64,000 bases of DNA from Bacteroides fragilis NCTC 9343 (GTDB lineage: Bacteria > Bacteroidota > Bacteroidia > Bacteroidales > Bacteroidaceae): the NCBI RefSeq assembly GCF_000025985.1, contig NC_003228.3:5022001-5086000 (forward strand), given 5' to 3'. The notes under the pieces are model-generated. The model worked only from the letters and a program-made list of their open reading frames with translations, was not told the origin of the DNA and searched no databases. Both the position numbers and the translations under genes were made by a program. Shown here one piece after another: positions 1-64,000 of the stretch. How positions within the stretch are numbered: the stretch's first letter is position 1; every line of letters begins with the position of its first letter.

Positions 1-1158
1 GAAGAACTTGCTAACTACGGAGAACCTGATTTCGTATGCTTCAACGCTTCTAAAGCAAAAGTTGATAACTACAAAGAACTGGGTCTGAACTCAGAAACTG
101 CTACAGTTTTCAACCTGAAGACTAAAGAACAAGTTATCCTGAATACTTGGTACGGTGGTGAAATGAAGAAAGGTATGTTCTCAATCATGAACTACATGAA
201 CCCGCTTCGTGGTATCGCTTCTATGCACTGCTCTGCTAACACAGATATGGAAGGAACTAGCTCTGCTATCTTCTTCGGTTTGTCTGGTACAGGTAAGACT
301 ACTTTGTCTACTGACCCGAAACGTAAATTGATCGGTGACGACGAACACGGATGGGACAACGAAGGTGTATTCAACTACGAAGGTGGTTGCTACGCTAAGG
401 TTATCAACCTGGATAAAGAAAGCGAACCGGATATCTTCAACGCTATCAAACGTGACGCTCTGTTGGAGAACGTAACAGTAGCTGCTGATGGCAAAATCAA
501 TTTCGCTGACAAATCAGTAACAGAAAACACTCGTGTTTCTTATCCTATCTACCACATCGAAAACATCGTTAAACCGGTGTCTAAAGGTCCTCACGCTAAA
601 CAAGTTATCTTCTTGTCAGCTGATGCCTTCGGTGTATTGCCTCCGGTATCTATCTTGAACCCGGAACAAGCTCAGTACTACTTCCTGTCTGGATTTACAG
701 CTAAATTGGCTGGTACAGAACGTGGTATCACTGAACCGACTCCGACATTCTCTGCTTGCTTCGGTGCTGCATTCTTATCATTGCACCCAACTAAATATGC
801 AGAAGAATTGGTTAAGAAGATGGAAATGACCGGTGCTAAAGCATACTTGGTTAACACTGGATGGAACGGAAGCGGTAAACGTATTTCTATCAAAGATACT
901 CGTGGTATCATCGACGCTATCCTTGACGGTTCTATCGACAAAGCTCCTACTAAGGTTATTCCTTTCTTCGACTTTGTTGTTCCTACAGAACTTCCGGGTG
1001 TTGATCCGAAGATCCTTGATCCTCGTGATACTTACGCTGATCCTGCACAGTGGAATGAAAAAGCAAAAGACCTTGCCGGTCGCTTTATCAAGAACTTCGC
1101 TAAGTTCACTGGAAACGAAGCTGGTAAGAAGTTGGTTGCTGCTGGTCCGAAACTCTAA
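1..1158 (+). CDS. pckA: Phosphoenolpyruvate carboxykinase (ATP), 3' part
   Basis: ATP-dependent PEP carboxykinase interconverts oxaloacetate plus ATP with PEP, CO2 and ADP; in Bacteroides it is a central step between glycolysis and the fumarate/succinate branch. The frame is open from base 1, so the gene starts outside the window; 385 residues remain of a family length near 535. The kinase-1a P-loop GLSGTGKT lies at 277-300, followed by the metal-binding DDEHGWD segment and, further on, the R-x-S-Y-P and TSGFTAK-like (FLSGFTAK) regions usual in the family. The C terminus is intact and followed by a strong terminator. Codon use is strongly biased (GGT, GCT, AAC, ATC), which suggests high expression. 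Cytoplasmic. Identification is secure. Confidence 0.97.
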
Positions 1159-1188
1159 TCAGACAAAGTTAACAACTTTAAATAATCG

Positions 1189-1224
1189 AAAGGCGACTCT
1201 GCAAAGGGTCGCCTTTCTTTTTTT
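1189..1224 (+). terminator. Rho-independent terminator of pckA
   Basis: A 9-bp perfect stem (AAAGGCGAC at 1189-1197 with GTCGCCTTT at 1208-1216) is followed by a run of T. It begins 30 bases after the pckA stop. Confidence 0.93.
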
Positions 1225-1726
1225 GTCCTGTACCGCACAAGAACCTACCGACTAAAAAATCTCTTCTCAATTAACATTGTTAATGCCGCTTGCATATCAC
1301 TTTCTTCCTATATGCAAACAACAAGTCTTTTGCGCCTAAAAGATTTGTTATCTGTCATCAAAACACTTATTTTAAGACCATGTTAAAACAAGTATTTCAA
1401 CAACCCAATGTACATTCTTCATCTTGCTGATTTTCAATATGACAGATAGAAAAGAGCCCTATTCCTGAAAGATATCATCCATTTGCTCTTCAAAGACATA
1501 ATTATCATTCTGATAAGTACCTCTCGCTTCGAGATCAAAAGAAAATATCAACCGAACGATATAATTCCCCGGTACGGAGACGAAATAAATCATACAAAGA
1601 ATGAAATTTGCGTAAAGAATGGAATTATTTAATTTCCCAGAATACAATCAGCCCATTGGCAAAATCAACAACCTGATAAACGATATAATAAAAGTAGTGA
1701 TAAACATTTCAACGGAAAAGTCGGCT

Positions 1727-2145
1727 AAGTTCTAACTGGACTTATTCTTTGTCCTATATATTGTTTGTTCTAAATCAGTTTTCTCAAAATTCCATCTACT
1801 ACCGATGGAATACAGATTCGCCTCTAAATCCTTATATGGGACAAAAATAAAACGAATTTTAATAAGAAGCAAGAGATATTAATAAAATATTAAAAAATAT
1901 AGGTTCACATTTACTATTTTATTTTTGATATATAGAGTGTCCCTTGTAAAAAAATGAAAGAATAAATCTTTTTGGGTAGAAACTTTGAATTGATTATTCG
2001 CTTATATTATTACTTTTTTCTGTAATATTTTCCGTAAAACTAACCATTTGTCTATTGCATATTTACGCATATCTATCTTTTCATATCACATTTCGTGTGA
2101 TAATCAACCATATATATTCCTTCTATCCAAGTTCAGTTAGAACTG
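1727..2145. promoter_or_regulatory. Putative invertible promoter segment 1 (upstream of SusC1)
   Basis: The segment is bounded by two inverted 17-bp sites. The left site (1727-1743) reads AAGTTC-TAACT-GGACTT and the right site (2129-2145) reads AAGTTC-AGTTA-GAACTG. The spacers TAACT and AGTTA are exact reverse complements, and the arms differ at two positions. Six-bp inverted arms around a short asymmetric spacer is the usual form of a tyrosine-recombinase crossover site. The segment carries a good Bacteroides promoter on the - strand (1842-1872), pointing away from SusC1. The right site ends 231 bp before the SusC1 start codon. Phase-variable promoters of this kind are established for B. fragilis; inversion here is inferred from sequence only. 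Confidence 0.75.
1842..1872 (-). promoter_or_regulatory. Promoter inside invertible segment 1, pointing away from SusC1
   Basis: On the - strand, TTG (1872-1870), a 20-bp spacer and TATTTTTG (1849-1842) fit the Bacteroides -33/-7 consensus. Inversion of 1727-2145 would turn it towards SusC1. Confidence 0.65.
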
Positions 2146-2258
2146 AGATAGCATTTATACCTATATTGCAAATAAACGAAATATATATACACTATTATAA
2201 AACATGACAAAATAATCCAAATGCCCCCTTTAAATAACTAAAATATAATTTTTAAGAA

Positions 2259-2376
2259 ATGCCTATGACAAAGTAAAGACACAAAAAACTAAATGATACG
2301 GAGGAACACATTTCCATCTGTACAATCAAATCTTGAAAGAATTAACAAACGAATGTTTAACCGAACAATTTAGTGT
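2259..2376 (+). promoter_or_regulatory. Conserved SusC leader with two mini-ORFs (copy 1)
   Basis: Two very short open frames precede SusC1: MPMTK-stop (2259-2276) and MFNRTI-stop (2353-2373). The second stop is separated from the SusC1 ATG by a single codon (TGT) in the same frame. The same two elements in the same order occur before SusC2 and SusC3. This suggests a leader that acts by translation or as a translational-coupling device; no experimental support is known to me. Confidence 0.5.
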
Positions 2377-5300
2377 ATGACAGAAAAAACTAACCTGTTT
2401 CCGAGCCTAATCCGGTTTCGAGAAACAAATCGCCTGAAAATGGCAATCGCTGCTTCTATTATGCTATGGTGTGCTACACCTCAGCAAGCGGCAGCCGATA
2501 CTTACGAAAAACACGAAATCGCCTCCGTACAACAGCAGAAAGTGAAAACGACAGGTACGGTAGTGGACCAGAACGGAGAAGCCATGATCGGTGTATCCGT
2601 CAAAGTAAAAGACAATGCTACCATGGGTGCCATTACTGACCTGGAAGGAAAGTTCTCTATCGACACCCCTAAAGGCGCTACACTCGAAATCTCCTACATT
2701 GGTTATAAAACCGTTACAGTCAAAGCAGAAGGTACAGCTCTCAACATTACGATGCAAGAGGATGCCGAAGTATTGGATGAAGTTGTTATCGTGGGCTATG
2801 GTTCACAGAAAAAAGTGAACGTAACCGGCGCTGTAAGTATGGTAGACTCTAAGGTAATTGAGTCACGTCCGGTCTCTAACGTATCACAGGCTTTGCAAGG
2901 TGTGGTTCCGGGTTTGAACTTGACAGTTCCTACTGCCGGTGGCGCATTGGATGCAGGAATGAATATCAGTATCCGTGGTGCGGGTACGATCGGTGACGGA
3001 TCCAGTTCTTCTCCTTTAATCCTTATCGATGGTATGGAAGGAGATATGAACAGTATTAATCCTAACGATATCGAAAATATTTCTGTATTGAAAGATGCTG
3101 CCGCATCTTCTATCTATGGTTCACGTGCCCCGTTTGGTGTTATCCTGATCACTACCAAGAGTGGTAAAGCAGGCCGCACAAGCGTTAATTATAGCACTAA
3201 TGTCCGTTTCAAATCTCCTATGTCGATGCCGGAAATGATGGACTCATGGAGTTTTGCCAACTATTGGAACGAGGCCGGTATCAACCAGAACGGTAATATC
3301 AAGTTCACTCAGGATGTAATGGATAAGATTCTGGCATTCCAGCAGGGAACCTTAACAGGACCGGATGCTGCCGGAATTTCCTGGCAAGACGGTGAGTGGA
3401 AGAAATATGCCGGTGCATGGGCCAATACAGACTGGTTTAAAGAACAGTATCACAGCATCGTATCCAATGAGCACAACATATCAGTGAATGGAGGTACAGA
3501 TAAAGTGACTTATATGGTTTCAGCCGGTTACATGGGCGATAAGGGACTGACTCGCCATGGAGATGACCGCCTGACTCATTATAACCTTTCAGGTAAAATC
3601 AACGCAACACTTTCTAAATATGTGAAGTTAATGTATAACACCAAATTTATTCGTGAGGATTATGACCGTCCCTCTTACCTGACGAGTAATTTCTACCACA
3701 ATATCGCTCGCCGCTGGCCGACCAATCCGGTAAAAGACGCCAATGGATATTATCTGGATCATAGTGAAATTATTCAGATGGAAGAAGGTGGACGTGATGT
3801 GACTCAAAAAGATCAATTCTATCAACAGATTCAGTTGGTTGTTGAGCCTTTGAAAGACTGGTTGATCCATGCTGAGGGTAACATGAAGATTGTCAATAAT
3901 CAGAATCAGTGGGAAGTATTGCCTGTATATTATCACGATGGCGAGGGAAGCCCTGTTGCCATGGCATGGTTCGACGGATATACTCCGGGAATGTCACGTG
4001 TCAACCAAAGTTATTGGAAAGACAACAATTATTCTCTAAACCTGTATACTGATTATTTCAAGCAGATCGGTGATCATTACTTTAAAGTGATGGGAGGTTT
4101 TAATGCCGAATTGTATAAACGGACAAACTTATCAGGACAGCGTGATGAGTTGATCACTCCGGATGTTCCGACATTGAATACCGGTACTACTGAACAGAAA
4201 GCAAATGGTGGTTACTCCCACTGGGCAAATGCCGGTTTCTTCGGTCGTATCAACTATAACTATAAAGAACGTTATTTGTTGGAAATCAATGGTCGCTATG
4301 ACGGATCTTCCCGTTTCATCGGAGACAAACGTTGGGGCTTCTTCCCATCATTCTCTGCCGGTTGGAATGTTTCTCGCGAACCCTTCTGGAGAGATCTGGA
4401 ACACATTGTGAATAATTTCAAGATCAGAGGTTCATGGGGTGAATTGGGTAACTGTAACACAACTGCTTTCTATCCTTTCTATCAGACAATGCCTACAGGT
4501 GTTGAAAACAGCGGTTGGCTGATCAATGGAAAGAAACCGAATACAGCTTCTGCACCGGGCATTGTGAGTGCTGAAATGACATGGGAAACCGTTCGTTCAT
4601 GGAATATCGGTTTTGACTTCGGTTTACTCAACAATCGTTTGACGGGTTCATTTGACTATTTCGTTCGTAATACACTTGATATGATTGGTCCGGCTCCACA
4701 ATTACCGGCAACACTGGGTGCTACGGTTCCTAAGGTAAACAATGCGGATATGAAAGCATGGGGTTTTGAAGTGGAAGTTTCTTGGAGAGACCGTATTAAA
4801 GATTTTAATTATGGAGTGAAATTCGTTCTTTCCGATGACCAGAGAAAGGTAACACGCTATCCGAACGAAGAACTGAATAGAAACCAGTGGTATGCAGGAA
4901 GAATGGATGGTCTGGTTTGGGGATATGAGACAGTAGGTATTGCCAAGACAGATGCGGAAATGGAAGCACACCTGGCTTCATTACCCAATGGAGGACAAAG
5001 CCAGCTAGGTAGTAAGTGGGCTGCCGGTGACATCATGTACAAAGACCTGAACGGAGATGGTAAAATTTCTTCGGGAGACGGTACTTTGAATGATCTCGGC
5101 GACTTAAAGGTGGTAGCCAATACTCAATTACGATTTAAATATGGTTTGACACTAGATGCATCCTGGAAAGGTTTCGATTTCAGTGCTTTCTTCCAAGGAG
5201 TAGGCAAGCGTGATGTTGTTGTCGGAGGACCGTATTTCTGGGGAGCTAACGGACAAGGAATGTGGCAGGCTGCTGCTTTCAAAGACCACATGGATTATTT

Positions 5301-5655
5301 CCGTCCGGAAGATACAGAAAGTGTATTTGGACCGAATGTAGATGCCTATTATCCGAGAGTCATCTTTGGCGGTGGCAGCAGTGAAGGTGGAAAGAATACT
5401 CTGACACAGTCACGTTACGTACAGAACGGTGCTTATATTCGTTTGAAGAACTTACAACTGGGTTATACTTTACCAAGCACTATCACAAAGAAATTTGCTG
5501 TAAATTCACTTCGTGTATATGTTTCGGGAGATAACTTATGGACAGGTACAAAGATGAGGGTATTCGACCCTGAAGTACTGGGTAGCACCGGTGATGCAGG
5601 AAAAGCATATCCTTTGGCAAGAGTGTGGTCTGTTGGTCTTAACGTAAACTTTTAA
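2377..5655 (+). CDS. SusC-like TonB-dependent transporter 1
   Basis: Outer-membrane TonB-dependent oligosaccharide importer of the SusC/RagA family, 1092 aa, which works with the SusD-like lipoprotein encoded next. An extended basic N terminus leads into a signal peptide ending near residue 41. A carboxypeptidase-D-regulatory-like Ig domain (about 58-130) follows, then a TonB-box-like stretch (LDEVVIVGYG), a plug domain (about 145-265) and a 22-stranded barrel ending in aromatic Phe (GLNVNF). There is no STN signalling domain, so control by an ECF/anti-sigma pair is unlikely. The first 460 bases are about 93% identical to SusC3, while the rest is much more divergent. The gene lies downstream of an invertible promoter segment. 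The substrate is not determined by sequence; the locus context suggests host mucin-type glycans. Confidence 0.95.
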   Translation: MTEKTNLFPSLIRFRETNRLKMAIAASIMLWCATPQQAAADTYEKHEIASVQQQKVKTTGTVVDQNGEAMIGVSVKVKDNATMGAITDLEGKFSIDTPKGATLEISYIGYKTVTVKAEGTALNITMQEDAEVLDEVVIVGYGSQKKVNVTGAVSMVDSKVIESRPVSNVSQALQGVVPGLNLTVPTAGGALDAGMNISIRGAGTIGDGSSSSPLILIDGMEGDMNSINPNDIENISVLKDAAASSIYGSRAPFGVILITTKSGKAGRTSVNYSTNVRFKSPMSMPEMMDSWSFANYWNEAGINQNGNIKFTQDVMDKILAFQQGTLTGPDAAGISWQDGEWKKYAGAWANTDWFKEQYHSIVSNEHNISVNGGTDKVTYMVSAGYMGDKGLTRHGDDRLTHYNLSGKINATLSKYVKLMYNTKFIREDYDRPSYLTSNFYHNIARRWPTNPVKDANGYYLDHSEIIQMEEGGRDVTQKDQFYQQIQLVVEPLKDWLIHAEGNMKIVNNQNQWEVLPVYYHDGEGSPVAMAWFDGYTPGMSRVNQSYWKDNNYSLNLYTDYFKQIGDHYFKVMGGFNAELYKRTNLSGQRDELITPDVPTLNTGTTEQKANGGYSHWANAGFFGRINYNYKERYLLEINGRYDGSSRFIGDKRWGFFPSFSAGWNVSREPFWRDLEHIVNNFKIRGSWGELGNCNTTAFYPFYQTMPTGVENSGWLINGKKPNTASAPGIVSAEMTWETVRSWNIGFDFGLLNNRLTGSFDYFVRNTLDMIGPAPQLPATLGATVPKVNNADMKAWGFEVEVSWRDRIKDFNYGVKFVLSDDQRKVTRYPNEELNRNQWYAGRMDGLVWGYETVGIAKTDAEMEAHLASLPNGGQSQLGSKWAAGDIMYKDLNGDGKISSGDGTLNDLGDLKVVANTQLRFKYGLTLDASWKGFDFSAFFQGVGKRDVVVGGPYFWGANGQGMWQAAAFKDHMDYFRPEDTESVFGPNVDAYYPRVIFGGGSSEGGKNTLTQSRYVQNGAYIRLKNLQLGYTLPSTITKKFAVNSLRVYVSGDNLWTGTKMRVFDPEVLGSTGDAGKAYPLARVWSVGLNVNF

Positions 5656-5667
5656 TTGATACTTTTT

Positions 5668-7668
5668 ATGAAAATAACATTCAAATATATAACTCTATCT
5701 CTGTTGGCCGGAGCGTCTTTACTGACCTCTTGCGAAGATTTTCTGGACAGAGAGCCGTTGGATTCGGTTACTCCGGATACATATCTTAAGAATGAAAGTC
5801 AATTGGCTGCCTATGCTATCAATGCATACAGTTTCAATATTCATAGTGGATATAATGGAGGTCCGATCGTATCAGACAATGGCACTGACAATCAAGCTAC
5901 TGCATCACCCAATACGACTTATTGGGAACCGGGACAGTGGCGTGTAGGTACTTATGACGCATGGGGATTCGGCACTATCCGTAACCTGAACTATTTCCTG
6001 GAAATCGTGATCCCGCGTTGGGAAGCAGGAGAAATCGAAGGTGTTGAAAAGAACATTAAACAATATATCGGCGAGATATATTTCCTCAGAGCATGGGAGT
6101 ATTTCAGCAAGCTACAGAATCTTGGAGACTTCCCTATCCTCACTAAGGTATTATCTGATAAGAAAGAAGATCTTATCGAAGCAAGTAAGCGTCGCCCACG
6201 CAACGAAGTGGCACGTTTCATCCTTAGCGACCTGGATAAGGCTGCCGAACTGATGACTAACAGCCCCGTAGGTGGAAAAAATCGCCTGACACGTAACGCA
6301 GCATTACTGGTGAAGTCAAGAGTTGCTTTATCTGAAGCTACCTGGTTGAAATATCATAGAGGTACCGGACGTGTGCCGGGTGACGATACGTGGCCGGGAA
6401 AACAAAAAGATTACTTGAAGGACTTTACCATTAACGTCAATCAAGAAATTGACTTCTTCTTAACAGAAGCCATGGCTGCTGCCAAAGAAGTAGGAGATCA
6501 GATCACATTGACTGTGAACAGTAAAGAGGTGAATCCTACCTCTTCAGCTTCGGGATGGAATCCGTTCTTTGAAATGTATAATTCTAAAAATCTGGAAGAT
6601 CTGTCAGAAGTTGTATTCTGGAAAGCTTATGATAAAGCACTCAGTGTAAACCACAATGCTACTTATTACACTTCTCGTGGAGGTGGTAATTATGGTTTTA
6701 CAAAGGGATATGTCAAGACGTTCCTGATGGAGAACGGTTTGCCATGGTATGCTTCGAACAGCCAATATCAAGGAGATGACCATATCTATAAAGAGTTTCA
6801 GAACAGAGACTACCGTTTGAGACTGTTCTCGGCTTCGGAGTTGGATAGACTGCAAATGAAACAAGAGCCGGTAGAGAGTGATCCGACGACATGGAACGTA
6901 CCTAAGATCCTGGAATTACCGGAAGGAAGAAACGTAACCGGTTACCACATCCGTAAAGCCATGTCATACGAAATAGCTCAGGGAAGCGGTGGTGATACTC
7001 ACTTCTTGTCTGATTACGGCTGTGTTGTATTCCGTGGTGTAGAAGCTATGTTGAATTACATGGAAGCTTGTTACGAAAAGAACAGCAACCTGGATGCTAC
7101 CGCAGAAAGTTACTGGAAAGCAATTCGTACACGTGCAGGTGTAGATCCGGATTTCAACAAAACAATTGCTGCTACTGATTATACTAAAGAAGATGACTGG
7201 GCTATTTATTCAGCTGGTCAGCCGGTAGATAAAACATTGTATAATATCCGTCGTGAACGTAGATGTGAGTTCATTGCAGATGGCATGCGAATGTGGGATT
7301 TGAAACGTTGGCGTGCGCTCGACCAAGTGAAGAATTATGTTATCGAAGGATTCAACCTGTGGGGAGGCGGTGCTGCTGAACTTTATAAAGACGATAAAGG
7401 TGAAAGTCGGTTGATTACAACCGGTGATCAAGCAAATGTTTCAAGTCAGGCTGCAAGCGGCAATAACTTGTGCCCTTACAGAATGACAGAAAAAAACAAT
7501 ACAATGTATAATGGATATACATGGACACCGGCTTGCTACTTGTATCCAATCGTATTCAGTGATTTCATGCTTTCATCTCCTGATGGTGATGTGAACAACT
7601 CACCTATTTATCAGAATCCGGGATGGCCTATTGAGGATGGTGCTTCAGCATTGGAATTACCGAATTAA
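5668..7668 (+). CDS. SusD-like glycan-binding lipoprotein 1
   Basis: Surface lipoprotein of the SusD/RagB family, the lid and glycan-binding partner of SusC1. It is 666 aa from the ATG at 5668, 12 bases after the SusC1 stop; an upstream in-frame TTG directly after that stop is less likely. The signal peptide ends in the lipobox L-T-S-C with Cys22 as the lipidated residue, followed by the family's typical DFLDREPLD. TPR-like SusD_N helices and a C-terminal RagB/SusD domain follow, including the NIRRERRCEF and W-D-L-K-R-W motifs near the C terminus. It resembles SusD3 more than SusD2. Co-transcription with SusC1 is expected. Confidence 0.95.
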   Translation: MKITFKYITLSLLAGASLLTSCEDFLDREPLDSVTPDTYLKNESQLAAYAINAYSFNIHSGYNGGPIVSDNGTDNQATASPNTTYWEPGQWRVGTYDAWGFGTIRNLNYFLEIVIPRWEAGEIEGVEKNIKQYIGEIYFLRAWEYFSKLQNLGDFPILTKVLSDKKEDLIEASKRRPRNEVARFILSDLDKAAELMTNSPVGGKNRLTRNAALLVKSRVALSEATWLKYHRGTGRVPGDDTWPGKQKDYLKDFTINVNQEIDFFLTEAMAAAKEVGDQITLTVNSKEVNPTSSASGWNPFFEMYNSKNLEDLSEVVFWKAYDKALSVNHNATYYTSRGGGNYGFTKGYVKTFLMENGLPWYASNSQYQGDDHIYKEFQNRDYRLRLFSASELDRLQMKQEPVESDPTTWNVPKILELPEGRNVTGYHIRKAMSYEIAQGSGGDTHFLSDYGCVVFRGVEAMLNYMEACYEKNSNLDATAESYWKAIRTRAGVDPDFNKTIAATDYTKEDDWAIYSAGQPVDKTLYNIRRERRCEFIADGMRMWDLKRWRALDQVKNYVIEGFNLWGGGAAELYKDDKGESRLITTGDQANVSSQAASGNNLCPYRMTEKNNTMYNGYTWTPACYLYPIVFSDFMLSSPDGDVNNSPIYQNPGWPIEDGASALELPN

Positions 7669-7783
7669 GGATAAAGAAAAACCTAACATTTTTCAATAGG
7701 TTATTTTCAATAAGCGATTTATCGCTACTACGTGAGGCCTGTAAAAGGAAATCGAATCCTAAGGTCTCACTAAGCTAAAAAAT

Positions 7784-7831
7784 CTTACCCAAGTTTACGC
7801 AGTTCAGCGTATTCTTGGGTAAGTTGTTTTT
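7784..7831 (+). terminator. Terminator of the SusC1/SusD1 operon
   Basis: A long hairpin: CTTACCCAAG (7784-7793) pairs with CTTGGGTAAG (7814-7823), with an inner TACGC/GCGTA stem, followed by TTGTTTTT. It lies 115 bases after the SusD1 stop. Confidence 0.85.
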
Positions 7832-8095
7832 AAATGGTATTAAGTGCCATTTGGGTTATTCCTTATTATAGCTTTTATCAGAGACAAGAATGGGATGGTA
7901 AAATATGGTGTATCGGAAACACTATAAAGTCACACCGTCCATCTCCACTTTCAGTTACATTCAAGTGCATGACCGGTGACTCCATCAATCTAATATTTCT
8001 ATTTTTATATTTCTTCCTTGGAGAGGGTATGGGGGAATCCGATTGTGTTTCCGTGCCTTTTCAAATTATTAGCAAAATAGCTTGTGATTTTTTCC

Positions 8096-8533
8096 AAGTT
8101 CTTTCAGTACTTAGGAATTATACGAAAAGACAACAGATAGCTCTTAGGACCAGTTAACCATTGCATTTGCAATTATTAGTATTTATTATGGGGTCAAAGA
8201 TAATAAGAAGTTAATATCCCCGCAACTTTTTACTATATTTTTTTATACCAACATAATTTATATAATAAAGATTTAATAGAATTAAGATTTTTATTTATCC
8301 GGTTAGCACTGAGATGGCAGAAGAAACATGCGGATAGCGTTCACAACTCTTCCCATAAACAATAATCAACTATATTTCAGATGCATATATAAGTAAAAGG
8401 TAGAAAATAGGTATTATACCTCCCACTCAGAAGCATTAAAATATTCGACCAAGCATCTTCACCGTTTTACACTCCGTTTAGTACACCATTAATAATCAAT
8501 CTAATACAGATGGTAAAAGTACTGAAAGAACCT
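8096..8533. promoter_or_regulatory. Putative invertible promoter segment 2 (upstream of SusC2)
   Basis: Bounded by AAGTTC-TTTCA-GTACTT (8096-8112) and AAGTAC-TGAAA-GAACCT (8517-8533). These match as inverted repeats at 16 of 17 positions, and the spacers are exact reverse complements. Length 438 bp; the right site ends 192 bp before the SusC2 ATG. The architecture matches segments 1 and 3, but with a different spacer, so recombination between loci should be disfavoured. The promoter inside (8195-8225, - strand) points away from SusC2. Confidence 0.75.
8195..8225 (-). promoter_or_regulatory. Promoter inside invertible segment 2, pointing away from SusC2
   Basis: On the - strand, TTG (8225-8223), a 20-bp spacer and a perfect TATCTTTG (8202-8195). 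This is the best consensus match of the three segments. Confidence 0.75.
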
Positions 8534-8621
8534 ATCTCATGTAGCTCTATTTTTTCCAGATAGCAATCAGCATAGTTCAGCAAGGTTATTGAACAGACTT
8601 AATATTATAAACCAAAAGCTA

Positions 8622-8725
8622 ATGCCTATGAGAACCTGAAAAAATCCCCTCAAACCGATGTAGATTAGACAGTCTGATCTATATCCTCCAAATCACATTT
8701 TATGTTTAACCGAATAATTTAATGT
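8622..8725 (+). promoter_or_regulatory. Conserved SusC leader with two mini-ORFs (copy 2)
   Basis: MPMRT-stop (8622-8639) and MFNRII-stop (8702-8722); the second stop is one codon (TGT) before the SusC2 ATG. Order and final spacing match copies 1 and 3, although the DNA between the mini-ORFs is unrelated. Confidence 0.5.
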
Positions 8726-11700
8726 ATGACAAAAAGAACTTGCCAATTTCCGAAGCACACATGCCTTCGAGAAATCAACTTTTTGAAGATAGCAGGTATC
8801 AGTCTCCTGCTATTCTGCACGACATCACAAATTGCCGTAGCAGACAGTTATGAAAAAAATGCTGTCACAGCCACACAGCAGAGTAAAACAGAGAAAATAA
8901 CAGGTAAAATAGTCGATGAGAGCGGAGAGGCCATCATCGGTGCCTCGGTAAAAGTACAAGGAAGCACTATCGGTACCATCACCAATATGGAAGGAGAGTT
9001 TATGATACCGAATGTCCCCAACAAGGCCGTACTCGAAATCAGCTACATCGGATACAAGCCCTTAGAAGTCGCTGTCGGAAAATCCAAAGATTTACGCATC
9101 ACGATGGAAGAAGACACTAAAACGCTGGATGAAGTCATCGTAGTAGGTTACGGTACGACTTCTAAACGTAAAACAACCGCCGCCATTGCCAGTGTCAATA
9201 CAGAAGACATTATCAAAGCACCGACGGCAAACATCACCCAAAGCCTGGCAGGACGTGCTCCCGGTCTGTTGGTCACAACCAGCGGAGGCGGTCTGAATAA
9301 CTTTTCCAGTGTCTCTATCCGTGGAGGGGGCACTCCGCTTTATGTAATAGACGATGTGATTTCCGAAGAGCGGGATTTCCGCAATCTGAATGCTGAAGAC
9401 ATCGATCAGATCACAATCCTGAAGGACGCCGCTTCTACCGCCGTTTACGGAGCACGTGCTGCCAACGGTATCGTAATGATAGTAACCAAGCAAGGCAAAG
9501 CAGGGAAAATGAGCGTCAATTATAACTTTAACTATAACTGGAGCCAACCTGCCAATATGCCCAATAAGCTGGATGCCCACGATGCAGCCTTCTACAAGAA
9601 CATGAGTATGACCAATGACGGATTGGCACCGGCCTATACGGACGATGAACTGGAACTGTTCCGCAACGGATCAGATCCACGCAGATATCCTAATACGGAC
9701 TGGCAAAAACTCTGTTTGAAGAACTTCGCACCGGAAATGCAACATACCCTGACTGTCACCGGTGGTAGCGAAAAGATAAAAGCATATACCTCTTTGGGGT
9801 TCTACGATCAGAAGTCACTCTATAAGTTCGATGTAAACAGTTTCAAACGCTACAACTTCCGCACAAATATCGTAGCAGATTTCAAAGAAATAGGTTTGAA
9901 AGTAACTTCCAGCATCGAAGCTTACAAAACGGACTTAAGATCGCCTAATGCCAAATCGGGAGACAGCTATTATCACACCTGGGGACACATCCAGAATAAA
10001 GCCCCCTGGGAAATAGCATACAATCCGAACGGACAAATATTCAACACACCGGATAACCCATTGATGGAGATCTCCCCCGACGCCGGATACACTAAAAACG
10101 AAAACCTCAGTGCCATAGCAAACCTCGCACTGGAGTGGAGCGTACCTTATGTACCGGGCCTACGATTGAAAGCACTGGGTAACTACCGTATCAACAACGA
10201 CAAGTCAAAAAGTTGGAAAAAATCACCTTTAGCATACGATTGGGATGGCAACCCCAACGATCCCGGTAAACCTTCACTGAGCAAGTCTTATTCAAACTGG
10301 TCATCATACACCGTACAAGGCTTTGCCAATTATGACCGTACTTTCAATCAGGTACACACAATCAGCGCCACAGCCGGTATCGAAGCCTATAAACTCTTTA
10401 AAGACGATGCCTCGTTATCCCGCGAAGAATATTTGCTGGACGTAGACCAGATCGGTGCAGGTCCTGTATCTACAGCCAAAAACAGTTCTTCGGAAGGTGA
10501 AGAAGCGCGTGCCGGTGTAGTAGCCCGACTGAGATATGACTATGCCAGCAAATATGTGGCCGAAGCCAGCCTCCGTTACGACGGTAGCGACAATTTCCCG
10601 CGAGGTAAACGCTGGGGAACATTCTATGCCGGCTCTCTTGCATGGGTCATTTCGGAAGAAAGTTTCTGGCAGACATTAAAAGACCGTCATATTTTCGACC
10701 AATTCAAGGTAAGAGCTTCTTATGGCGAGATCGGTTCAGACGCCATCAGACGCTATGCTTACCTGCAATCATACGGACTGAACGACCGTGGCTACCTGCT
10801 TAACGGAAGTTGGTATCCGGGATTTTCCGAAGGTGCCTTGGTCAGCAAAGACATTACCTGGTATACTACCTGCGACTTTAACATCGGATTCGATTTCGGA
10901 TCGCTCAACAACCGTCTTTCGGGTTCTGTAGACTATTTCCGCAAGAGCACCAAAGGTTATCTGACCTCTCCGTCGGCAGTAGCTTATACCGACCCGTTGG
11001 GCATCGCATTACCCCAAGTAAAGTCAAATGGCGAGTTCATCCGCCAAGGTGCCGAGTTCATCCTGCAATGGAAAGAGAAAAGAGGTGATTTTGAATACAC
11101 ACTTTCGGGCAATTTCACCTACTTCGACCAATACTGGAACATCAATCCGAACGAAGCGGAAACCGATACCAAGAACCCATACAAACGTACTACACAAGCC
11201 AAAGGATATTGGGGTATCGGATACGACTGCCTGGGTTATTATCAGAATCAGGAAGACATCATGAACTCACCCAAACGTCAGAGTTCCGTCAACTTAGGTG
11301 CAGGCGACCTGAAATACAATGACTTCAACGGCGACGGTATCATTGACGGTTCCGACCAGCACCGCATCGGCAAAAACAGTATGCCCCGCGGCCAATACGG
11401 CTTCAGTGCCGACTTGAACTACAAAGGCTGGTTCATGAACATGCTGTGGCAGGGAGCTACTCCGGCCGACCTTTATATGGGCGGTATGATTCAGGGAAGC
11501 CAAAGCGGCAGCGGTTATCCTCCTGTTATCTATGACTTCCAGACCGACGTATGGACTCCGAATAATACGGGAGCCCGCTATCCACGTTTGAGAAGTACGG
11601 CAAGCTACAACGGCAGTAACAACTACGGCAGCTCAGACTTCTGGCTGATCAACACAGGCTATCTTCGCCTGAAGACATTATCCATCGGCTACGACTTCAA

Positions 11701-11881
11701 ACATAAACTACTCAAAAGAGTGGCATGGATGAATAAATGCAACGTTTCTCTGAATGGTTATAACTTACTGACTTTCAGCAAAGCGAATAAGTTCGACATC
11801 GACCCGGAAATCGGCGACGGCAACCTCTACACCTATCCGGTTTCAAGAGTATACTCCATCAGTGTCAACGTAGGATTCTAA
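8726..11881 (+). CDS. SusC-like TonB-dependent transporter 2
   Basis: Outer-membrane TonB-dependent importer, 1051 aa. The N terminus follows the SusC1/SusC3 pattern: an extended basic region, a hydrophobic segment, then ADSYEKNAV. Next come a carboxypeptidase-D-regulatory-like domain (about 55-130), a TonB-box-like LDEVIVVGYG, a plug and a barrel ending in VNVGF. No STN domain. It is clearly a different SusC subtype from copies 1 and 3, so it probably handles a different glycan or a different part of the same one. It forms an operon with SusD2 and the small lipoprotein at 13807, behind invertible segment 2. Confidence 0.95.
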   Translation: MTKRTCQFPKHTCLREINFLKIAGISLLLFCTTSQIAVADSYEKNAVTATQQSKTEKITGKIVDESGEAIIGASVKVQGSTIGTITNMEGEFMIPNVPNKAVLEISYIGYKPLEVAVGKSKDLRITMEEDTKTLDEVIVVGYGTTSKRKTTAAIASVNTEDIIKAPTANITQSLAGRAPGLLVTTSGGGLNNFSSVSIRGGGTPLYVIDDVISEERDFRNLNAEDIDQITILKDAASTAVYGARAANGIVMIVTKQGKAGKMSVNYNFNYNWSQPANMPNKLDAHDAAFYKNMSMTNDGLAPAYTDDELELFRNGSDPRRYPNTDWQKLCLKNFAPEMQHTLTVTGGSEKIKAYTSLGFYDQKSLYKFDVNSFKRYNFRTNIVADFKEIGLKVTSSIEAYKTDLRSPNAKSGDSYYHTWGHIQNKAPWEIAYNPNGQIFNTPDNPLMEISPDAGYTKNENLSAIANLALEWSVPYVPGLRLKALGNYRINNDKSKSWKKSPLAYDWDGNPNDPGKPSLSKSYSNWSSYTVQGFANYDRTFNQVHTISATAGIEAYKLFKDDASLSREEYLLDVDQIGAGPVSTAKNSSSEGEEARAGVVARLRYDYASKYVAEASLRYDGSDNFPRGKRWGTFYAGSLAWVISEESFWQTLKDRHIFDQFKVRASYGEIGSDAIRRYAYLQSYGLNDRGYLLNGSWYPGFSEGALVSKDITWYTTCDFNIGFDFGSLNNRLSGSVDYFRKSTKGYLTSPSAVAYTDPLGIALPQVKSNGEFIRQGAEFILQWKEKRGDFEYTLSGNFTYFDQYWNINPNEAETDTKNPYKRTTQAKGYWGIGYDCLGYYQNQEDIMNSPKRQSSVNLGAGDLKYNDFNGDGIIDGSDQHRIGKNSMPRGQYGFSADLNYKGWFMNMLWQGATPADLYMGGMIQGSQSGSGYPPVIYDFQTDVWTPNNTGARYPRLRSTASYNGSNNYGSSDFWLINTGYLRLKTLSIGYDFKHKLLKRVAWMNKCNVSLNGYNLLTFSKANKFDIDPEIGDGNLYTYPVSRVYSISVNVGF

Positions 11882-11910
11882 ATAGTATGAACTTAAAAAG
11901 AAGACAATAT

Positions 11911-13764
11911 ATGAAATTCATAAAATACATCACTCCTGCGCTCTTTTGCGCAGCACTGACACTCCAGAGCTGTGAACACTTCCTGGATACGAAGCCTATG
12001 GAATCTTATTCGGAAGACCTCGTCTGGAGCCTAAAATCGACAGCGGACGCTTTTGTATTGCAAACCTACAACAATGTCCTCCCCTTCTATCACGATATCC
12101 GCACGGAGGAGCAATGGACCTTGAATTCGGTCATGCGCCAGAACTGCCCGAATGAAGCCAGAGATCTTATGAACCGTGACTGGTCATGGGGATTCAACCA
12201 GTTCGGCACCATCCGCCGATGTAACCTGATCATCGAAAAATCGCAAGCATCTACAGGTTTGTCCGATGCAGATAAAAAAGCATTGGTAGCCGAAGGAAAG
12301 ATGCTGCGTGCAATGACCTATTATTATATTGCCAAGCATTGCGGACGTGTGATCTGGGTAGACCATGTATTGGCTGAAACGGATGAATTCAACTTACCGC
12401 TCACAGAATCTATCGACAAAACGTACGACCTGATCCTGAAAGATATAGATGATGCCATCGCAGGACTGCCCGAAACCTCCCTGCAAGGGCGTATCAATGC
12501 CAATGCAGCCCGTGCGCTGAAATCAGAAGTATGCCTGACAGCTGCTGCCTACAGCACAGACGACACCCGCAAGAAGTCACTCTTCGAACAGGCCGTAGCT
12601 GCAGTAGACGGTATACAAGGATACACACTGGACAGCAATTACGGCAGTATGTTCAACCAGGATGGTGCCAGGACATCTCCCGAAATCATTCTGGCACAAT
12701 ATTACAGCAAGGATAACACCAACGGTGCAGGTACACTTATGCAGGAGATGCTTCCCAACCAGAGCAACAAACGCCTGGAAGACTACGGAGGACGTCCGTT
12801 CTTCAATCAGGACCTGGTGTTTGAATGCTGGCTGCAACACTCACCTTCCCAGAATCTGGTGGACGATTATTTAGTAATAGACCAGATTACCAACCAAGGA
12901 GTGAAATGGAATGAGTCGACCCAGTTCGTGAACAACACGACACCATTATCCAATGCCGACGTAGCCGACATGGCTGTAGATGCCAAGGAGCTGGATGACA
13001 ACAGCCTGGCATATCAGACAAACAGCAACGCTCCGGACGTGCAGATCAATGACTTTATGTACAAGAACCGTGACCAACGCTTCTATCACTCCATCCAGTA
13101 TGATTCGTGCATGTTCTACAATGAGCTGATCACTCTTCATAAGGGCGGAAACCTGCATAGGACAGCCGTAGACGGTAAGACACCGGGCAACGGATACATC
13201 CCCATAACGAACTACATCTGGCGCAAATATATCTATGTCAATGCCGAACGCATCTTCTGGAACAATCCGACCGACTACCATTATGTCATCTTCCGCTATG
13301 GACGTGCATTGTTGAATAAGGCCGAAGCCTTACTCGGACTTGCCCAATACGATGCCTCCAAAGTGAGCAGTGCGGTAGCCACATTCAACCGGACACGTAC
13401 CACTCACGGCAATCTGCCTCCTTCCATCGCCACTTCACTGGCCGACGCATGGCACGATTATAAGATTGAACGTCACGTAGATCTGGCTCTGGAAGGCGAT
13501 TACTACTGGAGTCTGTTACGCTGGGGCATGTACGGCGGCGAAGCCAATCACGGGAAACCCGCAGGAGACATCATTCCGGAATTGAGTTCACCGGCCACCT
13601 TTGTTGAGATCAGCCAAGACAGACATCGCATGTTTGTAGGTACTGTAGGATATACCAATGCCGACCGTACATTCTCCAAGAAACGCTACCTGTTCCCGAT
13701 CACACAAAGCATCATCAATGCCAACTCCGCCATCAATGACAGCGACCAGAACCCGGGATGGTAA
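11911..13764 (+). CDS. SusD-like glycan-binding lipoprotein 2
   Basis: SusD/RagB-family surface lipoprotein, 617 aa from ATG 11911, partner of SusC2. An in-frame ATG at 11887 would add eight basic residues; I prefer 11911 because it is preceded by an A/G-rich stretch and gives a compact signal peptide ending in lipobox L-Q-S-C (Cys21). EHFLDTKPMESYSED follows, then helical SusD_N repeats and the C-terminal SusD domain ending in the typical NPGW. The gap to SusC2 is 29 bases. Sequence divergence from SusD1 and SusD3 is large, in line with SusC2. Confidence 0.93.
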   Translation: MKFIKYITPALFCAALTLQSCEHFLDTKPMESYSEDLVWSLKSTADAFVLQTYNNVLPFYHDIRTEEQWTLNSVMRQNCPNEARDLMNRDWSWGFNQFGTIRRCNLIIEKSQASTGLSDADKKALVAEGKMLRAMTYYYIAKHCGRVIWVDHVLAETDEFNLPLTESIDKTYDLILKDIDDAIAGLPETSLQGRINANAARALKSEVCLTAAAYSTDDTRKKSLFEQAVAAVDGIQGYTLDSNYGSMFNQDGARTSPEIILAQYYSKDNTNGAGTLMQEMLPNQSNKRLEDYGGRPFFNQDLVFECWLQHSPSQNLVDDYLVIDQITNQGVKWNESTQFVNNTTPLSNADVADMAVDAKELDDNSLAYQTNSNAPDVQINDFMYKNRDQRFYHSIQYDSCMFYNELITLHKGGNLHRTAVDGKTPGNGYIPITNYIWRKYIYVNAERIFWNNPTDYHYVIFRYGRALLNKAEALLGLAQYDASKVSSAVATFNRTRTTHGNLPPSIATSLADAWHDYKIERHVDLALEGDYYWSLLRWGMYGGEANHGKPAGDIIPELSSPATFVEISQDRHRMFVGTVGYTNADRTFSKKRYLFPITQSIINANSAINDSDQNPGW

Positions 13765-13806
13765 ACCTAACAGTTCATTCATTAAATAAATTAAGAAGAA
13801 AATAAT

Positions 13807-14286
13807 ATGAAGAGAATCAAATTATCAGATACTAAATGGTTTATGTTACTGCTGCTGATGTGTGTTCCCATCATCAGTTCTTGCAGTAAAGAAGATCTGC
13901 CCGCCTACGAAGAGGCGGAAATAACCAAAGTAGGTGCTTATCACCGCTTCTACTCCGGTGATAAGGATGCCATCACGGGAGAAAACATTGTAGCCGAAAA
14001 AGAGCTGGACCGTACAAACAATATCGACTCGGAGCACGGTGTAGCCACTGCCGTATTTACAATTCCTGCCGCAGGGGGCAAATTCACAGAGGCCGAACGC
14101 GCTAAAGTGTCATTGAGTAACCTCGTGGTTTACGTCAATGTATCTACCGCCGCCCGCGTCACCCCATTGGACGGTTCACCCAAATTCGGTGTTCCTGCCG
14201 ATTGGACCCGGGAGCATAAATACAGCGTAATGGCTGCCGACGGTACAAAGAAAATCTGGACAGTGAAAGTTACTCTGAATAAATAA
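13807..14286 (+). CDS. Small surface lipoprotein, DUF5018-related
   Basis: 159 aa with a lipoprotein signal ending I-S-S-C (Cys26), then SKEDLPAYEEAEI. The C-terminal half, with a Y-S-V-M-A-A-D-G-T-K-K-I-W-T-V-K-V ending, resembles the DUF5018-type Ig-like domains found in Bacteroides surface lipoproteins. It sits 42 bases after SusD2 in the place where many PULs encode a SusE/SusF-type surface glycan-binding protein, so an accessory binding role is likely. That role is inferred from position, not from visible binding residues. The gene is followed by a hairpin terminator. Confidence 0.8.
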   Translation: MKRIKLSDTKWFMLLLLMCVPIISSCSKEDLPAYEEAEITKVGAYHRFYSGDKDAITGENIVAEKELDRTNNIDSEHGVATAVFTIPAAGGKFTEAERAKVSLSNLVVYVNVSTAARVTPLDGSPKFGVPADWTREHKYSVMAADGTKKIWTVKVTLNK

Positions 14287-14361
14287 GTCCCCCACTCGAT
14301 TATGACTCGTAGAAGTCACAGATTCAATAGGTAAGTATTGCTTAATTATCAGATGTTCTCT

Positions 14362-14418
14362 GAAGCCGTCGGGTAAACATATTTATGGAAATAAATAGTA
14401 ACCCGGCGGCTTCTATTT
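14362..14418 (+). terminator. Hairpin terminator after the SusC2 operon
   Basis: A 13-bp stem with one G-T pair (14362-14374 with 14401-14413) has an AT-rich loop; only a short T-rich stretch follows. It separates the transporter operon from the GH110 gene. Confidence 0.75.
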
Positions 14419-14453
14419 AGCCTCAAGTGATCCACTAATACAAAAAAATCATA

Positions 14454-14461
14454 TACCTTTG
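14454..14461 (+). promoter_or_regulatory. Probable -7 element of the GH110 promoter
   Basis: TACCTTTG fits TAnnTTTG 54 bases before the GH110 start; no convincing TTG is present at -33. If real, it gives the enzyme gene a fixed promoter outside the invertible segments. Confidence 0.45.
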
Positions 14462-14514
14462 GATACCCAATTCATCTTATTCAATAATACATTTAAAGCA
14501 AGAGACTACATACC

Positions 14515-16332
14515 ATGAAAAAGTATCTGCACATCCTACCCGCCTGCTTTTTATTTTACGCTGCCGCCCATGCACAGCAGAAAGATACTGTCTACGTCAC
14601 CGACTTCGGAGCAGTCCCCTACTCGTACGAGAACTGTGTTACACAAATACAGGCTGCCATCGACGAATGTAAACGCACGGGAGCCAAAGTGCTATCGCTG
14701 CCCGAAGGCCGCTATGACATCTGGCCCGAAGGAGCCATCCGCAAAGAATACTACATATCGAATACATCCACCGAACAGGAATGTCCCTCAAAAGTAAAGA
14801 CCGTGGGACTGATGCTCCATGAAATCGATGACCTGACCATCGAAGGAAACGGAGCCACCCTGATGTATCATGGGAAAATGACGACCATCGCCCTGGAACA
14901 TTGCAACGGGGTGAGAATAAACAACCTGCACATCGACTTTGAACGTCCTGCAGGATCTGAGATTCAATACCGGAAAGTGACCGGAGGAGAAACTGAAGTA
15001 ACCCTGCACCGCGATACGCGTTATGAGATTGTGAACGGAAAGATCCGGCTGTATGGCGAGGGATGGCGTTCCAACAGGAATCACTGCATCGAGTACGACC
15101 CGGATACGGAATCTTTCACCTACAGCCAGGGGTGGAATACACTGTCGGCATCCGATGCCAGAGAGATTGCTCCGGGCATCGTCCGCTTCAATACCCCGGC
15201 GGAATTTATGCCCAAAGCAGGAAACACACTGACCGTCCGCGATATTATCCGCGACCAGGTGGGGCTTTTCATTCTTGAAAGCAAAAACATCACGCTGAGC
15301 AGGCTACAGATGCACTACATGCACGGGTTGGGCATCGTCAGCCAGTATACCGAAAACATAACGATGGACAGAGTCAAGTGTGCTCCCCGCCCCGATAGCG
15401 GCAGGTTATTGGCAGCCTCAGCGGATATGATGCACTTTTCGGGATGTAAAGGAAAAGTAATCATAGACAGTTGTTATTTTGCCGGAGCACAAGACGATCC
15501 GGTCAATGTGCACGGAACCAACCTGCGCGCCCTTGAGAAAATAGATGCGCAAACCCTGAAGTTACGCTTCATGCACGGACAGAGCTATGGATTCAACGCT
15601 TACTTCAAGGGAGATACCGTCGCCTTTGTCCGGGCAGCCACCATGGAACGCTTTGCCTCGGCAACGGTCAGGGACGTAAGGCGAATATCGGACAGAATAG
15701 TGGAAGTACGTTTCGACCGGGACATTCCGACAAGCCTGGAGCTCAATCACGATTGCGTAGAGAACATGACCTGTACCCCCGAAGTGGAAATACGTAACTG
15801 CTACTTCACACGAACCAGTACAAGAGGAACTCTGGTCACCACTCCAAGAAAGGTGGTGATAGAGAACAATACGTATTACAAGACGGGCATGAGCGCCATA
15901 CTGATTGAGGCCGACGCCGAAGGCTGGTACGAATCGGGACCGGTCAAAGATGTATTGATCAAAGGCAATACCTTTATAGACTGTGCCTATAATGGAGGCC
16001 CCGGCCATGCTGTGATCGCCATACATCCTTCCAACAAAATCATCGATGCCGAACGCCCGGTACACCAGAACATCCGCATAGAGGATAACACGTTCAGAAC
16101 ATTCGACTACCCGGTGCTCTACGCCAAGAGTACGGCAGGACTCTTGTTCAGGAACAACACCATCGTCCGCACGGAAACTTTTCCTGCCGTATCCGGCAAT
16201 CCGTACGTTTTCTATCTGAACGGCTGCAAGAAGGCAGTGATAGAAGGCACCGTATTCGAAGGAGAGACTCCCCGGCAGAGTATAAAAACAGAGAATATGA
16301 AAAGAAAAGACCTGAAAACAACGATCAAATAA
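14515..16332 (+). CDS. GH110 alpha-1,3-galactosidase
   Basis: Exo-alpha-1,3-galactosidase of family GH110, which removes terminal alpha-1,3-galactose, notably from blood group B structures. 605 aa, a length typical for the Bacteroides enzymes (GlaA/GlaB). A signal peptide (about 1-20, ending AHAQ) is followed by a right-handed parallel beta-helix rich in N-I-x-I-x-x-N-x-F turns. Asp304 and the pair Asp327-Asp328 (in A-Q-D-D-P-V-N-V-H-G) have the same 23- and 1-residue spacing as the three acidic active-site residues reported for the Akkermansia GH110 structure, so the active site looks complete. Family members differ in whether they need the branching fucose, and the sequence alone does not tell me which type this is. 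Likely periplasmic or exported. The DUF5009 gene follows 12 bases downstream. Confidence 0.92.
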   Translation: MKKYLHILPACFLFYAAAHAQQKDTVYVTDFGAVPYSYENCVTQIQAAIDECKRTGAKVLSLPEGRYDIWPEGAIRKEYYISNTSTEQECPSKVKTVGLMLHEIDDLTIEGNGATLMYHGKMTTIALEHCNGVRINNLHIDFERPAGSEIQYRKVTGGETEVTLHRDTRYEIVNGKIRLYGEGWRSNRNHCIEYDPDTESFTYSQGWNTLSASDAREIAPGIVRFNTPAEFMPKAGNTLTVRDIIRDQVGLFILESKNITLSRLQMHYMHGLGIVSQYTENITMDRVKCAPRPDSGRLLAASADMMHFSGCKGKVIIDSCYFAGAQDDPVNVHGTNLRALEKIDAQTLKLRFMHGQSYGFNAYFKGDTVAFVRAATMERFASATVRDVRRISDRIVEVRFDRDIPTSLELNHDCVENMTCTPEVEIRNCYFTRTSTRGTLVTTPRKVVIENNTYYKTGMSAILIEADAEGWYESGPVKDVLIKGNTFIDCAYNGGPGHAVIAIHPSNKIIDAERPVHQNIRIEDNTFRTFDYPVLYAKSTAGLLFRNNTIVRTETFPAVSGNPYVFYLNGCKKAVIEGTVFEGETPRQSIKTENMKRKDLKTTIK

Positions 16333-16344
16333 TCCCTTACGCTT

Positions 16345-17472
16345 ATGAAAAAGCCTTCATCAACCCCTGCTCCCCGCCTGGCCTCACTGGACATCCTGCG
16401 CGGTTTCGACCTTTTCCTGTTGGTCTTCTTCCAGCCGGTATTGTGGACATTGGCACATCAGCTCAACCTCCCATGGCTGAACAGTATTCTTTTCCAGTTC
16501 GATCATGAAGTATGGGAGGGGTTCCGTTTCTGGGATCTGGTAATGCCTCTTTTCCTCTTCATGACAGGAGCCTCCATGCCGTTCTCGTTCTCCAAGTTTA
16601 AAGACAATCCGGACAAAGGACCCGTTTACCGCAAAATCATCAAACGCTTCATCCTTCTGTTCATCTTCGGAATGATTGTACAGGGCAATCTGCTGGGCCT
16701 CGACCCGAAACATCTGTATTTATACTCCAACACCCTTCAAGCCATTGCCACAGGCTATCTGATTGCCGCCATCATACAGTTGCATTGCAACTTCCGCTGG
16801 CAGCTGATCGTCACAGCCCTGCTATTACTGATCTACTGGATACCGATGACCTTCCTGGGCGACTTCACTCCGGAAGGAAACTTTGCCGAGAAGGTGGACA
16901 GGCTGGTACTGGGGCATTTCCGCGACGGAGTGTTCTGGAATGAAGACGGCAGTTGGAGCTTCTCTGCTCACTACAACTACACCTGGATCTGGAGCAGCCT
17001 CACTTTCGGGGCTACCGTGATGCTGGGAGCTTTTGCCGGAAAGATAATGAAAGCAGGCAAGGATAATCGCCGGAAAGTGGTACAGACCTTGCTGATAATC
17101 GGCATATCCCTGATAGCCTTCTCGCTGATATGGAGCCTGCAAATGCCCATCATCAAACGGTTGTGGACAAGCAGCATGACGCTTTTTTCCGGCGGACTTT
17201 GCTTCCTGCTGATGGGTGCATTCTACTACCGGATAGACTACAAAGGACACAGCCGCGGGCTGAACTGGTTGAAAATATACGGCATGAACTCCATTACGGC
17301 TTATATCTTGGGAGAGGTCATTAACTTCCGTTGCATAGCAGCATCCGTCAGTTACGGACTGGAGCAATACCTAGGTGGTTATTATCAGGTGTGGTTAAGC
17401 TTTGCCAACTATCTGATTGTATTCCTTATCTTACGGATCATGTACAGGCAGAAGATATTCCTGAAGATCTGA
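16345..17472 (+). CDS. DUF5009 / acyltransferase-3-like membrane protein
   Basis: Inner-membrane protein of 375 aa with about 10 hydrophobic segments. It starts with the R-L-x-S-L-D-I-L-R-G-F-D motif typical of the YeiB/NagX/heparan-alpha-glucosaminide N-acetyltransferase-like group (DUF5009), and then has F-W-D-L-V-M-P-L-F-L-F. Members near sugar-degradation genes have been proposed as sugar transporters (NagX) or as transmembrane acetyltransferases; no specific function can be read here. It starts 12 bases after GH110 and is presumably co-transcribed, so a role in uptake or acetyl handling of the released sugars is plausible. Confidence 0.85.
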   Translation: MKKPSSTPAPRLASLDILRGFDLFLLVFFQPVLWTLAHQLNLPWLNSILFQFDHEVWEGFRFWDLVMPLFLFMTGASMPFSFSKFKDNPDKGPVYRKIIKRFILLFIFGMIVQGNLLGLDPKHLYLYSNTLQAIATGYLIAAIIQLHCNFRWQLIVTALLLLIYWIPMTFLGDFTPEGNFAEKVDRLVLGHFRDGVFWNEDGSWSFSAHYNYTWIWSSLTFGATVMLGAFAGKIMKAGKDNRRKVVQTLLIIGISLIAFSLIWSLQMPIIKRLWTSSMTLFSGGLCFLLMGAFYYRIDYKGHSRGLNWLKIYGMNSITAYILGEVINFRCIAASVSYGLEQYLGGYYQVWLSFANYLIVFLILRIMYRQKIFLKI

Positions 17473-18116
17473 GTGGAAAGATTGGAAGTGTCAGCCATCT
17501 GCAGAATCATAGCGCAAAAAGAAACCGAATAGCACTTTTCGCTAACAGAGCTCCTATTCATTTCGGATGCTTCAGGAGAAAAAAGAGCCGAACGGCAGCT
17601 TTCGGCAGTGAAAAGTCGGGCTCCGGGGGTAAAAGAGCCTTGCTTTTCGGAAAAAGAAGTAAGTATTTACTCCGAAAGGAGTAAGCATTTACCCGGAAAG
17701 AAGTAAGCATTTTCCTAAAATGTCCTTATGTTCCGGAAATATCTCCTATTGTTGTCCGGAATATCTCCTATTGCTATCCGAAACGGGTCTTGGCGGAAGA
17801 ATTTTTCCTCCCGTTGACCATTGCAGACAAAGCGTTGTACACTGACAGAAAAGCAGGAAGGAGACCGGGAAAGGAGCCATTTACCGGCAGAACCGTCATT
17901 CCACCTTCAAAGTAAAAGCAAACAAGCTCAAAGATGGGAAATGTGATATCGGACTTTACACGCAGGGCGCGTTTTTTTCGCCCGGACTGCCAGTCGGTCC
18001 GAAAGAAACGATTCTGAGGAGGTCCGATAATCAAAGTGACACTTTGCTCACGGGAGATCCCGGGAAGGGGAACACGCATAATAAAATAGAACGTTTAACA
18101 GATATTTTTTATAAGT
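17473..18116. other. 0.64-kb non-coding region with 22-bp tandem repeats
   Basis: No credible gene. The main content is two sets of 22-bp-period tandem repeats (17650-17715 and 17732-17775), described separately. No good promoter consensus was seen directly before the gene at 18117. Confidence 0.6.
17650..17775. repeat. Composite 22-bp tandem repeat array
   Basis: Three adjacent 22-bp units lie at 17650-17671, 17672-17693 and 17694-17715 (core GAAGTAAGCATTTACC), followed after 16 bases by two adjacent 22-bp units at 17732-17753 and 17754-17775 (core CCGGAATATCTCCTATTG). The period is exact; units differ at a few positions. A related array with the same period lies at 41475-41562. Confidence 0.8.
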
Positions 18117-21100
18117 ATGAGACTACATGTACTATCACTCACATGCCTGCTGCTTACAGTAGGAGGCACAGGGTCGGTCGCAGCCCAAAAGCCACAAAAC
18201 TATCCGTACGGTGTTCCTTCCGAACCCTGGGAGGAATCTTTCGGAAATCATCGGGCGGTACTGCAAATAGAAAAGCCGGCACAAATCGCGAACCTCGACT
18301 TCCAATGGCGGCGTCCGGACAAAGATGCAGGACACAGACGATTTCTTATCATCCACGCTGCAACGGGAGATACCATCCGGAATATCCGCCGGATAGAGGT
18401 GAACGACGAACACTGCCGTTTGCAGTTCGGTCCAGTGGAACAAAAAGGCACTTACTACTTCTACTACCTCCCCTACCAAGTGCAAAAGGGATACGGATTC
18501 TACAGTGGCGGATACCTTCCGAAAGAAAACGAACCGGATGCAGCTTGGCAGGCTCAAGGCGTGTCAACCCTGAAAAGCACTCGGGCCAAAGTGGTCAGAG
18601 TAGAGTCGCGGCAGGCTTTCGACAGTTTTTACCCGATGGAAGTTGCCGCAACGGCCCGGGAGAAAGAGAACTACATCAACCGGCACAAAGCCTCCCTCTA
18701 CCTCTTTGCCGAAGATCGCAGGTTCCCCATCCGGATGCGCAGCAACCTCCCCACCAAATGGCTGGCAGACAAACAGGGAAAACTGTTTCGGGGAGAAGCA
18801 GCCCCCAATGAATACTATACTTTCCAGATCGGGCTTTGGGCAGCCGTGAACCAAGCAGACAAGATTGCTTACCGGGCTTCTTCCCTGAAGTGCGGCCGGG
18901 AAATAATACCGGCAACAGCCATTACCTGTTTTAATGTCGAAGGTACCGATCCTTACGGAAAAGCGTTCAAAAAAGAAGTAAACGTCCCCAAAGGAGAGGT
19001 ACAGGCTCTCTGGTTCGGAATAGATATACCCGACGGGCAGAAGGAAGGTATCTATACAGGCACCATCACCCTCAGCGATGCCGACGGAGCACAAAGCTCG
19101 ATCCCCTTGAGTATACGGATTGCGGGAAAGGCATTGCCCGACAGAGGTGACAGTGAATTATGGAGATGCAGCCGCCTGAGATGGCTTAACTCGACATTGG
19201 GCATAGCCGATACACCTACCGCACCCTACACAGCCATGACTGTGAACGAGAACCGTATCGGTTGTCTCGGGCGTAGCATAACGATAGACGAAGGCACAGG
19301 ACTGCCCGCACAAATCCGTTCATGGAACAACGACGTGCTGAGCAGTCCCATAGAGTTTGTCATCCAAACCGCCGGTGGAGTGAAAAGCCTGAAAGCTGTC
19401 CCCGAACTGACGGAGCGGACAGAAGGCCATGTAGCAGGCAACTGGAAAGCCGAAGACGAAGATATGACAGTCAGCTGCAAAGCAATCATGGAGTTCGACG
19501 GATGGATAAACTACATATATACCATCACCCCAAAAAAGCAGATACAGGTGAAAGACGTCCGTCTGGTATTGCCGGTCAGGAATGAAATAGGAACTTATTT
19601 TCTGGGCATGGGGCTTCCGGGGCAACCTACTCCTCAACAGTATGACGGTAAATGGGATGCCCCCGAGAAAACGGTGAACAACTTCGGAGTGTCCATCCCC
19701 ACCTCCAAAGAGCAACAATGGCTGTGGCCGTTCGACAGTTTCTGGATCGGGAACGAGCATGCAGGTATCCACTGCGAATTCAGGGGAAGCACCTACAGCG
19801 GTCCGCTATTGAATCTGTACCGTCCGGCCTATCCGGAAAGCTGGTTCAACGGGGGTAAAGGCGGATTCGCCATACGGAAAGAGGCAGACGGAGTGAAAGC
19901 TGTGGCATACAGCGGAGAGCGCATGCTCGAAGCGGGCAGTTCCATTACATTTGATTTTGCCATGATCATCACTCCGGTGAAAATGCTGGATATGAAAAGC
20001 CAGTTTACAGACCGCTATTACCACAATGGCCCCAAACCCACACCTTCACAAGCCGACATCGAAGCAGGAGTACGCATCATCAATGTCCATCAAGGCAATG
20101 ACTACAATCCGTTTATCAACTACCCCTTCCTGACGGTAGACAAAATGAAAGAGTTCACCAAAGAGTGGCATGCCCGGGGATGTAAAATAAAGATATACTA
20201 TACGCTGCGCGAACTGAGTAATGCCACCGCCGAGATATGGGCCATCCGCAGCCTGGGAAACGAAATCCTGAGAGGCGGAAACGGCGGGGGATTCCCATGG
20301 TGCCGCGAGCACTTCGTGACGAACTACACACCGCAATGGTACGAACACTTTGACAATGCTGACAAGCAGGGTATCACTGCCGATGCATCTATCCTGACAG
20401 CCGAAGGAGACTCCCGATGGTACAACTATTATATAGAAGGATTGCGCTGGATGGTGCAGAACATGGACATCGACGGTATCTATCTGGACGACGTTTCCTT
20501 CGACCGCCGTATCCTGAAACGAATGCGCCGGGCTATGGAAAGCGTTAAGCCGGGATGCCTCATCGATTTACACTCGAATACGGGATTCTCAAGGGGACCC
20601 GCCAATCAATATACGGAGTTTTTCCCGTATGTAGATAAGCTGTGGTTCGGCGAAAGCTTCCTTTATGATAAAATGACACCGGCCAACTGGCTGGTCGAGT
20701 CATCGGGCATTCCTTTCGGACTGAGTGGCGACATGCTGTACAGAGGTGGGAACGCATGGTTGGGGATGCAATATGGAATGACCGTCCGTTATCCATGGTA
20801 CACCGAAGGAGTCAACTGCGATCCGCGCCAGGTATGGAAGATATGGGATTCATTCGGCATTGCGGAAGCCACCATGCTCGGGTTCTGGGAAGAACATCCG
20901 GCTGTAAGCACATCGGACGAAGCTGTCAAAGTCACTGTCTATCGCAAACCGGAGAAAGTACTGCTGTCTTTAGGTAATTATTCGGATGAAGTGAAAACCG
21001 TAAAACTGAATATAGACTGGAAACAGATCGGCCTGAACCCACAAAAGGCAAAGCTGACAGCACCCGAAATACCGGACATGCAACAGGCGCATGAATGGAA

Positions 21101-21164
21101 TGTAGACACACCGATAGTGACAGCCCCCCGGAAAGGTTGGATAATTTATCTTACCTCCGAGTAA
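18117..21164 (+). CDS. Putative exported glycoside hydrolase, DUF6067-like
   Basis: 1015 aa with a signal peptide (about 1-24, SVAAQ). The N-terminal half is beta-rich, resembling the Ig-like/galactose-mutarotase-like modules that precede catalytic barrels. The C-terminal half (about 640-930) looks like a TIM barrel: INVHQGNDYNPFINYPFL, KIKIYYTLREL, IDGIYLDD with Asp791-Asp792 at a strand end, and LIDLHSNTGF. The IDGIYLDD pattern is like the catalytic-strand motif of retaining barrel hydrolases. I relate it to the DUF6067 family from its overall layout, with moderate certainty. The reaction is unknown; position between GH110 and GH95 suggests it acts on the same host glycan. GC content is higher than in the flanking transporter genes. 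Confidence 0.75.
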   Translation: MRLHVLSLTCLLLTVGGTGSVAAQKPQNYPYGVPSEPWEESFGNHRAVLQIEKPAQIANLDFQWRRPDKDAGHRRFLIIHAATGDTIRNIRRIEVNDEHCRLQFGPVEQKGTYYFYYLPYQVQKGYGFYSGGYLPKENEPDAAWQAQGVSTLKSTRAKVVRVESRQAFDSFYPMEVAATAREKENYINRHKASLYLFAEDRRFPIRMRSNLPTKWLADKQGKLFRGEAAPNEYYTFQIGLWAAVNQADKIAYRASSLKCGREIIPATAITCFNVEGTDPYGKAFKKEVNVPKGEVQALWFGIDIPDGQKEGIYTGTITLSDADGAQSSIPLSIRIAGKALPDRGDSELWRCSRLRWLNSTLGIADTPTAPYTAMTVNENRIGCLGRSITIDEGTGLPAQIRSWNNDVLSSPIEFVIQTAGGVKSLKAVPELTERTEGHVAGNWKAEDEDMTVSCKAIMEFDGWINYIYTITPKKQIQVKDVRLVLPVRNEIGTYFLGMGLPGQPTPQQYDGKWDAPEKTVNNFGVSIPTSKEQQWLWPFDSFWIGNEHAGIHCEFRGSTYSGPLLNLYRPAYPESWFNGGKGGFAIRKEADGVKAVAYSGERMLEAGSSITFDFAMIITPVKMLDMKSQFTDRYYHNGPKPTPSQADIEAGVRIINVHQGNDYNPFINYPFLTVDKMKEFTKEWHARGCKIKIYYTLRELSNATAEIWAIRSLGNEILRGGNGGGFPWCREHFVTNYTPQWYEHFDNADKQGITADASILTAEGDSRWYNYYIEGLRWMVQNMDIDGIYLDDVSFDRRILKRMRRAMESVKPGCLIDLHSNTGFSRGPANQYTEFFPYVDKLWFGESFLYDKMTPANWLVESSGIPFGLSGDMLYRGGNAWLGMQYGMTVRYPWYTEGVNCDPRQVWKIWDSFGIAEATMLGFWEEHPAVSTSDEAVKVTVYRKPEKVLLSLGNYSDEVKTVKLNIDWKQIGLNPQKAKLTAPEIPDMQQAHEWNVDTPIVTAPRKGWIIYLTSE

Positions 21165-21173
21165 ACGTCACGT

Positions 21174-21217
21174 AGTCTGCACAAGATTCAAGGTTTTTCT
21201 TTATCTTTGTGCAGACT
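21174..21217. promoter_or_regulatory. GH95 promoter region with an 11-bp inverted repeat
   Basis: AGTCTGCACAA (21174-21184) and TTGTGCAGACT (21207-21217) are perfect inverted repeats 22 bp apart. The right arm overlaps TATCTTTG (21202-21209), a perfect Bacteroides -7 element 45 bp before the GH95 ATG. It could be an operator at the GH95 promoter, or a weak terminator of the upstream gene; no T-run follows it. Confidence 0.55.
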
Positions 21218-21253
21218 ATGACAAACCAATACTAACTCTAATAACACCCAAAC

Positions 21254-23743
21254 ATGAAGAAACTTTATTCACTTCTCCTCACCGCCCTGTTTGCCTTGCC
21301 GGCGGCGCATGTCCATGCCACCGACTACACGCAAGGGCTCTCCATCTGGTTCGACACACCGAATACACTACAAGGCAGAGCCATCTGGTATGGCAGCCGC
21401 CCCGATCTCTGGAAAGGAGAAAGCAAACCGGAGAGTGCAGGAGACACTGCCCGGAACCCCGATGCCAACTGGGAGTCGCAATCATTGCCCATTGGAAACG
21501 GAAGCATCGGAGCCAACATCATGGGCTCGATAGAAGCGGAACGCATCACCTTTAACGAGAAAACTCTCTGGAGAGGAGGACCTAATACTTCGAGAGGAGC
21601 CGATGCCTACTGGAATGTAAACAAACAGTCGGCACATGTACTGAAAGAAATACGCCAGGCCTTTACCGACGGAGACCAGAAAAAGGCCGAAATGCTGACA
21701 CGCAAGAACTTTAACAGCGAAGTACCTTATGAGTCGAACCGAGAAAAACCTTTCCGTTTTGGTAACTTCACCACAATGGGAGAGTTTTATATAGAAACCG
21801 GACTCAGTACAGTGAACATGAGTGACTATAAACGTATTCTCTCTTTGGATTCGGCATTGGCCGTTGTACAATTCAAGAAAGATGATGTAGCCTACGAACG
21901 CGATTACTTCATTTCCTATCCTGCCAACGTGATGGCAATCCGCTTCAAAGCCGACCGGCCGGGCAAGCAGAACCTTACTTTCAGTTACTCCCCCAATCCG
22001 GTATCGACAGGAAGCATGTCGGCAGACGGTGCCAACGGCCTCGCATACACTGCCCACCTCGACAATAACGGCATGCAATATGTAGTGCGCATTCATGCCA
22101 TTGCCAAAGGCGGAACACTATCGAACGCAAATGGAAAAATCACCGTAAAAGACGCTGACGAAGTAGTATTCCTTGTCACTGCGGATACCGATTATAAGAT
22201 CAATTTCGACCCGGACTTCAAAGACCCTAAAGCATATGTGGGAGTAAATCCTGCCGAAACCACCCGTCAATGGATGGACAATGCCGTAGCCATGGGATAT
22301 GATGTACTCTTCAAACAGCATTACGACGACTACGCCGCTCTGTTCAACCGGGTAAAACTACAACTGAACCCGGACGCACAAAGCGCCAACCTGCCCACCG
22401 GCAAACGCTTGCAAAACTACCGGAAAGGACAACCGGACTTTTATCTGGAAGAACTCTATTATCAGTTCGGACGTTATCTGCTCATAGCCAGCTCAAGACC
22501 GGGTAACATGCCTGCCAACCTGCAAGGCATCTGGCACAACAACGTAGACGGTCCGTGGAGAGTGGACTACCATAACAACATCAACATACAGATGAACTAC
22601 TGGCCGGCTTGCTCGACCAACCTCTACGAATGTACATTGCCGCTGATCGACTTTATCCGTACGCTGGTAAAACCGGGACAGAAAACAGCGCAGGCTTACT
22701 TCGGAACAAGAGGATGGACAGCATCGATCTCAGCCAATATCTTTGGATTCACCACGCCGCTTGAAAGTGAAGAAATGGCCTGGAACTTCAATCCAATGGC
22801 AGGCCCCTGGTTGGCAACGCATGTCTGGGAGTATTATGATTACACCCGCGACAAGAAATTCCTGAAAGAGACCGGATACGACCTGATCAAAAGCAGCGCC
22901 CAGTTTGCCACAGACTTTTTATGGCGCAAACCGGATGGAACTTACACCGCAGCTCCGTCTACCTCACCCGAACACGGACCGATTGACGAAGGAACCACTT
23001 TCGTTCACGCCGTAATCCGCGAAATTCTGCAGGATGCCATTGAAGCAAGCAAAGTACTCGGAGTGGACAGCAAGGAACGTAAACAATGGCAAGAAGTGCT
23101 GACACATCTGGCTCCCTACAAAGTGGGCCGCTACGGTCAGCTGATGGAATGGTCGAAAGACATCGATGACCCGAAAGACGAGCACCGCCACGTCAACCAC
23201 CTCTTCGGACTGCACCCGGGACATACGCTCTCACCCATCACCACACCCGACCTTGCCAAAGCTGCCAGAGTGGTACTTGAGCATCGCGGCGACGGAGCAA
23301 CCGGATGGAGTATGGGATGGAAACTTAACCAATGGGCACGTCTGCAAGACGGTAACCACGCCTACAAACTTTTCGGTAATCTGCTGAAAAACGGTACACT
23401 GGACAATCTGTGGGATACTCACCCGCCTTTCCAGATCGACGGAAACTTTGGAGGTACCGCCGGTATCACAGAGATGCTGCTGCAAAGTCACATGGGCTTC
23501 ATCCAACTATTGCCCGCACTTCCGGATGCCTGGAAAGACGGAAGCATCAGTGGAATCTGCGCCAAAGGGAACTTTGAGGTAGACTTGTCATGGAAAAACG
23601 GACAGCTTGCAGAAGCAACCATCTTCTCAAAAGCAGGCGAACCTTGTACGGTGAGATACGGAGATAAAACTCTCTCTTTCAAAACAAGTAAAGGAAAAGT
23701 TTATAAATTGGCTTTAGATGCAGACCGACTGGTTATCAAATAA
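21254..23743 (+). CDS. GH95 alpha-L-fucosidase
   Basis: Exported inverting glycoside hydrolase of family GH95, 829 aa, a typical length. It usually removes alpha-1,2-L-fucose from H-type structures; some relatives act on alpha-L-galactose. Signal peptide about 1-22 (HVHA). An N-terminal beta-sandwich (about 60-330) has the family [15 protein letters not shown] and [13 protein letters not shown] motifs. An (alpha/alpha)6 barrel follows. Residues matching the catalytic set of the Bifidobacterium enzyme AfcA are present: Asn442 and Asn444 in N-I-N-I-Q-M-N-Y-W, acid Glu573 in S-P-E-H-G, and Asp729 in Q-I-D-G-N-F-G-G. Intact. Together with GH110 it could strip blood group B antigen. It has its own promoter-like site and a strong terminator. 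Confidence 0.95.
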
Positions 23744-23767
23744 TACTTTATTATAATTCTATCAAAT

Positions 23768-23811
23768 AAAAATATCCCCGGAAGAAAAGTATTTTTTCCG
23801 GGGATATTTTT
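23768..23811 (+). terminator. Terminator of the GH95 gene
   Basis: A 13-bp perfect stem (AATATCCCCGGAA at 23771-23783 with its complement at 23796-23808) is flanked by A and T runs, 25 bases after the stop. Confidence 0.93.
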
Positions 23812-24154
23812 GCTTTATTACACAGAGTTCACTCCATCTGGAGAAGTATATTCATCATACAGAGATATCCAAACCTAATGTTACTGCCATCCGGATCTTA
23901 CTACTAACGTTCTACTATCTTTATTGTAAAATCCAAAAAGTATCCTATTTAACATTTTGGTATTTCTCAACTCCAACATTCCTAAATATAAACACTATTA
24001 AACAGAACCGGATAGAAAACCGGAACGAAAAGACAAAACCTTAATGTAAAGCCTCAAAACAAAAAGACAAAAAATTCTTCTCAGGAAAGAGGTGCTCATT
24101 ATTAATATTAAATAATGCTCACCTATATATTATGAGTGGAATAAAAGTGGGGTA

Positions 24155-24614
24155 TAGTTCTCACGGAACTTATCGTTATTCAAGTGTTTCTGCAAATGTG
24201 TCTTAACCTTTGGCCTGTTCTTGTATTAATACTTTTTTGTTAACTTAGGCTAACTTGTGTTTATAAAATCACAATATCTCTCGGCAAAGATGCGATAACT
24301 TTTAATAATATGCAAGAATTTATAATAATAATTTTCTTTATCACTGCTCTTTGCACCACTATTTTATTAAAAAGCAGCAGATAATGAATAAAACGTGCCG
24401 CCTCAGAGGAAGGTGGTAGAAAAATAAGCCTCTCTCTATTTGCAAAAGGTTAATCAGCGGGACTTAGTAGTTCCTGTATCATTTAACATAATCAGCTTCC
24501 CGGACCAATACGACTACCCGTACAGGTGAAATAATAAAGAAAAAGGACGAATCAGAAGGTTCGAAGTTATATAAAAGCCGATTTATCACTTTTTTCCAAG
24601 TTCCGTGAGAACTT
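24155..24614. promoter_or_regulatory. Putative invertible promoter segment 3 (upstream of SusC3)
   Basis: Bounded by TAGTTC-TCACG-GAACTT (24155-24171) and AAGTTC-CGTGA-GAACTT (24598-24614). The pair is a perfect inverted repeat over 16 bp, the best conserved of the three. Length 460 bp; the right site ends 209 bp before the SusC3 ATG. The segment holds a promoter on the - strand (24285-24315) pointing away from SusC3. Confidence 0.8.
24285..24315 (-). promoter_or_regulatory. Promoter inside invertible segment 3, pointing away from SusC3
   Basis: On the - strand, TTG (24315-24313), a 20-bp spacer and CATCTTTG (24292-24285), one mismatch from TAnnTTTG. Its place relative to the left site (114 bp) is like that in segments 1 (99 bp) and 2 (83 bp). 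Confidence 0.6.
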
Positions 24615-24709
24615 AATCACCTTTGGACAAACAAATTTAATAAACAAATCAGCATGGTTCAGAAAGGAGCAAGAAAAGAATGACATACATACAGTAACCT
24701 CTAATAATT

Positions 24710-24823
24710 ATGCTTATGAAGTAGAAAAAACGAATCCTTTACAAACCTTATTCCGGAAACAAAATAAAATCCGGAATCCTAAAACAAACTATCAAATTAA
24801 TGTTTAACCGAACAATTTAGTGT
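24710..24823 (+). promoter_or_regulatory. Conserved SusC leader with two mini-ORFs (copy 3)
   Basis: MLMK-stop (24710-24724) and MFNRTI-stop (24800-24820). The last 27 bases before the SusC3 ATG are identical to copy 1, and the second stop is again one TGT codon before the ATG. Confidence 0.5.
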
Positions 24824-27800
24824 ATGACAGAAAAAACTAACCTGTTTCCGAACCTAATCCGGTTTCGAGAAACAAATCGCCTGAAAATGGCAATCGCTGC
24901 TTCTATCATGCTATGGTGTGCTACACCTCAGCAAGCGGCAGCCGATACTTACGAAAAACACGAAATCGCCTCCGTACAGCAGCAGAAAGTGAAAACAACA
25001 GGTACGGTACTGGACCAGAACGGAGAAGCCATGATCGGCGTATCCGTCAAAGTGAAAGACAATGCCACTATGGGTACCATCACTGACCTGGAGGGAAAAT
25101 TCTCTATCGATGCACCCAAAGGTGCTACACTCGAGATCTCCTACATTGGCTATAAAACCGTTACAGTCAAAGCAGAAGGTACAGCTCTCCACATTACGAT
25201 GAAAGAAGACGCCGAGGTACTGGATGAAGTTGTTATCGTGGGTTATGGTTCACAAAAGAAGGTGAACGTAACCGGTGCTGTCGGTATGGTAAACTCCGAA
25301 GTACTCGAAGCCCGTCCGGTACAAAATGTATCACAGGCATTGCAGGGTGTAGTACCGGGTCTGAACCTCTCGGTAGGTAACTCCGGCGGTGCACTGGATA
25401 GCTCAATGAGTATCAATATCCGTGGTGCCGGTACCATTGGCGACGGCTCCGGATCTTCTCCCCTTATTTTGATCGATGGCATCGAAGGTGACCTGAACTC
25501 GGTTAACCCGAACGACATCGAAAATGTATCCGTACTGAAGGATGCAGCCTCTGCTTCTATCTATGGTGCCCGTGCCGCATTCGGTGTAATCCTCGTTACA
25601 ACCAAGAGTGGTAAGAGCGGCAAAGCAAAAGTCAGCTATAACGGTAACGTACGTTTCTCCGATGCGCTTTGTGTTCCGGAAATGATGGACTCTTATCAAT
25701 TCGCACTCTACTTTAACCGTGCAGCCGAAAATGCCGGTGACTCAGGCCCATTCAGCCAAGAAGCGCTCGACCGTATTCTTGCCTACCAAGCCGGAACCCT
25801 GAAAGAGACAATGACCATGAACGAACAAACCCGTAAATGGCAGGCTTATGGCGGTGCTAATGCCAACACCGACTGGTTCAAAGAATTCTATAATGACTGG
25901 GTTCCGTCACAAGAGCACAGCCTGAGCATCAGTGGAGGTTCGGAGAAAACGCAGTATACCATCAGCGGAAGCTTCCTCGATCAGAACGGTCTGCTTCGCC
26001 ATGGTAGCGATAATTTCCAACGCTATACGATGAACGGTAAAATCACAAGCCAGATTGCTGACTGGTTCACTGTCACTTACTCAACCAAATGGACACGCGA
26101 AGACTTTGACCGTCCGTCCTATCTGACAGGTCTCTTCTTCCATAACATCGCCCGTCGCTGGCCGACCAACCCGGCTTACGACCCGAACGGACATCCGGTA
26201 GACGGCATGGAAATCGAACAGTTGGAAAACGGTGGAAAACAGATCAATCAGAAAGACCTGAACACGCAACAGCTACAGTTCATTTTCGAACCCATCAAAA
26301 ACTGGAGAATCAATGTGGAAGGTAGTTTACGCACAACGAACACGAACGAACATTGGGATGTATTGCCGGTATATGCATACAACGCAGATAACGAACCGTA
26401 CCTGATTTCATGGAACGGCGGCGCACTCGGCCTCTCTCAGGTAAACGAGTATTCATATAAAGAAAACTACTACACGACCAACATCTACTCGGACTACTTT
26501 AAACAGTTTGACAGCGGACACTACTTCAAAGTTATGGCCGGTTTCAACAGTGAGCTTTATAAAACCCGTTATGTCCAGGCTCAAAAGAGCACACTGATTT
26601 CAAGTTCGGTGCCTACCATCAACACAGCCACCGAAGACCCGAAAGCATGGGGAGGATATGCCCACAATGCCGTAGCCGGTTTCTTCGGACGTATCAACTA
26701 CAATTATAAAGACCGATACATGGTGGAAGCTAACGGACGTTACGACGGTTCGTCACGTTTTATAGGTGACAAACGCTGGGGATTCTTCCCTTCATTCTCT
26801 GCCGGATGGAACGTTGCACAAGAACCATTCTTTGAAAGAATCGCCGAAAAATGCAGTATCGGTACATTGAAACTCCGCGCTTCTTGGGGACAATTAGGTA
26901 ATACAGATACCAAAGACGCATGGTATCCTTTCTATCAGACTATGCCGACAGGCTCCAACTATGGTTGGTTGCTGAACGGAGCATTACCCAACTATGCCAA
27001 CAATCCGGGCATTGTCAGCATGAAGAAAACATGGGAAACCATCGAAACATGGGATGTCGGTTTGGACTGGGGATTGTTTAACAACCGCTTGACCGGTTCG
27101 TTCGACTACTTCGTTCGTTATACTTACGATATGATCGGTCCGGCTCCCGAATTAGCAGCATCTCTGGGTACAGGAGTGCCAAAGATCAATAATGCGGATA
27201 TGAAGTCCTACGGTTTTGAACTTGAACTGGGTTGGAGAGACCGTATCCGGGATTTCTCTTATGGCGTGAAATTCGTTCTGTCTGATTCTCAGCAGAAAAT
27301 CCTGAAATATCCGAATGAAGACTACAACATCGGTACTTATTACAAAGGCCAGAAACTCAATAATATCTGGGGATACAAGACAATCGGTATCGCACAAAGC
27401 CAGGAAGAAATGGACGCCCATCTGGCAAAAGTAGACCAATCGGCCTTGGGTAGTAAATGGGGAGCAGGCGACATCATGTATGCCGACCTCGACGGTGATG
27501 GCAAGATCAGCACAGGAAGCAATAAGCTGGGAGATACAGGTGACCGCGTTATCTTGGGTAACAGTACACCGCGCTTTAACTACGGTCTGACTATCGATGC
27601 AAGCTGGAAAGGAATCGACTTCCGCGCATTCTTCCAGGGCATCGGTAAACGTGACTATTGGCTGCAGGGCCCGTACTTCTGGGGATCAACCGGTCTTGGA
27701 CAATGGCAGGCTGCCGGCTTCAAGGAACATTGGGACTTCTGGCGTCCGGAAGGTGACCCTCTGGGAGCAAACACCAATGCTTACTACCCACGTGTAGCAA

Positions 27801-28084
27801 GAAACGGCGGTAAGAATACGAATGTACAGAGCCGTTATTTGCAGAATGCAGCTTATTGCCGTCTGAAAAATATCCAGATAGGCTATACTTTGCCTAAAAC
27901 ATGGACAGAAAAAGCAGGTATGTCGTCTGTACGTGTCTATGTATCCGGAGACAACCTGCTTACTTTCTCTGATATCACAGGCATCTTCGACCCGGAAGCA
28001 ATCGGAAGTACATATGATGCGAACAACGGTAAACTGTATCCGTTGCAGAGAGTCATTTCAGTCGGTTTAAATGTTAACTTCTAA
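24824..28084 (+). CDS. SusC-like TonB-dependent transporter 3
   Basis: Outer-membrane TonB-dependent importer, 1086 aa, paralogous to SusC1 over its whole length. Same layout: extended signal peptide (to about 41), carboxypeptidase-D-regulatory-like domain, LDEVVIVGYG TonB-box-like stretch, plug, and barrel ending GLNVNF. No STN domain. The 5' end, including the 27 bases before the ATG, is nearly identical to SusC1, while the plug and barrel differ extensively; this looks like recent gene conversion or selection on the 5' end. It pairs with SusD3 and lies behind invertible segment 3. Confidence 0.95.
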   Translation: MTEKTNLFPNLIRFRETNRLKMAIAASIMLWCATPQQAAADTYEKHEIASVQQQKVKTTGTVLDQNGEAMIGVSVKVKDNATMGTITDLEGKFSIDAPKGATLEISYIGYKTVTVKAEGTALHITMKEDAEVLDEVVIVGYGSQKKVNVTGAVGMVNSEVLEARPVQNVSQALQGVVPGLNLSVGNSGGALDSSMSINIRGAGTIGDGSGSSPLILIDGIEGDLNSVNPNDIENVSVLKDAASASIYGARAAFGVILVTTKSGKSGKAKVSYNGNVRFSDALCVPEMMDSYQFALYFNRAAENAGDSGPFSQEALDRILAYQAGTLKETMTMNEQTRKWQAYGGANANTDWFKEFYNDWVPSQEHSLSISGGSEKTQYTISGSFLDQNGLLRHGSDNFQRYTMNGKITSQIADWFTVTYSTKWTREDFDRPSYLTGLFFHNIARRWPTNPAYDPNGHPVDGMEIEQLENGGKQINQKDLNTQQLQFIFEPIKNWRINVEGSLRTTNTNEHWDVLPVYAYNADNEPYLISWNGGALGLSQVNEYSYKENYYTTNIYSDYFKQFDSGHYFKVMAGFNSELYKTRYVQAQKSTLISSSVPTINTATEDPKAWGGYAHNAVAGFFGRINYNYKDRYMVEANGRYDGSSRFIGDKRWGFFPSFSAGWNVAQEPFFERIAEKCSIGTLKLRASWGQLGNTDTKDAWYPFYQTMPTGSNYGWLLNGALPNYANNPGIVSMKKTWETIETWDVGLDWGLFNNRLTGSFDYFVRYTYDMIGPAPELAASLGTGVPKINNADMKSYGFELELGWRDRIRDFSYGVKFVLSDSQQKILKYPNEDYNIGTYYKGQKLNNIWGYKTIGIAQSQEEMDAHLAKVDQSALGSKWGAGDIMYADLDGDGKISTGSNKLGDTGDRVILGNSTPRFNYGLTIDASWKGIDFRAFFQGIGKRDYWLQGPYFWGSTGLGQWQAAGFKEHWDFWRPEGDPLGANTNAYYPRVARNGGKNTNVQSRYLQNAAYCRLKNIQIGYTLPKTWTEKAGMSSVRVYVSGDNLLTFSDITGIFDPEAIGSTYDANNGKLYPLQRVISVGLNVNF

Positions 28085-28098
28085 AAAACACCAAGATT

Positions 28099-30126
28099 AT
28101 GAAAATTAAAATGAAATATATCGTGGCGCAGGCTTGCCTCGTAGCGGGAGCATCCATAGCTCTGACTTCGTGCAACGACTTTCTGGACAGAGAGCCGCTG
28201 GATCAGGTCACCCCGCAAGAGTATTTCCAGACTGCAGACCACCTGGCAGCATATACCATTTCAAAATACAACTCTATGTTCTCAACACATAGCGGATGGA
28301 ATGCCGGTACGGTAAACAATGATGGCGGTACAGACAACATGGTAGTGGGTGGTTATAACTCTACCTACTATGAAAAAGGAATCTGGAAAGTACCTTCAAA
28401 CAATGACAACTGGTCCAACGGATTGTCACTGGCCCGTTATTGCAACTACTTTTTCGAACAGGTGCTGCCTAAATATGAAGCCGGAAAAATTTCGGGGGCA
28501 GAAGATGATCTCAAACACTACATCGGTGAAATGTATTTCATGCGTGCCTTGATATATTACAACCAGCTACGTAAATACGGAGATTATCCTATCATCACTG
28601 AGGTACTTCCGGATGATGAAGCGATACTGATTGAAAAGAGTGTACGTCAGCCACGCAATAAAGTGGCCCGCTTCATTCTCGAAGATCTCGACAAAGCCAT
28701 CGGGTTAATGAAAAACCAAGGCTTCATGAACAACAATCGCCTGAACAAGCAATGTGCATTGCTGATCAAATCACGTGTGGCATTATACGAAGCTACATTT
28801 GAGAAATATCATCAGGGAACAGGCCGCGTGCCGGGTGACGAAACATGGCCGGGAAAGAGCGTACATCCGAATTTCTCACTTGATGTAACAGCCGAAATCA
28901 ACTTCTTCCTCGACCAGTGTATGGATGCAGCCTCACAAGTAGCGGACGCTATCACACTGACTGAAAACACAGGGGTATTCAATCCGCTCAGCGACAGCGA
29001 ATATTCCGGTTGGAATCCTTACTTTGAAATGTTCTCTGCCGAAGACATGAGTGGTTATTCCGAAGTTCTTTTCTGGAAAGATTATCTTCGTTCGGGAAGT
29101 ATCAACATCAGCCACGGTGCTCCCAACTATATTTATTCAGGTGGAAACAATGGAATGTTGAGAAGCTATGTACAGACTTTCCTGATGGAGAACGGATTGC
29201 CCTGGTATGCCAGCAACAGCGGATTTAAAGGTGACAGCAGAATTCAGGAAGAAAAGGAAGGACGTGACCAGCGCCTGCAACTTTTCTTATTCGGTGAGAA
29301 AGACAAACAGGCTCCGAGAGCCGATGGTGACGGCACTATGCCCGAGTTCGGCGAACCTGCTCTCTTTGAATTGCAGGAAGTCAGAGACTTGACGGGATAT
29401 CGCATCCGCAAATGCCTGACTTATAAGAAAGACCAGATCATCTCCGGTTCCGACCAGTCGACCACAGGATGCATCATCTATCGTGGTGTGGAAGCTTACC
29501 TTAACTATCTGGAGGCATATTACCTGAGAAACGGTAAGGTCGACGGAAAAGCAGCCCAATACTGGACCGCTATCCGCAAACGTGGCGGAGTGGACACAGA
29601 CTACGAAAAGACCATCCGCAATACGGATATGAGCAAGGAAGTAGACTGGGCAAAATACTCCGGTTCTACATTGGTAGACGCAACTTTATTCAATATCCGC
29701 CGCGAACGTCGTTGCGAATTCATCGGCGAGGGTATGCGTTGGGACGACCTGATGCGTTGGAGAGCTATGGATCAGTTGCTCACAACCAAATATATTCCGG
29801 AAGGATTCAACTTCTGGGATGAAGCTTATGATGACTATGTGGCAATGAAGAATGACAAAGGCGAGCCCAAATACAAAATTGTATCAGACGGTAGCTCAAC
29901 GGCCAATATGTCAGCCAAAGAATTGGGTAAATATGTACGTCCGTACTCAATCGTCAAAGCAAACAACGCTGTATTTGACGGTTATACATTCGCTAAGGCA
30001 TACTACTTGTATCCGGTGCCGATACGGCAAATGGAGCTTTTGTCTCCGGACCGTTCAGTCAACAATTCTGTGCTTTACCAGAATCCATACTGGCCAAGCA
30101 AAACAAGCGAACCTGCTATCGAATAA
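28099..30126 (+). CDS. SusD-like glycan-binding lipoprotein 3
   Basis: SusD/RagB surface lipoprotein, 675 aa, starting 14 bases after SusC3. Lipobox L-T-S-C with Cys25, then NDFLDREPLDQVTPQEYF. Helical SusD_N region and C-terminal SusD domain with NIRRERRCEFIGEGMRWDDLMRW. Close to SusD1 in pattern. An alternative start at 28111 (MKYIVAQ) would shorten the n-region without changing the mature protein. Confidence 0.95.
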   Translation: MKIKMKYIVAQACLVAGASIALTSCNDFLDREPLDQVTPQEYFQTADHLAAYTISKYNSMFSTHSGWNAGTVNNDGGTDNMVVGGYNSTYYEKGIWKVPSNNDNWSNGLSLARYCNYFFEQVLPKYEAGKISGAEDDLKHYIGEMYFMRALIYYNQLRKYGDYPIITEVLPDDEAILIEKSVRQPRNKVARFILEDLDKAIGLMKNQGFMNNNRLNKQCALLIKSRVALYEATFEKYHQGTGRVPGDETWPGKSVHPNFSLDVTAEINFFLDQCMDAASQVADAITLTENTGVFNPLSDSEYSGWNPYFEMFSAEDMSGYSEVLFWKDYLRSGSINISHGAPNYIYSGGNNGMLRSYVQTFLMENGLPWYASNSGFKGDSRIQEEKEGRDQRLQLFLFGEKDKQAPRADGDGTMPEFGEPALFELQEVRDLTGYRIRKCLTYKKDQIISGSDQSTTGCIIYRGVEAYLNYLEAYYLRNGKVDGKAAQYWTAIRKRGGVDTDYEKTIRNTDMSKEVDWAKYSGSTLVDATLFNIRRERRCEFIGEGMRWDDLMRWRAMDQLLTTKYIPEGFNFWDEAYDDYVAMKNDKGEPKYKIVSDGSSTANMSAKELGKYVRPYSIVKANNAVFDGYTFAKAYYLYPVPIRQMELLSPDRSVNNSVLYQNPYWPSKTSEPAIE

Positions 30127-30240
30127 TAGTTTTCCAATAGGAACTAAAATATAAAAAGTATTGATTTTTAGTATATAATAAAGTTGTTGTGGTAAGAGAT
30201 TTATAGCAGCTACACAAATTTGAAAAAGGAAAATTGGGAA

Positions 30241-30268
30241 AAGGGCATCCGTGAGGATGTCCTTTTTT
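30241..30268 (+). terminator. Terminator of the SusC3/SusD3 operon
   Basis: GGGCATCC-GTGA-GGATGTCC stem-loop (one G-T pair) followed by TTTTTT, 115 bases after the SusD3 stop. Confidence 0.9.
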
Positions 30269-30357
30269 ATATTATTATATAGGAAAAAAAAGCATATATA
30301 AACAGAAAAGGCTGTGCCAAATTACACAGCCTTTCGTTAGATAGATATCCGCAAATA

Positions 30358-32157
30358 TTAGCTCTTATTGGCGCGTTTACGTTCAGTTTCATCCAGAATA
30401 ACCTTACGCATACGCATTGCTTTCGGAGTAACTTCTACATATTCGTCTTCCTTAATGTATTCCAAGGCCTCTTCAAGAGAGAACTGTACAGGAGGAATCA
30501 AACGGGCTTTCTCGTCAGAACCGGAAGCACGCATATTAGTCAACTTCTTCGACTTAGTCACATTTACAACCAAATCTTTTTCGTGAGCATGCTCACCCAC
30601 TACCTGACCTGCATACACCTCTTCCTGAGGGAAAATAAAGAATTTACCACGATCCTGCAATTTGTCGATAGCATAAGCAAATGCAGTACCACTCTCCATA
30701 GCGATAATCGAACCATTGGTACGACGTTCTATGTCTCCTTTGAACGGCTGATATTCCTTAAAGCGGTGTGCCATGATAGCCTCACCTGCCGAAGCCGTCA
30801 GAACATTCGTACGAAGACCGATGATACCACGCGAAGGCATATCAAATTCAAGGTTGATGCGTTCACCGGTATTCTCCATCATAGTCATCTCACCTTTACG
30901 GCGGGTTACCATATCGATGATCTTACTTGAATATTCTTCAGGTACGTTAATCGTAAGCTCCTCAATCGGTTCACATTTTACTCCATCTATTTCTTTATAG
31001 ATTACTTGCGGCTGTCCGACCTGTAACTCGTAACCTTCGCGACGCATGGTTTCGATCAAGACAGAAAGGTGAAGCACACCACGGCCTGATACAACCCATT
31101 TACCGTCTTCTTCGCTCTTACGTACGCGCAAAGCCAGATTCTTATCCAATTCCTTGGTCAGGCGATCATGGATATGACGTGAAGTTACAAATTTACCATC
31201 TTTACCATAGAACGGAGAGTCGTTGATGGCAAACAGCATACTCATAGTCGGTTCATCGATAGCAATAGGTGGCAATGCTTCCGGAGTTTCATAATCACAG
31301 ATCGTATCTCCGATCTCGAATCCGTCAATACCTACCAAAGCGCAAATATCTCCCGAAGAGACCTCAGTCGTCTTCACACGACCCAGCCCTTCGAATACAT
31401 GAACCTCTTTAATCTTAGATTTCACAATGCTGCCGTCACGCTTAGCCAAAGACACGTTCATGCCTTCTTTCAGTGTACCACGATGAACACGCCCTACAGC
31501 AATACGGCCTGTATATGAAGAATAGTCAAGTGAAGTGATCAGCATCTGAGGAGTACCCTCCAATTGCTCCGGAGCAGGAATGTTCTCTACAATACAATCC
31601 AGCAAAGGCACAATACTGTCCGTCTGCTCTTTCCAGTCCGTACTCATCCAGTTATTCTTGGCCGAACCATAGATTGTCGGAAAATCAAGTTGCTCTTCGG
31701 TAGCATCCAGGCTGAACATCAGGTCGAAGACCATCTCGTGTACTTCGTCCGGACGACAGTTCGGTTTGTCTACCTTATTAATAACAACAATCGGTTTCAA
31801 TCCGATTTCCAAAGCTTTCTGCAGCACAAAGCGCGTTTGCGGCATCGGGCCTTCAAAAGCATCAACCAACAGAATGCATCCGTCGGCCATGTTGAGCACA
31901 CGCTCTACTTCGCCACCGAAGTCGCTGTGTCCCGGAGTATCAATAATATTAATCTTAGTTCCGTTGTAATTGATAGAAACGTTTTTAGAGAGGATCGTTA
32001 TCCCTCGTTCACGCTCCAAGTCGTTGTTATCCAGAATTAATTCTCCGCTTGTTTGGTTGCCGCGAAACAAGTTTCCGGCTAAAAGCATTTTATCGACGAG
32101 AGTCGTTTTCCCATGGTCAACATGGGCAATAATTGCAATGTTTCGAATATTTTGCAT
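30358..32157 (-). CDS. typA: Ribosome-associated GTPase TypA/BipA
   Basis: Translational GTPase of the elongation-factor family, involved in ribosome assembly and stress adaptation. 599 aa from the ATG at 32157, giving the usual start [18 protein letters not shown] with the G1 motif at residues 12-18. An upstream in-frame start (32235) would add 26 non-homologous residues and overlap the intergenic promoter region, so I reject it. DTPGH (G3) and NKVD (G4) are present, followed by EF-G-like domains and the C-terminal BipA domain (ERxNGSxxxMESGxAxAYA-type segment). Divergent from rpsO. Confidence 0.97.
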
Positions 32158-32239
32158 ATAATACCTATTATTTGGCGACAAAGGTACAAAAATTGGATTA
32201 GAAAAAAGGGATACTATAGAAAATATTTCCTGCAATTCA

Positions 32240-32269
32240 TTGTGGGATAAAAGATAATGCCTATCTTTG
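32240..32269 (+). promoter_or_regulatory. Promoter of rpsO
   Basis: TTG (32240-32242), 19 bp, TATCTTTG (32262-32269): a full Bacteroides -33/-7 match, 44 bases before the rpsO ATG. Confidence 0.85.
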
Positions 32270-32312
32270 CACGCTCAAAGAAACATTTTATAGATCAATA
32301 ATTTTATTAATT

Positions 32313-32582
32313 ATGTATTTAGACGCTGCTAAAAAGCAAGAAATCTTCAGTAAGTACGGAAAGTCTAACACTGATACTGGCTCAGCTGAGGCCCAGATAG
32401 CTTTGTTTTCATACCGTATTACTCACCTGACTGAGCACATGAAGCTCAACAGAAAAGATTATAGTACAGAAAGAGCTTTGACTATGTTGGTAGGTAAACG
32501 TCGTGCTTTGCTCGACTACCTGAAAGCAAAAGATATCACCAGATATCGTGATATCATCAAAGAGCTCGGCTTGCGTAAGTAA
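32313..32582 (+). CDS. rpsO: 30S ribosomal protein S15
   Basis: Primary 16S rRNA-binding protein of the small subunit, 89 aa, the standard length. It has the family D-T-G-S-x-E-x-Q-I-A-L segment near the N terminus, H-x-x-D-x-S-T-E-R-like (NRKDYSTERAL) in the middle and R-R-A-L-L-D-Y-L-K. Single-gene unit with its own promoter and terminator. Confidence 0.98.
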   Translation: MYLDAAKKQEIFSKYGKSNTDTGSAEAQIALFSYRITHLTEHMKLNRKDYSTERALTMLVGKRRALLDYLKAKDITRYRDIIKELGLRK

Positions 32583-32604
32583 TCACTTACTGCGAACAAA
32601 ATTT

Positions 32605-32648
32605 AAAAGCCGTTTCCTCTCTATGGAGGAAACGGCTTTTATTTTTTA
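32605..32648 (+). terminator. Terminator of rpsO
   Basis: A 15-bp perfect stem (32605-32619 with 32626-32640) followed by ATTTTTTA, 22 bases after the stop. Confidence 0.95.
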
Positions 32649-32658
32649 TCTTTCTCCC

Positions 32659-32688
32659 TTGCTTGGATATAAAATTTCATTAATTTTG
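32659..32688 (+). promoter_or_regulatory. Promoter of the XRE-cupin regulator
   Basis: TTG (32659-32661), 19 bp, TAATTTTG (32681-32688), 52 bases before the ATG at 32741. Confidence 0.75.
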
Positions 32689-32740
32689 CAGCAAAACGAA
32701 TTAAATTATAACCTTTTACCGGGAAAATACATTCAACATT

Positions 32741-33316
32741 ATGGATACAAGCAAAATCGTAGGAGAAAAAATTAAATCACTCCGTGAGAACAAAGGAATC
32801 TCAATAGAAGAACTTGCCGAACGCTCAGGATTGGCCATTGAACAAATAGAACGTATCGAAAACAATATTGACTTGCCTTCATTGGCTCCACTTATCAAAA
32901 TAGCCCGCGTATTGGGCGTACGTCTGGGCACTTTCCTCGACGACCAGGACGAAACAGGTCCGGTAGTCTCACGCAAGATGGAAGCTACAGACACGATCAG
33001 CTTCTCAAACAACGCCATCCATTCGCGCAAACACATGCAGTATCATTCACTGTCCAAGTCAAAAGCCGACCGCCATATGGAGCCGTTCATCATCGATGTA
33101 GCCCCTACACAAGACAGTGATTTTGTACTTTCTTCTCACGAAGGAGAAGAATTCATCATGGTCATGGAAGGTGTCATGGAAATCAGTTACGGAAAAAGCA
33201 CTTACCTGCTCGAAGAAGGTGACAGTATCTACTATGATTCCATCGTCCCCCATCACGTTCATGCTTATGAAGGACAAGCCGCTAAAATCCTGGCAGTAAT
33301 CTATACACCTATTTAA
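32741..33316 (+). CDS. XRE-family regulator with cupin domain
   Basis: 191-aa putative transcription regulator. An N-terminal HTH_3/XRE domain (about 8-63, with ISIEELAERSGLAIEQIERIENN as the helix-turn-helix) is followed by a C-terminal cupin_2 domain (about 115-188; HEGEEFIMVMEGVMEI and EEGDSIYYDSIVPHHVHAYE), which probably binds a small ligand or metal. The acyl-CoA ligase starts 36 bases downstream on the same strand, so control of that gene or autoregulation is likely. Ligand unknown. Confidence 0.93.
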   Translation: MDTSKIVGEKIKSLRENKGISIEELAERSGLAIEQIERIENNIDLPSLAPLIKIARVLGVRLGTFLDDQDETGPVVSRKMEATDTISFSNNAIHSRKHMQYHSLSKSKADRHMEPFIIDVAPTQDSDFVLSSHEGEEFIMVMEGVMEISYGKSTYLLEEGDSIYYDSIVPHHVHAYEGQAAKILAVIYTPI

Positions 33317-33352
33317 TGATCAGCAATGATCGCTCTACACATTACTAAAAAC

Positions 33353-35002
33353 ATGCAACTATACGAAAGAACACTCGGACAATGGCTTGAACATTGGGCC
33401 GAAACAACACCGGACAAAGAATATATTGTATACTCCGACCGCAACTTGCGCTTCACCTGGAAGCAATTCAACAAGCGGGTAGACGATATGGCGAAAGGAT
33501 TGATTGCCATCGGAGTGGAAAGAGGTACCCACGTCGGAATCTGGGCAGCAAACGTACCGGACTGGCTTACCTTATTATATGCCTGCGCAAAGATAGGTGC
33601 AGTCTACGTAACGGTAAACACCAACTATAAACAAGCCGAACTGGAATACTTGTGCGAGAACTCGGATATGCATACGCTCTGCATTGTCAACGGCGAAAAA
33701 GACAGCGACTTTGTACAGATGACCTACACCATGCTTCCGGAACTGAAAACCTGCGAACGAGGACATCTGAAAAGCGAGCGTTTTCCTTATATGAAGAACG
33801 TAATCTACGTAGGACAGGAGAAACATCGCGGAATGTACAACACACAGGAGATCCTGTTGCTAGGCGATAACATAGAAGACACCGAGCTCAACGAACTCAA
33901 GTCGCAGGTCGATTGCCACGATGTGGTAAACATGCAATATACATCAGGAACAACCGGATTTCCCAAAGGGGTTATGCTGACACATTACAATATCAGCAAT
34001 AATGGTTTCCTGACCGGAGAACACATGAAATTCACGGGCAATGATAAACTCTGCTGTTGTGTTCCATTGTTCCACTGCTTCGGTGTAGTGCTGGCCACCA
34101 TGAACTGTCTGACTCATGGTTGTACTCAAGTGATGGTGGAACGTTTTGACCCGCTGATCGTATTAGCCTCTATCCATAAAGAGAGATGTACAGCACTTTA
34201 TGGAGTACCCACTATGTTTATTGCCGAACTGAACCATCCGATGTTCGATATGTTCGATATGTCGAGCCTCCGCACCGGTATCATGGCCGGCTCACTCTGC
34301 CCGGTAGAATTGATGAAGCAAGTGGAAGAGAAAATGTATATGAAGGTTACCAGTGTATACGGACTGACAGAAGCAGCCCCCGGAATGACTGCTACACGCA
34401 TTGACGATCCGTTTGACGTACGTTGTAACACCGTAGGGCGTGACTTTGAATTTACGGAGGTAAAAGTGCTCGATCCTGAAACTGGTGAAGAATGCCCGGT
34501 CGGCGTACAGGGGGAAATGTGCAACCGGGGATATAACACCATGAAAGGATATTACAAGAATCCACAAGCTACGGCTGAAGTGATAGACAAAAACAATTTC
34601 CTACACTCAGGAGACTTGGGAATCAAGGACGAAGATGGGAATTATCGTATCACAGGACGTATCAAAGATATGATCATCCGTGGTGGAGAGAATATCTATC
34701 CCCGTGAGATAGAGGAATTCCTCTATAAGCTCGACGGAGTGAAGGACGTACAGGTATCGGGCATCCCATCTAAAAAATATGGAGAGGCAGTAGGGGCTTT
34801 CATCATTTTGCACGAAGGAGTAACCATGCAGGCTTCGGACGTACAAGACTTCTGCCGGAATAAAATCTCCCGCTACAAAATCCCTAAATACATTTTCTTC
34901 ATTGACGAATTTCCCATGACCGGGAGCGGTAAGATACAAAAATTCAAACTGAAGGATTTAGGACTGAAGCTCTGTGAGGAGCAAGGTATCCAGATTATAT
35001 AA
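33353..35002 (+). CDS. AMP-binding acyl-CoA ligase
   Basis: ANL-superfamily adenylate-forming enzyme, 549 aa, predicted to activate a medium/long-chain fatty or related acid to its CoA thioester. The AMP-binding P-loop [11 protein letters not shown], the A5 motif [10 protein letters not shown], the A7-A8 region [32 protein letters not shown] and the C-terminal lysine motif G-S-G-K-I-Q-K-F are all visible. I chose the ATG at 33353 ([15 protein letters not shown]), which is preceded by an A-rich stretch; an in-frame ATG at 33326 would add nine residues. Operon with the XRE-cupin regulator. The exact acid is unknown. Confidence 0.92.
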
Positions 35003-35015
35003 AGCAGATATGCAT

Positions 35016-35050
35016 GATAAGTGATTAGCGTCTGACGCTAATCACTTATC
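35016..35050. terminator. Hairpin between convergent genes
   Basis: A 15-bp perfect stem (35016-35030 with 35036-35050) and a 5-base loop lie between the convergent acyl-CoA ligase and histidine kinase genes. No strong T-run is present on either side, so use as a bidirectional terminator is probable but not certain. Confidence 0.65.
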
Positions 35051-35057
35051 ACTGTCA

Positions 35058-36626
35058 CTATTTTGCCATAGGCAGAGTAAAATAGAAAACAGTTCCTTCT
35101 CCCTGTTTGGAACGTACCCAGATACGCCCGCCCATCTTTTCGACAAGCATCCGGCAGATAGTCAGTCCCAATCCTGTCCCTTGCACAAAATCATCTATTT
35201 TTCCGAAACGCTGAAAGATGGTGGCCACCCTTTCTGCCGGAATACCTTTCCCCGTATCAGACATGTAAAACTGTACCATATCCGCCTTCTTCTGAAATCC
35301 AAAATGAATTTCTCCGACAGAAGTAAATTTAATGGCATTGGTAATCAGATTAACCAAAACCTGAGAAATACGTTCCCAGTCTCCTTGTATGCAAAGTTGC
35401 GAATCTACCTCGTCCAGCACAAGCCGAACTTCCGGCTTAACCGATTTCACATGCAATTCATATAACTGTAAACAGATATCTTTCAGCCTCACCGGGTGAT
35501 AAGAAAGCTCCAAGGAACCGGCTTCAAGTGCCGAAAGATCAAGAATATCATTAAAGAGATTCAACAGAACAGTCGAGTTGTGTTCCACAATATCGGCATA
35601 CTGTCGCTTTTCACACTCATTGTCCGCTTCAATAATCAGTTTGGAAAAACCTACAATCGCATTCAGAGGAGTACGGATTTCGTGGCTCATATTAGCCAAA
35701 AACGAAGATTTCATCCGGTCGGCCTCTTCTGCCTTAATCCGGGCAGCTATAAGCTCCTTTTCCGTCTTCTTGATTTCGGTTACATCCCACGATACTCCGA
35801 TAATATAAGGATGCTGACCTCCCGAAGGGACAACTGTTTTCATTGTAGTGACCGTACGGACCTCACCGCTCATAGTTGTATAATTCTCCAGATATTCAAT
35901 ACGTCCCAACTTCATCACCTTCAAATCGTCTTCCCGGAAATGTTCGGCATCTTTCTTGTCCGGGAATATATCTGCATCCGTACTACCGACAGCCCTCTGG
36001 ACAGAGATTCCGGAATGCTCGGCAAAAGCTTTATTCCAATAAAGATAACGAAAATCATTTCCGGTATCCTTCACAAATAAATAGACGGGAATATTGTTCA
36101 AAATGTCATTCATCAACGAATTGAGACGTACAATCTCACTTCGCTGGGTCTCATTGATCTTAGCCATCTCAGTCTCCTGCGAGACATCGCGACACATACA
36201 TAACAAATACTGATCATCCAGCGGAAAAATACGATTTTCATAATGATGGAGTACCCCGTCCAGCATTAATGAATGTTCAGCTGTCGAACTCTTACCGGTA
36301 TGGATGACTTTATCCATGTTGTGACGAACACTTTCATACGCTTCTTCGGGAACAATATCTTTTACATTTGAATTAATAATACTATCGGAGGTGGTACCTT
36401 CCACATGATTTGTTGTAGGAGATGAAGCCAACTCCACAATGTTCGCATTATGGTCAAAAACAGTCAGCATATCAGGCAATGCATCTAAAATCCGAGTACT
36501 GTACCGTTCACGGAATCGCCCTTTTTTCAGAGAGTCGAGTTCGGAAGAGAGGCCTTCCACCTTCTTTTCCAATTTACATACAATTTCCAGTAGTTCCTCT
36601 TTCGTTTTATGCTCGTAATGTCCCAT
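35058..36626 (-). CDS. Soluble PAS-domain sensor histidine kinase (orphan)
   Basis: 522 aa, no signal peptide or membrane segment. An N-terminal coiled-coil-like stretch (about 5-37) is followed by two PAS domains (about 45-165 and 175-290), then HisKA with phosphoacceptor His315 in S-H-E-I-R-T-P-L-N-A, and HATPase_c (about 410-518) with N-box NLITNAIKF, G1 DTGKGIP and G2 GTGLGLTI. No receiver domain, and no response-regulator gene is adjacent, so its partner is elsewhere. The double PAS and cytosolic location suggest sensing of an internal redox, ligand or energy signal. Confidence 0.93.
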   Translation of the reverse strand: MGHYEHKTKEELLEIVCKLEKKVEGLSSELDSLKKGRFRERYSTRILDALPDMLTVFDHNANIVELASSPTTNHVEGTTSDSIINSNVKDIVPEEAYESVRHNMDKVIHTGKSSTAEHSLMLDGVLHHYENRIFPLDDQYLLCMCRDVSQETEMAKINETQRSEIVRLNSLMNDILNNIPVYLFVKDTGNDFRYLYWNKAFAEHSGISVQRAVGSTDADIFPDKKDAEHFREDDLKVMKLGRIEYLENYTTMSGEVRTVTTMKTVVPSGGQHPYIIGVSWDVTEIKKTEKELIAARIKAEEADRMKSSFLANMSHEIRTPLNAIVGFSKLIIEADNECEKRQYADIVEHNSTVLLNLFNDILDLSALEAGSLELSYHPVRLKDICLQLYELHVKSVKPEVRLVLDEVDSQLCIQGDWERISQVLVNLITNAIKFTSVGEIHFGFQKKADMVQFYMSDTGKGIPAERVATIFQRFGKIDDFVQGTGLGLTICRMLVEKMGGRIWVRSKQGEGTVFYFTLPMAK

Positions 36627-36749
36627 GGATTTGAGTCTATTTAAATCTGTTTTGTTGTATATAGCATCACATTACTTGCAAATATAATACATATATCCAA
36701 AAAATATCCTACAAATCGAAGTTATTATTGATTAAAAAAGTCGATAGCT

Positions 36750-36781
36750 TTTGCCCTACTACTCAGAATGTTCTATCTTTG
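36750..36781 (+). promoter_or_regulatory. Promoter of ahcY
   Basis: TTTG (36750-36753), 20 bp, TATCTTTG (36774-36781). Because it lies inside the longest possible reading frame, it also supports the downstream ATG at 36813 as the true start. Confidence 0.85.
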
Positions 36782-36812
36782 CACCACTTTATATTTTAAA
36801 CAATTTACATTT

Positions 36813-38231
36813 ATGTCCACAGAATTATTCTCTACCCTGCCCTACAAAGTGGCAGACATCACGCTTGCCGACTTCGGTCGCAAGGAAATCGACTTGGCAG
36901 AAAAAGAGATGCCCGGCCTTATGGCTCTTCGCGAAAAATATGGAGAATCCAAACCATTGAAAGGTGCCCGTATCATGGGATCACTGCACATGACTATCCA
37001 GACTGCCGTCCTGATCGAAACACTGGTAGCCCTGGGAGCTGAAGTGCGTTGGTGCTCTTGCAATATATATTCAACTCAAGATCATGCTGCAGCAGCTATC
37101 GCAGCTTCAGGTGTTGCCGTATTTGCCTGGAAAGGAGAAACATTGGCAGACTATTGGTGGTGTACCTTGCAGGCCCTGAACTTTGAGGGAGGCAAAGGAC
37201 CGACAGTGATTGTCGACGATGGCGGGGATGCCACTATGATGATCCATGTAGGTTACGAAGCAGAAAACAATGCTGCTGTATTGGACAAAGAAGTACATGC
37301 CGAAGACGAAATAGAATTGAATGCTATACTGAAAAAAGTGCTGGCAGAAGACAAAGAACGCTGGCACCGGGTAGCGGCTGAAGTGCGCGGAGTTTCGGAA
37401 GAGACAACGACCGGCGTGCATCGCCTATACCAGATGCAGGAAGAAGGCAAGTTGTTGTTCCCTGCCTTCAACGTAAACGACTCGGTTACCAAATCCAAAT
37501 TCGACAACCTGTATGGTTGCCGCGAATCATTGGCAGACGGCATCAAACGTGCCACAGACGTAATGATTGCCGGCAAAGTAGTTGTGGTATGCGGTTATGG
37601 CGATGTAGGTAAAGGCTGTTCACACTCTATGCGTTCCTACGGAGCCCGGGTGCTGGTTACAGAGGTCGATCCTATCTGTGCACTGCAGGCTGCCATGGAA
37701 GGTTTTGAAGTAGTAACAATGGAAGACGCCTGCAAAGAAGGTAACATCTTTGTTACTACTACCGGTAATATCGATATCATCCGTATCGATCACATGGAAC
37801 AAATGAAAGATCAGGCTATCGTTTGCAACATCGGCCATTTTGACAATGAAATCCAGGTAGATGCACTGAAACATTATCCGGGTATCAAACGTGTCAATAT
37901 CAAGCCACAGGTAGACCGCTATTATTTCCCTGACGGTCACAGTATCATTCTGTTGGCAGACGGTCGGTTGGTAAACCTGGGATGTGCCACAGGCCACCCG
38001 TCATTCGTAATGAGTAATTCATTTACCAATCAGACATTGGCCCAAATCGAGTTGTTCAACAAGAAATACGATATCAATGTATATCGTTTACCTAAACATC
38101 TGGATGAAGAAGTAGCCCGCCTACACCTTGAAAAAATTGGTGTGAAGCTGACCAAGTTGACTCCGGAGCAGGCTGCCTACATCGGTGTGTCTGTTGACGG
38201 TCCTTACAAAGCGGATCATTACAGATATTAA
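36813..38231 (+). CDS. ahcY: Adenosylhomocysteinase (SAH hydrolase)
   Basis: NAD-dependent hydrolysis of S-adenosylhomocysteine to adenosine and homocysteine, in the methyl cycle. 472 aa from ATG 36813 ([15 protein letters not shown]). Family signatures are complete: [29 protein letters not shown], the NAD-binding Rossmann motif [11 protein letters not shown], and the C-terminal P-Y-K-A-D-H-Y-R-Y. Cytoplasmic. The longer frame from 36768 would overlap the promoter and is rejected. Confidence 0.97.
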
Positions 38232-38236
38232 AAAAG

Positions 38237-38352
38237 TTACGATTGGACGATTTACGAATAACGACTGAAATTACTTTTTCTCACTTCAGGATAGTAAATC
38301 GTCTAATCCTAAGTCAAACTTCAATTGTAAATTGTAAATCGTCTAATCGTAA
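38237..38352 (+). repeat. Triplicated 19-bp element between ahcY and yfhO-like gene
   Basis: Three copies of a 19-bp sequence: one inverted (38237-38255) and two direct (38294-38312 and 38334-38352). Copies 1 and 3 differ at one position after reverse complementing. Copy 1 can pair with copy 2 or copy 3 but not both, and copy 3 abuts the ATG at 38353. Confidence 0.75.
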
Positions 38353-40851
38353 ATGAAAAAATTTCTTCCTGACCTGATTGCCATTCTGGCATTTATAGTT
38401 ATCTCTTTCATCTATTTCTTCCCTGCTATCACCGAAGACCGGATTCTCTTCCAGCACGACACCGTGGCCGGAGCCGGAGCCGGACAAGAAGCCAAAGAAT
38501 ATTATGAGAGAACAGGTGAACGTACCCGCTGGACCAATGCACTCTTCGGAGGTATGCCTACCTACCAGATGTCCCCGAGTTACGACTCTACCGAGCCGCT
38601 GACATTTGTACAGAAAGTATATCACCTTTTTCTTCCGAACTACGTATGGCTCACATTTATCATGATGCTCGGGTTCTATATCCTGCTAAGGGCATTCGGC
38701 ATACCGGCATGGCTCGCAGGGTTAGGAGGAATCATTTGGGGATTTTCGTCCTATTTCTTCATTCTGATAGCTGCCGGACATATCTGGAAATTTATTACTT
38801 TAGCCTATATTCCACCTACGATAGCAGGTATAGTACTTGCTTACCGAAAGAAATATCTGTTAGGAGGTATTATCACCGCTTTATTCATGGCTATGCAGAT
38901 ATTGTCCAACCATGTGCAGATGACTTATTATTTCTTGTTTGTTATTCTTTTCATGGTAGGCGCATTCTTCGAAGACGCCTGGCGAAAAAAAGAACTCCCC
39001 CAATTCTTCAAAGCTACCGGCGTGCTGATTGTTGCAGGACTGATTGGAGTATCCATCAACCTCTCAAACCTATACCACACTTACGAATATAGTAAAGAAA
39101 CGATGCGTGGTAAAAGTGAACTGAAATATGAAGGAGCTGCCGCCAAACAGACTAGCAGCGGCCTCAACCGCGATTACATCACTCAATGGAGTTATGGTAT
39201 CGGTGAAACATTCTCCCTGCTGGTCCCCAATGTCAAAGGAGGTGCTTCCGTACCGCTGTCACGAAGTGAGAAAGCAATGGAAAAGGCTAATCCGATGTAT
39301 AGCAGCCTCTACTCACAGCTAACTCAATATTTTGGCGATCAGCCGATGACAAGTGGTCCGGTCTATGTAGGCGCATTCGTACTAATGCTTTTCATTTTGG
39401 GATGTTTCATTGTAAAAGGTCCTATGAAATGGGCACTACTGGGAGCTACCATCTTCTCTATCCTACTTTCATGGGGTAAAAACTTCATGGGACTGACAGA
39501 CTTTTTCATCGATTATATCCCAATGTACAATAAGTTCCGGGCTGTATCCTCTATTTTGGTAATTGCCGAGTTTACTATTCCTTTGCTCGCCATCCTTACC
39601 CTGAAGGAAATACTCACCAAGCCGGAATTATTGAAAGAGAAACTGAAATACATCTATATCAGTTTCGGATTAACCGGGGGATTGGCACTGCTCTTTGCCA
39701 TTGCTCCCCGTCTGTTCTTTCCTACCTATATTCCAGGTAACGAAATGGCAGCTCTGCAAAATGCCCTGCCTGCCGACCAACTATCGCCCATTATTGCCAA
39801 TCTTGAGGAAATGCGTGTACACCTTTTCACCTCTGATGCTTGGCGAAGTTTCTTTATCGTCACCATCGGCACCCTGCTTTTACTGGCCTATAACGCCAAA
39901 AAGCTGAAAGCAACCTGGACTGTTGCCGCTATTGCTCTATTATGCCTGGGAGACATGTGGAGCGTAAATAAACGTTATCTGTACGACGAACAGTTTATCC
40001 CGAAATCAGAGCAGACTGCTACATTCCGGAAAACACAGACAGATGAACTAATCCTGCAAGACCCATCACTGGATTATCGTGTACTGAACTTTGCGGGCAA
40101 TACATTTGAAGAAAACAATACCTCTTATTGGCACAAGAGCGTAGGCGGTTATCATGCTGCAAAGCTTCGCCGTTATCAGGAAATGATAGACCATCACATC
40201 GCTAAAGAAATGCAGGCAGCCTATCAGGAAGTAGCTACAGCCGGTGGACAAATGGATAGCGTAAACGCTGCTAAGTTTCCTGTATTGAATATGCTGAATA
40301 CGAAATACTTTATATTCCCTGCCGGACAGCAAGGTCAAACAGTCCCCATTGAGAACCCATATACTTTCGGAAATGCATGGTTCATAGATAAAATACAATA
40401 CGTGAACAATGCAAACGAAGAAATCGATGCCATCGGGCAAGTCGACCTGCAACAAACCGCTATAGTAGACTCTAAGTTTAAAGAGGCACTGAAAGGAGTG
40501 AACGAGGGGTACAAAGACTCACTGTCTACGATTCGTTTGACCAGTTATGAACCTAACCAATTAGTATACGAGACTTCCTCACCCCAAGACGGTATAGTGG
40601 TTTTCTCCGAAATATATTATCCGGGGTGGACGGCAACCATTGATGGCAAGCCCGCCGATATTGCCCGTGCAGACTACATTTTACGTGCTATGAATGTCCC
40701 GGCAGGTAAACACACCATCGAAATGCGTTTTGATCCGCAAAGCCTGCATATTACAGAAGGTATTGCATACGGAGCGATGGCGTTATTGCTGGTAGGAGTA
40801 ATAATCCTGATATGGATCTATCGAAAAAAATATAGTGAAAACAGCAAATAA
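38353..40851 (+). CDS. YfhO-family polytopic membrane protein
   Basis: 832 aa. The N-terminal two thirds is a multi-spanning membrane region (roughly a dozen hydrophobic segments); a soluble extracytoplasmic part lies around 540-800, and a last transmembrane helix lies near 805-825, before a basic tail. It matches the YfhO family (GT-C-like membrane proteins linked in Gram-positives to glycosylation of teichoic or lipoteichoic acids); the FFPAITEDRILFQHDTVAGAGAGQE loop and FGGMPTYQMSP are typical of the Bacteroides members. Here it probably glycosylates an envelope component, which is inference. Confidence 0.88.
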   Translation: MKKFLPDLIAILAFIVISFIYFFPAITEDRILFQHDTVAGAGAGQEAKEYYERTGERTRWTNALFGGMPTYQMSPSYDSTEPLTFVQKVYHLFLPNYVWLTFIMMLGFYILLRAFGIPAWLAGLGGIIWGFSSYFFILIAAGHIWKFITLAYIPPTIAGIVLAYRKKYLLGGIITALFMAMQILSNHVQMTYYFLFVILFMVGAFFEDAWRKKELPQFFKATGVLIVAGLIGVSINLSNLYHTYEYSKETMRGKSELKYEGAAAKQTSSGLNRDYITQWSYGIGETFSLLVPNVKGGASVPLSRSEKAMEKANPMYSSLYSQLTQYFGDQPMTSGPVYVGAFVLMLFILGCFIVKGPMKWALLGATIFSILLSWGKNFMGLTDFFIDYIPMYNKFRAVSSILVIAEFTIPLLAILTLKEILTKPELLKEKLKYIYISFGLTGGLALLFAIAPRLFFPTYIPGNEMAALQNALPADQLSPIIANLEEMRVHLFTSDAWRSFFIVTIGTLLLLAYNAKKLKATWTVAAIALLCLGDMWSVNKRYLYDEQFIPKSEQTATFRKTQTDELILQDPSLDYRVLNFAGNTFEENNTSYWHKSVGGYHAAKLRRYQEMIDHHIAKEMQAAYQEVATAGGQMDSVNAAKFPVLNMLNTKYFIFPAGQQGQTVPIENPYTFGNAWFIDKIQYVNNANEEIDAIGQVDLQQTAIVDSKFKEALKGVNEGYKDSLSTIRLTSYEPNQLVYETSSPQDGIVVFSEIYYPGWTATIDGKPADIARADYILRAMNVPAGKHTIEMRFDPQSLHITEGIAYGAMALLLVGVIILIWIYRKKYSENSK

Positions 40852-40888
40852 TCATTAATTAAATGATGAAAGAGGGTGTTTCATAACT

Positions 40889-40979
40889 CACCACAGATTA
40901 CACGGATTTACACAAAAACGTTTTTAATACACTGATAACCAATGATATTTATCTGTGTAAATCAGTGTAATCTATGGTG
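40889..40979. repeat. Long inverted repeat, CCACAGAT type, copy A
   Basis: A 26-bp arm (40889-40914) pairs imperfectly with 40954-40979; the flanks (AGAGGGTGT near 40871 and ACATCCCTCT near 40994) extend the pairing. It is related in sequence to copy B at 43357-43452. Confidence 0.8.
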
Positions 40980-41474
40980 AATACGAGTTTTGACACATCC
41001 CTCTTTATTGTTTTAATATAATAACGACAAGGATTATAATAGACAAAGGAAGTTCACAATAATCTTCAAGCAAAAGTATATGATAATTGGATGTTCCGGA
41101 TGGAGGTTATACATCAAAACCAACATTACACAGGAAATCTTCTTTTAGCATTCTGTCAAAATGTATTTTGAGATTCCTCAGAATCAATTCTTTGTGCCCT
41201 GGAAACAAGAAGAGAGTAAAAAACGCAGGAATACCCTTTTCCAGGAAGTCAGAGAGTCGGAAAATACAGTGAAATGCTACCATAAAGACAAGATACCAAG
41301 GGCATTTACTCTTAGGAAGAAACCTGGAAATCTCATAAACATTCGGAATAACACTTTTAAAAAGAGTCCTCCAAACTCTGTTCTAGAAGAAAAAGCAGTT
41401 CTTTTTCCCTAAATTAAGGGATGTTTCGAGAAGGAAAACCGATGCTTTCATCAGAATACAGACTTCTTATTCAT

Positions 41475-41562
41475 AAGAAGTTAACTTCCTACTCTCAGGA
41501 AATTAATTCTCTGTCGGCAGGAAGTTAGTTATTTGCCGACAGGAAGTTAACTTCCTTCCGAT
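41475..41562. repeat. 22-bp tandem repeat array, four units
   Basis: Exact 22-bp period: units at 41475-41496, 41497-41518, 41519-41540 and 41541-41562, with core AGGAAGTTAACTTCCT (internally palindromic) and a variable tail. It resembles the array at 17650-17775 in period and in the GAAGT-A core. Confidence 0.8.
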
Positions 41563-41711
41563 ACCTCTCACATAATTTCCCGGTAACAAGTGATCTGAAA
41601 AGAAATATCTGATGATTCCTCTTCTATTTCGCAACATTTCGCCAAAGCAGATGCCAGCAGAAAAATAAAACAGCAAACATTTTGATACCGAACAGCGCTC
41701 TAAGCTATCAA

Positions 41712-41759
41712 ATAAAAAGCGCTATCCTTCCTCTGAATAGAGGGTAAAAGACAGCGCTT
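41712..41759 (-). terminator. Terminator of the sulfatase operon
   Basis: Read on the - strand: AAGCGCTGTC, an inner CTCT/AGAG stem, GATAGCGCT, then TTTTATTT. It lies 22 bases past the sulfatase stop. Confidence 0.8.
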
Positions 41760-41780
41760 GATCTATCACTAAGAATCTTC

Positions 41781-43322
41781 TTACATAGTAGCAGGTAATG
41801 TTACCTTGAAATTTGGATTTTCCGTATGTTGCTGATGAATAATCCCAACCATTTTCTTCACAATATCAGGATTTTCGGCAGCTACATTATGATCTTCATG
41901 GATATCTGTCGCCAGATTATAAAGGAAAGGAGTACCTTTCTTGACAACCATTTTCCAGTCTCCCATACGTACACCGATCTGGTTCGTTTCATTAAACTCC
42001 CAATAGAGAAAATCATGTTTTTTCTGGTTCTTTTTACCCAGTATGGTCGGAGCAAAAGAGATACCATCAAAATAATCCGCTTCCTTTTTCTTATTCACAT
42101 ATTTTTTCGTGAAGTTCTTCACGCCTGTCAAATCACACAAGGTAGGCATGACATCGTAGAAAGCACATTGATGATCATTCACTGTTCCGGCAGCAACCTG
42201 ACCGGGCCAACGGACAATAAACGGAACACGGATACCTCCCTCGTAACACTGGCGCTTCAAGCCACGTAACTTTCCGTCACGCCCGAAGAAAGTAGGATCG
42301 GCTCCGCCTTCCTCATGGGGCCCATTATCACTGGTAAAGATGACAATCGTATTCTCATCAAATCCTTTCTCTTCCAACTTCTTCAGAACTTCGCCCACAT
42401 AATAGTCCAAACGGGTGATCATACCCGCAAACTGTGCATGCACATGGGTAATGGCGTTATATCTGGATCCTTTTTGACCACCAAAAGCTTTGTCATCAGC
42501 AAACTGTGTCTTATAATGATTCAAAATAGAGTCTTCCGGTTGCACTAACTCTGCATGCGGCAAGGTATAGGTAAAGATTCCGAAGAAAGGTTGTTCACCA
42601 TCCTGTTTCTCGATCCATTCCATCGCTTTCTGATGAATCAGATCAGCTGAGTATTGAGTACGTTTATGATAATCTGGACCGTACATCGGATATTTGATAT
42701 TCTCTTCCATCACAACACGTACAACACCTGTATCACCCAACGACGGACTATAACGATTCAGAAAATTGGGATAATAGAGATGTGCCTGAAATTGACAGAT
42801 ATATCCGTAATATTCATCGATTCCTCTTTTATCCGGAGTGGACGCCGAGCCTTCGTATCCCCCCGCCCATTTACCAAACATACCGGTTGTATATCCGTTA
42901 TCTTTCATTATTTCGGGCAGAATGACATGTTCCGGATCATAGGGATGTTGTCCGACAACTGAAAATTCTTTATTATCGCCATACATCACTGTAGACGCCT
43001 GAGTCCAATACTCTTTATTACCACGCACTTCGCAATGTCCGGTATGTTGTCCGGTCATCAACGATGCGCGCGAAGGTGCACTCACCGGACTTCCGGCATA
43101 GGCTTGCGTAAAGCGCATGCCTTCACGGGCCATGTTGTCAATATTAGGGGTGCTGATGTATGGCTGTCCATAGCAACCCAGATCTCCATACCCCATATCA
43201 TCACACATAATAAAGATGATATTCGGTTTTTGAGGGGTATGGGCCTTTTCTTTATGGGCAAATGCTTGCGGACTGCCTAATCCGACAAGTAATGCACTAC
43301 TATAAATAATTTTTTGATTCAT
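41781..43322 (-). CDS. Exported sulfatase, family S1 (serine type)
   Basis: Formylglycine-dependent sulfatase of the S1 family, 513 aa from ATG 43322 (MNQKIIYSSALLVGLG signal peptide, cleaved near AFA-H). A longer frame from 43373 would begin inside a hairpin and is rejected. Metal-binding Asp41-Asp42 follow NIIFIMC. The activation motif is S-A-P-S-R with Ser81, so maturation would need the anaerobic radical-SAM sulfatase-maturing enzyme, as usual in Bacteroides. GKWAGGYEGSASTPDKRG and TSDNGPHEEGGADPTFF are active-site segments. It likely desulfates mucin or glycosaminoglycan sugars; the subfamily and the sulfate position cannot be read by eye. It is the last gene of the SusCD operon. Confidence 0.93.
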   Translation of the reverse strand: MNQKIIYSSALLVGLGSPQAFAHKEKAHTPQKPNIIFIMCDDMGYGDLGCYGQPYISTPNIDNMAREGMRFTQAYAGSPVSAPSRASLMTGQHTGHCEVRGNKEYWTQASTVMYGDNKEFSVVGQHPYDPEHVILPEIMKDNGYTTGMFGKWAGGYEGSASTPDKRGIDEYYGYICQFQAHLYYPNFLNRYSPSLGDTGVVRVVMEENIKYPMYGPDYHKRTQYSADLIHQKAMEWIEKQDGEQPFFGIFTYTLPHAELVQPEDSILNHYKTQFADDKAFGGQKGSRYNAITHVHAQFAGMITRLDYYVGEVLKKLEEKGFDENTIVIFTSDNGPHEEGGADPTFFGRDGKLRGLKRQCYEGGIRVPFIVRWPGQVAAGTVNDHQCAFYDVMPTLCDLTGVKNFTKKYVNKKKEADYFDGISFAPTILGKKNQKKHDFLYWEFNETNQIGVRMGDWKMVVKKGTPFLYNLATDIHEDHNVAAENPDIVKKMVGIIHQQHTENPNFKVTLPATM

Positions 43323-43356
43323 TCTTGGGTTTGTTTCGAGTTCATTTGGTTTTAAC

Positions 43357-43452
43357 TTCACCACAGATAACACAGATTTTCACAGATTAATAATTTATTT
43401 TATTGATAACAAGATTAGAAGTTCTGTGAAAATCTGTGTTATCTGTGGTGAA
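43357..43452. repeat. Long perfect inverted repeat, CCACAGAT type, copy B
   Basis: Two perfect 29-bp arms (43357-43385 and 43424-43452) are separated by 38 bp, between SusD and the sulfatase in the same operon. It shares the CACCACAGAT core with copy A at 40889-40979. Confidence 0.9.
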
Positions 43453-43478
43453 ACAGGTTCATTGCTATTCCGTTTCAA

Positions 43479-45428
43479 TTATTCCCACCCCGGATTGTTA
43501 GGTGCAAGTGCCGGATTCAAGATAATTTCTTGAGTAGGAACCTCATAAAGATAATATCTCTCCTGCCAGCCTTCACCTGCTTTGATAGGGTCCGGTTGTA
43601 AATAAATATATCCTTCTGTCATGGCTCCGTCGGCAGGGTCCGGTCCACCGGTCGTTTCATTCAATAAGAACTGGGCACCATGTCTGAACTTATCTTTCGT
43701 CATCCACATTCCTTTAAACTGGCGGTTAAGGAACCAGGGCGCCATTCTCCAACGGCGGATATCGTAGAATCCGAAGCCTTCACCCATTAGCTCGACAATA
43801 CGTTCACGGCGCACTTCCCATAAAACAGGATCTACCAGAACACCTTGTTCATTTCCTTTCGGATAATAGCGTCCACGGTTCGGATCAAAACTATCATCAA
43901 TATCGGCAACCTTCATATCGGCCACACCGGCGCGTCTACGCAACTTATTAATAGATTCGTCGGCCACTGCCTGAGTGAACTGTCCGGTCTCACACATGGC
44001 TTCGGCATAATTCAATAAAACCTCTTCGATCTTAAAGATAGGCTTATCCGATGTGTTCAGAGTGACACCTCCGTTACGGTTCGTTTCCCAGTTGCTCCAA
44101 TTCTTCCAGAAATAATATCCCGAGCGGCTTCTCACAAAACCTGTAGCTCCGATACCCCCCATAAAGTTTGGTGAAGAAGGTACCAATGAAGCACTCCAGT
44201 TCTGTCCGGGAAGGCGTTTCATACCAATACCGGGATTATCACAGGATTCGTTAGGACCCATAATATCGATATATTCACGATCTGCCGGATCATCGGTATA
44301 ATCCCATGTTCTGGGATCTTCTTTCGTCTTCACCTTTGCTTTCACTTTATACGGTGGCATTACTACGTGATATAAACGCGGATCACGGTCACGGAAAGTA
44401 GCATAGGGAGTTTTATCTCCATGATAATTTGCAGAAGTAGCAATCGGCTTGCCATCTTTACACAGATAAAGGTCAACAGTATGCTGATTCATCTCTACAT
44501 TGTGGCTATCCATATGTTCCAATGCACTAAAATTGGCCATCTTGATGTCTTGAACAAACTCCATATACAAGATGACACCCGGCACTTTGCCCAAATCTTC
44601 TGTTGTCCACATCTCTCCATATCCGGCTGCGGGCTGACCGTCTGTTCCGTAATAAAGAGTAGGGTAATCATTCATCAACAGACGGGACACCCGAATACAT
44701 TCGTCAAAGAACTTCTGAGCTCCGTCTATTCCGTGATATTTGCGCCAAGTGGCTTCACGCAACGCAAATCGTGAGATAGCCGCACGAATACAATCGCGAT
44801 TAATGGTATTTGCACCATCTTGCTTCTCAAAATCTCCAATATTCGCTTCAGCCCATTTCAAACGGTTCAATACGGAATCGGCCACAATTTCGCGGTCAAC
44901 ACGGGGACCGTAAGCCTCAGGAGAATTTTCGTTAAGGGCCGTATTAACCCAAGGCACCGCCCCAAAACGATTGATAAGCTCCATGTACCAGTATGAATGG
45001 AAAAAATACCCTACTGCACGCCAATGGTCCTTTTCGGCATCGGTCATTTCCGACTTATCGATGTTAGCAAGCAAAATATTGGCACGACGGAATGTGCCGG
45101 AAAAGCCCCAACCATTGCCCGAAGCTACACTCTGAACTCTTCCGAAAGCATAGTCATTGCCCGACTCATTGGCACGGCTTTCCAAGTATCCGGCATTCAT
45201 ATCACCTGCATAGCAGGAACCTTGTCCGGTTCCGTTAATGGTATTGGCTATATTATTATCCTTGAATATCTCATAACAAGGCCATGCAAACGACTTAAAG
45301 TTATCATAAGATCTAAAAGCATTATTTTCTGTCAGACTGGTGACAGGCGCATGCTCCAGAAAGCTGTCATTACATCCGGCCAGTCCGATTCCGGCTAAAA
45401 TAGCCAATGATAGATATATCTTTTTCAT
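43479..45428 (-). CDS. SusD-like glycan-binding lipoprotein 4
   Basis: SusD/RagB surface lipoprotein, 649 aa, lipobox L-A-G-C with Cys19, then NDSFLEHAPVTSLTENNAF. Its C-terminal domain contains WEVRRERIVELMGEGFGFYDIRRWRM, the family motif. It starts 21 bases after the stop of the SusC gene. The binding partner encoded upstream is interrupted by a stop codon, so its role in this strain is uncertain. Confidence 0.94.
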   Translation of the reverse strand: MKKIYLSLAILAGIGLAGCNDSFLEHAPVTSLTENNAFRSYDNFKSFAWPCYEIFKDNNIANTINGTGQGSCYAGDMNAGYLESRANESGNDYAFGRVQSVASGNGWGFSGTFRRANILLANIDKSEMTDAEKDHWRAVGYFFHSYWYMELINRFGAVPWVNTALNENSPEAYGPRVDREIVADSVLNRLKWAEANIGDFEKQDGANTINRDCIRAAISRFALREATWRKYHGIDGAQKFFDECIRVSRLLMNDYPTLYYGTDGQPAAGYGEMWTTEDLGKVPGVILYMEFVQDIKMANFSALEHMDSHNVEMNQHTVDLYLCKDGKPIATSANYHGDKTPYATFRDRDPRLYHVVMPPYKVKAKVKTKEDPRTWDYTDDPADREYIDIMGPNESCDNPGIGMKRLPGQNWSASLVPSSPNFMGGIGATGFVRSRSGYYFWKNWSNWETNRNGGVTLNTSDKPIFKIEEVLLNYAEAMCETGQFTQAVADESINKLRRRAGVADMKVADIDDSFDPNRGRYYPKGNEQGVLVDPVLWEVRRERIVELMGEGFGFYDIRRWRMAPWFLNRQFKGMWMTKDKFRHGAQFLLNETTGGPDPADGAMTEGYIYLQPDPIKAGEGWQERYYLYEVPTQEIILNPALAPNNPGWE

Positions 45429-45449
45429 TTTTAATTCTTGATTATGCGT

Positions 45450-48400
45450 TTATAATGTAAAGTTGATACCAAACGAAACGGTACGGAATGCCGGATAGTT
45501 CCAGCTCAGAGTTTCGGGATCGATACCTGAAGGTAATGAAGAGAAAGTTGCCAGATTTTCTACACTGACAAAACCCTTTAACTGATTTAAGCCGATTCGG
45601 GATATCCATGTTTTAGGAACGGTATACGACAAAGTAACGTTCTTGATGCGGAAGTAAGCGGCATTAGATAAATATTTATCTGTCTTACGTCCGTAATTGG
45701 AGCCGACTGTAGGATTTTGTCCATACATACGCGGATATTTGGCATTCGGATTTACGGCAGTGTAATCTCCATTGGCTGCATCTACCGGCCTCCAATAGTC
45801 AGTCAAACCATCAAACAGCGGTTGGTATTTGATATCGTTTACTGAATAAATATACATCGGGAATACCAGGTTATTGGCAATCCATGCATCACGCTGGCCG
45901 GTTCCCTGCATCATAATATTCAAGTCGAAACCCTTATAATTAGCACCGAGAGTAATACCATACAGATATTTAGGCAAGCTATTGCCTATTACTTTCTGGT
46001 CGCCGGGATTATCTAATGTACCGTCTCCGCTATCAATCTGATTTGTACTTTTGTCATCATCACGGAGATTTTTGAACTTCAAGTCACCGGGACGTGGACT
46101 GACACCTTTAATAGAGGCCACTCCATCTTTAAGTTTCCAACTATTAGTATCTACAAAATCATCTACCGTATAGAATCCGTCCACTTCATATCCCCAGATT
46201 TCTCCCAGTCTCTGTCCCGGATAAAAATTACTCAGCAGCTTAGAAGCAGCATTGTCGTCGTACTTAGTAATTTCAGAATAGCTATCAGAAAGATTGAATC
46301 CGACACGATAGTTGAACTTACCGATACGGTCTCTCCAGTTCACTGCCAGTTCCCAACCACGAGTACGCATATCGGCTGTATTCTGGAAAGGAGAACTTGC
46401 ACCTACCACAGCAGGAAGCTGCATACCCGGAGCCAACATTCCTTTTGTATCACGCTGATACCAGTCGAACACAACATTCATACGATTACCGAACATATTC
46501 AAGTCGAGTCCGATATCCGTAGTGGCCACTTTTTCCCAAGTAAAGCTTGTACTTACCAGATTCGGTAAAGAGTTGATAGCAGTTACATAATCACCTCCAG
46601 ACAGCCAACCGTTGTATTTATTGCTAACGCTCATAGTTGGGAAGTATGCATAGTTCACTACATTTTGGTTACCGATCACACCGTAAGATGCACGAATCTT
46701 CAGACCATCAATATAATTGCGCGTAACTTCCATAAACTTTTCCTGAGCTACGTTCCAACCCAAAGATACAGATGGGAAGAAACCAAAACGGGAATCTTTC
46801 GGGAACTTGGATGAACCATCGTAACGACCGTTCACTTCCAGCAAATACTTATCCATATAGTTGTAATTGACCCGGAAAAATCCTCCTCGAACAGAGTATT
46901 CATTATAACTGTCTGTCGCTTTTAGGTCACCTGTACCCGAACCCAATGCCGGTACTTCAACAACAGCCTGATTATAAGACAATACATTTACACCTTCTGT
47001 ATACTTGGACTCCTGGTTGAAACCGGCCATTACACTGAAATGATGATCTTTGTTGAGATCGAATTTGTATGTTCCGTAAATATTGAAAGCATTGTAGTCG
47101 GTAAATTGCTTCTCTTTCTGCAAATAATCTTTTGCTGCATTCCAGATGTTATTACCTCCCTGAATATCTGTATACTGAGTTTTTCCGGTATAGAAATTAT
47201 AATCATACATGTTCTTGTCAAATGTATACTCGAATACTGCCTCAAAACCTTTGAACGGTTTCAGAATAGATTTCACGAAAACACGCGGATTATCATACGA
47301 CTTTTTCCATTTATTTGCTAACAATACCTGGTTGCGCGGTGTGTTGAAAGGCAAATCCTGAGAAATTGTAGAACAAACATCCGAAGGCATATTACCTTCC
47401 GGCTGATAAGAAACCTGATTACTGCCAAACATACTTCCCAAACCGGAATTAGGTTGCGACTGATTGGTACGTGCATAACTCATAGTCAACTCCTGGGTAA
47501 ACCATTTGGTTATATCAGCAGAAATATAGGAATTGATGTTCAAGCGCTCATAGGTGTCTTTATCGGTGATCAGCACACCGTCCGTCGATACATATCCCGC
47601 CGACATACGATAACGCAATTTATCCGTACCACCGGATACAGAAAGATTGTGGTTCATCTGGAAGCTGGTCTCCATAAAATTCTTATAGGGATCATGCTCA
47701 TTCAAATAATACAAAGCTCCATCCGTATCTGCGAAAATACCGTCACCTACAGTTTTGATAGATGAAGGATCCTGCCTATACTGTGTGAGGTATTCTTTCC
47801 ACTTTGAAACGCTGGGTGAACCATACGACCAATAAGCATCAGAATATCCCCCGTCCTGATAAGCCTACAGATAATCCATCAAAGATGCCTGTTTAGGCAG
47901 ATTGGTTGCAGTAGCAAAACCAAAATTATTGTTATAATTCAGACGAAAGGCCGTAGCTTCTTTCGGACGCTTGGTAGTCACTAAGACAACACCGCCGGCT
48001 GCACGTGCACCATAAATAGCTGCCGAAGCGGCATCTTTCAATACAGTTACGGTCTCAATATCTTCCGGATTCAACATATCGAGACTCCCCTCTACGTTAT
48101 CAATCAAGATAAGGGGAGCGACATTGGCACCATAAGATCCGTCGCTATTCTTGATACCCACCGAATAGGCACCACGCAACTGGAATGACTTTCCGCTACC
48201 CGGAGCATTTCCACTATTAGAAACCAGCAGTCCCGGAACTGTACCTTGCAATGCATCAGAAGCCGTCATTATGGGACGATCGCCAATAATTTCGTCCATT
48301 TTAATAGATGAAACGGCCCCCGTCAGGTTCGCTTTCTTTTGTGAACCGAAACCAACTACCACCACTTCATCCAAAGTACGGGAATCATCCTTCAGTACTA

Positions 48401-48971
48401 CTTTCAGAGGGGCCCCCGCTATGGCTTTCAATTCTTGCGTTACATAACCAATGTAAGAGATAACAATAACAGCACCCGGACTTACCGACAAGGAGAAATC
48501 TCCATTTATATCACTGATAGAACCATTTTGAGCATTATTTTTCTCCATAATGGTAGCTCCAATGACCGATTCACCCAAAGTATCCCTGATATTGCCTTTC
48601 ACAACGATCTTATTACTCTGTTGTGGCGTTGCAACCACTACCGGGGTACTCTTCAGAATAACCTCATTGTCTTTGATAACATAGCTGATACCGCTATCTT
48701 TAAACAAAACATTCAGCACTTCCTCTATGGAACCTTCACAATGGATGTCACGGATCTTTGCATTGCTCAAATCGGCCGCCTTGTAGAAGAACGTATATTT
48801 ACTGTTCTTCTCAATAACTTGAATAGCCTGTTTAATGCTCATTGCTTTTCCCTGCACGGTTATCTGTCCTTGCACGGCAAAAACGGACATAGGATACAGG
48901 AGCATAAACATAATTACGCCTGTCAGAAAACGCCTGTTACAGACGCTAAAACATAGTCTCATGTCTTTCAT
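45450..48971 (-). pseudogene. SusC-like TonB-dependent transducer, interrupted by an amber stop
   Basis: The full frame would encode about 1173 residues: signal peptide (about 1-32), an STN domain (about 35-105, typical of transporters that signal to an anti-sigma factor), a carboxypeptidase-D-regulatory-like domain (about 122-195), TonB-box-like LDEVVVVGFG, plug, and barrel to the C-terminal Phe-Thr-Leu. TAG at 47865-47867 (codon 369, after ASLMDYL) interrupts it. The frame continues without shift as AYQDGGYSDAYWSYGSP and an intact barrel, so this is a single point change (for example CAG to TAG) or a sequencing error. The N-terminal product would have STN and plug but no barrel. FecR is upstream and SusD downstream. 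Confidence 0.88.
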
Positions 48972-49010
48972 TTTTTGATTATACGATTAATTAGTGATTG
49001 ATAAAAGCGA

Positions 49011-49970
49011 TTATTTATAAATAATGATTTTCTGTGTTTCTTTTTTAAATTTCAAATTCATATTAATACAAATCTTTTCGATGACTTTAGAGGCAGGGTC
49101 ATCATAGCGCATATAACCCGTGAACAAGTCATTGCGAGCTACTTTCCTATCGAGTTCTACCGGAATGTGGTAAATATCATGAATAGCTTCTATTAAATCA
49201 TCCATACGCATGTCGACAAACTTATAACGCCCTTCATCCCAACTGATATTACCTATGTTCTTTAATATCACTTCATCTTTCTCGGGATGAAAAACAATCT
49301 GCTGCAAAGGTTTCATTTCAACTTTTCTCTGTGAAGCCTTCACATTGAAGTCAACCTTTCCACTAAAAAGAGTCACCTCCGCACCATCCTGACAGGTAGA
49401 CTGCACACGAAAGACCGTTCCTTTGACTTCGACAAATGCCTGATCGATATATACTTTAAAATTATGTCCTTTACGCTTAGTTACTTCAAAAGTAGACACT
49501 CCCTCCAGCCATACTTCCCGGTTACTCATAAAATCCTGTGAAAAACGAAGACGGCTCCCAGCCTGCATCCAGACTTTTGAACTGTCGGGAAGTACATACA
49601 ACCGGCTATTTGAAGAAACAACTTCAGTATACTCAATTATACGCTGTGAAGCTGTATGCCCTTTATCAAAAAAGAAAATACCACCTCCGATAATCAATAA
49701 AGCCGTAATACATGCGGCTAGTGCAACCCTCCAATATCTGAGTTGAAGTTTCTGACTACGCTCAACAGGAGCCTGGCATCTGGAGTCAATCTTATCCCAG
49801 ATCCTTCTTTCAATAGCACCATTTTCCACTATATTTTTTGCCGCATCGAATTGTTTTTTCATTTTCGTCTCCACAACATTCCAATGTGCCAGCTCTTCCA
49901 TTTCTTCCGAAGAAGACTCACCTGCAATCAATTTGCGGACAAGCCTATCATATTTATTAGAAATCTTCAT
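49011..49970 (-). CDS. FecR-family anti-sigma factor
   Basis: 319 aa from ATG 49970 (MKISNKYDRLVRKL); an in-frame TTG at 49991 is less likely. A cytoplasmic N-terminal part (about 1-80) should bind the sigma factor, one transmembrane helix lies near 83-105 (VALAACITALLIIGGGIFFF), then a periplasmic FecR domain (about 115-215, with EVWLEGVSTFEVTK and VEVKGTVFRVQ) and a C-terminal DUF4974-like domain that should contact the STN domain of the SusC transducer. Located between the ECF sigma gene (divergent) and SusC. Confidence 0.94.
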   Translation of the reverse strand: MKISNKYDRLVRKLIAGESSSEEMEELAHWNVVETKMKKQFDAAKNIVENGAIERRIWDKIDSRCQAPVERSQKLQLRYWRVALAACITALLIIGGGIFFFDKGHTASQRIIEYTEVVSSNSRLYVLPDSSKVWMQAGSRLRFSQDFMSNREVWLEGVSTFEVTKRKGHNFKVYIDQAFVEVKGTVFRVQSTCQDGAEVTLFSGKVDFNVKASQRKVEMKPLQQIVFHPEKDEVILKNIGNISWDEGRYKFVDMRMDDLIEAIHDIYHIPVELDRKVARNDLFTGYMRYDDPASKVIEKICINMNLKFKKETQKIIIYK

Positions 49971-50092
49971 ATTCTTTATATTTCTTTCCAAAAATCCAAG
50001 CTATATTTATAAATCTATCCATAAATACACTATTTATAAAATTCCCCCCTATATGTTTTCGGCTTTTTTTCTGTTTTATAAATTGAGTATGC

Positions 50093-50100
50093 TATATTTG
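50093..50100 (+). promoter_or_regulatory. Possible -7 element of the ECF sigma gene
   Basis: TATATTTG fits TAnnTTTG 20 bases before the ATG at 50121. No clear TTG at -33. Confidence 0.4.
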
Positions 50101-50120
50101 TAATTCAAACGTAACGCTTA

Positions 50121-50672
50121 ATGAACGAAAAAGAAGCAATTATTAAACTAAAGACCTGCAATGATAAAGCCGCCTTTGCATTCCTCTATCGCTCTTATTG
50201 GGCTAAGGTTTACAATTTTACGCGACTTTACATCACCTCTGCGGTCGATGTGGAAGAAATCGTTCAAGAAGTTTTTATTAAAATTTGGGAGAATCGGGAA
50301 GCTTTGGATGAAGAACAAAATTTTGCCGGATACTTATTTATCACGATGCGCAACCTTGTTTTCAACCGTTCCCGTAAGAATCTGAATGAACCCTTCTACC
50401 AACTATCAGTGATAGAAGCTGTCGAAGAATCATACGATATAGAAGAAGAATTGGACGCAGCCAATCTGCGCACACATATCTCAGCACTGATCTCAATGCT
50501 GCCTCCCCGGCAGCAGGAAGTGTTTCGTTTAAGCAGGGATGAGGAACTTTCTTATCGCGAAATTGCAGAAAGACTACAAATATCAGAAAGAACAGTGGAA
50601 CACCACATCTCCGATGCCCTAAAGTTTCTACGAAAAAACATCAAACTCTATTTACTGTTCCTTTCATTATAA
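50121..50672 (+). CDS. ECF-type RNA polymerase sigma factor
   Basis: 183 aa, Bacteroides sigma-70 family-1 type. Region 2 (about 14-85; FAFLYRSYWAKVYNFTRLYI then VEEIVQEVFIKIWENRE) and region 4 (about 115-172; LPPRQQEVFRLSRDEELSYREIAERLQISERTVEHHISDAL) are complete. It should be held by the FecR protein encoded divergently at 49970 and released on a signal from the SusC transducer to drive that SusCD-sulfatase operon. The divergent arrangement is less common than the sigma-FecR-SusC same-strand order. A hairpin (50681-50713) follows the gene. Confidence 0.95.
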   Translation: MNEKEAIIKLKTCNDKAAFAFLYRSYWAKVYNFTRLYITSAVDVEEIVQEVFIKIWENREALDEEQNFAGYLFITMRNLVFNRSRKNLNEPFYQLSVIEAVEESYDIEEELDAANLRTHISALISMLPPRQQEVFRLSRDEELSYREIAERLQISERTVEHHISDALKFLRKNIKLYLLFLSL

Positions 50673-50680
50673 ATGAAGTA

Positions 50681-50713
50681 GCGCTGCTCTTCCCCGTTGG
50701 GACAGAACAGCGC
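50681..50713 (+). terminator. Hairpin after the ECF sigma gene
   Basis: GCGCTG-C-TCT (50681-50690) pairs with AGA-A-CAGCGC (50704-50713). There is no strong T-run, so terminator use is only probable. Confidence 0.5.
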
Positions 50714-50915
50714 CGATCATCAGTTTTTTATGAAAAACGAAACTTTCTTTCATAGAGAGGTATTACACTTACATAACAATTCTCTCTTCACAGAGATACT
50801 ATTAACACTATATATAAACATGATGATTTTCATTAATAAATCAAAAATAAACATTTCTATAAAAATAAGAAATGGAAATCGACTAATAGAACAATTATGC
50901 CGATAAAAATGTTCT

Positions 50916-52154
50916 CTACATTTTTAGTAAACGTTTACTTAGATACCTTACCGGATACCAGACGGACAAGAATCCGACAGCAAAAACGGTAATAAATATC
51001 ACGATGACATCCCACAAATGTACACTGACCGGATAAGCATCAACTACAAAATTTCCTGCAGCACTACCTCCACCCAATGAAATAATCCCGTACGTCATCT
51101 GAACCCAGCACAACAGCAATCCGAGTACAATTCCGATTATGGCTCCATAAAAGGAAATCATACATCCTTCAAAAAGGAAAATACGCGAAACCAACCGATC
51201 ATTAGCTCCAAGCTTGCGAAGCGTATCCACATCTTCCTTTTTATCCAGAATAAGCATCGACAACGAACCTATCACATTAAAACAGGCAATCACTAAGATA
51301 AAAGTGAGAAACAAATATGAAACCAGTTTCTCTATCTCCATGATACGAAATACATCTTCCTGTTGTTCGTAGCGGTTACGAATAACAAAATCATCTCCCA
51401 GTTCTTTCTTAATCTTTGCTTTGACGAAGGAAAGATCAGAGCCGGGTTTTAACTTTAGTTCTATTGCAGACACTTCGGTAGTATAGTCAAGCAAACGTCG
51501 GGCAAAATCCAACGAAGTAAGAATATACTGTCCGTCATATTTCTGCTGATTGACCACAAACACAACACCGGGCGAATACAAATAATCCATATTAAAGGAA
51601 GCAGCCGGATTCGCCATATTAACCTTTCCGCTCCTTTTAGGAATATATATCTGCAACGGATCAACAAATCTGATTCCAGTCCCCAATGTAGAGACAAGCT
51701 CTATTCCCATCACCCCGTAATCAACAATAGAATCATTCAGCAAAAACTCACCTGCACCATAAAGGATACTATCTATCGCAGTCAACTGCTCAAAATTGTT
51801 TTGTACTCCCTTTATGACGGCCATCGTCTGGCGGTCCTTATATTGTACCATCGCATTCTCTTCAAGTGTTTCAGTCAGCACATCTACTTCCGGCATCTGC
51901 CGGATAGCTTGAATACGAGGGGCCTGTGCATCAAAAACTTTCCCTTCGGCAATCGTCACTTTCAGTTCCGGATCAAATACAGTAAACAGATCGGCCACTG
52001 TATCCTGAAAACCGTTGAATACGGAAAGTGTACACACCATCGCCATCGTAGCCAATGCCACTCCACACACAGAAATAGCAGAAATGATATTGATGGCATT
52101 GTGCTTTTTCTTTGAGAAAAGATATCGCCGGGCTATGTAGAAGGGGAGGTTCAC
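50916..52154 (-). CDS. Lipoprotein-releasing (LolC/LolE-type) ABC permease
   Basis: 412 aa, FtsX/MacB-like permease of the LolC/E family, which extracts lipoproteins from the inner membrane with LolD. N-terminal FYIARRYLFSKKKHNAINIISAISV leads into TM1 (about 20-45); a large periplasmic domain (about 50-275) is followed by three C-terminal helices (about 278-300, 325-350 and 375-400). The start is GTG (52154-52152), overlapping the rbfA stop as GTGA, so translation is probably coupled. The first gene downstream of rbfA in a - strand cluster; no LolD gene is adjacent. Confidence 0.92.
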   Translation of the reverse strand: MNLPFYIARRYLFSKKKHNAINIISAISVCGVALATMAMVCTLSVFNGFQDTVADLFTVFDPELKVTIAEGKVFDAQAPRIQAIRQMPEVDVLTETLEENAMVQYKDRQTMAVIKGVQNNFEQLTAIDSILYGAGEFLLNDSIVDYGVMGIELVSTLGTGIRFVDPLQIYIPKRSGKVNMANPAASFNMDYLYSPGVVFVVNQQKYDGQYILTSLDFARRLLDYTTEVSAIELKLKPGSDLSFVKAKIKKELGDDFVIRNRYEQQEDVFRIMEIEKLVSYLFLTFILVIACFNVIGSLSMLILDKKEDVDTLRKLGANDRLVSRIFLFEGCMISFYGAIIGIVLGLLLCWVQMTYGIISLGGGSAAGNFVVDAYPVSVHLWDVIVIFITVFAVGFLSVWYPVRYLSKRLLKM

Positions 52155-52483
52155 TTCAACAAAGCATCTATCTTTTCAATGTAGTCCAACGAATCATCCA
52201 CGAAAAACTTCAATTCAGGAATGATACGTAACTGATGACGAACACGAGTACCGAGTTCGAAACGAATGGACTTCATATTATTATTGATATTCTTTACCAT
52301 TTCTTCACTCTTTTCAGAAGGGAAGATACTAAGATATACACGAGCTATACTCATGTCGGGACTGATACGTACAGCACTTACTGATACCAGTACACCGGGC
52401 ATAGCTTTAGTCTGCAACAGGAAAATCTCACTGAGTTCTTTCTGTAACAGACGTGATATCTTGTTTTGTCTCGTTGTTTCCAT
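52151..52483 (-). CDS. rbfA: Ribosome-binding factor A
   Basis: 30S maturation factor, 110 aa, standard length. N-terminal TTRQNKISRLLQKELSEIF and the KH-like fold with VSVSAVRISPDMSIARVYLSIFP and RHQLRIIPELKFFVDDSLDY are family features. It overlaps the LolC/E gene by 4 bases. An isolated TAACTTTG (-7-like; - strand 52552-52545) may be part of its promoter. Confidence 0.95.
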   Translation of the reverse strand: METTRQNKISRLLQKELSEIFLLQTKAMPGVLVSVSAVRISPDMSIARVYLSIFPSEKSEEMVKNINNNMKSIRFELGTRVRHQLRIIPELKFFVDDSLDYIEKIDALLK

Positions 52484-52803
52484 AAATTTTTCTACGTAAT
52501 TATTTTATCAAACAAGCAATTAGTACTTGTTACAATAGAACACAAAGTTATAGAAATATATCGTTTGATAGGCCAATAATATGTTATTTTTAATTTTCAT
52601 TATTGAATTATTATTCAAAAAACGATCTTCACGGAAAGCACATAAGCAGACGTTACAAGAAAACATACACTTTTGAAATAAAATGTCGGTCTGAAATAAA
52701 CCGACTCTACAGAAAAGATTTAAAGCAATTATCAACGAATACAAGAAGATGGACAGCCAGCTATTACAATCACTTATCACAGCCCAAACAACGAAAAATC
52801 ATT
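52484..52803. other. Non-coding gap between O-methyltransferase and rbfA
   Basis: 320 AT-rich bases. The only signal seen is TAACTTTG on the - strand (52552-52545), a possible -7 element for rbfA. Confidence 0.5.
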
Positions 52804-53442
52804 CTACTTTTTACGAATTATAGTCAACCCGTCACGTAAAGGCAGAATTACTTTTTCTACCCGTTCATCATGTGCCACCAACTCATTGAAAGCCTTGATT
52901 CCGATCGTCTGGTGATCATTGCTATGTGGTTCTTCAAGCACATGACCATCCCACAAAGTGTTATCAGCTATGATATAACCTCCTACAGAAAGATGTGCAA
53001 GAGTCATTTCATAATAATCAATATACTTACGTTTGTCACCATCCACAAAAGCAAGATCAAACGTAATGCCCAATGCAGGTATTAACCGGAGAGCATCCCC
53101 AATATAAAATTTAATTTTATCAGCATAAGCTGAGTTTTCGAGCCAGGGACGGGTAAAGTCTTCTTGTTCATCATTAATCTCGAATGTGTGAAGCATTCCG
53201 CCCTCCTCAAGCCCCTCGGCCAGACAAAGAGCGGAATAGCCACTATAAGTCCCTATTTCCAATATTTGGCGAGGCCGTATCATACGAACAAACATCTTCA
53301 ACATACGTCCCTGCAGATGACCGGAAGCCATACGAGGACGCAGGAGTTTAACATGCGTATCCCGATAAAGAGATTTCAGGTATTCACCTTCCTCATCGAT
53401 ATGCTGCAAGATATATTCGTCTAAAAGATCGGTCTCTTTCAT
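52804..53442 (-). CDS. Class I SAM-dependent O-methyltransferase
   Basis: 212 aa, Methyltransf_3 (COMT-like) family. Motif I is ILEIGTYSGYSALCLAEGL (about 60-78), and the metal/substrate-binding segment is DLAFVDGDKRKYIDYYE, followed by IIADNTLWDGHV. Related enzymes methylate catechol-like hydroxyls with a divalent metal; the substrate here is unknown. Located 8 bases after pyk in a - strand cluster. Confidence 0.93.
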   Translation of the reverse strand: MKETDLLDEYILQHIDEEGEYLKSLYRDTHVKLLRPRMASGHLQGRMLKMFVRMIRPRQILEIGTYSGYSALCLAEGLEEGGMLHTFEINDEQEDFTRPWLENSAYADKIKFYIGDALRLIPALGITFDLAFVDGDKRKYIDYYEMTLAHLSVGGYIIADNTLWDGHVLEEPHSNDHQTIGIKAFNELVAHDERVEKVILPLRDGLTIIRKK

Positions 53443-53450
53443 CTCGTCTC

Positions 53451-54908
53451 TTATAAATAACGGTTGCTATTAGGCAACACACTATCACCGGCATGCTTCA
53501 AAGCATCTTCCACGACATTGATTTCGAGGAAAGAAGTCTGCGTTCCGGCTTTACCGCTACTCAGATAACCCACCATATCAGTTGGATGCAAACGTCCTTC
53601 TTTCAACAAACGGCGCAGAGCTGCAAAATAGTACTCCTGCCCGTTGGCAAGTTCAGGCATATAAATCGCTTCCACACCATAAGAAAGTGCAAGGTGACGC
53701 ATAGTCTTCTCCTTATAACAAATTGCAAGTACCGGATATTTACCACGGAAAGCTGCTAAATTGCGTGCAGTACGCCCCTGATAGCTATCCGTAATGATGG
53801 CACGTATCTTTAGCTTAGTAGTTGCTTTTACAGCTTGTTTAGCAAGGAAAGCTGTGACATCATTACTGTTTTCGTCCAAAGGAATGCGAATGTCATTCTC
53901 CTCCAACTTGTCCTTCTCAGCCTGTGCAGCAATCTTAGTCATCGTTTTCACGGCCTCTACAGGATATTTGCCATAGGCAGTCTCACCACTCAACATCAAA
54001 GCGTCTGTACGATAATAGATTGCATTGGCAATATCGGTTACTTCCGCACGAGTCGGACGTGGATTATTAATCATCGTATGCAACATTTGTGTTGCCACGA
54101 TTACCGGTTTTTTGGCAAGGATACATTTGCGTATCAACATACGCTGAATTCCCGGAATACGTTCCTGCGGTACTTCAATACCCAAGTCACCACGAGCTAC
54201 CATTACTCCATCGGCAACTTCCAGGATCTCATCAATGTTATCGACACCTTCCTGATTTTCGATCTTGGCAATAATGCGGATATCACTATTGTGAGCGTCC
54301 AGTATTCCACGGATATCAAGCACATCCTGGCGGTTACGCACAAAAGAATGAGCAATGAAATCGATATCTTTCTCTATGGCATAAAGGATGTTATTACGAT
54401 CTTTCTCGGTTAAAGAGGGGAGATTGATACGAACACCCGGAACGTTTACACTCTTACGGCTCCCCAAAGTTGCCTCGTTCTGGACTTCACAAAGTAAGTA
54501 TTCGGTTGTTTTATCAATAACTCGCAATTCAAGGTCACCATCATCTATCAAAATAGTCCCCCCTACATTCAGGTCATGCACAAAATTCGGATATGAAACG
54601 GCAATGCATTCACGGGTAGTCTCACGATCGGGATCTCCTACGATTTTAACTTTCTCACCGATCTGATAAAGTATGGGGTCCGCATTGGCAGTGGTACGCA
54701 CTTCCGGTCCCTTGGTATCCATAAGGATGGCAATGCGATTGGATACGGCACGCACATTGGCAATCAACGCCTCAAAACCTTCACGACTGGCGTGGGCTGT
54801 GTTCATACGAACCACATTCATCCCTGCATCAAACAACTCTTTTATAAAATCTACATCGCAACGTCTGTCTGAGATGGAAGCTACGATTTTAGTCTGTTTC
54901 AGCAACAT
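53451..54908 (-). CDS. pyk: Pyruvate kinase
   Basis: PEP + ADP to pyruvate + ATP, the last glycolytic step. 485 aa. TKIVASISDRRCD at the N terminus, MNTAHAS and MDTKGPEVR (active site), the B-domain insert, then KIENQEGVDNIDEIL (catalytic Lys) and MVARGDLGIEVP (metal binding), ATQMLHTMINNPRPTRAEVTDIANA, and a C-terminal regulatory domain. Cytoplasmic; 27 bases after aroQ and probably co-transcribed. Confidence 0.97.
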   Translation of the reverse strand: MLLKQTKIVASISDRRCDVDFIKELFDAGMNVVRMNTAHASREGFEALIANVRAVSNRIAILMDTKGPEVRTTANADPILYQIGEKVKIVGDPDRETTRECIAVSYPNFVHDLNVGGTILIDDGDLELRVIDKTTEYLLCEVQNEATLGSRKSVNVPGVRINLPSLTEKDRNNILYAIEKDIDFIAHSFVRNRQDVLDIRGILDAHNSDIRIIAKIENQEGVDNIDEILEVADGVMVARGDLGIEVPQERIPGIQRMLIRKCILAKKPVIVATQMLHTMINNPRPTRAEVTDIANAIYYRTDALMLSGETAYGKYPVEAVKTMTKIAAQAEKDKLEENDIRIPLDENSNDVTAFLAKQAVKATTKLKIRAIITDSYQGRTARNLAAFRGKYPVLAICYKEKTMRHLALSYGVEAIYMPELANGQEYYFAALRRLLKEGRLHPTDMVGYLSSGKAGTQTSFLEINVVEDALKHAGDSVLPNSNRYL

Positions 54909-54935
54909 AATCTATCTACCTATTTATATTTATAC

Positions 54936-55355
54936 CTATTTATCTAATAAAGCTTCGAGTGCCAGACGATATGAGTTCAATCCAAATCCACAAATAACAC
55001 CTTTACAAGCACAAGCAATCATAGATACATGGCGGAACTGCTCACGGGCATGAACATTGGATATATGAACTTCAACTACAGGAGAGGTTACGGAGCGGAT
55101 AGCGTCCTGCAAAGCAATGGAAGTGTGTGTATAAGCTCCTGCGTTCAATATGATCCCATCCACATCGAATCCGGTTTGCTGAATAATATCTATGATTTCC
55201 CCTTCAACATTCGACTGGAAATAGCCCAATTCCACATCGGGATATTTTTTACGAAGTTCAGCCAAATACTCTTCAAATGTAACGCTTCCATATATAGAAG
55301 GTTCACGCTTGCCCAAAAGATTAATATTGGGACCATTAATAATTTGTATCCTCAT
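54936..55355 (-). CDS. aroQ: 3-Dehydroquinate dehydratase, type II
   Basis: Third step of the shikimate pathway. 139 aa, the family length. Motifs: IINGPNINLLGKREPSIYG (with the catalytic Tyr), QSNVEGEIID, ILNAGAYTHTSIALQDAI and VEVHISNVHAREQFRHVS (catalytic His), then GFGLNSYRLAL. Divergent from xerD. Confidence 0.97.
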   Translation of the reverse strand: MRIQIINGPNINLLGKREPSIYGSVTFEEYLAELRKKYPDVELGYFQSNVEGEIIDIIQQTGFDVDGIILNAGAYTHTSIALQDAIRSVTSPVVEVHISNVHAREQFRHVSMIACACKGVICGFGLNSYRLALEALLDK

Positions 55356-55377
55356 AACACAATCCTGCTATTTTTAA

Positions 55378-55418
55378 TACCTTTGTCTTCGAGAACAATA
55401 TTTCAAGGTGCAAAGGTA
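55378..55418. promoter_or_regulatory. Divergent -7 elements for xerD and aroQ
   Basis: TACCTTTG occurs on the + strand (55378-55385, towards xerD) and on the - strand (55418-55411, towards aroQ). Neither has a good TTG at -33. Confidence 0.5.
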
Positions 55419-55428
55419 GAAAAAAGAA

Positions 55429-56382
55429 ATGAAATTAGAGGAAAAAACAAAAAAGAAGGATGAGCAAGGGCTGATTATCAAAAAGTACCAACAGTATCTG
55501 AAACTGGAAAAGTCCTTATCCAAAAACACACTGGAGGCTTACTTGACAGACCTGGAGAAGTTACTAAGTTTTCTATCAGCCGAAGGCGTGGAGATACTTG
55601 AAGTCAGCCTGACAGATCTTCAACGCTTTGCTGCCGGATTACATGATATTGGTATCCACGCCCGTTCACAGGCACGTATCATTTCAGGTATTAAATCCTT
55701 TTTCCACTTTTTGATTATAGCTGATTATATAGAAGCCGATCCCAGCGAATTGCTGGAAGGTCCCAAAATCGGATTTAAACTTCCGGAAGTACTGACTGTA
55801 GAAGAAATAGACCGGATTATTTCGACAATAGACCTGAGTAAGAACGAAGGGCAACGAAATCGGGCAATCCTGGAAACGCTTTACAGCTGTGGATTACGGG
55901 TTTCCGAGTTAACCGGACTAAAACTATCAGACTTGTACTTTGACGAAGGTTTCATTAAAGTAGAAGGAAAGGGCAGCAAGCAACGATTAGTCCCTATCTC
56001 TCCCAAAGCGATCCAGGAAATAAAGCTTTATTTCTTGGATCGAAATCGGATCAATATAAAAAAAGATCATGAAGATTATCTGTTTTTAAGCAGGCGAGGT
56101 ACCCATTTATCACGAATCATGATCTTTCATCTCATCAAAGAGCTGGCCGATATGGCGGGAATTACCAAAAATATCAGTCCGCACACATTCCGCCACTCCT
56201 TTGCGACACACTTACTTGAAGGAGGCGCCAATCTGCGGGCTATCCAATGCATGTTGGGGCATGAGTCTATTTCGACTACCGAAATCTACACCCACATCGA
56301 CCGCAATATGTTGCGAAGTGAAATCATAGAACATCATCCACGCAACATCAAATACCGACAAGAAAAAAAGCCGTTTCGGTAA
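55429..56382 (+). CDS. xerD: Tyrosine recombinase XerD
   Basis: Site-specific recombinase for chromosome dimer resolution at dif. 317 aa. The N-terminal SAM-like core-binding domain (about 15-105) and catalytic domain carry Arg157, His252, Arg255, His278 and nucleophile Tyr287, with the RHSFATHLLEGGANLRAIQCMLGHESISTTEIYTH block of true XerC/D proteins. I therefore see it as the housekeeping enzyme, not a dedicated invertase for the SusC segments. Confidence 0.93.
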   Translation: MKLEEKTKKKDEQGLIIKKYQQYLKLEKSLSKNTLEAYLTDLEKLLSFLSAEGVEILEVSLTDLQRFAAGLHDIGIHARSQARIISGIKSFFHFLIIADYIEADPSELLEGPKIGFKLPEVLTVEEIDRIISTIDLSKNEGQRNRAILETLYSCGLRVSELTGLKLSDLYFDEGFIKVEGKGSKQRLVPISPKAIQEIKLYFLDRNRINIKKDHEDYLFLSRRGTHLSRIMIFHLIKELADMAGITKNISPHTFRHSFATHLLEGGANLRAIQCMLGHESISTTEIYTHIDRNMLRSEIIEHHPRNIKYRQEKKPFR

Positions 56383-56482
56383 ACAATAGAGGCTGATTTG
56401 GTGTTGTTTAAGAAGGAAAATAGTGCTAAACAACCCGTAAACACGATAGTTTTCATTAAATTATAATAAAATTAAGAGTGTA

Positions 56483-56514
56483 TTTGCCTAAATGTATAAG
56501 AATTAATATCTTTG
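56483..56514 (+). promoter_or_regulatory. Promoter of the TPR lipoprotein gene
   Basis: TTTG (56483-56486), 20 bp, TATCTTTG (56507-56514), 78 bases before the ATG at 56593. Confidence 0.8.
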
Positions 56515-56592
56515 CGTGGCATTTATGGGCAATCCACAGATGCATATTGAATAGACAAAATTTCAATTACAAACATTTAATTTATACCTAAA

Positions 56593-58284
56593 ATGATCAA
56601 GAAGTTGTATTTGCCTTTACTTATGGCATTGGTTGTTGCATTGTCATCATGTAGCAACAAAATGGGTGCACTGTCATCTGATTACTTCACTACGACTCCT
56701 CAGGTACTGGAAGCTGTAGGTGGTAAAGTTCCTGTGACTATCAACGGAAAGTTCCCTGAAAAGTATTTCAAAAAGAACGCAGTTGTTGAAGTAACTCCGG
56801 TTCTGAAATGGGAGGGTGGACAAGTTAAAGGACAGCCTGCCGTATTCCAGGGTGAAAAGGTAGAAGGTAACGACCAGACTATCTCTTACAAGATGGGTGG
56901 TAATTACACGATGAAAACTACATTCGACTACGTTCCTGAAATGGCAAAATCTGAACTTTACCTTGAGTTCAACGCAAAAGTCGGAAAGAAAACAATCGCT
57001 ATCCCTGCTGTAAAAATCGCAGACGGTGTGATCTCTACTTCTGAATTGATTAACAACACTTTGAGCAGTGCTAATCCGGCTTTGGGTGACGACGCTTTCC
57101 AACGTATCATCAAAGAAGCACACAACGCTAACATTATGTTCCTTATCCAACAGGCTAACATCCGCTCAAGCGAATTGAAGACTGCTAAGGAATTCAACAA
57201 AGAAGTTGCTAATGTAAACGATGCTGAAAACAAGAAGATCAGCAATATCGAAATTTCTGCTTACGCTTCTCCCGATGGTGGTGTGAAGTTGAATACAGGG
57301 TTGGCTGAAAACCGTGAAGGTAACACAACCAAACTGATCAACAAAGACCTGAAGAAAGCTAAAATTGAAGTTCCGGTTGATGCTAAATATACTGCACAGG
57401 ACTGGGAAGGTTTCCAAGAACTGGTTTCTAAATCAAACATTCAGGATAAAGAATTGATCCTTCGCGTTTTGTCTATGTATCAGGATCCTGAACAAAGAGA
57501 AACTGAAATTAAGAACATCTCTTCTGTTTACAAAACTTTGGCTGACGAAATCTTGCCGCAGTTGCGTCGTTCTCGTTTGACTTTGAACTATGAAATCATC
57601 GGTAAGTCTGACGAAGAAATCGCTAATCTGGCTGCAACAGATCCGAAACAGTTGAACGTAGAGGAAATTCTGTACGCTGCTACACTGACTAACGACCCGG
57701 CTAAGAAAGCTGACATCTATACTAAAGCTTCTCAGCAGTTCCCGAATGACTATCGTGCATTCAACAACTTGGGTAAACTGGCTTATCAGGCAGGTGATCT
57801 GGACAAAGCTCAATCATACGTGAAGAAAGCAGAAAGCATTAAATCTGCACCTGAAGTAAACATGAACTTAGGTCTGATCGCTCTTGCTAAAGGTGACAAA
57901 GCTGCTGCTGAATCTTACTTAGGCAAGGCTGCCGGTGCAAAAGAACTGAACGAAACACTGGGTAACCTGTACGTAGCTCAGGGACAATACGAAAGAGCAG
58001 TTAACGCATTTGGTGATACTAAAACAAACAGTGCTGCTTTGGCACAGATCCTTGCTAAGGACTACAACAAAGCTAAAAACACATTGGCCGGTATCGCAAC
58101 TCCGGATGCTTACACAGACTACCTGATGGCTGTTCTGGGTGCAAGAACTAACAACACTTCTATGCTGACAAGCAGCTTGAAGAGTGCTGTAGCTAAAAAC
58201 CCGGCTCTGGCTAAGAAAGCTGCTACAGATCTTGAGTTCGCTAAATATTATACGAATGCAGATTTCATGAGCATCGTAAAATAA
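56593..58284 (+). CDS. Abundant TPR-containing envelope lipoprotein
   Basis: 563 aa. Lipoprotein signal with lipobox L-S-S-C (Cys20). A beta-rich N-terminal region (about 35-160) precedes an OmpA-like stretch (IEISAYASPDGGVKLNTGLAENR, about 215-240) and TPR repeats (about 380-500; FNNLGKLAYQAGDLDKAQSYVKKAESI and NMNLGLIALAKGDKAAAESYLGKA). Codon use is as biased as in pckA, and it has a strong promoter and terminator, so it is probably one of the more abundant envelope proteins. A peptidoglycan-linked structural role is possible, not shown. Confidence 0.88.
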   Translation: MIKKLYLPLLMALVVALSSCSNKMGALSSDYFTTTPQVLEAVGGKVPVTINGKFPEKYFKKNAVVEVTPVLKWEGGQVKGQPAVFQGEKVEGNDQTISYKMGGNYTMKTTFDYVPEMAKSELYLEFNAKVGKKTIAIPAVKIADGVISTSELINNTLSSANPALGDDAFQRIIKEAHNANIMFLIQQANIRSSELKTAKEFNKEVANVNDAENKKISNIEISAYASPDGGVKLNTGLAENREGNTTKLINKDLKKAKIEVPVDAKYTAQDWEGFQELVSKSNIQDKELILRVLSMYQDPEQRETEIKNISSVYKTLADEILPQLRRSRLTLNYEIIGKSDEEIANLAATDPKQLNVEEILYAATLTNDPAKKADIYTKASQQFPNDYRAFNNLGKLAYQAGDLDKAQSYVKKAESIKSAPEVNMNLGLIALAKGDKAAAESYLGKAAGAKELNETLGNLYVAQGQYERAVNAFGDTKTNSAALAQILAKDYNKAKNTLAGIATPDAYTDYLMAVLGARTNNTSMLTSSLKSAVAKNPALAKKAATDLEFAKYYTNADFMSIVK

Positions 58285-58317
58285 GCGAGACTTCATTGAG
58301 CAAAACATAAAAAAGAG

Positions 58318-58358
58318 AGTTGTCCGTCACACAAATGACGGACAATTCTTTTTTTTTA
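58318..58358 (+). terminator. Terminator of the TPR lipoprotein gene
   Basis: TTGTCCGTCA (58320-58329) pairs with TGACGGACAA (58336-58345), followed by TTC and a run of nine T. Confidence 0.95.
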
Positions 58359-58395
58359 TCCACAAAACCCTTACTTTCGCAAAAAAGAATGAAGA

Positions 58396-59466
58396 ATGAG
58401 AAAGATAGGGCTTCTATTTATTACCATATTTTGCTTACTTGCATGCAAAAACAACAGTTCCAGGATCAGTCTGGAAGGCGAGATCAAGGGATTGACTAAT
58501 GACACACTCTACCTGTATGGGACAGATGCTTTGTACGATCGTATAGATACGATTTATGCAGAGAAAGGCAAGTTCAGCTACAACCTCAATATCGATTCTA
58601 CAGTAATTGACACACTGACTACAGCCGTACTCCTGATAAACGGTCATGTAGAGTATCCTGTTTTTTTGGATAAAGGAAATCAAATTACGATCAAAGGAAA
58701 TATTGATGATCTCAGCTATCTGGACATAAATGGCAATGAACCAAATACGAGTTTGAGCCTTTTTATGAAAGAACAAAGAGGCTTAGGCAGTGCATCAGAC
58801 AAAATGATGCAGGAGAAGGCCGAAACATTTATCCGCCAACACAACTCTTCATTGGCAAGTGTTTATCTGCTGGATAAATACTTTGTACAGACTCCGCAAC
58901 CGGACTATATCAAAATTAAAGAAATAACTGAGGCTATGACAGGTGCACTCCTCGACCGCCCGTATATCGAGAATATCAGCGACTACATCGATCAATTGGA
59001 AAAAGTGACTGTCGGGAAATCTGCTCCTTACTTTAGTTTACCCAATGAAAAAGGCGAGAAATTATCACGTTCTGCCGAGAGATTCAGAAATAGATATCTC
59101 CTGCTTAATTTCTGGGCTTCATGGTGTGATCCGCAACCTGAAGCCAATGCAGAATTAAAAAGACTGAATAAGGAATATAAGAAAAACAAAAATTTCGCAA
59201 TGTTGGGAATATCACTCGACATAGATAGAGAAGCATGGGAAACAGCCATTAAGAAGGATACTTTGAGCTGGGATCAAGTATGTGATTTTACAGGACTTAG
59301 TTCGGAAACAGCCAAACAATATGCCATACTGACGCTTCCTACTAATATACTGCTCTCTCCCACCGGCAAAATTCTAGCAAGAGATATCCAGGGAGAAGCG
59401 CTTACCGGTAAGCTGAAAGAATTACTAAAAACGGAAGAGAAAAAAACAGGGAAATCTATCCGCTAA
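58396..59466 (+). CDS. Thioredoxin-fold lipoprotein with DUF4369 domain
   Basis: 356 aa. Lipobox L-L-A-C (Cys17). The N-terminal DUF4369-like domain (about 22-120) is followed by a helical linker and a C-terminal AhpC/TSA-thioredoxin fold (about 210-345) with VGKSAPYFSLPNEKGEKLS and LLNFWASWC. The usual CxxC is C244-D-P-Q247, so the resolving cysteine is missing and normal disulfide exchange is unlikely; a peroxidase-like, monothiol or non-catalytic role is possible. Envelope location. YifB is encoded 33 bases downstream. Confidence 0.88.
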   Translation: MRKIGLLFITIFCLLACKNNSSRISLEGEIKGLTNDTLYLYGTDALYDRIDTIYAEKGKFSYNLNIDSTVIDTLTTAVLLINGHVEYPVFLDKGNQITIKGNIDDLSYLDINGNEPNTSLSLFMKEQRGLGSASDKMMQEKAETFIRQHNSSLASVYLLDKYFVQTPQPDYIKIKEITEAMTGALLDRPYIENISDYIDQLEKVTVGKSAPYFSLPNEKGEKLSRSAERFRNRYLLLNFWASWCDPQPEANAELKRLNKEYKKNKNFAMLGISLDIDREAWETAIKKDTLSWDQVCDFTGLSSETAKQYAILTLPTNILLSPTGKILARDIQGEALTGKLKELLKTEEKKTGKSIR

Positions 59467-59499
59467 ACCGAGTTACTAACCTAAAATCATTGAAAACAC

Positions 59500-61038
59500 G
59501 TGCTAATAAAAGTATTCGGAGCGGCTGTACAAGGCATTGAAGCAACCCTCATTACAATAGAAGTCAACAGTTCACGAGGATGCATGTTCTACATGGTAGG
59601 TCTTCCTGATTCAGCCGTTAAAGAAAGCCATCAGCGTATTCTGTCTGCCTTACAAGTGACCGGCTACAAAATGCCAACCAGCAATATAGTCATTAATATG
59701 GCTCCGGCAGATATTCGCAAAGAGGGTTCATCCTATGATCTCCCCTTGGCCATTGGCATGCTTGCAGCTGGCGAAACAATCTCATGCCAGAAGCTATCAC
59801 GTTACATGATGATGGGTGAATTAAGTCTTGACGGAACTATCCAACCCATCAAAGGAGCCTTACCTATAGCCATCAAAGCACGCGAAGAGGGATTTGACGG
59901 ATTAATCGTACCTTCACAAAATGCACGGGAAGCGGCGGTAGTCAATAATCTGTCAGTATATGGAGTAAATAATATACAGGAAGTAATTGAGTTCATCAAT
60001 GGTAAACGTGAACTGACACCAACCATAGTCAATACCCGTGAAGAATTTTATGCGTGTCAGAGTGATTTTGAATACGATTTTGCAGATGTAAAAGGCCAAG
60101 AGAACGTTAAACGGGCACTTGAGGTAGCGGCGGCAGGAGGACACAATTTAATTATGGTAGGAGCCCCCGGAAGTGGTAAATCAATGATGGCCAAAAGATT
60201 ACCTTCCATACTTCCCCCCTTATCCTTAGGAGAAAGCCTTGAAACAACCAAAATACATTCGGTCGCTGGTAAATTAGGACGCAATTCCTCTCTGATATCT
60301 CAGCGGCCTTTCAGGGACCCGCATCACACCATCTCACAAGTAGCGATGGTAGGAGGAGGCAGTTTCCCACAACCGGGAGAGATCAGCCTGGCACATAACG
60401 GGGTACTCTTCCTGGATGAACTCCCGGAATTTAATCGTAGCGTGCTTGAAGTATTGCGTCAACCCCTTGAAGACCGGCGTATAACCATTTCACGAGTGAA
60501 AAACACTATTGACTATCCGGCCAGCTTCATGTTGGTAGCCTCCATGAATCCGTGCCCTTGTGGCTACTACAATCACCCGACAAAACCATGTGTCTGCAAT
60601 CCGGGACAAGTACAAAAATACCTGAATAAAATATCCGGCCCCCTGCTGGACCGAATAGATATCCAAATTGAAATAGTTCCCGTACCATTTGAAAAGATTT
60701 CAGACCGGCAACAAGGAGAATCCAGCGCTACCATTCGCCAAAGGGTAATCAAAGCCCGCCAGAAACAGGAAGAAAGATTTTCCGGCTATCCGGGAACTTA
60801 TTGTAATGCCCAGATGACCAGCAAGCAACTTTCTTCTTTTGCACAACCTGACACGAAAGGGCTATTACTGCTAAAGAATGCCATGGAACGCCTGAATCTT
60901 TCAGCCCGTGCCTATGATCGTATCTTAAAAGTATCCCGCACAATAGCTGATTTGGAAGAAAGCGAACAAATACAACCCAGCCATTTGGCAGAGGCAATCA
61001 GTTATCGGAATTTAGATCGGGAAAATTGGGCCGGGTAA
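59500..61038 (+). CDS. YifB/ComM family Mg-chelatase-like AAA ATPase
   Basis: 512 aa with a GTG start. An N-terminal Lon-protease-S5-like domain (about 1-170; VGLPDSAVKESHQRILSALQ, ADIRKEGSSYDLPLAIG) and a Mg_chelatase AAA core with Walker A GAPGSGKS (221-228), Walker B GVLFLDELPEF and sensor/arginine segments are present; the C-terminal domain (about 400-505) has LSARAYDRILKVSRTIADLE. In other bacteria ComM is a branch-migration helicase aiding integration of transformed DNA; the same role is presumed. Confidence 0.95.
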   Translation: MLIKVFGAAVQGIEATLITIEVNSSRGCMFYMVGLPDSAVKESHQRILSALQVTGYKMPTSNIVINMAPADIRKEGSSYDLPLAIGMLAAGETISCQKLSRYMMMGELSLDGTIQPIKGALPIAIKAREEGFDGLIVPSQNAREAAVVNNLSVYGVNNIQEVIEFINGKRELTPTIVNTREEFYACQSDFEYDFADVKGQENVKRALEVAAAGGHNLIMVGAPGSGKSMMAKRLPSILPPLSLGESLETTKIHSVAGKLGRNSSLISQRPFRDPHHTISQVAMVGGGSFPQPGEISLAHNGVLFLDELPEFNRSVLEVLRQPLEDRRITISRVKNTIDYPASFMLVASMNPCPCGYYNHPTKPCVCNPGQVQKYLNKISGPLLDRIDIQIEIVPVPFEKISDRQQGESSATIRQRVIKARQKQEERFSGYPGTYCNAQMTSKQLSSFAQPDTKGLLLLKNAMERLNLSARAYDRILKVSRTIADLEESEQIQPSHLAEAISYRNLDRENWAG

Positions 61039-61057
61039 CGTCAAGAATAAAAGCATT

Positions 61058-62740
61058 ATGAAAAAGAGCTTTCTTATTATACTCTGTTTAGCTTTACTAT
61101 CTTGTGTGACCGGATGTAAAGATTCAACTCAGACTTTACTCAAGAAGTCTGTAGAAATGGAAGGTATTTCTACAGACAGTATGCTATTTTATCTTCAACA
61201 AATACAGTCCCCCAATCACCTGAGTGACAAACAACGGGCAGAATACTGCTTTCAATTGTATAAAGCCACATTGTGGAAAACCCAAAAGCCCAAAGATTCA
61301 CTATTAAAAGTCTGTATCCCACTTTTCCTACATGTTGGAGATACTGCCCAATGGTTGCAAGCCCAACTGGAACAGGCCAATAGTTTCTTCTATAAAGATC
61401 AGCCGGATTCTATTTTACATTCTGCCCGGGAGCTTCGGGACAAAACAAAGTATATGACTCCCACCCAACAAAGATATTACTATAACATACAAAAATTCAC
61501 CTATTTCAATCAAAAAAAGTATCCAGAAGCACTAAAATTGGCTAATAAGGTGTTGGCCCTGAATAACCCTTCTAATGACACTCTTTCTTTATTTTATGAT
61601 CATCGGACCCAATTGGAAATATTAAGAAAAATGGGAAAGACCGATGAAGTCATAGAAGGGTATTACAAAATGTTGGAATGGTTTGCTCCTTCCAAAGAAT
61701 ATCATTATCTAACTTACACCATAGCCGAAGACATCGTAAACTATTATCTAGGACAGCAAGACTTCGACAAGGCACTGGAATCTGTGCAAAACCTCCGCCT
61801 GTATCGTCGCAATCGCTATGATATACCTTACTACCAATTGATCCGAGGCCAAATATTCCAGTCCCTGCATCAATTGGACTCGGCCGGATATTATTATAAA
61901 CAGGCAGCTACCTCAACTTCACCCTATATCGCCATTGAGGCTACCTCACGTTTATACCAGCTGACAAATGCGACCCAGCAACCGGAACAGGCATATTATC
62001 TGGCTAAAACAGAAGATATACTATATAAAGACCTCACATCAAACCTCAAAGCAAAAGAAACCACCAGAAAATATAATGAAGTAAAGCTCCAGAACGAACT
62101 CTATCAACTACGCCTTACCCAACAAGAAAAAGAGCTGTGGATGATGGGAATAGCAGTTATTTTATTACTTATAGCTCTACTAATACTCTTTTTCTATCAT
62201 CAGGAAAAGAAAAAAAGACTAGTATCGGAACGAAGGCTACAAGCAGAACAGGCCGGAGAGGAAGCTCGTCGGCTACAACATGAAAATGAACTATTACATA
62301 AAGAAGCCGAATTAAGTGCACTGCGCGAAAAAGAGATCATCATGCGCAACAAAGAAAGCGAGATGCGTGAAGCTTTGTTCCGTCATATTTCTTTCTTTCA
62401 GAAACTTCCTTCTCTCCACATCGAGAACTCTACAGATGACAATCCGAATAGGAAGAAAATTACTGTAAGCGATGCAGAATGGTGTGAAGTGAAGCAAGCG
62501 GTAAATGACGCATTTAATAATTTTGTTGATCGTCTGCAAGAAGATTATCCGCAACTCAATGAAAAAGATATCTGCTTTTGTTGCCTGGTAAAGATTAACG
62601 TGAACATACAAGATCTATCGGATATCTATTGCGTCAGCAAAGCGGCCATAACCAAACGCAAATACCGAATTAAAACAGAAAAGATGCATATTTCTGACGA
62701 AACTCTCAGCCTGGATGCCATTCTTCAAAACTTCGGATAG
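61058..62740 (+). CDS. TPR membrane-anchored putative regulator
   Basis: 560 aa. Lipoprotein-like signal (Cys20 in V-T-G-C); a periplasmic TPR region (about 30-330) leads to one transmembrane helix (about 362-385, WMMGIAVILLLIALLILFFY), then a cytoplasmic coiled coil (about 385-445) and a C-terminal region (about 470-545; DICFCCLVKINVNIQDLSDIYCVSKAAITKRKYRIK) that looks like a DNA-binding helix-turn-helix. This layout is common in Bacteroides and suggests signal transfer from the envelope to DNA; no target is known. The beta-propeller gene starts 173 bases downstream. Confidence 0.83.
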   Translation: MKKSFLIILCLALLSCVTGCKDSTQTLLKKSVEMEGISTDSMLFYLQQIQSPNHLSDKQRAEYCFQLYKATLWKTQKPKDSLLKVCIPLFLHVGDTAQWLQAQLEQANSFFYKDQPDSILHSARELRDKTKYMTPTQQRYYYNIQKFTYFNQKKYPEALKLANKVLALNNPSNDTLSLFYDHRTQLEILRKMGKTDEVIEGYYKMLEWFAPSKEYHYLTYTIAEDIVNYYLGQQDFDKALESVQNLRLYRRNRYDIPYYQLIRGQIFQSLHQLDSAGYYYKQAATSTSPYIAIEATSRLYQLTNATQQPEQAYYLAKTEDILYKDLTSNLKAKETTRKYNEVKLQNELYQLRLTQQEKELWMMGIAVILLLIALLILFFYHQEKKKRLVSERRLQAEQAGEEARRLQHENELLHKEAELSALREKEIIMRNKESEMREALFRHISFFQKLPSLHIENSTDDNPNRKKITVSDAEWCEVKQAVNDAFNNFVDRLQEDYPQLNEKDICFCCLVKINVNIQDLSDIYCVSKAAITKRKYRIKTEKMHISDETLSLDAILQNFG

Positions 62741-62837
62741 TATTTGTCCGCCTATCCGAAGAGGCTATATTTACATAACCATTTATAAAACAACAATTTA
62801 AACTATATTCATACAATCATTCTTGTCCGCCTGTTTT

Positions 62838-62869
62838 TTTGCCTTCTCTTACCTTAATATCTAATTTTG
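62838..62869 (+). promoter_or_regulatory. Promoter of the beta-propeller gene
   Basis: TTG (62839-62841), 20 bp, TAATTTTG (62862-62869), 44 bases before ATG 62914. Confidence 0.8.
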
Positions 62870-62913
62870 CTGTTACAAAACGCGTTTGATTATTCATCTA
62901 ATTATTTATGCTT

Positions 62914-64000
62914 ATGAAAACAAGAATGATCTATCACAGTTTGGCAATCTGTTGTCTATTGCCTGCTTTTGCTTTTACAACCGGTGAAAACGACCCATTT
63001 ATCAAATCGCCTACTGTTGCCAAACTAACAAATACCCCTAACGGTCCGCTAATCAGTTGCGATCTGAAGGCACTAAAAGATACTGTAAACTTCCCATTGA
63101 GCCAGTTAACAGAAGAATTACAGATTGTAAAATTAGACAATCGGGACGAAGCACTTATTGGCGGCTGGATACGAACAACCGTCGGAGAAAAATATATTTT
63201 AGTGAGCAATAACAAACAAACTCCTTATAAACTATTCGACCGGACAGGTAAATTTATCACCAATATCGGATCTTATGGACAAGGCCCGAATGAATATCTA
63301 AACACTTATGCCGAACAACTGGACGAAGCCAATAATCGCATCTATATCCTACCCTGGCAAAGCAGCAAGATATTGGTATTCGACTTGAAAGGTAATGCAT
63401 TGGATCCTATCCCCCTGTGCCTGAGAGTTCCTAAAGGAAAATTCCGGGTAAACACAGCTAAGTCAGAAGTCACAGTCACAGTCCTGCCATTCCCTAAATG
63501 GCCGGCAGTAGTCTGGACACAAGATTTAAAGGGTAAACGTAAAAACTTTGTAGCACCGGGAAGCCTTGCCATGCCACAAGACTTCAGTAACGAAGTGTCA
63601 ATGGGGAATAACACAGCTGCCTACGATGTGATGTTAATGAAAATCATGCCACAACCAAGTGTAGATACCCTCTACCATTATAATGCCGCCAGCAACAAAC
63701 TGGAAGGACGTTTCACCGTCAAGTATCCTTCAAATGATAAAATCCCCTGGCATGCATATTATGAAATCCCTAAATATTTCATCGGTGATGTCTCTTTCCC
63801 AATACAAATAGACGAAAGTACATTCTCCGGCTCTAAACCGGCTTATTACATGGTTGACAAAAAAACATTGCATGGCAATTATGTGCGGCTTTACAACGAT
63901 TTTATCAGTACCCCGAGTCAGACGATCTATCCTTCGTTCAACAATGGATATTATGTCACTAATATGGAGCCTATGGCATTGAAAGAGATACTAGAGAAAG
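62914..64000 (+). CDS. 6-bladed beta-propeller protein, 5' part
   Basis: The frame is open to the end of the window, with 362 codons present. I use ATG 62914 (MKTRMIYHSLAICCLL, signal peptide to about FAFT); an ATG two codons earlier (62908) is possible. Repeated blades such as YKLFDRTGKFITNIGSYGQGPNEY and SSKILVFDLKGN are typical of the NHL-like 6-bladed beta-propeller family common in Bacteroides next to TPR regulators like the one upstream. Exported; function unknown, perhaps ligand sensing or binding. The C terminus lies outside the window. Confidence 0.85.
   Translation, partial: MKTRMIYHSLAICCLLPAFAFTTGENDPFIKSPTVAKLTNTPNGPLISCDLKALKDTVNFPLSQLTEELQIVKLDNRDEALIGGWIRTTVGEKYILVSNNKQTPYKLFDRTGKFITNIGSYGQGPNEYLNTYAEQLDEANNRIYILPWQSSKILVFDLKGNALDPIPLCLRVPKGKFRVNTAKSEVTVTVLPFPKWPAVVWTQDLKGKRKNFVAPGSLAMPQDFSNEVSMGNNTAAYDVMLMKIMPQPSVDTLYHYNAASNKLEGRFTVKYPSNDKIPWHAYYEIPKYFIGDVSFPIQIDESTFSGSKPAYYMVDKKTLHGNYVRLYNDFISTPSQTIYPSFNNGYYVTNMEPMALKEILEK

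Follow-up and report, generated by a model that had tools for sequence, protein, structure and literature searches.

Matched-spacer inversion sites bound putative promoter switches and one SusC–SusD unit in a Bacteroides fragilis glycan locus

Known Systems and Their Relation to the Present Locus

Invertible DNA upstream of SusC/SusD genes is established in Bacteroides fragilis. Specifically, in strain YCH46 a set of invertible regions is controlled by the recombinase Tsr0667 (Nakayama-Imaohji et al. 2009 J Bacteriol, via PMC4747536 and PMC11852207), and PMC4747536 attributes to it three SusC/SusD shufflons and nine other regions. For B. fragilis NCTC 9343, fin regions and shufflons were described by Cerdeno-Tarraga et al. 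2005 (via PMC3090145, section 17); that section gives region letters without site sequences. In the Rci shufflon of plasmid R64, a 7-bp core is conserved together with the right arm of the site, and the left arm is variable (PMC11852207).

The three switches analyzed here, A, B, and C, appear to belong to the known class of B. fragilis invertible SusC/SusD promoters and shufflons. They come from the same strain as the NCTC 9343 fin regions and shufflons and are probably the same loci. Like the Tsr0667 regions as those sources present them, the system here is one in which a presumed tyrosine recombinase inverts DNA at SusC/SusD genes, with targets scattered over the genome and shufflons among them, and a candidate ortholog of the enzyme lies between SusC genes. 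What we add to those accounts are locus-specific, matched spacers (25 genomes), no demonstrable insulation between loci, and site-exact gain or loss of a switch–SusC–SusD unit. As in the R64 system as described, one tyrosine recombinase would act on many sites, and coding segments are shuffled. Unlike the Rci sites, those here have near-palindromic arms and a spacer that differs by locus.

Integron cassettes are gene units edged by recombination sites, and they build up in tandem. The locus here resembles them in its tandem, site-bounded gene units. It differs in that no integrase lies beside the array, each unit has its own promoter switch, the sites are promoter-switch sites, and the circle is presumed. 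Tyrosine recombinases seldom recombine sites whose spacers differ. CTnDOT integration by IntDOT tolerates unlike 5-bp coupling sequences. The parallel is a Bacteroides tyrosine recombinase, a conserved core next to a few variable bases, and tolerance of mismatch; IntDOT moves a conjugative element, whereas a promoter invertase is proposed here.

Three Switches Precede SusC Genes

The window, that is, the whole 64-kb stretch analyzed, contains these features:

1727-2145: switch A segment, before SusC A
8096-8533: switch B segment, before SusC B
24155-24614: switch C segment, before SusC C
1727..1743, + strand: site A-left, AAGTTC-TAACT-GGACTT (pair scan); doubles as left edge of the 6,369-bp unit
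2129..2145, + strand: site A-right, AAGTTC-AGTTA-GAACTG (pair scan)
8096..8112, + strand: site B-left, AAGTTC-TTTCA-GTACTT (pair scan); sole site at the empty junction of relatives
8517..8533, + strand: site B-right, AAGTAC-TGAAA-GAACCT (pair scan)
24155..24171, + strand: site C-left, TAGTTC-TCACG-GAACTT (pair scan)
24598..24614, + strand: site C-right, AAGTTC-CGTGA-GAACTT (pair scan)
1842..1863, - strand: promoter-like motif of switch A (consensus match only), facing away from SusC A
8195..8215, - strand: promoter-like motif of switch B (consensus match only), facing away from SusC B
24285..24306, - strand: promoter-like motif in switch C (by consensus match alone; its -7 element departs from the strict form), facing away from SusC C
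2377..5655, + strand: SusC-type TonB-dependent transporter A (Pfam)
5656..7668, + strand: SusD-type lipoprotein A (Pfam)
8726..11881, + strand: SusC-type transporter B (Pfam)
11887..13764, + strand: SusD-type lipoprotein B (Pfam)
14515..16332, + strand: GLAA-B (GH110-type) alpha-galactosidase-like protein (Pfam)
18117..21164, + strand: GH123-type glycoside hydrolase (Pfam)
21254..23743, + strand: GH95-type glycoside hydrolase (Pfam)
24824..28084, + strand: SusC-type transporter C (Pfam), 64% identical to SusC A
28099..30126, + strand: SusD-type lipoprotein C (Pfam)
55429..56382, + strand: Xer-like tyrosine recombinase (integrase-family match; SAM_1-type and integrase domains)

Each switch consists of inverted sites around a promoter-sized segment immediately upstream of a SusC gene, the arrangement that marks the Tsr0667 class. 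A site scan of the 64 kb shows that the spacers are exact reverse complements inside each of the A, B, and C pairs and unlike between loci. The pair scan accepted reverse-complement spacers at sites 100–3000 bp apart with at most 6 arm mismatches summed. It recovered exactly these three pairs, with 2, 3, and 1 arm mismatches, respectively, and in 20 first-order Markov simulations no pair arose at ≤5 mismatches, with 0.05 pairs on average at 6. Thus, the sequence-only reading of this DNA, which proposed three pairs with locus-specific spacers ahead of SusC genes, was correct on this point. The site arms are degenerate, most of all at A and B. With ≤1 mismatch allowed, the genome as a whole contains 51 matches to AAGTTCN5GAACTT and 19 to the reversed control.

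Judged from the direction of the predicted promoter motifs, A, B, and C would all be OFF as sequenced. The suggested maximum of eight transporter states is a matter of arithmetic: every predicted promoter motif here faces away from its SusC gene. In the genomes compared, none of the three segments was seen inverted; B and C keep their orientation in strains S82 (G017) and Q1F2 (G022), and A and B keep theirs in a near-identical MAG. Other members of the class do invert, and the idea of one site family common to the loci is borne out. Specifically, a segment at 2282 kb, upstream of a SusC gene, is flipped between its two sites in both relatives, with collinear flanks, and a SusC shufflon occurs in both orientations in G022.

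Spacers Match Within Pairs Across the Genus

The rule of matched spacers within a pair is real, and it holds beyond the window, where we checked it across the genus. In 25 related genomes (of 94 other genomes), 43 of 46 neighboring exact-site pairs have reverse-complement spacers, and none are direct repeats. The test was not conditioned on spacers: a first set of 17 genomes gave 26 of 28, with 0 direct, and a second set of 8 further genomes, picked for high site number, gave 17 of 18, again with 0 direct. These pairs are partly non-independent, as they include kin genomes (G034 and G092, for example, are 98–99% identical in the compared stretch). At this stringency, the majority of exact sites lack a partner (26 pairs among 179 sites in the 17 genomes, 17 among 89 in the 8), and control counts indicate that many unpaired exact sites are chance occurrences.

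The 17-genome set comprises G001 to part of G014 among the matches listed, plus G014, G017, G022, and G031; its count leaves out G022 contig C2, where the shufflon occurs again, and G000, and the 150-bp lower limit removes one matching G031 pair at 139 bp. Some stretches (G041, G048, and G078; G034, G092, and G020) were covered by the pair scan or a single comparison only. In the strain's own genome, all 6 neighbor pairs at 150–2000 bp match by eye (50 of 51 sites listed). The own-genome pair list required equal spacers and covers 35 stretches plus the window, a part of the chromosome. Orthologous loci also hold the spacer as the arms drift: the 3839-kb switch has TTTCA in G022, with changed arms.

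We note that exact sites at 744, 859, and 4701 kb are unpaired; no partner was found for them, and they may be chance occurrences or decayed pairs. The spacer AGGTT recurs in many genomes.

A Whole Unit Is Present or Absent Exactly at Sites

A 6,369-bp unit at 1727..8095 (+ strand), consisting of switch A, SusC A, and SusD A, is absent from strains Q1F2 and S82. Its edges are exactly sites A-left and B-left, whose spacers, TAACT and TTTCA, differ. In both strains, the sequences corresponding to window positions 1–1733 and 8096 onward are joined through a single site, and the only sequence common to both edges at the junction is the 7-bp AAGTTCT. Thus, a unit flanked by recombination sites is paired with an empty site in relatives, as for an integron cassette, in one clean case. 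The array itself contains no integrase-family match; those lying closest to it are the Xer-like gene (window position 55429) and another at 5012 kb, ~10 kb before the window begins.

Sequence identities (G022 versus G017, 93% across the junction; window versus G017, 92–94%; window versus G022, 87–88%) are compatible with either gain or loss of unit A; gain is favored. The best listed match to SusD A is 53% identical (94 other Bacteroides genomes, at most 12 candidates scored per genome). No donor of unit A was found, the nearest other protein being 61% identical. A scan of 84,980 species genomes returned 74 loci, of which one, in the near-identical MAG, has unit A; the next is at 51%.

The event looks like recombination between loci whose spacers differ, or a process that imitates it. 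The foremost alternative is that ordinary or illegitimate recombination, aided by AAGTTCT, moved unit A; the sites would then be mere microhomology, with no recombinase involved. The short junction overlap, limited to AAGTTCT, suits this explanation, as does the paralogy of the tandem SusCD units (64% identity between SusC A and SusC C), which could duplicate homologously. Against it, the 12 bp on the outer side of A-left and of B-left share no further homology, and the chance of both indel ends falling in sites is ~1e-5 by a simple, after-the-fact estimate. Moreover, the right end of the unit carries TTTTTTCC ahead of AAGTTC, as sites of other switches do on their inner side. We regard this alternative as rather unlikely.

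Another array, seen in three species, shows one transporter pair under unlike switches and one spacer over unlike transporters. Specifically, the pair SusCD Y (91%/90%) is accompanied by spacer AATTG in G062 and by TTTCA in G014, and spacer GATTA stands over X in G008 and G062 and over Z in G014 (39% SusC identity). In G062, two switches have ~190 bp of near-identical outer flank in common, so homologous duplication could explain that array. Unit A is the only indel that is clean at both ends.

Two other candidates were set aside. The tandem array at 1115/1121 kb, where relatives have one unit, is mosaic and not site-exact; we left it uncounted as a second clean insertion because its flanks, inner segment, and SusCD body disagree in affinity. 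At the 3839-kb switch, the right-site break between the strain's own genome and G022 falls ~1 base from the site end and may be an intergenic replacement; G017 lacks this switch and its SusC, and the break there is not at a site.

The Candidate Recombinase Lies Outside the Window

The sequence-only reading that the window encodes no dedicated invertase was right in substance. The sole integrase-family match there, the Xer-like gene at 55429..56382, resembles XerC/XerD; it is a putative recombinase and probably not the switch invertase. The likelier enzyme is encoded at 714 kb. It is 393 aa long, has Arm-DNA-bind_5, SAM_5, and integrase domains, and its gene sits between two divergent SusC genes. 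From its position and this placement, it is a probable ortholog of Tsr0667.

An excess of sites is found in 21 of 42 genomes with a relative of the 714-kb recombinase at ≥70% identity versus 5 of 53 others, a correlation that ignores kinship, uses a cut set after seeing the list, and includes interrupted copies in the group. For a control recombinase the figures are 19 of 56 versus 7 of 39 (p=0.10), a weak control, as most of its 56 hits are paralogs.

Alternatively, one or several others of the 28 integrase-family matches in the strain's own genome could drive the switches, with the 714-kb enzyme merely marking a clade. Another recombinase is encoded at a distance of 2.6 kb from the 2831-kb site pair, and of 26 genomes that have no relative of the 714-kb gene, 4 still show the site excess. 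We consider this explanation unlikely: site excess goes with possession of the 714-kb family and does not clearly go with the one control recombinase; the 714-kb gene has SusC genes on both sides; and the attribution of SusC/SusD shufflons and other regions to Tsr0667, as given in PMC4747536, points the same way.

Spacers as Private Addresses, a Doubtful Reading

The sequence-only reading went further, viewing spacers as private addresses through which one recombinase could serve all three loci while large rearrangements between them are avoided. On this account, selection would keep the spacers unlike. The matching within pairs stood; the barrier between loci was not supported. Among 1121 far-apart site pairs in the 17 genomes, 7 have a common spacer. 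If spacers were equally likely, 2.2 would be expected, and pooled spacer frequencies predict 20.0, a figure that is inflated because orthologous loci share spacers by descent. These expectations bracket the 7 seen, and we gave up insulation, as undemonstrated, as the reason for unlike spacers. The counts leave room for some avoidance of shared spacers between loci.

Selection for private addresses is in keeping with the agreement of neighbor pairs, with spacers that outlast arm drift at the 3839-kb switch, with the SusC shufflon, whose four unlike spacers each link one site to one other, and with sharing below the inflated pooled expectation; it is doubtful nonetheless, given that sharing is not below the uniform expectation, that TTTCA is used twice in this genome (at locus B and the 3839-kb switch, 1.19 Mb apart), and that the window itself seems to hold the product of an exchange between loci whose spacers differ, namely unit A, bounded by a TAACT and a TTTCA site.

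Implications

Building on the demonstrated sites, pair matching, inversion elsewhere in the class, and exact unit boundaries, we propose that the sites are both inversion switches and ports at which switch–SusC–SusD units are gained or lost, with a Tsr0667-type enzyme the likely agent. We hold this to be somewhat probable. Each locus would belong to the SusC/SusD class of B. fragilis promoter switches that a tyrosine recombinase operates: two inverted sites, with ~6-bp arms and a 5-bp spacer, flip a predicted promoter segment of 420–460 bp. If inversion requires equal spacers, as we suppose, the spacer of a locus is frozen, or both copies change together. Between loci, spacers would pose no strict barrier. 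The same sites would bound whole units (switch, susC, and susD) that are joined to or lost from the glycan locus. Specifically, an exchange within AAGTTCT would have either added unit A at the distal site of switch B or removed it from there. Because the exchange would fall at the left spacer edge, A would have retained TAACT and B TTTCA, leaving both switches paired. The enzyme would be the Tsr0667-type recombinase at 714 kb. A circular intermediate, the direction of gain, and promoter function are elements that we infer.

More tentatively, the switch sites may also be attachment sites, with a chromosomal invertase capturing circular SusC/SusD units despite unlike spacers. With a left-edge crossover, newcomer and resident would each keep a matched pair; thus, a captured transporter would come with a working switch. 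These ideas touch on how Bacteroides glycan loci gain transporters and on how a single invertase can act at many switches while the order of the chromosome is kept. If capture of this kind occurs, Bacteroides glycan loci would grow in the fashion of integrons. Should the sites serve as both switches and ports, one mechanism would underlie phase variation as well as gene gain.

Three switches in a probable glycan locus

The window covers positions 5,022,001-5,086,000 of a 5,205,140-bp contig in a two-contig genome. Its segment 2377-30126 contains three SusC/SusD pairs together with GH110-, GH123- and GH95-type enzymes, and is therefore likely a host-glycan utilisation locus. Each SusC gene is preceded by a switch, bounded by sites of the form AAGTTC-N5-GAACTT with degenerate arms:

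1727-2145, switch A, before SusC gene A, spacer TAACT
8096-8533, switch B, before SusC gene B, spacer TTTCA
24155-24614, switch C, before SusC gene C, spacer TCACG

The sequence-only reading that three such switches exist was right: a scan of the entire 64 kb recovered these spacer-matched inverted pairs only, and 20 simulations yielded none of comparable quality. In all three cases, the SusC reading frame lies 193-232 bp downstream of the segment end. Each segment also carries the minus-strand motif ATTAA-N-NANNTTTG, which resembles the Bacteroides -7 element and is directed away from SusC; judging from this motif, all three switches look OFF as sequenced. Hairpins at 7777-7830, after SusD A, and at 23761-23818, after the GH95 gene, are perhaps unit-closing terminators.

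Spacers match within pairs

The SusC-linked site class of these switches is already known. Fetched stretches of this genome, window included, contain 17 spacer-matched pairs in which no fewer than 14 of 17 bases agree, and the 603-kb locus holds one further, weaker match. Of the 13 non-shufflon pairs, 11 have a reading frame of at least 970 aa within about 350 bp, and all nine long frames checked with Pfam specify TonB-dependent SusC-type receptors. At the 3420-kb pair, such a frame lies 746 bp away with a small frame in between; the 2831-kb pair has none nearby. The latter, at 2831961-2833446 with spacer TTACG, has inner flanks identical over 12 bases and encloses two ~207-aa reading frames on opposite strands, 2.6 kb from a tyrosine recombinase.

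To avoid circularity, we paired neighbouring exact sites 150-2000 bp apart regardless of spacer. Spacers were reverse complements in 26/28 neighbour pairs from 17 genomes and in 17/18 from 8 further genomes, and direct in none, with a chance of about 1 in 1024 per pair. Both mismatches in the 17-genome set involve one extra site. At the 4218-kb switch, both copies read CTGTA in this genome (4218299-4218702) and in strain Q1F2, and both read CAGTA in strain S82 (C5:237097-237509), in flanks about 88% identical; the two copies therefore changed together.

Matching within pairs thus bears out one half of the notion that spacers serve as private addresses, letting one recombinase invert within loci and avoid joining between them, but the insulating half is unproven, and we consider it unlikely. 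Across the 17 genomes, shared spacers occur in 7 of 1121 within-genome pairs of far-apart sites. Pooled spacer frequencies predict 20.0, which speaks for insulation, although orthologous loci present in more than one species enter that figure repeatedly; uniform spacers predict 2.2, and some of the seven are a single event counted repeatedly, or contig ends. Seven falls between the two expectations, so spacer avoidance is no more than a possibility. TTTCA is used twice in this genome, in switch B and in a 3839-kb switch.

Inversion and a candidate recombinase

Segments bounded by this site class do invert, because two loci are found in opposite orientations. The first, a shufflon at 1.07-1.09 Mb, has four nested pairs with four spacers (ACGAA, TAAAC, CGTAT, TTCGA), joining sites at three minus-strand SusC genes to a matching four-site cluster (1,087,288-1,087,733) that has a FecR-type gene on one side and a fourth SusC gene on the other, overlapping each. 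The Q1F2 assembly holds two copies in opposite orientations (C1:400000-419900 and C2:15000-34900, the latter on a 45-kb leftover contig), which differ by inversion of an inner stretch of 13.4 kb. Where its placement is unique, the inverted block reaches ~11 bp past the TAAAC sites; over a further ~410 bp placement is ambiguous, and homologous exchange there is a possible alternative route to this inversion. The second locus, the 2282-kb switch (spacer TCTTA), is inverted in Q1F2 and S82 relative to this genome, with collinear flanks.

At the TTTCA switch (3839601-3839905), Q1F2 (C1:3151620-3152505) carries unrelated DNA beyond the right site, with the break at the site end. The S82 assembly broke at a switch, since its contigs C6 (ending at 355344) and C8 (ending at 274721) each terminate in a CATTA/TAATG site. 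Draft-assembly contig ends may point to switches.

Among 28 integrase-family matches in the genome, one is a candidate for the enzyme:

714,211-715,392, minus strand, candidate recombinase with Arm-DNA-bind_5, Phage_int_SAM_5 and Phage_integrase domains

The gene sits between two divergent SusC genes, one without the usual start region, and a degenerate site (716,046) borders a 385-bp inverted repeat common to both. Tsr0667 is reported to carry out shufflon inversions in three SusC/SusD clusters as well as in nine further regions (PMC4747536); position and context suggest that the 714-kb gene is its ortholog. With kinship ignored, an excess of at least 5 sites over control occurs in 21/42 genomes that carry a relative ≥70% identical (the 42 include this genome), in 1/27 with a weaker relative and in 4/26 without any. 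A control recombinase at 3,239 kb, which its position suggests is tsr19, does not clearly track the excess (19/56 versus 7/39, p=0.10; at ≥49% identity, 6/19 versus 20/76; kinship likewise ignored). Another Bacteroides genome (G040:C1:1498992-1511424) has two inverted, equal-scoring copies of the 714-kb-type recombinase ~11 kb apart.

Transporter units probably exchanged at sites

One conserved locus differs among three Bacteroides genomes.

Arrangement of the conserved locus
G008: (switch GATTA - SusCD X)
G062: (switch AATTG - SusCD Y)(switch GATTA - SusCD X)
G014: (switch GATTA - SusCD Z)(switch TTTCA - SusCD Y)

Pfam confirmed SusC in all three units, and SusD in X and Y. Between G062 and G014, Y is 91% (SusC) and 90% (SusD) identical, and in either genome 7 bp separate the end of its alignment from the site; the SusC proteins of X and Z are 39% identical. 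Because Y stands under AATTG or TTTCA, and GATTA over X or Z, the spacer goes with the switch, not the transporter, and units recombine around these sites. In G062, outer flanks that are nearly identical would also permit homologous duplication.

Judging by titles and abstract openings, the papers listed by our search, with most subscription journals outside it, included none on matched spacers or site-bounded SusCD units, and we claim no novelty for either; related literature was drawn on (PMC4747536, PMC5729914, PMC11852207, PMC12632263, PMC3090145).

In the window, Q1F2 and S82 align to 1-1733 and then straight to 8096 onward. At the junction, both carry a single site, AAGTTCTTTCAGTACTT, with the left flank of switch A's left site (1727-1743) and the right side of switch B's (8096-8112). 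Joining the window flanks in silico reproduces this site with no gap. The absent 6,369 bp, unit A, runs from switch A through SusC A and SusD A into sequence downstream of them. AAGTTCT is the sole stretch that the two left sites share at the junction. Each left site in the window bears its own spacer, so switches A and B are both still matched; a crossover at the spacer's right edge would have left neither pair matched.

Unit A was probably gained in B. fragilis, because matches listed for SusD A reach at most 53% identity among 94 other Bacteroides genomes and 61% in a database of 5.8 billion proteins (own cluster, 1005 members). The same figures make loss from Q1F2 and S82 the less favoured account. 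Unit A also occurs in a near-identical MAG (99.4%), oriented as in the window. We regard this exact presence or absence of unit A as the finding worth following.
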